From a virus, in IMG/VR virus record IMGVR_UViG_3300008954_000191, positions 1 to 29,780 of that record: a DNA stretch of 29,780 nt, one strand, 5' to 3'. The position numbers and the translations under genes were made by a program. The notes beneath the pieces are model-generated. The model had not been told where the DNA came from. It did not search any database and saw only the letters and a program-made list of their open reading frames with translations. Within the stretch, counting starts at the first letter, position 1. Each line of letters opens with the position of its first letter. Of this stretch, positions 1-29,780 are shown in pieces.

Positions 1-1101
1 AATGATAAAAATGTAACATCAACTTCTGCATTAGGAAGAAATGCATCGATGATTAATTACCATCAAGAAAATCTTTCTGGTTCTGTATTATCTGCAAGTA
101 TTGATTTGAATAGTATGACAATTGAAGAAAAGATGGTTGCCACTGGAACTTATGATACTTTGATAAAGGATAACAAATTCCATGTTCCTTTTAGAGCAGG
201 CAGTCTTAAAACTGCACCATCGGTTTCGATTTCTGTAGTGTATGACTCTGCAAGGGGAGAGTACAGAATTGATGGTTTTGACGAACCAAAAGAAAGAGGT
301 TCTGGAATCACATCACTAGTAATTGACCCAAATGAATGGGGAAATATGTTTCCAAATTGGCCTGGAGATGTAAACGATAGAGTTAAAATTAACTTAACAC
401 AAGAAGGTGGTATTCCAAAGCATCTTGATGAAGTTTTGGATACTTCTGCATTAATGCATGTGTCGATAAATGCAAATGATATTTTTGATACCTTTAAGGC
501 CGTTACAACAGGAACAACTAATCCACCCGGTCAATTTGATTTTTATGCCATACAAGAACTTTATGATGAAGAAGGACAGTCAATTTATAGTGGTTTGGGT
601 AAAAATGCTACGAATTACAAATCTCTAGTACCTGTGATTACATGTAGTCCAGTGACTGGGGTTTTTTCATCAAGTGGACCTGGATTTGATGCATTACCAA
701 AAGCAAAAGAGGTAATGCACAATAGTGAACGACTAGTAACAACAGGGAACAAAAACATATACACCGACATCACTTTGAATAATCTTGTTGCATATGATTC
801 AGAATATATAAGCAGTTCGGAAATTAGAGTTCCACTTCAAACTTCTTATGCAAAGGATTTGGTAGGTGAAACCCTTTGTGTCATTACAAATATTGATGAC
901 ACTACCGCAAAATTGTCAATGAATGTGGAGAGTGTATATTATCATCCAAAAAGTAATGGAAATGCTGATATAGATTTTTCCAAAACTAAACACTATTTAC
1001 AGAATCCAATAACAGTTGATTTAGAAGATAATCAACGAGTAATATCTTTGGAAATTTTGTGGGGACAAGACCAAGACCTCGGCAAGGTAACAACATCTTA
1101 G
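1..1101 (+). CDS. Putative baseplate or tail structural protein (5' partial)
   Basis: The frame is open from the first base of the window, so the gene starts upstream and the ATG at base 49 is probably internal. At least 366 residues are visible, ending at a TAG that overlaps the Shine-Dalgarno site of the next gene. I do not recognise a named family. The protein is soluble-looking, rich in Asn, Asp, Ser and Thr, with alternating hydrophobic patterns that suggest beta structure. It has no evident signal peptide, membrane segment or cysteine cluster, unlike the fibre genes downstream. Its place ahead of the fibre genes matches where T4-like phages keep baseplate wedge genes (gp6-gp8 region). 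I could not match it to T4 gp8, so the baseplate assignment is inferred from position only. Confidence 0.55.
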   Translation, partial: NDKNVTSTSALGRNASMINYHQENLSGSVLSASIDLNSMTIEEKMVATGTYDTLIKDNKFHVPFRAGSLKTAPSVSISVVYDSARGEYRIDGFDEPKERGSGITSLVIDPNEWGNMFPNWPGDVNDRVKINLTQEGGIPKHLDEVLDTSALMHVSINANDIFDTFKAVTTGTTNPPGQFDFYAIQELYDEEGQSIYSGLGKNATNYKSLVPVITCSPVTGVFSSSGPGFDALPKAKEVMHNSERLVTTGNKNIYTDITLNNLVAYDSEYISSSEIRVPLQTSYAKDLVGETLCVITNIDDTTAKLSMNVESVYYHPKSNGNADIDFSKTKHYLQNPITVDLEDNQRVISLEILWGQDQDLGKVTTS

Positions 1102-1115
1102 GAGATTAATTTAAA

Positions 1116-2126
1116 ATGACAAATATACAACCATTATATAAAGGAGGGTGGCCAGACGGTTCATTTCCTTTAACACCAAAACCCTACTATAGTAGGACTG
1201 AAGATAAAAATGTAAACTTTGATGACAATGCATTGGACGAAAAAGGTAATTATAAATCTATTGCATTTAGACCTGGATTTTCCCTACAAGCATCTGAACT
1301 AAATGAAATTCAAGAAAACTTTCAGTTGCAAATGTCTTTGACAATTTCAATGATGCACAACTGGATTACTTCTGGTGCAGGATATTTGTGGAGGCCTTGG
1401 GAATCTCATTCTCCTGGTGGAGAAGGTGGTGCTTGGGCGCCCAATGGTACATTACCACCTGCGGCACTAGAAACAGGAATAGGTATTGGTGGTCTTGCAG
1501 GAGGTCAAGGTCATAGCCGAGAATTTGTTGTATCTGGTCCTGGATGGAGAGGTGCAACACCTTTACATCCTTTTGAATCTCCATACCAACAACCGAATAG
1601 TACTGCTGGTTTAAAATCCGTACATGTGTTGTCTGGAAGTGATAAGGTTACATTTACATTTAATCCAGGATGGTGGTTAGTGGAAGACAAAGGTCACTGG
1701 AATGGTGTGGATGATATGCCAAATCTTGTTAGTGGATTGAAACACTGGATTTATTTAAAAAATCCAATCGAACATGAAGTACCTACTACCAATAGAGGAA
1801 AATATATTGTCGTAGGTCTTAAACTAAACACGGAGTACATAGAGTGTGGAACATCAACGGATGGAACTCAAGATGAAGAACTTGCAGACAACGCAACAGG
1901 TACATCTAACTCTGCTTCTTGTGGTGCAAGTAGGTATAGTGTTAATTTCTTAGGGGACATACAGAGTACAGATGCGGCAGATGATATTGCAATTCCAGAA
2001 TCAGCATGGGGATTGGGCGAACAAGGGTTTGTGGATAGAGAAAATATGAATCCTGTGTGCGTTATAGACACATCAAGCAAAGAAGTAAGATATATGAATA
2101 ATTTATTGATTCTAGATTATAATTAG
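1116..2126 (+). CDS. Phage virion structural protein, DUF4815-like N-terminus
   Basis: 336 residues, preceded by AGGAG at 1100-1104 with 11 bases to the ATG. Residues about 50-80 carry an FRPG...LQASELNEIQ motif followed by an amphipathic stretch. This resembles the 'PG-x-x-x-x-A-R-E-L-x-Q-x-Q' signature of DUF4815-type proteins found in baseplates and fibre attachment proteins of T4-like marine phages. A glycine- and proline-rich segment follows at about 95-150, then a beta-rich C-terminal part. It sits between a probable baseplate protein and the first fibre gene, so a role connecting baseplate and fibre is plausible. The motif match is by eye and the connector role is inferred. Confidence 0.55.
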   Translation: MTNIQPLYKGGWPDGSFPLTPKPYYSRTEDKNVNFDDNALDEKGNYKSIAFRPGFSLQASELNEIQENFQLQMSLTISMMHNWITSGAGYLWRPWESHSPGGEGGAWAPNGTLPPAALETGIGIGGLAGGQGHSREFVVSGPGWRGATPLHPFESPYQQPNSTAGLKSVHVLSGSDKVTFTFNPGWWLVEDKGHWNGVDDMPNLVSGLKHWIYLKNPIEHEVPTTNRGKYIVVGLKLNTEYIECGTSTDGTQDEELADNATGTSNSASCGASRYSVNFLGDIQSTDAADDIAIPESAWGLGEQGFVDRENMNPVCVIDTSSKEVRYMNNLLILDYN

Positions 2127-2135
2127 TATAAAAGG

Positions 2136-2143
2136 TATAAATA
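2136..2143 (+). promoter_or_regulatory. T4-type late promoter TATAAATA
   Basis: A perfect match to the T4 late-promoter -10 octamer lies in the 34-base gap before the fibre gene at 2161. Initiation about six bases after the octamer would give a leader of roughly ten bases or slightly more. AAAGAG just before the ATG could serve as ribosome-binding site. T4 late promoters need only this octamer, read by RNA polymerase with gp55 and gp33. No -35 element is expected. Confidence 0.7.
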
Positions 2144-2160
2144 AAGTAAAGAGATAACAC

Positions 2161-4491
2161 ATGGCAAATGTAGACGACAATTATTACGACATACCATATC
2201 TAACAGGTAACGACACCTTTTTGGATTGGGTTAATCATTACAACAATTATGCTGTTGAGAAACTCAACAAAATAAGGATTTATGATGGAGTTTCTGGTGA
2301 TGGTGTTGGACTCACTCTTGGTACTACTGCTGATGGTACAACTTGGGGTGGAGTTTTTAGAGTTGATTTAAATGATACAATAACCAAAGGTATTACATTT
2401 AGTGATGATATTACGATTCAAGGAACTTTAAATCTTGATGGAGATTTTGTACTAGGTGGAATCAAAACTAGATATGGCCATTCAGCAGGATTAACTGGAA
2501 TTTCTGGTGGATTTACTGTTGGTCAACCAATAAGAATGTCTACTGTGCAAGATGATTACTCTGGATTGGATTATGGTTATGGATTTACTCTTGCACAAGC
2601 AAGTGGTGTTACTGGTGCAGAAGTTTATGGTGTTGTTTCTAAAGTAGTTTTAGGAAGTGCCCCATATACAGAAGATAACACATATTTTGAAGTTACTACA
2701 AATGGTGTAATTCAAGGCGACTTTACCGAAGCAACTAATACAGGATATGGTCTTAGTGCGGGTGAAGTATATTTCTTAGACCCAGGCGTAACTGGTGGAA
2801 TAACTAGAGTTGAACCAGTAGTTGCAGGGCAAGTTAGTAAACCTGTTTTGTTGGGTATTACTTTAGATAAAGGATTAGTTCTTAATTATAGAGGACAATA
2901 CTTACAAGGTGCAGGAACTGGTGGTACTGGTGGTATAGACAATAATAGAAGTATTGTTCAGATAGACAATAGTGTTTCTTTTGAAGTGGGTCATGTTGTC
3001 GGTTATGATTTGAGCGAAGGACAAGCAGATGCTTACGGTTGGTTTATATGTAATGGTGATACAAAGTTAAATTGGGACAAAGCAGTCGGTGTATGCATTA
3101 AAGCAAATTTTGATGTTGGTGGAAATAAATATATCGAAATAGCAAACAGTGGATGGGTAGACGAGTTCCCATCGGAGAGTCAAACTGGTGTGTTGTATGT
3201 GGACCAAACAAACGGAAAACTAACCAGTACTAATCCTGGAACAGGGGAAACAGAAAAGATATTTGCTATAGTCTGGGAAAACGGTGGAACTTATCGTGGT
3301 ATTATTCTTAATCACTTATCAGATATGAAAAAATCTGACTCATCCCAATTATCTTCTTCTGTAGGTTCGTGGGCGTATCGTTCTTCAACTGCCAGTGGTG
3401 TAACATTTGGAAGTGCAATCAATCCAAACATGATGATTAATGGTGGGTTTGATGTATGGCAAAGAGATATTGGTAAGAGCAGTTCTTATGGAACAACTGG
3501 AAGTACATACTTTGCAGACCGTTGGGTAAGGATTGATGGTATTTCTTATGGAACTGGTTCAGCATATACCTCTGGTAAGTGGAACATCGAAAGACAAACT
3601 TTCAGCACAAACCAAACAGAAGTATATGGTCAACCAAAATATTACTGTTCTATACAGAATGATATTACATCTGGTACAACTTTAGACTATGTTCATATTG
3701 AAAATAGAATAGAAGATGTTCGTACTGCAAGAGGCGAAACAGTATCATTATCATTCTGGTCTAAGTGTGGTGTCACTGGTTCAACAATGGATATTGCTGT
3801 TACACAGTGGGATGGTAATACTGCATCAACAACATATCCTTCTACGGTTTCTTTGGGAACAGTGTGGAACAAATATGAAGTAGCATTCCAAGTTCCAAAC
3901 ATAACTACAACGCCAACAGGAAAACATTATCTTGGTGTAGGGTTTAGAACAGAAAAATTATCAGGTACAACTTTAGATTTAGCAAAAGTTAAATTGGAAA
4001 GGGGATTGGTTGCTACAAACAATCCGTGGACCGAAGAAAATGAAGAACATAATAAGTGTAAGAGATTCTACCAAAGAAGTTACAATCTAGACGAATCTAC
4101 ACATACAGTAACTATGTTGGATAATAATACTCCTGCTATTAGTGTTGTAGACTTTACAATCACACCAGAAAAAGATGTATTCTATAAATTCCCAGTACCA
4201 CTAAGAGATACTCCATCGATTACATTCTATTCTCCAAAAGAAGGATATACTGGTGATGCATACAACAGAACTGCTGGTAAAGACTTGAGAAATACATCTG
4301 GAACATATGGATGGAATGGTGCTGCCAGAATAGCAGGTGCGGGTGCTACTACTATTAGTGCAGATTATTATGATAAGTATGGAATTTATATTACTATTCC
4401 TTCTGGTGCAGTTATATTTGATAACATTTCATTACACTATCTTGCAGATGCAGAATTAGATGATAATATGGTTTGGAGAAGACCTAGTTAA
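2161..4491 (+). CDS. Tail fibre / adhesin with NGGFDVWQR carbohydrate-binding-like region
   Basis: 776 residues. The N-terminus (TFLDWVNHYNNYAVEKLNKI, about 19-38) resembles the virion-attachment start of many marine phage fibres. A glycine-rich beta region follows. It contains a YFLDPGVTGGIT module around residue 203 that recurs in the next gene. Residue 421 begins NPNMMINGGFDVWQR with ADRW about 20 residues later, a motif common in phage tail-fibre and tail-spike proteins. The region ends with a 'LERG...NPW...E..KCKRFYQRSY' stretch near residue 630, the usual close of that carbohydrate-binding-like module. The last ~140 residues look like a beta-rich receptor tip. A perfect late promoter lies just upstream. 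Function is most likely host-surface binding at the baseplate or fibre tip. The receptor cannot be predicted. Confidence 0.75.
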   Translation: MANVDDNYYDIPYLTGNDTFLDWVNHYNNYAVEKLNKIRIYDGVSGDGVGLTLGTTADGTTWGGVFRVDLNDTITKGITFSDDITIQGTLNLDGDFVLGGIKTRYGHSAGLTGISGGFTVGQPIRMSTVQDDYSGLDYGYGFTLAQASGVTGAEVYGVVSKVVLGSAPYTEDNTYFEVTTNGVIQGDFTEATNTGYGLSAGEVYFLDPGVTGGITRVEPVVAGQVSKPVLLGITLDKGLVLNYRGQYLQGAGTGGTGGIDNNRSIVQIDNSVSFEVGHVVGYDLSEGQADAYGWFICNGDTKLNWDKAVGVCIKANFDVGGNKYIEIANSGWVDEFPSESQTGVLYVDQTNGKLTSTNPGTGETEKIFAIVWENGGTYRGIILNHLSDMKKSDSSQLSSSVGSWAYRSSTASGVTFGSAINPNMMINGGFDVWQRDIGKSSSYGTTGSTYFADRWVRIDGISYGTGSAYTSGKWNIERQTFSTNQTEVYGQPKYYCSIQNDITSGTTLDYVHIENRIEDVRTARGETVSLSFWSKCGVTGSTMDIAVTQWDGNTASTTYPSTVSLGTVWNKYEVAFQVPNITTTPTGKHYLGVGFRTEKLSGTTLDLAKVKLERGLVATNNPWTEENEEHNKCKRFYQRSYNLDESTHTVTMLDNNTPAISVVDFTITPEKDVFYKFPVPLRDTPSITFYSPKEGYTGDAYNRTAGKDLRNTSGTYGWNGAARIAGAGATTISADYYDKYGIYITIPSGAVIFDNISLHYLADAELDDNMVWRRPS

Positions 4492-4509
4492 TACAGGAGT
4501 TATACAATA

Positions 4510-5811
4510 ATGCCAAGCACTAATTACAGTTCAAATCTTTGGGGAAATACAAATAATCTTGATATTTCTAATAGTGGTGCAAGACTTATAATGTCGCATC
4601 CTATTAGTGGATTTTCTGGTGGAATTATGACACACCCACTTTATGGTGAAACTGCTGGCGATGGTGTTACGGCTGGAGATGTTGTTCGATATGATACAGT
4701 CCCAGATTCTGTAAGTTATAATCAATATACAAAAGCAATTGCTAGTTCATCAGAATATGCAGAAGTTGTTGGTGTTATTGAAACTATAGAAAATGATATA
4801 GTAAATGTTGTTCTATCAGGACAAATTAAATTCCCGACTGCTAGATTTGCAACAGCAGACTATCAACCATCCACTGGAGTTGGTGGTGCATCTGGTGGAA
4901 ATGATGTTTACTTTTTAAGTGGAGTAACTGCTGGCGGTATTAGTAATCTTGCACCAAATGTTGCAGGACAAATTGCTAAACCAGTTCTTCAAGTTGCAAA
5001 TGATGGTGTGTTCAATGCACATGTTGTAAATTATATTGGATATCAAATTGGTGGTAATGTTGCTGGCAGCACAGAAAATGTCGCTGTAGAAGGTGCTATT
5101 AACGAAGTTGTTGATTTTGATGGTACACTTACTATAGATGAAAACAATTGGCACGATTTGAGCGAAGAAACATGGTTGCCTTATGATTCGTCACATTCCA
5201 CATATACAGATAGAACATATCAAGGTTTCTGTGACACCTATCTTGCAGGCGGTATTTATGGTGTAGAATATGACATCGTTGTTTCTTCTACACCGTCAAG
5301 TACAATGAATGGCAAAACGATTACACAGAAAGATTCTAAAGGAAGAACAGAATGGAAGGGTACTGTTACAGGAGTAAATAGGGTAACAGATACAATTACT
5401 GTTCGTTCTACAGAAAAATCAAGTAGTGGTAATATAAAAGACCCAGATGTTACTAAAAATGTTTACCACAACAATACTCAATATACTCCTACTACTGTCA
5501 CAAAAATGGCATTTAGATTACCACTTATAGTTTCTAGTGATACTGTTTCGTTTACTGACATGTATGGGGTTTCATCAACAAAGAATAAAAAATTCGTTAT
5601 ACACACAGAAGGAGATGATAGAAAGGCGGCAATAACAATTGGGGAGAACATCACACTTCTTGATTTAACAGCAACTGGTACAATTACTGGTACGGATGCT
5701 GACGGAAATACAATTACAGATTTAGTAAAACAAGTAAAATTGCTTTCTGATGATTCTATAACTCATGCTAATAAATTAAATGTAACATCCACAGTTCCTG
5801 CGGTAACATGA
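4510..5811 (+). CDS. Fibre-associated structural protein sharing a module with the preceding fibre
   Basis: 433 residues, with AGGAG at 4495-4499 ahead of the ATG. Residues about 40-180 parallel the preceding fibre: 'VYFLSGVTAGGIS' near residue 133, followed by 'VAGQIAKPVL', against 'VYFLDPGVTGGIT' and 'VAGQVSKPVL' in the neighbour. This points to duplication of a shared beta-structured fibre module. The C-terminal half is Thr/Ser-rich, with a 'GTVTGVNRVTDTITV' segment typical of beta-rich phage structural proteins. There are almost no cysteines. It lies between a clear fibre gene and the cysteine-rich cluster, so a virion fibre or collar component is likely. No named family is recognised. 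Confidence 0.6.
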   Translation: MPSTNYSSNLWGNTNNLDISNSGARLIMSHPISGFSGGIMTHPLYGETAGDGVTAGDVVRYDTVPDSVSYNQYTKAIASSSEYAEVVGVIETIENDIVNVVLSGQIKFPTARFATADYQPSTGVGGASGGNDVYFLSGVTAGGISNLAPNVAGQIAKPVLQVANDGVFNAHVVNYIGYQIGGNVAGSTENVAVEGAINEVVDFDGTLTIDENNWHDLSEETWLPYDSSHSTYTDRTYQGFCDTYLAGGIYGVEYDIVVSSTPSSTMNGKTITQKDSKGRTEWKGTVTGVNRVTDTITVRSTEKSSSGNIKDPDVTKNVYHNNTQYTPTTVTKMAFRLPLIVSSDTVSFTDMYGVSSTKNKKFVIHTEGDDRKAAITIGENITLLDLTATGTITGTDADGNTITDLVKQVKLLSDDSITHANKLNVTSTVPAVT

Positions 5812-5823
5812 GGTAATAATTTT

Positions 5824-8800
5824 ATGGTAGTATATGGTAGCAGTTATTTTAAAGTTATAGGGGCAACCGAAGTAACTGGACCTACTGGTAATACTGGTGC
5901 AACTGGACCTTCTGGACCATCTGGAGCAACCGTAGCAGGGGCAATCGGATGGAGTGGTGGTGGTATCACCGCAATGTATAAAAATGCAACGGGTGGACTT
6001 TATACAGAATTTGAAAGGTGGGAAGATGGAACTTCTAATATTTCAAATTGGACAACTCCTGATTCTATTCTAGGACCTACTGGTAATACAGAAACTATCA
6101 TATATGGTGGACATACTTATGATGCCGCTGGTGGTGCTACAGTATTTTATGTTCAAGATTCTTCAACTAAAATTACTCTCAGAAGCATTGAAGGTACTGG
6201 TGGTGTTTTAACAAATACAACATATGAAGATTTAAATACCATTGACTTAAATTATGACCGTGGAAATTTTGGTTACTTGGATGTTACAGGTGGAATTGTT
6301 TCGGGTGGTGATGGCATTACTGGTCAATTTGTTGGTGGACACAGACAAGGACTTACTGGAGCAACTTATAGTATAAGTGGTGCATCTGGTGGTATTAATG
6401 CTAAACTGAAAAGTTATAGAGAAAACTCAAAATTTTTAAGTTCTAGACACAACAATGATAATTTAGGAACAACATTTGACATCGTAACATATGATGGTGA
6501 GTTTCCTCCATATAAATTACAGATGGATGGAACTGATGGAACACTAAATCCAAATGGATTTGGTGTGGTTGAATTAGACTTAACTTCTGTTGATGGATTT
6601 GACTATACTGTTGGTAATACTGGACCAATACAACTGATTAATGTTGCAGATGCTAGTTTTGGATATACAGGAAATAATATTGGTGTATTAACAGATGTTG
6701 GTAAATCCTTTACACTCATAGTTAAAGGTGCAACATATGGAAACCAAAACAATTTCCAGTTTACAAATGTTGTTTGGCCTTTCGATAGACAACCATGTTT
6801 CAGTGGTGGAACAGATATATTTAATTTCTTCTGGTTGCCATGTGAACCAAGATATTCTCCTTGTCCAGGCGAACACAACCCCAACGGTAGTGTAATTTGT
6901 CCAGATGGTGCCGCGTGGCATGGAAATATAGTTCAATGGAACTCTACTAGTACTGTTATAGAAGAAGGAACTTCTGACGACCCATTCTTCTGTCACAATA
7001 ATGAATTAGACTGTGGTGAATTTTTATATTATCCAGAGGAAGCAGTCAACATGGTTGGCAGTGAAAGACAATCATTTGGTGGGACTGGTTCTACAGGTGC
7101 TTGCTGTAGAGGAGAAGGTAAATGCATACACACAACAGAAGGTTTGTGTACAGGATATTGGCACGGTTCTTCAACAGTATGTGGTGGATTAACTAGCGGT
7201 TTTACAGGAAGTATTTGTTTTGATACAGGTGCGTGTTGTGTTCACTACACAAATGGTGGAAAAGTAGAATGCTTCAACGATTTAAGTGTAGACGATTGTA
7301 TAAATCTTGGTAAACTTTTAGATGTTGAAACTTCCTTTGGTGGATTATCAGCAGACTGTAGAAACATGGACTGTGATAATGCTAGTAGAGATTTAGGTGC
7401 ATGTTGTGATGGTAGAGGAGGATGTTCACAGAAAACAAGAAGTGAATGTCTTACACTCGGTTATTATTTTCATGGAGAAGGAAGTGTATGTTCATTAGAT
7501 GATGGAACTGAAATTTGTTATGGTGGAACAGGTGCTTGCTGTCAATCCCGTGTACCATGTGGTATTGCAACAGGAAGTGATTGTATAAAAGATGGTAACT
7601 TATATGCAGGTGTTGGTATAGATTGTGAAGATATTACATGTAGAACCGATGAACATAGTAGTTGCGTTGCATCTGTTGCAGGGTTAGACCTTGTGCCTGG
7701 AGATGAATATGCAGGTGGTATTGTGGTTGGACTTTATAGACCATTTGGTTCACAGGTATTTGGTTCTCCTAGTTTTGGTAAAGACAAAACTACTAATTGG
7801 AATGAATTGATGCTTGGTGCAACTGGTTCTTTATCAGATAATTTAGGATTAACCTGTGATGTATATCGTTCCAAATATGATTGGCATGGATATGGGTTTA
7901 CTTCAGAAAAAGGATGTCCAGATTATAATAAATTATCATTAGAGGACGATGAGTTATCTAGACCAGATGCATATTATATGATAATCTCACCATCTCCAAT
8001 TGCAATAACTGGTGATAGAGAAGTTGTAAACTATAACAATTCAGACTTTGATGGTGCGACTCAAGAATTCTATTGGGGTAATAGAGGAAGTTCATGGGGA
8101 CCACTTTATAATCCAAACACAGGACAGGTTGATGAGATAAACGAAAAATATATTGAAACAGTATTTAAACTGTCTGAAGGATATTGGTTTAATGAAAACA
8201 TTGGTGAACAATCATTAAATGTTTTAGGAAGCCATACATTTACATCTTGCAGAAATGCACGAAGACTTGGTACAGGATATGCACAGAAACTTACAACAAA
8301 ACCCTTGCAATCTGCACATGGACTTTGGCACAGAAACTGGGGAATCTATAATAATATTAGAATCATTAATGCTGACAATGTATTATACAAAGGATACGAT
8401 GATAAAAATGGTCACTATTCATCAACAGACTTTGGTCCAGGATTGACAAGTGATTATATTTCTGCATTCAGAGCAACAAGATTAATGGATGATAACTTAA
8501 CAACCATTACAGGTGGAACAGGCACAAATATTCCTGAAGTTTCATCGTGGTATATTCCAAGTCACGATGAAATGTCATTCATTGCTTCTAATTGTATAGA
8601 CAGTAATCCACATGATTTCAATTTAAATGCTTCCTTGTTGATAAAGGGTGCTGTTCCACTTGAGGGTTGGTATTGGACATCTACTGGTGCATTTGATGAA
8701 ACAAAGGGAAGAACTGCATCAGGAGAAGGGATTATAGGTACTGGTGGTTCTACTGCTGACCCAGGCACTCTTGCATGGGCAATGAAATTTAATATAAATC

Positions 8801-8976
8801 AAGAAGAAAATAAGTTCCTTGTAGGGAAGAAAAATAGAACACAAAATACATATAAGGTAAGACCCATTCGTTTAATTAGGTGTGATGGTAAATATGCAAC
8901 GGGTGGTAATGGAAACCAAAAACTTTGGGATTTACCAAAAACATTAAGAGATTCAGACCAAGGAATTAACCAATAA
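5824..8976 (+). CDS. Collagen-like, cysteine-rich fibre with DUF1566/Lcl-type C-terminal cap
   Basis: 1050 residues. The order is: N-terminal tag MVVYGSS; a short collagen-like Gly-X-Y tract (19-36); beta-rich fibre region; a fibre domain at about 295-372 ending in a Trp motif; four GACC modules (425-606), each with about six cysteines; and a C-terminal domain at about 620-1035. The C-terminal domain has the DUF1566 (Legionella Lcl C-terminal) signature: 'SWYIPSHDEM' near 909, 'YWTST' at 950, then 'KVRPIRLIRC' near 1012. That family has a C-type-lectin-like fold used in adhesion. The stop codon is one base before the ATG of the next gene, so translation is probably coupled. A host-binding fibre role is inferred from architecture. 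The domain order is seen directly. Confidence 0.75.
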   Translation: MVVYGSSYFKVIGATEVTGPTGNTGATGPSGPSGATVAGAIGWSGGGITAMYKNATGGLYTEFERWEDGTSNISNWTTPDSILGPTGNTETIIYGGHTYDAAGGATVFYVQDSSTKITLRSIEGTGGVLTNTTYEDLNTIDLNYDRGNFGYLDVTGGIVSGGDGITGQFVGGHRQGLTGATYSISGASGGINAKLKSYRENSKFLSSRHNNDNLGTTFDIVTYDGEFPPYKLQMDGTDGTLNPNGFGVVELDLTSVDGFDYTVGNTGPIQLINVADASFGYTGNNIGVLTDVGKSFTLIVKGATYGNQNNFQFTNVVWPFDRQPCFSGGTDIFNFFWLPCEPRYSPCPGEHNPNGSVICPDGAAWHGNIVQWNSTSTVIEEGTSDDPFFCHNNELDCGEFLYYPEEAVNMVGSERQSFGGTGSTGACCRGEGKCIHTTEGLCTGYWHGSSTVCGGLTSGFTGSICFDTGACCVHYTNGGKVECFNDLSVDDCINLGKLLDVETSFGGLSADCRNMDCDNASRDLGACCDGRGGCSQKTRSECLTLGYYFHGEGSVCSLDDGTEICYGGTGACCQSRVPCGIATGSDCIKDGNLYAGVGIDCEDITCRTDEHSSCVASVAGLDLVPGDEYAGGIVVGLYRPFGSQVFGSPSFGKDKTTNWNELMLGATGSLSDNLGLTCDVYRSKYDWHGYGFTSEKGCPDYNKLSLEDDELSRPDAYYMIISPSPIAITGDREVVNYNNSDFDGATQEFYWGNRGSSWGPLYNPNTGQVDEINEKYIETVFKLSEGYWFNENIGEQSLNVLGSHTFTSCRNARRLGTGYAQKLTTKPLQSAHGLWHRNWGIYNNIRIINADNVLYKGYDDKNGHYSSTDFGPGLTSDYISAFRATRLMDDNLTTITGGTGTNIPEVSSWYIPSHDEMSFIASNCIDSNPHDFNLNASLLIKGAVPLEGWYWTSTGAFDETKGRTASGEGIIGTGGSTADPGTLAWAMKFNINQEENKFLVGKKNRTQNTYKVRPIRLIRCDGKYATGGNGNQKLWDLPKTLRDSDQGINQ

Positions 8977-8977
8977 C

Positions 8978-11900
8978 ATGCCAGTAATTTACGGTTCAAG
9001 CAGAATACAAGAAACAAGTGTTAGTGGTTCTATTCAAGGACCCACAGGTAACACTGGTCCTACAGGACCAACAGGTAACACTGGTCCTACAGGACCAACA
9101 GGTGCTACTGGTATTACTGGGGATGGAATTACATTCGAGTGGTATGATTTCGATAGTGGTGTTGCAGGATTTTCATATGGTATAACCTCTGGTGGTAATT
9201 CCTATGGTCTTGGAACAATAACATTTACTCTTGATACAGGAACAACAATTGCAGTAACTGGTTGTACAGGTGCAACAGGTGATGGTATTGCATTTGATTA
9301 TGGTCAATGGCATACATCCTTTGAACTTGATAATACTGTTAATACTTCTTCGTCTGGGAATCCATACAGTGAAATTTTTTCCCATTTAGAATCAGACGGC
9401 ACTGCTGGCGGGACTGCATATTTTAGAACTCTTACTTCAAGTGGTAGAGATATTTCTATAGAGGGTGTTACGGATTATTATATCCGAATAAGAGGAGCAA
9501 CATATGATTATGGTATTATGGGTAATACTGGAGAATTGCTTCACATATATGATGGATTATCTGCACACGGTTCATTAAATACTTTCTGGGATGATGATAA
9601 GAAAAATCTTACAGCAAGATTAACAACATTTAGAGAAGCAAAATCATCAGTAAATCTTTATCATCAAGATTCTATTGGAAATACTGCACCTGTTGGTGGT
9701 TCTAGTGGTGGTGGAACTGGTGAATTTGTTCCATTCACTTACATAACCACAAAAGATGGCAAAACCGAAATCTATTCTGGATTTCATATGGGACAAACAC
9801 ACGATTCTGTGTTGGGTGCTTCTATAGATGTAGAACATGTGTTTAGCAATTCAAAGACAATACACGATACGCAATATTCAAGTGCAAGTAATCTTGGTTC
9901 TTGTTGTTATTGTACTGATAGTGATATAGCAGACGATTATCCAGGATGTGTGGATTATGTTACAGAAGAATATTGTACTAATCTTGGTGGTGTGTTTGAT
10001 ACAACAACTTGTCTTGCAAGACCAGAAGGACCAAATTGTTATTCAGAAGGTGCTTGCTGTGTAAATGGAATATGTGCAGAAACCTCTTTGAATAAATGTA
10101 GAAATGTTTATGGTGGTTTTTATGTTGAAGGAAAGACTTGTGTTGATGTTGAAATTTTAGGAGGTTGTCCAGAACCTTGTCAAGATACAGGTGCTTGCTG
10201 TGTAGGAGGTGCTTGTTATGAAATGAGTGAATATCAATGTTCGTTTGAACCGAACAGTTTATTCGTTGATGGTGGTGTGTGTACAGGAGAAAATGCTGTA
10301 AACTGTTGTTTAGAAGGAAGCATCGGTGCTTGTTGTGTGGAAGAAAGATGCTATGAAACTTCCCCTGCGATTTGTTCAACTCTTATTGCATCGAATGGTA
10401 TTACTAAAGGAGTATTCTGGGGTGTTGGTTCTCGATGTGCAGGACCTTCTAGAATTGATGGTGGTGGTGACAATGAAGGTGCGGCATATGCACCATTTAG
10501 TTGTACATGGTCGCCAGAGAGTGGTAATACACAAGAAGAATGGTTAGAACAGTGGGGTTCATTAGGTCCTGTTGGTTTGGTTAATGTTGATGGAGTTTGT
10601 ATAGATGTAAACGGTGACCCACTGTCCAATGAAGACGGAAGTCTAATATATCCACCATGTCCTGCATGTGTTGGTTGGCAACAGCATATAGGTGGTCCTT
10701 GTGTAGATGAAAATAATAACCATGTAAACATTTGTGAATGTGTTGGTTACGGTGATGGACCTGGAGAGTGTTATGTAGAAGACCTTCCAATATGCCAACC
10801 AGGCAGTGTAGATATAGAAAACCAATGTGAGGGTATGTGTTGTTACCGAAAACAACTTGACGGTGTATGGACTTGTGGACAGAAAACAAGAGATGCATGT
10901 TCAGATATGAACGATGGTGTCGAAAATAATTACTCTCACATTAAGTGGAGTGGATGTTCAACTAACAATTATAGTTTACCACCCAACCCGATAGGACCTC
11001 CAACTTATTTGGGTGATGACCACTTAATTGAAGGTGATAACTATGTGTGTGCGAAAGGGAATAATGATAATCCTTGGATGTATCCAGAAAGAAAACCAGA
11101 TGTAATGTTGCAAGTTGATACTAATATAGAGATGTTCCAATTCTCAAATATTATTAAACCTGCACTTTCTTCTTTTGTAGACCAACTAGATTCAGTATAT
11201 GAAAAAATAGGATTTAACGATTCAGTATTTGCAGACACTTCTGTGGATGTTTCTCTTACTAATAATTATGCAATAGTAAAAGAAGGTATAAACAGTATGG
11301 CAATTGGGGATAGGGTGCTTGCTAGACCATTACAGTATGTTAAAGGTAATTTTAGAGATGTCACAGATTATATCAATACTGAAACTGGAACTAGTCACGG
11401 AAAAATATTAGTCATATTGTCTGACGGAAACTGGAGGTCAGAAGCAGAGAGAGATGCGGCACATGCAGAAGCACAAAATATAAAGAATGATGGTGTTATA
11501 ATTTACGCTATAGGTATAAACACACAAACAGAAAACACAAACCCTGATTGGGTAAGTCCTCTTGCAACTTCTTCTGTTTATTATAAAGAAATTATGCCCA
11601 ATGAAATAAAGGATACTTTAAATCAGATTGGTCATGCAATTTCATGTGGTGGTGAGGATGTTACAACTTCTACAACAACAATGAAGACAGGTAGTATTAT
11701 ATTAGCAGATGGTAATCCTTATGAATGTTGCTGTGACCATGATGGTACTGCTTTACAGGGATTAAATCTTGGTGGTAATTTAAATAATGGAATTACCGAC
11801 TTAACCAATATGTCTTGCTGTGATGAAAGTGGTGAACCATGTCCTAGTGGGTTTGATACTTCAGAGTTAATGACATCATGTTGTTGGTGGTTGAATGAAG

Positions 11901-12298
11901 GTGAAGGCGCTATCAACGAAACTGTTGGTCGTTCATGTGAATGGATTGGTAGTGACGGAAGTCCTGCTCATCCATGGCTGAGTGCTGACGAAGTTTGTAT
12001 GGCACTTAAACATGGTACTTCTTTCCCAGATAATAATTGTAACAATGTTGACATGGATGGTTGCTGTTGCTTCATAGATACTTGGTCGTTACCTTCTCAC
12101 CTAACATGGTTGTCGGAATTCACTGATTGGCAAATTCCAGAAGCAGGGGATTGCATTGAACAAGGATGGAGTGGATACTATACACACCAAATGAACAGAA
12201 CTCGATGTGAGTTTTATGGCGGTTGTTGGGTACATCAAGGAACATGTGATGGTGGTGTTGCTGGTGGTGAATGTCCAGACGGCAATTCCTGTGGATAG
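8978..12298 (+). CDS. Collagen-like, cysteine-rich fibre with embedded von Willebrand A domain
   Basis: 1106 residues. It begins one base after the previous stop, with AGGA at 8961-8964. The tag MPVIYGSS is followed by a perfect Gly-X-X tract (21-50). A beta-rich fibre region follows, then cysteine-rich modules from about 307 to 700, three of them classic GACC units. Residues about 705-890 look like a von Willebrand A domain: a hydrophobic strand leading to DTNIE where the MIDAS DxSxS would lie, then 'KILVILSDGN' near 809-818 and 'IKNDGVIIYAIGI', the typical late strands. A last cysteine-rich part (about 905-1106) ends the protein. vWA domains mediate protein binding, usually through a metal ion. 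Here the first MIDAS motif is degenerate. Likely a host-binding fibre, by inference. Confidence 0.75.
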   Translation: MPVIYGSSRIQETSVSGSIQGPTGNTGPTGPTGNTGPTGPTGATGITGDGITFEWYDFDSGVAGFSYGITSGGNSYGLGTITFTLDTGTTIAVTGCTGATGDGIAFDYGQWHTSFELDNTVNTSSSGNPYSEIFSHLESDGTAGGTAYFRTLTSSGRDISIEGVTDYYIRIRGATYDYGIMGNTGELLHIYDGLSAHGSLNTFWDDDKKNLTARLTTFREAKSSVNLYHQDSIGNTAPVGGSSGGGTGEFVPFTYITTKDGKTEIYSGFHMGQTHDSVLGASIDVEHVFSNSKTIHDTQYSSASNLGSCCYCTDSDIADDYPGCVDYVTEEYCTNLGGVFDTTTCLARPEGPNCYSEGACCVNGICAETSLNKCRNVYGGFYVEGKTCVDVEILGGCPEPCQDTGACCVGGACYEMSEYQCSFEPNSLFVDGGVCTGENAVNCCLEGSIGACCVEERCYETSPAICSTLIASNGITKGVFWGVGSRCAGPSRIDGGGDNEGAAYAPFSCTWSPESGNTQEEWLEQWGSLGPVGLVNVDGVCIDVNGDPLSNEDGSLIYPPCPACVGWQQHIGGPCVDENNNHVNICECVGYGDGPGECYVEDLPICQPGSVDIENQCEGMCCYRKQLDGVWTCGQKTRDACSDMNDGVENNYSHIKWSGCSTNNYSLPPNPIGPPTYLGDDHLIEGDNYVCAKGNNDNPWMYPERKPDVMLQVDTNIEMFQFSNIIKPALSSFVDQLDSVYEKIGFNDSVFADTSVDVSLTNNYAIVKEGINSMAIGDRVLARPLQYVKGNFRDVTDYINTETGTSHGKILVILSDGNWRSEAERDAAHAEAQNIKNDGVIIYAIGINTQTENTNPDWVSPLATSSVYYKEIMPNEIKDTLNQIGHAISCGGEDVTTSTTTMKTGSIILADGNPYECCCDHDGTALQGLNLGGNLNNGITDLTNMSCCDESGEPCPSGFDTSELMTSCCWWLNEGEGAINETVGRSCEWIGSDGSPAHPWLSADEVCMALKHGTSFPDNNCNNVDMDGCCCFIDTWSLPSHLTWLSEFTDWQIPEAGDCIEQGWSGYYTHQMNRTRCEFYGGCWVHQGTCDGGVAGGECPDGNSCG
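9047..9100 (+). repeat. 27-bp perfect tandem duplication in the collagen-like tract
   Basis: Two back-to-back identical 27-base units (9047-9073 and 9074-9100) encode nine residues of Gly-X-Thr type. The flanking tract continues the same pattern. It is a length-variable repeat of the kind that grows and shrinks by slippage or recombination. Confidence 0.9.
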
Positions 12299-12302
12299 TT
12301 GA

Positions 12303-12310
12303 TATAAATA
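12303..12310 (+). promoter_or_regulatory. T4-type late promoter TATAAATA
   Basis: A perfect late-promoter octamer lies in the 45-base gap before the 2569-codon gene. AAGGA at 12329-12333 with 10 bases to the ATG is the ribosome-binding site. The giant gene therefore appears to have its own late promoter and need not depend on read-through from the preceding fibre genes. Confidence 0.75.
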
Positions 12311-12343
12311 TATTATGGAAACTTCTACAAGGAATGAAACACA

Positions 12344-14130
12344 ATGCCAGTAATCGGAAGTAGTTCAATAACACCAGACTTTAACGCAATAGGACCTTCA
12401 GGTCCAAGTGGCGCTACTGTTGCTGGACCTACAGGGAACACTGGAGCAACTGGTGCAACTGGTGCGGTTGGTGCAACTGGTGTTCATGTCGTTTCTACTA
12501 GTAAAGCATTTCCATATTTAAATCTACACTTATCTGACGGTTCTATAGTTCAAATAGATGGAGTTGCAGGAATAACTGGAACAACTGGTGCGGTTCGTGG
12601 TGTTAATCTAGGTGATGGTATCACAATATTTGGTACAGCGGGTAATGGTGTTACTGGCGCCACACTGTGGTTTAGAGGAATCACTTCTGATGGTTCTGTT
12701 TCTATCTACTTATCTGAAGATAGTAATACTATTGCTATTAGTGGTGATACTAGCAAACAGGGAGGAACTGCGGGTACACTTGCTACAGATAGATTCTTGT
12801 ATCTTTCTGAGGGTGGTACTGCGAGTTATTCAGGATTAACATTTGAATCTGGTGGTATAATGTCATTCGATAATACTGCAACACTAGACCCAGAAGAAAA
12901 TATTATTACTACTAGTTCTGTTGCAAGTTTCGGTGAGATTGTTGGTATTACTGGCGGAGAGGTTGTTGTAGGTGGTGAAACTGCCGGTGATGGAAAAGGA
13001 ATTCAATTAGAAGTTAGACATGCTTCGGTATATAAAATTAATACACCCATTGGAATTGGTGGATTTACTGGAGAGTTTGGTTCGGAAGAAGTTTTTAGTT
13101 TCTCTGCTATTATTAATGGAAATCATATATGGGCTTTCCCATCAAATATTTACTTTGACGAAGATGATGCATACTTTTCTTGTGCAGAGGATATTGTTAA
13201 TTTTATAACGACTGATGGTGGTTCTACATGGAATGCTTCATTTGCTGCCAGAGGATATGGTGCAGAAGTTGGTGAGTGTGATGGAATACAAACATTTGGT
13301 TCTTGTTGTTATAATGATGACAATGGCGCACAACAATGTATAGAATATATTACACAAAATTCTTGTCAAGAAGATTTTAATAATGGAACTTGGGGTTCAA
13401 ACTTTTCATGTGCAGATAATTGTGGTAGAACTGCGGATGGTATTTGTTGTAGTGAGGGTGGTGATTGGGGAGGTTTTAATGACACTGGACTTTGTATTCA
13501 AGGTTCGGGAGTTGCAGAATGCAATTACTTCGGAGGAAGTTTCTGGAATTATTTTTATTATGATATTGAAGGAGAGTTGTTAGAAGAACCAGAAGAAATT
13601 AAATGCACTATGGTATTACCAGAAGGTTATGATAAATTATGTGCAGAACCTTGTATAGAAAGTCTTTGTTGTAAAGATGGTGCGTGTATTGGTGATTCTA
13701 TAGGAACTACAATACATGGTTCAGTTTCACCATTAATATGTAAGAGAGTTTTTGGTGGACAAGTAATAGAAAATGCAGTGTGCGGTGAAGTAGATTGTTG
13801 TAATTATAGTAAGATGGAAGGTGCGTGTTGTTATCCAGAAGTTGAAGGGTGTGATGTAATATCTGCATTTGATTGTACAACGAGTGGTGGTATATTCATG
13901 GGTCCAGATACTGAATGTTTAAATGATGTTTGTTGTTTTAATGATGAAATAGGTGCATGTTGTTTAGACTCTAATGCTTGTGATTGTTGTGGTTATGCCG
14001 GTGGAACTACTAACTGTTGTAAAAATCTAAACAGTTCTCTGTGTCTTAGAATTGGAGGTAGATGGATAGGTGGAAATACTTGCATAGAAGATGTCAATTG
14101 CCAGTGTGGCAGTTCAATGATGTGTATAGA
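12344..14130 (+). repeat. Diverged direct repeat, copy 1 (fibre N-terminal module)
   Basis: This stretch aligns through its length with 20088-21890. The first ~90 bases and the segments around 12604-12690 and 20348-20435 are nearly identical in DNA. The encoded protein similarity continues to about residue 595. Beyond that the two genes are unrelated in module order. Confidence 0.85.
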
Positions 14131-17100
14131 GGTGGACGAACCAACAGGTGCGTGTTGTATTTCTGGTGATTATACAAATCAATGTTATAATAACATAACT
14201 CAAAATAGTTGTCAAGCATTGTTTGGCGGTGAATACATGGGAAATAATAGTACTTGTGATGATGAATTATGTGGATGGGATGCTTACGAAGGCGCATGTT
14301 GTAGAGGAAAAAATGATTGTTATACTGACACCGAAGAAAATTGTCTAAGTCTTGGATATACTTGGAACGGTTCTCCTAATTGTACTGGTGTAAAGTGTTG
14401 TGAAGATGATACAGTTGGTGGATGTTGTTGGTTTGATATAGGGTTGAGAACAACAACATGTACTGATTTAAATATTTGTCAATGTAATGAACTCAATGAG
14501 AGTACTTGGAATTCTAAAAAATGTAAGGATGGTTTACAATGTGAACCAGACCCATTTGGTGCGTGTTGTAGAGAATATATCTGTACAACAGAAACAGAGG
14601 GTGATTGCAATAAGGGCGGTGGTAAATGGCAAGGGGAGTTTGACTGTAAGTCTGAAACTTGTGGTTCTCCAGACCCAGAGGGTGCATGTTGTATTGGTAG
14701 TAAATGTTCAATAACAACAGAGATTAATTGTAAAGGTGCAGGTGGTCTATATCAAGGTGATAACTCAAAGTGTGAGAGTGATACTTGTTATTTCAAAAAT
14801 GGATGTTGCCCAGATAACACACCATATGTTCATATATGTGGGCAATTGTCTTCTCCTACAATTGGGCAAGAGTGTGGAACTTGCACCGAATCGCATCCAG
14901 ATTGCACCGAGGGAACTTGTATTTGTGCCCATGAATTTGGCACAAATCAAACAAAATGTTTCAATTATAACCAACTTGGTTGTTATGATATTCGCCCATT
15001 AGAATGTACATCAACACAAGCGTGTATAGATGAGTATGGTTCTAATTATGCATGTATGAATAAATCGAATTGCGATTCTTGTGATAATGAGTATGGATAT
15101 TGCGGTGAACTGTGTGAGAATCCAGACTGCGGTGGAACACCGACAGGTGCATGTTGTATTGTTGGAACATGTTTTGAAGATTCATATACTCAAAAAACAT
15201 GCATAGAAGCGGGAGGTGAATATAAGGGGGATGGTTTGACATGCAAAGATGTAACTTGTATTCAACCACCAACTGGTGCATGTTGTTGGAAAGAAACTTG
15301 TTTTCTCGACATGGAGGAAGATGACTGTCTTGCACTTGATGGTGGATTTTATCACGGTGATTATACGACAAAATGTCCAAATTGTGTTCCAATTGGTGTG
15401 TGTTGTATTGACCATGAATGTTCTTCCATGCAAATGACTGAAGCGGACTGCATTAATGCCGGTGGAGATTGGGAGGGAGATGGTTCAGAAGAATGTACAG
15501 ATTGCAACCCAGTGGGTGCGTGTTGCGTTGATTGGAAATGTATCCCATATACTGAAAAATTCTGTCTTGCACTTGGTGGTAATTATGCAGGTGATGAAGT
15601 AGAATGCTCTGCACATCCAAATTGTACAGAACCAACTGGTGGATGTTGTCAAGAAGATGGAAATTGTATTCAACTATCACTAGAGAATTGTGCAAAATAT
15701 TGGGGCATTGATACAGCACAGGCAGTGAAGTATGAGTATTGGATAGATGATGAATGTCCCGACCCAATTGAAGATTTTTGTTTTGGAACTTGCTGTAGGG
15801 GGAATCCCAGCAATGCAATCTTCCCAGACTGTACTGATGCGACTTGTTTGCCACAAGAATGTAGTGAAGAATCTCGCGATGCCTGTATGGAGCAGGGTTG
15901 CACTGGGTGGTGGTCTAGATATTATAGAACATGTGAAGAATTAGCAGATAATACCAATGATTATCCCCATTGTTCTAGTGGATGTTGTACATGCGAATAT
16001 TCTGGTGCATGTTGTGTATTAGATGAATGTCAAATAGTGAACACACAGGATGATTGCACTGCTCTCGGTGGAGTTTTTCATGGTGACCAAACTACATGTG
16101 TTGATTTCTCATGTCCACCAAGTGGGGATGGATGGGGTGCATGTTGTTATAAACATAGCGGGGACAATGACTATCCAGAATGTAATTCCTGTGAATATGC
16201 TTGTTTTGATGGAGTTATTTGGGACGAAGACTATTGTTTAAATGTTGCAGGAGGCGGGGAAGCATGTAACCTATGGAATCCTTACCTGACATGCGACCAG
16301 ATTAAAGATGTGGGTGGAACGAAATGTTGTGGGGACACACCACAGGGTGCATGTTGTGACGGTGCAACTTGTACTTATGGAACTGAAGCAGATTGTACAA
16401 CAGGTATTTACCAAGGAGATTTTACATCTTGTGGCACTAACCCATGTGGTGGTGGTGCATGTTGCGATTATGATACAGGTAACTGTACAGACGAAACCGA
16501 AGAACAATGCAATAATATATGGAACTTCTATTTTCATGGAGTAGGAACATCATGCTCAGACGAGAATATAACTTGTTGTTCCGATACGGAATTTGGAATT
16601 TGCTGTCTTCCACCATCCGTTGGTGGTTGCATCGAAAATTGGCCACAGTGTGAATGTGATGCCATGCTTGGTCTTTTCTTTCCTGATGGTAATTCTTGCA
16701 CGGATTGTCAATTGCTGGAGTTGGGCGCATGTTGCCCAGACCAAAGTTCTGCAACCGAATGTTATGAAACAAACCAGCAAATATGTAACGGAAGGGGTGA
16801 TAATTTCCAAGGCAATGGTACTATATGTGGTGATGGTAGTGTGTGCGATGAACCAGTTTATGGAATGTGTTGTGACCATCGTTTCGGTACAATATGCGAA
16901 CACCCATGTGGTGCAGGTTGCCCTATAACTTGCTTCGACCATGTATTAGAGGTTGACTGTGTGGGATGGGGAACAGACTCAAACATAATATGGCGTCCTA
17001 ATGAAGTATGTGCAAATGATTGTCCTTGTAACGATTGTGGTGCATGTTGTTGGGGTGATTGTGAAAACCCAACGGATTGCACAGATACATTGTCACAATG

Positions 17101-20053
17101 TTGTCCTAATGGTGGTACATTTAATGACACGCATTTATGCCCTCCAAATGGACCGGAATGCTTTGCGGAATCTTATAGTGGTGCATGTTGTATGCCAGAT
17201 GAAACATGTGAGCAACGAGGTAGTGAGGATGAGTGTAAAGGTGCAGGTGGAACTTGGCTTGGTTGTAACAGTTGTTGCAATCCAGACTGTAATGGTAATA
17301 ATGAACCAGGAACTGACTGTAATGACATAACAATTGGTCGATGTTGTTGGCCTTGGGGTGTTTGTGAGGTGGGGATTGTAGACACTGTTTGTTATGACGG
17401 TGGTGGGACTTGGAATGATGCAAATACTTGTGATGGTATTACCTGTCCACAAATGTATTGTTGTAATAATGATTGTCCATACTCATGTACTTTAATTGAA
17501 AATTTAGGAGATGTTTTATCGTGTGGTGAAGTACCACCCGCTAGTATAGTTTCAAATTGTGATGATTGTGTCAATACTTGTTATGGTTCTTGTTGTCATC
17601 CAGAAATATCTGAAACTGGTTGTATTGTATGTACTGAAGGTATATTACCGGCCGAGTGTTATGAATTAAATCATCCAGGGCCGGTAAACCCTGACGATTG
17701 GTATCAAGGACCATGTGACCAACATCCTTTCTGCACATTATCCACAGGTGCATGTTGTCTTGGTGGTGATTGTTGTGGTACTAATTGTAATGATTATACC
17801 CCATCAGAGTGTTCAGCACTTCCTGCTTATAACTTTGAAGGATGTGGAACTCAATGTATTGATTTTACCGAAAGTTGTCCTGCTGATTGTGAGATTATAA
17901 ATTGTGCTGATTATGAACCAGAAGACCAAGAATTTATAGACTGTTGTGGTGCGTGTTGCATTTCTGAACCAACTCTCTGGAAATGTTTTGGTGTTAATGA
18001 TGGTGTCGATGATGTGGGTGTTACACTATCAGAGTGTGACACAATCGGTGGTACTTGGCACGGTGGTGGTAGTGTGTGCGATGGACAATGTTTAGCAATC
18101 GATACAAGTTGTTGTATTCCTATTTTAGAGAACGGAATATTACAGAATGGCGGAGAGTGTAGAAGTCCTGGTGAAATGCTACCTAATGGTACAATAAATC
18201 ATGAAGTTGAACCGGGAACAAGTTGTGAATATCCATCAGGGTGTTATCAAAACTGTATAAACTATTGTCAGACAGATATGTATGGAACAGAGCATTGTGG
18301 AAGGCCTGCGTTGATGCATTGGGAAATGTCTTGTGGTGACTTGGAATCCGAAGGTGTTTGTAATTTTGGTGCATGTTGTTTAGAGTCAAACGACCATTGT
18401 GTTGACACTATTCAAGATTATGTTGATGTTGGGGATGGCTTGGGATGTACGGTATCAGAAAGTTTAATTTGCGAAGATATTTGTCCTGGAGAAGTTGGAG
18501 AGGTTGGATGTTGCAGTGGTGCTTCCGATACCGACCATGGTAGATGTTGTATTGGAATAGAATGTAAAATATTGACAGAACTAGAGTGTCTAGAGGAAAT
18601 TATTGCCGCCGGAACTGGGATACCAGCAGACATGCTCGACGCTTCATTTACTACAGGTCAGTGTTGTGATAATGAAGGTATTCAGCATTGTATAGATGGA
18701 GTTGGTACATCTTGCAGTTCTTCTTCTGGATTCGCAGGTGAGTGCGAGCCAGGTGGAGGCCTCCACATGTCTGCAGCGACTGCAATTGCTATAGCAGGTG
18801 GGTGGTATCCTGGTTATCAATCGGGTTGTAACGAAGATGACGAGAGTATTGCCGGATGTGGTCCTAGTTATGGTAGATGTTGTTTGCGAGCATATGATGG
18901 TACTTGGGGGGACGAGGGTTTATGTCGGGAAACAGTTGATGCATTAGGGTGTTATAACTATTGTGTATCGATGTATGATGCTACAGGTCCCCTGTATGGA
19001 GAGCGAAGATGTGGTCCGCCGTTCGATACTGTCACCGAAGTCAATTGGGTTTTCATAAGAGTTACTGAATCTTGGGATGATTATGCTAACTGTATGGGGT
19101 GTAATACAAATCCCTCCCCAGATGATGGTCCTGGGGCAGAAAGTTGTAGTAGTTTTGGGTCTATGATAAACCCATGTACAAAGGATTGGGTCGTAAATGG
19201 ACAGTTTTCTTGCGATAACATAATGGAGGAAGCACCACCACCAAATAATTTTGATTGTTGTGATATGTGTATCGAAAATGCAATTGTTCAACCCAGTAGT
19301 TGCCATTATGGTGCGGAGTATTGTTGTTGTGAGAAATGTCTGGATTGTGAAAAATTGCAAAAGTTGCCTGGTGTAAACTGTCCTCCCGGCCATCCTTGTC
19401 ATGTAACAGAAAGTGGTTCTGGTGCGTGTTGTATTGGAAATGAATGCTCGACAACTCCTGATGAATCTTCTTGCAATGCTTTAGGTGGCACTTGGCAAGG
19501 CGAAGATACACTCTGTTCACAGACTCCCTGCGGGAGTTCTAGAGGAGCATGTTGTTGTACAGAGGAAGTTGGGGGTTGTGATATTGCGAGCGGACCTTGC
19601 ACATGTCATTTGTCGTCAAGTCAAAGTGATTGTGAAGATAGTATTAGTGGAGGCACAACCTGTCAATGGAAAGGTTATGGAACATCATGTGGTCATAACG
19701 GAGAAGTTTGCTACAACAGATACCATTGTTGTTGTTGTAACACACATGGTGATTCTTTTTGTGAGAATGTTCCGCTTGGGGCGGAGCCTGGTGCATATTG
19801 TTCAACCGTCTATGGAATTTGCTGTGACTCTCAACCTGCGTATGGGCTTTGTCCAACAGGTTCAGATGCATGTGACTATTTAGATTGCGGATGGGCAACG
19901 GAGTGTGAGAATTGCTTCGACATGAACTGCGCGGGGCATGAAACACTGCATCAAACTTTTGAATATCTTCAACTTCCAGACGGAAGGTGTGAATGGATTG
20001 AATGTAGCAGAGAGGATGGTTGCCCATATCCTCTATGCACGAACGGAACATAA
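12344..20053 (+). CDS. Giant cysteine-rich adhesin, paralogue A
   Basis: 2569 residues. Tag MPVIGSSS and a collagen-like tract (17-46) lead into a beta-rich fibre region. At about 252-305 is a fibre domain with 'AEDIVNFITTDGG' and a nearby Trp, a motif shared with many phage fibres. From residue 319 to the end the protein is a string of roughly 40 short cysteine modules. About 20 have the exact GACC start and a pattern close to GACC-x(3-5)-C-x(5-8)-C-x(3)-GG-x-aromatic-x-G-x(3-4)-C-x(3)-C. In sampled modules about one residue in seven is Cys, consistent with three disulfides per module. There are no membrane segments. The first ~1.8 kb is paralogous to the gene at 20088. Modules of this kind occur, as I recall, in planctomycete and other surface proteins. 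A long extracellular binding filament is inferred. Confidence 0.75.
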   Translation: MPVIGSSSITPDFNAIGPSGPSGATVAGPTGNTGATGATGAVGATGVHVVSTSKAFPYLNLHLSDGSIVQIDGVAGITGTTGAVRGVNLGDGITIFGTAGNGVTGATLWFRGITSDGSVSIYLSEDSNTIAISGDTSKQGGTAGTLATDRFLYLSEGGTASYSGLTFESGGIMSFDNTATLDPEENIITTSSVASFGEIVGITGGEVVVGGETAGDGKGIQLEVRHASVYKINTPIGIGGFTGEFGSEEVFSFSAIINGNHIWAFPSNIYFDEDDAYFSCAEDIVNFITTDGGSTWNASFAARGYGAEVGECDGIQTFGSCCYNDDNGAQQCIEYITQNSCQEDFNNGTWGSNFSCADNCGRTADGICCSEGGDWGGFNDTGLCIQGSGVAECNYFGGSFWNYFYYDIEGELLEEPEEIKCTMVLPEGYDKLCAEPCIESLCCKDGACIGDSIGTTIHGSVSPLICKRVFGGQVIENAVCGEVDCCNYSKMEGACCYPEVEGCDVISAFDCTTSGGIFMGPDTECLNDVCCFNDEIGACCLDSNACDCCGYAGGTTNCCKNLNSSLCLRIGGRWIGGNTCIEDVNCQCGSSMMCIEVDEPTGACCISGDYTNQCYNNITQNSCQALFGGEYMGNNSTCDDELCGWDAYEGACCRGKNDCYTDTEENCLSLGYTWNGSPNCTGVKCCEDDTVGGCCWFDIGLRTTTCTDLNICQCNELNESTWNSKKCKDGLQCEPDPFGACCREYICTTETEGDCNKGGGKWQGEFDCKSETCGSPDPEGACCIGSKCSITTEINCKGAGGLYQGDNSKCESDTCYFKNGCCPDNTPYVHICGQLSSPTIGQECGTCTESHPDCTEGTCICAHEFGTNQTKCFNYNQLGCYDIRPLECTSTQACIDEYGSNYACMNKSNCDSCDNEYGYCGELCENPDCGGTPTGACCIVGTCFEDSYTQKTCIEAGGEYKGDGLTCKDVTCIQPPTGACCWKETCFLDMEEDDCLALDGGFYHGDYTTKCPNCVPIGVCCIDHECSSMQMTEADCINAGGDWEGDGSEECTDCNPVGACCVDWKCIPYTEKFCLALGGNYAGDEVECSAHPNCTEPTGGCCQEDGNCIQLSLENCAKYWGIDTAQAVKYEYWIDDECPDPIEDFCFGTCCRGNPSNAIFPDCTDATCLPQECSEESRDACMEQGCTGWWSRYYRTCEELADNTNDYPHCSSGCCTCEYSGACCVLDECQIVNTQDDCTALGGVFHGDQTTCVDFSCPPSGDGWGACCYKHSGDNDYPECNSCEYACFDGVIWDEDYCLNVAGGGEACNLWNPYLTCDQIKDVGGTKCCGDTPQGACCDGATCTYGTEADCTTGIYQGDFTSCGTNPCGGGACCDYDTGNCTDETEEQCNNIWNFYFHGVGTSCSDENITCCSDTEFGICCLPPSVGGCIENWPQCECDAMLGLFFPDGNSCTDCQLLELGACCPDQSSATECYETNQQICNGRGDNFQGNGTICGDGSVCDEPVYGMCCDHRFGTICEHPCGAGCPITCFDHVLEVDCVGWGTDSNIIWRPNEVCANDCPCNDCGACCWGDCENPTDCTDTLSQCCPNGGTFNDTHLCPPNGPECFAESYSGACCMPDETCEQRGSEDECKGAGGTWLGCNSCCNPDCNGNNEPGTDCNDITIGRCCWPWGVCEVGIVDTVCYDGGGTWNDANTCDGITCPQMYCCNNDCPYSCTLIENLGDVLSCGEVPPASIVSNCDDCVNTCYGSCCHPEISETGCIVCTEGILPAECYELNHPGPVNPDDWYQGPCDQHPFCTLSTGACCLGGDCCGTNCNDYTPSECSALPAYNFEGCGTQCIDFTESCPADCEIINCADYEPEDQEFIDCCGACCISEPTLWKCFGVNDGVDDVGVTLSECDTIGGTWHGGGSVCDGQCLAIDTSCCIPILENGILQNGGECRSPGEMLPNGTINHEVEPGTSCEYPSGCYQNCINYCQTDMYGTEHCGRPALMHWEMSCGDLESEGVCNFGACCLESNDHCVDTIQDYVDVGDGLGCTVSESLICEDICPGEVGEVGCCSGASDTDHGRCCIGIECKILTELECLEEIIAAGTGIPADMLDASFTTGQCCDNEGIQHCIDGVGTSCSSSSGFAGECEPGGGLHMSAATAIAIAGGWYPGYQSGCNEDDESIAGCGPSYGRCCLRAYDGTWGDEGLCRETVDALGCYNYCVSMYDATGPLYGERRCGPPFDTVTEVNWVFIRVTESWDDYANCMGCNTNPSPDDGPGAESCSSFGSMINPCTKDWVVNGQFSCDNIMEEAPPPNNFDCCDMCIENAIVQPSSCHYGAEYCCCEKCLDCEKLQKLPGVNCPPGHPCHVTESGSGACCIGNECSTTPDESSCNALGGTWQGEDTLCSQTPCGSSRGACCCTEEVGGCDIASGPCTCHLSSSQSDCEDSISGGTTCQWKGYGTSCGHNGEVCYNRYHCCCCNTHGDSFCENVPLGAEPGAYCSTVYGICCDSQPAYGLCPTGSDACDYLDCGWATECENCFDMNCAGHETLHQTFEYLQLPDGRCEWIECSREDGCPYPLCTNGT
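17645..17687 (+). repeat. GC-rich 9-bp inverted repeat inside a coding region
   Basis: TTACCGGCC at 17645-17653 and its reverse complement at 17679-17687 flank a 25-base loop inside the 2569-codon gene. It stands out because the surrounding DNA is AT-rich. It could form an mRNA hairpin, but no function is evident. Confidence 0.5.
18753..18766. repeat. Perfect 14-bp palindrome inside a coding region
   Basis: GTGGAGGCCTCCAC is self-complementary over all 14 bases and lies within the 2569-codon gene. It may be chance or a protein-binding site. Nothing around it suggests a regulatory role. Confidence 0.6.
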
Positions 20054-20056
20054 ATA
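20049..20056 (+). promoter_or_regulatory. Degenerate late-promoter-like octamer CATAAATA
   Basis: Seven of eight bases match the T4 late octamer. It overlaps the stop codon of the 2569-codon gene and sits at nearly the same distance from the ATG at 20088 as the perfect octamer does before the paralogue at 12344. The gap sequence also resembles that paralogue's upstream gap, so this is probably a decayed copy of the same promoter. Confidence 0.4.
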
Positions 20057-20087
20057 AAATGGAGATTCTATCTAGGAATAAAAAACA

Positions 20088-21890
20088 ATGCCAGTAATCG
20101 GAAGTAGTTCAATAACACCAGACTTTAACGCAGTTGGTCCATCAGGTCCAAGTGGCGCTACTGTTGCTGGACCTACAGGTAATACTGGTGCAACTGGTGC
20201 AACTGGTAATACTGGTGCAACTGGTATTCATGTGGTGTCTACTAGTAAAAACTTTCCATATTTAAATTTAAACCTATCAGATGGTAGTGTTGTCCAAATA
20301 AAGGGTGTTGCAGGGATTACAGGAGCAACAGGGACGGTTAATGGGGTTAATCTTGGTGATGGTATCACAATATTTAGTACAGCGGGTAATGGTGTTACTG
20401 GCGCCACACTGTGGTTTAGAGGAATTACTTCGGATGGTTCTGTTTCGATTTATATTTCAGAAGACAGCAATACTATTGCAATCAGTGGTGATAATAGTAA
20501 ACAAGGAGGAACTGCTGGCACACTTGCTACAGATAGATTCTTATATCTCTCTGAAGGTGGTACTGCAAGTGCATCGGGTTTAACTTTCGAGTCTGGTGGT
20601 ATAATGTCATTCGACAATACTGCAACACTAGACCCAGAAGAAAATATTATATTTGTGCCATCAATAGAATCTATTGATTTTGTAGGGATTACTGGTGGAG
20701 AATATATTAGTAGTGGTGAAACTGCCGGTGATGGAACAGGAATTCAATTAGAAGTTAGACATGCTTCTGTATATAAAGTCAGCACTCCAATAGGAATTGC
20801 AGGGTTCACTGGTGAATTTAATTCAGATGAAATCTTTAGTTTTACACTTGTTATTGAAAGCAACGACCTATGGGACTGGCCTACAAATGTTTACTTTGAC
20901 GAAGACGATGCATACTTCTCTTGTGCAGAAGACATTATAAATTTCATAAGCAATGATGGTGGAGTTACATGGAATGCATCATTCACTGTTAGAGGATACG
21001 GAGTATCTCATGGAGATTGCGATGGTATAATAAATATTGGTTCTTGTTGTTATATCGATGACCAAGGCGATAATCAATGTATAGAATATACAACAAAAGA
21101 AATATGCGAAGAAAAGAATATGGCAGTATGGAGTATGCTTTCTGATTGTTCGGGAAATTGTGGTGTTACTGCTGAAGGAATTTGTTGTAGTGATGGTGGA
21201 AACTGGGGAAACTATATTGGAACTGGTGTTTGCATCGAAGGAAAAGGTTTAGCAGAATGTAATTACTTTGGTGGAAGTTTCTGGGAATACTTATATTATG
21301 AAGATGCAGAAACAGAAGATGGTGCATGGTATTTAAAAGAACTAGAAACTCCAATACCAATTAATTGTTACAGCATGGAAGATTTGTGTGCAAGTCCTTG
21401 TGAAGAAGAATGGGTTGCTTGTTGTGTAGATGGTGTTTGTGTTGGAGATAGTGCAGGTTCTAGTGAACTTGGTGCAGTATCGTCTAATATTTGTAAATAT
21501 GTTTTGGGTGGTGTTCCAATAGAAGGTGGTATTTGTGAAAGTGTTGATTGTTGCGACCATAGTATTGTGGTTGGTGCATGTTGTCTTGAAGAAATAGAAC
21601 AGTGTCAAGATGTCACAAATCAAGTATGTTCAGGCCTTGGTGGTATATTCATGGGACCTGGAACTGATTGTGAAACGGACATTTGTTGTTTTAATAATGA
21701 AACAGGAATTTGTTGTTTAAATGCTTCACAGTGTAACTGTTGTGATTCTCCATTAGAAACACAAAATAACTGTTGTAAAAATTTAACATTCTCGGAGTGT
21801 GAATATGTTGGTGGTTCATGGCACGCTGGAACTACTTGTCCAACAGGTTCAAATGCAAGTTGTCAGTGCGGTAAATCAGATGTTTGTTTT
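20088..21890 (+). repeat. Diverged direct repeat, copy 2 (fibre N-terminal module)
   Basis: Partner of 12344-14130. Both copies keep the start codon, the collagen-like tract and the fibre domain. The spacing between copies is about 7.7 kb. Confidence 0.85.
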
Positions 21891-24800
21891 TTGGGTACTG
21901 GTGCATGTTGTACTAATGGGACTTGTTCCGAAACTGACGAAGGAGGTTGTGGTGGTGATTTTCAAGGAAGTGGTACATCTTGTGATACAACTTCATGTGG
22001 TGGTTGTTGCTGTACTTGTGTGGATGGTGAGTCAGTTTTAAATGATGGTACAGCAGATTCATGTCAGGCTGCGGGAGGTTCGTTCTCCAATACTACATGT
22101 GAAAATCTACCAAGTGATTTCTCTTGTTGCGCTGGTTGTCAAAGTAATGCAGATTGTCTTTTTGGAGGAATGCAATTCTGTTGCGAAGAAGGGGTATGTG
22201 AAATATGTCCTGGCGAACTTTGTAAAAATGATGAGAATTGTCCTCCAGGAAGTTGTTGTTGTGACGGGGTATGTGGTGACTTGAAAGATTCGGGAATTCC
22301 TGGTGAATGTATTGCTTGCAATGGTGGTGGAAGTTGTCCAGGTGCATGTTGTGTACTTCCAAATACACCATTAGCACATTGTGCCCACACGACTGAAGAA
22401 GCATGTGATGCTGTTGGTGGTGGATTTCATGGATGCGATAGTATATGTGATTTCATGACAGCATGGCAATGTCTTGAACAAGCGGATTATTGTTGTTGCT
22501 GTTGGGCAGGTGGTGATACATGTATGCCATTTTGGCCACAGTTTGATGGTATGTGTTCGGGTACTTGTTATACGCCATTTGCGCCTCAAGAGTGTGAAGA
22601 TGGACCGTGTTGTGAAAGTATAGATGAAAACACTCCAATATGGTTGAGAAGTGTGCATTACAGATGTTGCAAACCCCAAAGTGGTGCAGGTGATATTCCA
22701 AACTGTAATGGGTGTCTTGGTGATTGTGACAATAATATTGGAGGAAAGTGTTGGCCAAATGGTTGCACTACTTGCGAATGTGAAGACATGTGCGGTTGGA
22801 CATGTATTGATGGTGATTGTGTCGAGGAAAGATGTTGTGGATTCTGGCCTACATGGTGTCCCGGTGGTTTCTATTGTGGTGAAAAATGTTGTATGAGTCA
22901 CCAACAGTGTTGTGGGACAGCACAAAGTCTATGTTGCCATGAAGAATTAGAACATTGTTGTTTTAGTGACTGGTTTGATGGTGCAGATTGGATACCGACC
23001 AAGTGTTGCAAGATGGGAGGTGAGTTCTATCCTATATTGGAGAATCCGTGTGATGGAGATGCGGTTGACTGTGGTTGTCAAAATTGTGAGTATGAAAGTG
23101 GATGCAATGCTTGGGGTGGTAATTGGGATAGTGATTGTGGTACTGGACCAGAAGAAGGGTGCTGTTGGTGCAGTCCGTGTGAAACTGTAGAAGGTTGCCC
23201 TGGTGATTGGCAAGGTGATAATGTTGGTGGTCCTCCACCTCATGGTGGATATTGTGATTGGGGAGCATGTTCACTAAGTGGTGTGTTGCCTCCAAACGAT
23301 GAATGTTATATAACAGACCATAATACTTGTGATGTTGACCAAGGAGTGTGGACTTTTTCTGCTAATTCTGGATGTAAGACTTATGTCCACCAAGCAGGAG
23401 AAAGTTGTTGCAAACATGAATGGTCTGATGGTAACCCAAAATGTTGTAAGGATGCAGAATACAATAGTAGTGGGGAAATTACAGATGCAGGTGAGCAATG
23501 TTGTTTGAGTCTTACTGGAAAAGAAAAAGAATGTTGTAATTTGCAGGGTGAAGAAGGAAATCCACCCGAAACATGTTGCCCTGGTTTTGGTGAGGTAAAT
23601 TGTTGTGGTTATGAAGAAAGATGTGATTGTGAAGGGGTTTGTGAAATTGTTGCATTAGAATGTGGTAATGCGAAGGGTTACAACTGTGTTGCATATGAGT
23701 GTCATGCTAGTGGTGAACCCAAACTTGGACACGAACATGAACCAGAATGGTTTGGGCAGTGTTGTACTGCTTGGGCAGCGGTGTGGGACTGTCCTGGAGG
23801 TGATTACCCCGGCCAAGGAAGTTGGGACGATGACCCCGAACAGGAAGGTTGCACATTTACTGGTGAATGGAAATGTTGCCCCTATGTAAAAGACTGTGAG
23901 GGTATTGATATGGCAGCGATAGGTTATATCAACGGTGAAGACTGTCCATGCGTTTATCCAAGAACCGCAGGAAGTGGTTATGGTTGTCAACCCACATGGA
24001 ACGGTTGTGGTTATACAGAAAATGGTCCTTGCAGTGACTATCCCTATGACAACCACTGGTCATGTTGTGGGGGTACTGTCACAATGAAAAGAATGGATTG
24101 TTGTCCACAGATAGGAGAATGTAAAAACACTTGTGCTTGTGGCGATAGTGACCAGCAATGTCAAAGTGAAGATGGATATCCACACTGCTCTTGCACTGAA
24201 AGTACAGGAGTAAATACTTCGTTTCATCCTTCATACCCTGATACTGGTTGTTGTAATGGACAATGTTTTGATAATCGCGAAGGGGGTTCACATCCACCAG
24301 TGTGGAATTGTGGTATCGAATATCGCGCATGGTGTTGCGGTACTGGTTCAACTGCGATTCTATGTGAAGCAGGACAAAAATGTTGCGAAAAAGCAATTTG
24401 GGATGAGAACGGAGAACTTGGGTATCAAGGTTTTTGTCATGATTATGACGACTATTGTGAACCAAATAGAACTGAATGTTGTCTGAATGGAGAATCTTAC
24501 TATGACCATTGGATTGGTGGGGTGCGGGAATCTTGTTGCGCGGATGTGTGTAGCATTTGCTGGGACAACCCAGACACCGCGTTGGTTTGTATGGCAAACA
24601 ATAGTATTGTATCCTCTGGGGACTGCGATGCCAGCGATTGTTGCTGTTGCGTGGATGGGGGAACACAGGCTTGTGGACCAGGACAGCAGTGTTGTAATGT
24701 AGGCGACATGGATAGTCCTGGTCAGAAATGCTGTAATGACAATGGTGATGGAATATATTGTTCGCAAATATGCGACTGTAAGGGCACACCAGATGGACCA

Positions 24801-25304
24801 TCTTGCACTATGGGATGTATGTCAGACATTGGTAAAGATGAACACATTTGCTCCTGTTGTGAAGCAGAGTTTGGAATCACTTATATACCTGATAGTGCTG
24901 AAAGAAGTATTAATCAACCAGCAATTGCACCAGACAAAACAATCAACGACCCATCTATGCCAGATTTTATTCCATATTATCATAGCACAAAAGAACCAAT
25001 TGGAAAAAATGAGGGTGCATGTTGTTGGGGTGAAGTCAGGCCTCACGGTCATCAGCAACATTGTAGGAACTGGACTCGCGAACAATGTGACGGTACTCTT
25101 GGTAGATTTTGCGGTGAGGGAACTGAATGCGTTACATATGATTCGGGTGGAATACCACCATCATGTCCATGCAAGCCTAGTGATGTGCCTAAGACACCAA
25201 GTTCGATAAAAAATAACTCATCAGAAGGAATTGGTAGATATCTGGTGAATGGATTATGTCAAGAAATGTATTGTGAAGGAAATTGTGAGTGGCCTCGATG
25301 TTAA
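20088..25304 (+). CDS. Giant cysteine-rich adhesin, paralogue B, with granulin- and WAP-like patterns
   Basis: 1738 residues. The N-terminal tag, collagen-like tract and fibre domain (about 250-305) match the gene at 12344, and the match continues into the first cysteine modules to about residue 600. After that, GACC modules are sparse and CC pairs become denser and more irregular. Residues 684-729 contain CKNDENCPPGSCCCDGVCG, with the C-x5-C-x5-CC-x3-C spacing of WAP four-disulfide-core domains. Residues 924-958 contain CC-x5-CC-x6-CC-x6-CC, close to granulin repeats (CC-x6-CC-x5-CC at their core). Near residue 1610 a proline-rich, cysteine-free linker precedes a final GACC module. AGGA near 20073 is the likely ribosome-binding site. 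Probably a virion adhesin. The homology to WAP or granulin folds is pattern-based only. Confidence 0.75.
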   Translation: MPVIGSSSITPDFNAVGPSGPSGATVAGPTGNTGATGATGNTGATGIHVVSTSKNFPYLNLNLSDGSVVQIKGVAGITGATGTVNGVNLGDGITIFSTAGNGVTGATLWFRGITSDGSVSIYISEDSNTIAISGDNSKQGGTAGTLATDRFLYLSEGGTASASGLTFESGGIMSFDNTATLDPEENIIFVPSIESIDFVGITGGEYISSGETAGDGTGIQLEVRHASVYKVSTPIGIAGFTGEFNSDEIFSFTLVIESNDLWDWPTNVYFDEDDAYFSCAEDIINFISNDGGVTWNASFTVRGYGVSHGDCDGIINIGSCCYIDDQGDNQCIEYTTKEICEEKNMAVWSMLSDCSGNCGVTAEGICCSDGGNWGNYIGTGVCIEGKGLAECNYFGGSFWEYLYYEDAETEDGAWYLKELETPIPINCYSMEDLCASPCEEEWVACCVDGVCVGDSAGSSELGAVSSNICKYVLGGVPIEGGICESVDCCDHSIVVGACCLEEIEQCQDVTNQVCSGLGGIFMGPGTDCETDICCFNNETGICCLNASQCNCCDSPLETQNNCCKNLTFSECEYVGGSWHAGTTCPTGSNASCQCGKSDVCFLGTGACCTNGTCSETDEGGCGGDFQGSGTSCDTTSCGGCCCTCVDGESVLNDGTADSCQAAGGSFSNTTCENLPSDFSCCAGCQSNADCLFGGMQFCCEEGVCEICPGELCKNDENCPPGSCCCDGVCGDLKDSGIPGECIACNGGGSCPGACCVLPNTPLAHCAHTTEEACDAVGGGFHGCDSICDFMTAWQCLEQADYCCCCWAGGDTCMPFWPQFDGMCSGTCYTPFAPQECEDGPCCESIDENTPIWLRSVHYRCCKPQSGAGDIPNCNGCLGDCDNNIGGKCWPNGCTTCECEDMCGWTCIDGDCVEERCCGFWPTWCPGGFYCGEKCCMSHQQCCGTAQSLCCHEELEHCCFSDWFDGADWIPTKCCKMGGEFYPILENPCDGDAVDCGCQNCEYESGCNAWGGNWDSDCGTGPEEGCCWCSPCETVEGCPGDWQGDNVGGPPPHGGYCDWGACSLSGVLPPNDECYITDHNTCDVDQGVWTFSANSGCKTYVHQAGESCCKHEWSDGNPKCCKDAEYNSSGEITDAGEQCCLSLTGKEKECCNLQGEEGNPPETCCPGFGEVNCCGYEERCDCEGVCEIVALECGNAKGYNCVAYECHASGEPKLGHEHEPEWFGQCCTAWAAVWDCPGGDYPGQGSWDDDPEQEGCTFTGEWKCCPYVKDCEGIDMAAIGYINGEDCPCVYPRTAGSGYGCQPTWNGCGYTENGPCSDYPYDNHWSCCGGTVTMKRMDCCPQIGECKNTCACGDSDQQCQSEDGYPHCSCTESTGVNTSFHPSYPDTGCCNGQCFDNREGGSHPPVWNCGIEYRAWCCGTGSTAILCEAGQKCCEKAIWDENGELGYQGFCHDYDDYCEPNRTECCLNGESYYDHWIGGVRESCCADVCSICWDNPDTALVCMANNSIVSSGDCDASDCCCCVDGGTQACGPGQQCCNVGDMDSPGQKCCNDNGDGIYCSQICDCKGTPDGPSCTMGCMSDIGKDEHICSCCEAEFGITYIPDSAERSINQPAIAPDKTINDPSMPDFIPYYHSTKEPIGKNEGACCWGEVRPHGHQQHCRNWTREQCDGTLGRFCGEGTECVTYDSGGIPPSCPCKPSDVPKTPSSIKNNSSEGIGRYLVNGLCQEMYCEGNCEWPRC

Positions 25305-25308
25305 TGAT

Positions 25309-25316
25309 TATAAATA
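25309..25316 (+). promoter_or_regulatory. T4-type late promoter TATAAATA
   Basis: A perfect late octamer sits in the 28-base gap before the gene at 25333. AAAGG at 25321-25325 is its ribosome-binding site. Initiation would fall at about 25322, so the transcript leader would be very short and would start at or in that site. Confidence 0.65.
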
Positions 25317-25332
25317 ATATAAAGGAAACTAT

Positions 25333-27027
25333 ATGAGTATTCAACATAGGTCTAGAATTAAATCTATTGCAGACTACACCTCGAACGCAAATAGTCAAGG
25401 TGCATGTTGTTACGCTCGCGCAGAAGGTCCAATTCTTGAATTTTATAATACCTGTGTTGCTAATGGTGGTCATTGGCAACCTGTAGAAAATAATGACATC
25501 ACACAAATTTCATGCCCTGATTTGGGTGCAACTGGTTGTTGCTGTTCTTGCAGTTATGTAGATAACTGGGGAGAGGGAGCGGTAGGTGGAGCAGGTGGAA
25601 ACGGATTTTTTGATACCTATGACGAAAGCAGTCAAAACTGCGAAAATATCAATTATGGAAACTATACTTTCCCTTGTCATCAAGGTGGTTTACAAGACAA
25701 TGTAACTTTTTGCGAATGTTCTGACAAAGGTGGTGTGTGGGCGCAAGGAATATCTTGTGGTGCATATACAGATATCGTACCTTTAAATGACGACCCAAAT
25801 GCTCCAAATGCAGTAAGAATTGGCGCACATATGTTATGCACGAAGGGTGGAACAATTCCCGATGTTAGATGGCCTGGTGCATGTTGTTCTGGTATTACTT
25901 GTGATAGTACTTGCTCTCCAAAAGAATGTGCAGTTATTGGTAATTCTCATGGAGCAACAGGAGTTAGTTGGAATCCAAACCACTATTGCGTTCTACCATA
26001 CGGTAATGGTTGGTACGACCCTGATGAACAAGGAGATGATATTGTTCTGCCGTTATGTGATAGTGAACAATATACAGAAGGAGAAAGCAAAGGATTTTAT
26101 GAAAAGGATAAAAGAAGTGGTGTTTACATTGCAACGGGCGATATAAATGCTTTATTGCTTGATAATTATTCTGATACTTTAAAATCTAGTTGCTCATATT
26201 TAAAATCCAAAGAATTAGTTTGTAGCAGTGAAACTAAAACTGTATGCGATGAATATAAAGGTATTTGGTCTGGTTATAATAAAGACGGAAAACAAATAGA
26301 ATGTTCAGATACAACTACCACAGATATACAAACATATATGACAAATAAAAACAAAATACCAAGAAGTACTATAAACACTTGGAAACTTGGTGATAGAGTT
26401 TTGGGTCAAGGTAGATATATTGGTGAATTTATTATTGCAGATGATACACACAGTCCAGGTAGTGAATGTTTTGGTACATCAGAAAACACAGGCATATGCT
26501 ATCCGTATTATCCAAAAAATAATGATAATACTAAAAACTCTAATAAAACATTTGCTATAATAATTGCAGAAAATGATTTTGGTGGTTCGAGTCTGGCATA
26601 TGAACCAGATTTAAATTCTTCTAATGTATTGAGCAGTTCTAATTGGGATTCTTGGTATAACCATTCATACAATAATCTAAACTTAACAAAAAATATTAAT
26701 AGAACATATAATAAAAATATTTGGTGGAATTGGAATATAGCATCAAAAGATTTATGGGGATTCATAGCAAATCAGATTAATGATTTGGATTTTATTTCCA
26801 ATACAACGATATCTGATGATACTCCAAATTTCCCATACACACCTTTACAAAAAAGTAATGTTACATTCTATTGGACATCTACTTTTGAAACCAGTTTTGA
26901 TTATGGAACTAAAACACAATTAACATATTGTCAAAGTTTTGGAGATTCTCCTATGGTTGTTTTGTCTAGACGAGATAATAAAAACAGAGCGAGAGCAGTT
27001 TTAGCACTTTTAGTGGTAGAGGATTAA
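25333..27027 (+). CDS. Cysteine-module adhesin with DUF1566/Lcl-type C-terminal cap, no collagen tag
   Basis: 564 residues. It lacks the MPVI...GSS tag and collagen tract of the four preceding genes and opens almost directly with a GACC module (near residue 24). Further cysteine modules run to about residue 335. From about 350 the cysteines thin out and a domain resembling the cap of the 5824-8976 protein appears: 'VLGQGRYIGEFIIA' near 357, 'FYWTST' with its Tyr at 513, and an arginine-rich 'NRARAVLAL' close in the position of the family's VRPVR motif. Between them, about 395-470 is very Asn-rich and the DNA is more AT-rich. It has its own late promoter and ribosome-binding site. It may be a separate tip subunit. 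That role is inferred. Confidence 0.7.
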   Translation: MSIQHRSRIKSIADYTSNANSQGACCYARAEGPILEFYNTCVANGGHWQPVENNDITQISCPDLGATGCCCSCSYVDNWGEGAVGGAGGNGFFDTYDESSQNCENINYGNYTFPCHQGGLQDNVTFCECSDKGGVWAQGISCGAYTDIVPLNDDPNAPNAVRIGAHMLCTKGGTIPDVRWPGACCSGITCDSTCSPKECAVIGNSHGATGVSWNPNHYCVLPYGNGWYDPDEQGDDIVLPLCDSEQYTEGESKGFYEKDKRSGVYIATGDINALLLDNYSDTLKSSCSYLKSKELVCSSETKTVCDEYKGIWSGYNKDGKQIECSDTTTTDIQTYMTNKNKIPRSTINTWKLGDRVLGQGRYIGEFIIADDTHSPGSECFGTSENTGICYPYYPKNNDNTKNSNKTFAIIIAENDFGGSSLAYEPDLNSSNVLSSSNWDSWYNHSYNNLNLTKNINRTYNKNIWWNWNIASKDLWGFIANQINDLDFISNTTISDDTPNFPYTPLQKSNVTFYWTSTFETSFDYGTKTQLTYCQSFGDSPMVVLSRRDNKNRARAVLALLVVED

Positions 27028-27042
27028 TCCTAATAAATATAC

Positions 27043-27070
27043 TTGACAATATTAGTATTTGTTGTATAAT
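27043..27070 (+). promoter_or_regulatory. Sigma-70-type promoter (TTGACA, 16 bp, TATAAT)
   Basis: Perfect consensus -35 (27043-27048) and -10 (27065-27070) hexamers are separated by 16 bases. Initiation would fall near 27077, about 24 bases before the ATG at 27101. A full host-type promoter inside a late gene block suggests early or constitutive expression of the small cysteine protein and read-through into gp13. Confidence 0.75.
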
Positions 27071-27100
27071 ATTATTGAATTCTTAAATATGGAGATTTAA

Positions 27101-27613
27101 ATGTCAGAAGAACAAAAGAAATTTAGGAAAGTACCTATCGACCCCAACCACAGGGGATTAAAGAAAAAATTGAGCATGGTTCAAAGTTTTGCAGTGGCTC
27201 TTGCTTCTAGAAACATAAACAATAACAAAATTAATAAACCTATTAAACAACTTAGAGTTTTAAGTTGTTTTGGCAACACAGAAAATGGTGGGGAATTGCC
27301 TCCCTGTGAATACCTACAACAAAGTGAACTCGACCCAACCAAACACATATGTGGTGGATGCGGGTGTGGTGATAGCAGTAGAACCTTTTTAGTAGCAAAT
27401 GCAGATGAATATGGTAAATTAGACTATCCAAAATTATCTTGTCCCTTGCAAATGCCAGGATTTACAAACTATATTGTAAGTACCCCAGACGAAGCAGAAG
27501 AACCTGTTACCAGAAAATATTACATTGAAAATATTGACTATGATAAAGTTCAAGAAGTTTCTGTGGATATCGGGGAAGAAACACCAAAAGACGATACAAA
27601 AGAAGAATCTTAA
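27101..27613 (+). CDS. Small six-cysteine protein of unknown function
   Basis: 170 residues, with GGAG about eight bases before the ATG. The N-terminal ~50 residues are strongly basic (Lys/Arg). The C-terminal ~50 are acidic (Asp/Glu). Six cysteines lie between: C56, C69, C84, C87, C89 and C114. The CGGCGCG cluster at 84-90 looks suited to binding zinc or an iron-sulfur cluster rather than forming disulfides. No family is recognised. It has its own consensus host-type promoter and lies directly ahead of the neck genes, so it may be expressed earlier than them. It does not resemble the GACC adhesins. Confidence 0.7.
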   Translation: MSEEQKKFRKVPIDPNHRGLKKKLSMVQSFAVALASRNINNNKINKPIKQLRVLSCFGNTENGGELPPCEYLQQSELDPTKHICGGCGCGDSSRTFLVANADEYGKLDYPKLSCPLQMPGFTNYIVSTPDEAEEPVTRKYYIENIDYDKVQEVSVDIGEETPKDDTKEES

Positions 27614-27633
27614 ACTAGTAACATATCATCTTG

Positions 27634-27689
27634 CTCCTGATGCTTTTATACATATATTGTAGAATTTCTATAAATATAAGCATCAGGAG
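27634..27689 (+). promoter_or_regulatory. RBS-sequestering hairpin with a late promoter in its loop
   Basis: CTCCTGATGCTT (27634-27645) is perfectly complementary to AAGCATCAGGAG (27678-27689), with a 32-base loop. A G-U and a U-A pair can extend the stem by two. The 3' arm contains AGGAG, the gp13 ribosome-binding site, nine bases before the ATG. In RNA from an upstream promoter the site would be buried. RNA started at the loop's TATAAATA would lack the 5' arm, leaving the site free. T4 uses this design for genes e, soc and 49. Its use here is inferred. Confidence 0.75.
27669..27676 (+). promoter_or_regulatory. T4-type late promoter TATAAATA for gp13
   Basis: A perfect octamer sits in the loop of the 27634-27689 inverted repeat. 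Initiation would fall near 27682-27683, leaving a ~15-base leader that keeps the AGGAG site but not the pairing arm. Confidence 0.8.
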
Positions 27690-27697
27690 TATTTTAA

Positions 27698-28507
27698 ATG
27701 GCAAATCTTACTAGTAGAGATGAATTAATCGATTATGCTCTACGAAAATTGGGCGACCCAGTAGTAGAAGTAAATGTCGATAGACAACAGTGTGAAGACC
27801 GTCTTGACGAGGCTCTTTTATTGTTTGCTGAAAGACACCATGACGGCACAGAAAAAGCATATTTCAAGCATCAAATAACACAAGCAAATAAAGATAATCT
27901 GTATATTGATACTAATGATTTTGGTCCAGTTAATGGACTGACTGCTGATGTTGATGCTCCCACAGGAGCAGACATAGTAAGTGTTACCAAAATTTTTCAG
28001 TTTGGAAATTTTGCCAGCATTGATATGTTCGATGTAAGGTATCAAATGGCTCTAAGTGACTATTTTGGTATTAATAGAGGACTAGGATATAATAGTTCTA
28101 TGGGTCTTGCTAGATATGATTCTACTAAAAGATATATCAATATGATTGAAGACTTTTTTCAACCAGAAAGAATGATTAGATTTAATAAGGTTAGAAACAG
28201 ATTGTTTTTAGATATGAGGCCAGCAGACCTTACGGTTGACAGATATGTTGTAGTAGAAGCATATGTTAAACTTAAATCATCCACCTTTTCTGAAATATTT
28301 AACGATATTTGGATGAGGAAATATACCACAGCACTTATCAAAAAACAGTGGGGTTCTAATTTATCAAAATTTGAAGGGGTTCAATTGCCTGGTGGAGTTT
28401 CATTAAGAGGAGGAGAAATATTTGCAGAAGCAAACGAAGAAATATTAAGACTTGAAGAAGAACTCCAATTAACATATGAACTACCAATTAATTTTGATGT
28501 AGGTTAA
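27698..28507 (+). CDS. 13: Neck protein gp13-like (head completion)
   Basis: 269 residues, somewhat shorter than T4 gp13 (about 309). The start 'LIDYALRKLGDPVVEVNVD' followed by 'CEDRLDEALLLFAERHHDG' is the typical opening of gp13 neck proteins of marine T4-like phages. The C-terminal half has aromatic- and Arg-rich segments and ends with a predicted helical Glu/Leu-rich stretch. In T4, gp13 and gp14 form the neck that seals the filled head and lets the tail join. The gp14-like gene follows 11 bases later, as in T4. Expression is probably late only, through the promoter and hairpin just upstream. Confidence 0.88.
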   Translation: MANLTSRDELIDYALRKLGDPVVEVNVDRQQCEDRLDEALLLFAERHHDGTEKAYFKHQITQANKDNLYIDTNDFGPVNGLTADVDAPTGADIVSVTKIFQFGNFASIDMFDVRYQMALSDYFGINRGLGYNSSMGLARYDSTKRYINMIEDFFQPERMIRFNKVRNRLFLDMRPADLTVDRYVVVEAYVKLKSSTFSEIFNDIWMRKYTTALIKKQWGSNLSKFEGVQLPGGVSLRGGEIFAEANEEILRLEEELQLTYELPINFDVG

Positions 28508-28518
28508 AGGTTTTATAA

Positions 28519-29448
28519 ATGGCTCGTAATCCACACTTTAAAGAATATTCTGGAGAGCAGAATGTAGTAGAAGACCTTACCATTGAAACTATTAAAGCAA
28601 TGGGTAAGGATATGGTTTATATTCCTAGAACTTTGGTCAACGAAGATAAACTCTTTGGGGAAGACCTTATTTCTAAGTTTGATGATGGTTATCAATTAGA
28701 AATGTATATTGCTTCTGTTGATGGATTTGAGGGTGAGGGTGATATACTTTCAAAGTTTGGATTAGAGATTAGAGATAGAGTAGAACTTATAGTTTCTAGA
28801 AAAAGATTTGAACAGACTGTAGGGGATTATGAAAGCATTACAAGACCAAAAGAAGGTGATTTAATATTCTTTCCGTTAAGTAAAACTCTATTTGAAATAA
28901 ACTTTGTTGAGCATGAGAATCCATTCTACCAATTAGGTAAACTTTACACATATAAACTATCATGTGAAGTATTCACATACAGTCAAGAAGAAATCGATAC
29001 TGGATATACAGATATTGATACAGTAGAAGATGTAAGCAAGAAGTTTGCAGTCACATGGGATTTGGGAACTAGAGTTAGTAGCAGTACATACACTAATTTC
29101 TTTGAGGGTGAAACCGTATATCAAGTATCTGGTGTCACAGGTGCAACTGCTGAACTTGCCAATGCAACTGCAACTGCCGTTGTTACTGATTGGGATTCTA
29201 CACTAACCAAACTAACAGTTACAAATATTGTGGGTACTATTAATGTTTCTGCTTCAGAAACAATTAAGGGTGCAGTATCTAGTGCAGAATATCCAATAAC
29301 AACATCCACCACAACCACTCTAATTATACCAAACGAACCAGAAGATACTAAACCAATTGGTGATAATGAAGATATCGAACTGATTCGTGACCAAGATGAT
29401 ATATTTGACTTCACAGATACAGACCCTTTTAGTGAGGGAAATTTCTAG
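28519..29448 (+). CDS. 14: Neck protein gp14-like (head completion) with a C-terminal beta insertion
   Basis: 309 residues against about 256 in T4. 'MVYIPRTLVNED', 'FDDGYQLEMYI' and 'LSKFGLEIRDRVELIVSRKRFE' are typical of gp14 neck proteins of T4-like phages. The extra length is near the C-terminus. Residues about 191-257 form a Thr/Val/Ala-rich beta module starting 'FFEGETVYQ', a type seen as an insertion in many marine phage virion proteins. A short acidic tail follows. AAAGG at 28506-28510 serves as ribosome-binding site. It pairs with gp13 in the neck and, in T4, binds the collar and tail terminator. Family assignment is confident. The role of the extension is unknown. Confidence 0.9.
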   Translation: MARNPHFKEYSGEQNVVEDLTIETIKAMGKDMVYIPRTLVNEDKLFGEDLISKFDDGYQLEMYIASVDGFEGEGDILSKFGLEIRDRVELIVSRKRFEQTVGDYESITRPKEGDLIFFPLSKTLFEINFVEHENPFYQLGKLYTYKLSCEVFTYSQEEIDTGYTDIDTVEDVSKKFAVTWDLGTRVSSSTYTNFFEGETVYQVSGVTGATAELANATATAVVTDWDSTLTKLTVTNIVGTINVSASETIKGAVSSAEYPITTSTTTTLIIPNEPEDTKPIGDNEDIELIRDQDDIFDFTDTDPFSEGNF

Positions 29449-29486
29449 GGTACACTTTTTATATATACAGTATAAGGAGATTTAAA

Positions 29487-29780
29487 ATGGAAGAAAAATA
29501 TGGATTTGTTTATATTTGGTATGATAGGAAACATAAGAGATATTATATTGGGTGTCATTGGGGAACAGAAGATGATGGATATATTTGCAGTTCTTCGTGG
29601 ATGAGGAAATCACATAAAAGAAGACCATCCGATTTCAAACGAAGAACATTAAAACGAATATATTCAAATCGGCAAGAATTATTAGATGAAGAATATAAGT
29701 TTTTATCTATGATAAAAGATGAGGAGTTGGGGAAAAGATATTATAATTTAAAAAATCATAAAAGTGTTTTTTGGCATGCC
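29487..29780 (+). CDS. GIY-YIG homing endonuclease, Seg-like (3' partial)
   Basis: 98 residues are visible and the frame is open to the window edge. The start is set by AAGGAG at 29474-29479 ahead of the ATG. 'GFVYIWYD' followed by 'RYYIGCHWG' is the GIY-YIG catalytic signature, with the expected arginine- and lysine-rich stretch after it (KSHKRRPSDFKRR) and a conserved-looking Glu in the later helix. Such genes sit between structural genes in T4-like phages (the Seg family) and spread by cutting cousins that lack them. Here it lies after gp14, where gp15 would be expected next. The DNA-binding C-terminus is outside the window. Confidence 0.88.
   Translation, partial: MEEKYGFVYIWYDRKHKRYYIGCHWGTEDDGYICSSSWMRKSHKRRPSDFKRRTLKRIYSNRQELLDEEYKFLSMIKDEELGKRYYNLKNHKSVFWHA

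Follow-up and report, generated by a model that had tools for sequence, protein, structure and literature searches.

The five genes A to E of the window (the whole 29,780-nt stretch analysed, a complete IMG/VR record, IMGVR_UViG_3300008954_000191, but a genome fragment) are the hypervariable host recognition cluster of an uncultured marine T4-like (Kyanoviridae-type) phage, lying between a VrlC-type gene and the neck genes, and four of them carry a six-cysteine module that is new for phages. Probably, the cluster encodes the fibres of a T4-like phage infecting Phycisphaerales-type planctomycetes, built from host-derived modules, stapled by disulfides, and binding the host surface.

Checking of ORF coordinates placed all starts and stops exactly as implied by an earlier note on this DNA, which had described five consecutive same-strand genes at 5824-27027 filling more than two thirds of the window (71% as calculated; Table 1). 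The host recognition cluster of pelagimyophages and cyanomyophages, also T4-like, lies between VrlC and the neck genes, is hypervariable, consists of large same-strand structural genes, and has collagen repeats among its reported domains (PMC7029224). The present block resembles it in each of these respects, with gp13 and gp14 directly downstream (gp13 matching 1,597 phage records), a VrlC-type gene upstream, and hypervariability between close relatives, but differs in that six-cysteine modules, absent from the five nearest named phages, dominate, and in that the likely host is a planctomycete and not SAR11 or a cyanobacterium. Comparison of records showed that in HTVC008M VrlC precedes the fibre genes, and that the VrlC-to-gp13 stretch of HTVC008M, Mosig and Melnitz contains 'tail fiber' or unnamed genes; with the cluster in the same VrlC-to-gp13 position as in these phages, the earlier proposal that it specifically replaces gp9, gp11, gp12 and wac was not supported, and since the window is a genome fragment, absence of those genes from it says little. 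Promoter and terminator scans gave nothing above chance.

Table 1. Coordinates of the cluster, its parts and its bordering genes in the window.
Feature	Position	Strand	Evidence or remark
VrlC-type gene, short (336 aa), left border	1116..2126	+	N-terminus only: phrog_358 4.8e-10, DUF4815 3e-5
Tail-fibre-type protein, not cysteine-rich	2161..4491	+	phrog_4492, E 5.6e-37
Conserved cluster gene, no known family	4510..5811	+	Has a stretch in common with the 2161-4491 gene
Gene A, 1050 aa	5824..8976	+	3 six-Cys modules between a collagen tag and a large conserved C-terminal domain
Gene A Gly-X-Y run	5878..5931	+	Residues 19-36
Gene A module region	7093..7641	+	Profile search
Gene A C-terminal domain	7624..8973	+	95% identical in L003, 48% in L113, 35% in L011
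Gene B, 1106 aa	8978..12298	+	3 modules and a VWA domain between collagen tag and Cys-rich tail
Gene B Gly-X-Y run	9038..9127	+	Residues 21-50
Gene B module region	10046..10441	+	Profile search
Gene B VWA domain	11135..11536	+	Residues 720-853, Pfam profile
Gene C, 2569 aa	12344..20053	+	Collagen tag; ~600 conserved residues at the N-terminus, then a hypervariable array (17 significant modules) and a cap conserved at the C-terminus
Gene C Gly-X-Y run	12425..12487	+	Residues 28-48
Gene C main module array	13817..17287	+	Profile search
Gene C three tandem modules used for structure prediction	15140..15514	+	pLDDT 89.2, beta-beta-alpha-beta units
Gene C isolated canonical module close to gene end	19418..19531	+	Profile search
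Gene C conserved C-terminal cap	19958..20050	+	YLQLPDGRCEWIECSREDGCPYPLC
Gene D, 1738 aa	20088..25304	+	N-terminal half paralogous to gene C; further Cys-rich sequence besides 3 canonical modules, and a cap
Gene D Gly-X-Y run	20169..20231	+	Residues 28-48
Gene D canonical modules	21570..22451	+	
Gene D conserved C-terminal cap	25233..25301	+	GRYLVNGLCQEMYCEGNCEWPRC
Gene E, 564 aa	25333..27027	+	Conserved in almost every contig of the clade; some Cys motifs are present, but no significant module or collagen tag
Small conserved gene adjoining neck genes	27101..27613	+	Bait with which the clade was identified
Neck protein gp13 (head-tail adaptor Ad2), right border	27698..28507	+	phrog_211 7e-40
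Neck protein gp14 (head closure Hc2)	28519..29448	+	phrog_460 1e-80

The module (consensus GACCxxxxCxxxTExxCxxxGGx(Y/W/F)xGxxxxCxxxxC) was searched for with an HMM whose 339 source modules all came from Planctomycetota loci, with no phage sequence among them, at a threshold of E<0.01. This bacterial-only profile matched 26 modules in the window genes (17 in C, three each in A, B and D, none in E; E down to 1e-12), and 0 of 200 composition-matched shuffled proteins; a separate genome-style module search likewise returned 26. The six-cysteine module recognised by the earlier note is thus real, and its 'dozens' hold if the diverged copies, mostly in gene C, are counted with the 26, gene D having only three canonical ones. 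Profile searches, as the note had proposed, found the module abundant in secreted proteins of Planctomycetota and present in other T4-like contigs, with zero copies in the five nearest named phages. Neither whole genes nor module tandems gave any tblastn match in 50,697 phage records, nor did gene C in plasmids, and no model of the family was found in Pfam or NCBIfam. Tandem DNA repeats in the window were limited to the collagen tags and one two-copy repeat, so the modules are not recent DNA duplications.

Cysteine makes up 3.4, 5.8, 12.8, 12.5 and 5.0% of proteins A to E, versus ~1.3% in the rest of a sister phage. The earlier description of all five as collagen-like tags plus modules applies to A-D, which carry both; E has no Gly-X-Y run, and its lack of a significant module counts against our preferred reading. 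The Gly-X-Y runs are short (18-30 residues), and none of the block's genes has a signal peptide. Pfam, PHROGs and NCBIfam gave only VWA, collagen and tail-fibre matches for the five proteins, the last confined to the low-complexity collagen tag. Collagen-tagged phage tail fibres (e.g., of E. coli O157 prophages, PMC3368898) are similar in having a short Gly-X-Y tag in a fibre-type protein, but the resemblance stops at the tag and they have no counterpart to the module arrays. The VWA domain of gene B scored 28.6 bits searched alone (cut-off 23.8) and 23.5 bits within the whole protein; its DxSxS metal site, read from the sequence, is not intact (VDTNIEM), while gene C of the sister contig L003 has an intact one (DVSGS). 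Most of the 217 cysteines of gene D lie outside its canonical modules, in other cysteine-rich sequence, and its middle matched no solved structure. The C-terminal domain of gene A (alignment of 4 sequences) gave a predicted model with pLDDT 34, its fold not resolved, and no match among solved structures (PDB). By eye, this gene end resembled the C-terminal domain of the Legionella collagen-like adhesin Lcl, a reading that was not confirmed (no Pfam match at E<10, no PDB match, model unusable); Lcl serves here as an analogy only, for a collagen tag joined to a recognition domain.

Scanning of 84,980 genomes with a tight module alignment as query placed 75 of 76 module loci in Planctomycetota and one in Eisenbacteria, with 41-104 copies in each of four genomes. 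The 'Alphaproteobacteria' label of one locus (L067) was rejected as proof of breadth, its phylum sample being the same as that of planctomycete L024. The cellular proteins are secreted, and combine the module with protease, PQQ-dehydrogenase or galactose-binding-like domains and dockerin/EF-hand ends; the Phycisphaerales module has the same consensus and tandem arrangement as that of the phages, but its cellular copies stand beside enzyme and dockerin domains, and the phage copies behind collagen tags or on gp6. In phage contigs L015/L092 and the separately assembled L093, a 114-bp module with a GC content of 0.60 lies within a gene mostly below 0.45 GC, and is 95-96% identical in DNA to the Planctomycetota MAG Nau_6; a related phage has recently copied one module directly from planctomycete DNA, a clue both to the host and to the mode of fibre evolution. 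The phage with this module is a more distant clade member, not the window phage. On a sister contig of 123 kb (gp13 93%, gp14 97% identical), the only tRNA found was a tRNA-Cys, which is not in the window; it is 96% identical over 70 nt to genomes of the order Phycisphaerales, with weaker matches elsewhere, and six genes account for 64% of all cysteine codons in this sister phage. A search of 400 genomes of that order returned no gp13, which is uninformative, as there was no positive control and a lytic phage need not be there. No phage of planctomycetes was found in a literature search.

Dozens of secreted, dockerin-ended host proteins share this module family, and one module is almost the same in a phage and a planctomycete. 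Both observations would also suit mimicry, in which host modules are worn to enter the host's disulfide/dockerin-type surface matrix, or to distract grazers or surface proteases as decoys, with no specific receptor. A module-module matrix is hypothetical, however, and receptor or immune pressure explains the hypervariability equally well; we regard mimicry as unlikely, noting that it overlaps with host-surface binding, so that the confidences in the two need not sum.

Among 11 contigs found via the small gene before gp13, most have cysteine-module genes at the same place. Gene C has 1695 aa in L003 versus 2569 aa here (an 874-residue change) and is 59% identical overall; its first ~600 residues are 66-94% identical, and the array 0-54% with large gaps, at a gp13 identity of 92%. 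The C-terminal cap is conserved across at least five lineages. Genes A and E, in which modules are few or lacking, also show sequence conservation. In a different T4-like lineage, one protein joins gp6 (residues 6-602, phrog_219, 3e-155) to modules at ~678-790, and gp6-module fusions were also found on L124 and L128-L130, each with only 1-2 modules; modules lie inside a 441-aa protein adjoining gp6 on L136/L138, and in a gene near hub genes on L134 and L137. Since gp6 is a baseplate wedge protein, the module sits on the virion in those phages, and by synteny and analogy with these fusions, A-E would also be virion proteins. The modular attachment-type apparatus proposed earlier is favoured by the locus, the lack of signal peptides, the collagen tags, the VWA domain, the conserved N-termini with a hypervariable array, and the gp6 fusions elsewhere; the adhesion role of the modules is the part that stays putative.

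Conserved ends with a middle of varying length in gene C, a variable region away from the tip, and sequence conservation in genes A and E could also be read as arrays serving as disulfide-hardened rods for length, stiffness or protease protection, with recognition left to the gene A C-terminal domain, gene E or the 2161-4491 fibre. A pure spacer, however, would have no need of modules from the host surface or of such a rapid turnover in composition. Moreover, new modules have been captured from host DNA (L015/L092, L093), and the 1-2 modules of the gp6 fusions are too short for a spacer; we regard this reading as unlikely.

Structure prediction, the second check proposed in the earlier note, was run on a module tandem using AlphaFold and gave a confident mini-fold (pLDDT 89). 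Against the PDB, the module profile matched only chains of the iRhom homology domain (IRHD; iRhom1 at E 2.5e-5, iRhom2 at E 0.003, two stretches), with no other sequence even at E<10. The same domain was the best Foldseek match of the predicted fold (1.6 Å over 41 columns, prob 0.60, E 4.7, not significant alone), and VIA-align gave a Z under 2. Common descent of module and IRHD is likely. The IRHD, unlike the phage arrays, is the ectodomain of a eukaryotic membrane pseudoprotease, and no hydrophobic segment that could represent a rhomboid-like membrane domain was found in the phage proteins (highest 19-residue Kyte-Doolittle mean 1.26); they are not iRhoms, and have only a module in common. 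The earlier term 'extracellular-matrix-like' proved apt, as in cells the module occurs on secreted proteins with dockerins, and among solved structures the iRhom ectodomain comes nearest to it.

The iRhom domain is held by 8 disulfides (PMC11248996), which, along with the secretion of the cellular relatives, argues against the cysteines binding zinc or iron in place of forming disulfides. Metal clusters would suit the very high cysteine content, the CC motifs, and production in a reducing cytoplasm with no signal peptide, but C1 and C4 are lost jointly in a four-cysteine variant, as a disulfide pair would be, a hint from one gene family and probably one event; we consider metal binding very improbable. 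Most improbable is that A-E are effectors, secreted or intracellular, that lysis sets free. Secretion of the cellular module proteins would fit this, as would the small size and scattered position of some module genes on other phage contigs (L096), but the lack of signal peptides, the collagen tags, the syntenic fibre-cluster position and the direct gp6 fusion in other phages all speak against it.

For the host-recognition reading, we propose that A-D are long virion-attached proteins, anchored by a conserved N-terminal part and a short collagen-like tag that probably trimerises. Their middle would be a string of small six-cysteine modules, presumably disulfide-stapled, with VWA and other domains interspersed, and C and D would finish in the conserved cap. 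The modules would originate in proteins that the host itself secretes or displays on its surface, and would be gained, lost and swapped as units, so that the exposed surface changes fast while both ends stay fixed; they would most likely bind the host's extracellular cysteine-module-rich surface and carry the virion to the cell, with the phage's own tRNA-Cys supporting its cysteine demand. No dedicated oxidase was identified, which counts against this proposal, since cysteine-rich proteins made under the reducing conditions of the cytoplasm need either assistance or oxidation once the cell has lysed.

Tentatively, and short of an even chance, T4-like planctomycete phages may in general capture host surface-protein modules singly for their fibres, carry a host-type tRNA-Cys, and dock into a cysteine-rich host surface, the same ancient module being the building block of the 'unprecedented' animal iRhom ectodomain. 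The cluster offers a genome-based handle on T4-like viruses of planctomycetes, with a named attachment module, and a readable case of phage fibre evolution, in which modules from host DNA would be captured with module boundaries as the breakpoints, then reshuffled within arrays whose two ends stay conserved. The single tRNA-Cys ties the supply side of translation to one class of putative virion proteins, and the iRhom luminal domain, reported to be without known structural relative (PMC11248996), gains a plausible bacterial counterpart that is directly testable.

Five same-strand genes (A–E) were found at exactly the coordinates given in an earlier note, all on the + strand, and fill 71% of the window. 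Cysteine makes up 12.8% of gene C and 12.5% of gene D, compared with 1.3% in proteins without the module from the sister phage (a close relative, 123-kb contig G599). To avoid circularity, a profile of the ~40-residue six-cysteine module (consensus GACCxxxxCxxxTExxCxxxGGxxxGxxTxCxxxxC) was trained on 339 modules from Planctomycetota loci and no others, and at E<0.01 matched 17 modules in gene C, 3 each in genes A, B and D, and none in gene E, with no matches in 200 sequences obtained by shuffling these proteins. A second profile gave 26 modules in the window. Collagen-like Gly-X-Y runs were present in genes A–D and absent from gene E. The note's observation is thus confirmed in its core, with corrections: its description of all five genes as collagen-like tags plus modules stands for A–D, with few modules in D, and fails for E on both counts.

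Coordinates of the cysteine-rich genes, the tRNA gene and the captured module (genes A–E in the window; L-numbers are related loci)
Feature	Position	Strand	Remark
Gene A	5824-8976	+	gene check of window
Gene B	8978-12298	+	gene check of window
Gene C	12344-20053	+	gene check of window
Gene D	20088-25304	+	gene check of window
Gene E	25333-27027	+	gene check of window
Sixth Cys-rich module gene, about 1370 aa	L109:5885-10036, L144:8866-12957	-	tail protein on one side, gp25/gp6 genes on the other; outside window
tRNA-Cys (GCA)	L146:3550-3623 = L145:16050-16123	- in L146	sole tRNA gene found on 123-kb sister contig
Captured module	L015:8288-8397, L092:8004-8113, L093:4487-4596		compared with L016:4001-4110, L017:2-108

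The window is the entire IMG/VR record yet a genome fragment, with gp13 and gp14 clearly recognised; the nearest named relatives (about 38–42% identity in gp13) are the Pelagibacter phages HTVC008M and Mosig, and Methylophilales phages, all Kyanoviridae. Located 5′ of the A–E block are a short gene of VrlC type and one of tail-fibre type, and further upstream the sister contigs also carry gp6 (phrog_219) and a gp25-lookalike protein, as well as an additional Cys-rich module gene (1363–1384 residues). In marine T4-like phages the VrlC-to-neck-gene interval is a hypervariable host recognition cluster (PMC7029224), and the A–E block occupies this position. A homing-endonuclease-type gene (phrog_314; 29487-29780) immediately follows gp14 at the window end, and is missing from that site in the sister contig L003.

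All five genes are present in L003, and gp13 and gp14 of the window are 93% and 97% identical to those of L131, part of G599. Nine more clade contigs were retrieved via the small gene preceding gp13, most with Cys-module or Cys-rich genes at the same position. Between the window and L003, gene C is mostly 82–94% identical over residues 1–600 (last block 66%), whereas its array is 0–54% identical with large gaps, except for a 70% shoulder at residues 600–700, and the two copies differ in length by 874 residues. Within the L003 array there is also a VWA domain whose metal site is intact. The C-terminal end YxLPxGxCxWMxCxxxxCPYPxC is kept in genes C and D, L007, L008/L009 and L010; gene C thus keeps both of its ends while its middle is remodelled.

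Among 84,980 species genomes scanned, 76 distinct module loci turned up, 75 from Planctomycetota (by title or shared phylum sample) and one from Eisenbacteria, with 41–104 module copies per genome in four of the locus-bearing genomes. The module was present in 29 of 81 genomes sampled from the order to which the Phycisphaerales MAG G001 belongs (E<1e-7), in 5 of 119 from an even sample of its phylum (E<1e-5), and in 12 of 47 from the Eisenbacteria phylum. In cellular proteins the module is accompanied by domains of protease, dehydrogenase and galactose-binding-like type, and the proteins end in a dockerin or EF-hand. No module candidates were found in the five nearest named phage records, nor any module match by tblastn in 50,697 phage records; within these searches the module appears new to phages, the T4-like fibre cluster itself being known. 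On one viral contig, small module genes adjoin a gene with collagen-like repeats (L125:4806-6639), and T4-type neighbours were not recognised; given this contig, the module may not be restricted to T4-like phages.

Over 70 nt, the tRNA-Cys of the sister phage shares 96% identity with that of Phycisphaerales-order genomes, against at most 93% over 57–58 nt elsewhere in the phylum, at most 88% over 56–57 nt in Eisenbacteria, 80–90% or less in plasmids, and no match in E. coli. Among the best matches listed from 54 matching phage records identity was 78–84%; two of the 54 reached 95–99% but ranked below these, hence over a shorter stretch. Six presumed virion genes hold 64% of the sister phage's cysteine codons, giving the tRNA an obvious purpose. 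The sister phage also encodes a thioredoxin/glutaredoxin-like domain (CGWC) fused to a glutamine-synthetase-type domain (L141:13259-14752, - strand), which might be relevant to the thiol chemistry of Cys-rich proteins, and a long gene run that by eye resembles sugar-nucleotide/glycan synthesis (L140:8450-18870 and L141:169-8689).

More direct evidence on the host comes from a captured 114-bp block, exactly one module long, with a GC content of 0.60 in a gene mostly below 0.45 on related phage contigs (L015/L092 and L093, separate assemblies differing in the surrounding sequence); the block matches modules of the Planctomycetota MAG Nau_6 at 95–96% DNA identity. It is a recent transfer, and its base composition shows that it went from host to phage. 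Together with the tRNA match, this makes a planctomycete host for the clade very likely, probably one near Phycisphaerales.

In another T4-like lineage (L094, L095, L099, L124, L128-L130), the baseplate wedge protein gp6 runs on into one or two modules, which follow the last residue matched to gp6 (602). Modules also lie within a 441-residue protein adjoining gp6 (L136/L138), and a module-bearing gene lies near hub genes in L101, L134 and L137. That several baseplate-region proteins have acquired the same module independently is the strongest evidence at hand for its being a virion surface module. The locus, the module's identity, the conserved ends, the array turnover, the capture from host to phage, the gp6 fusions and the tRNA-Cys are computational results; the mechanism drawn from them is an inference, in which collagen tags would trimerise the proteins, the modules would oxidise outside the cell and the arrays would bind host surface components. 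The earlier note's interpretation is partly supported, and adhesion is the likeliest single role and more probable than not; rival readings cast the arrays as a rod or armour or as mimicry, the proteins as a released effector, or the modules as metal-binding units.

Three window modules were modelled using AlphaFold2 with 52 planctomycete tandem rows as input, giving beta-beta-alpha-beta units at a mean pLDDT of 89.2. A planctomycete variant with four cysteines lacks both C1 and C4, and this joint loss suggests that C1 pairs with C4. Searched against PDB sequences at E<10, the module profile (A11) matched only iRhom1 and iRhom2, in two stretches of each chain (E 2.5e-5 to 0.003), and the top Foldseek match of the model was iRhom2 (1.6 Å over 41 columns; E 4.7, weak alone). 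According to the cryo-EM paper, the iRhom luminal domain has eight disulfides and no known structural relatives (PMC11248996). The domain appears to contain two copies of the bacterial and phage module, a possible origin of a domain previously thought to be without relatives.
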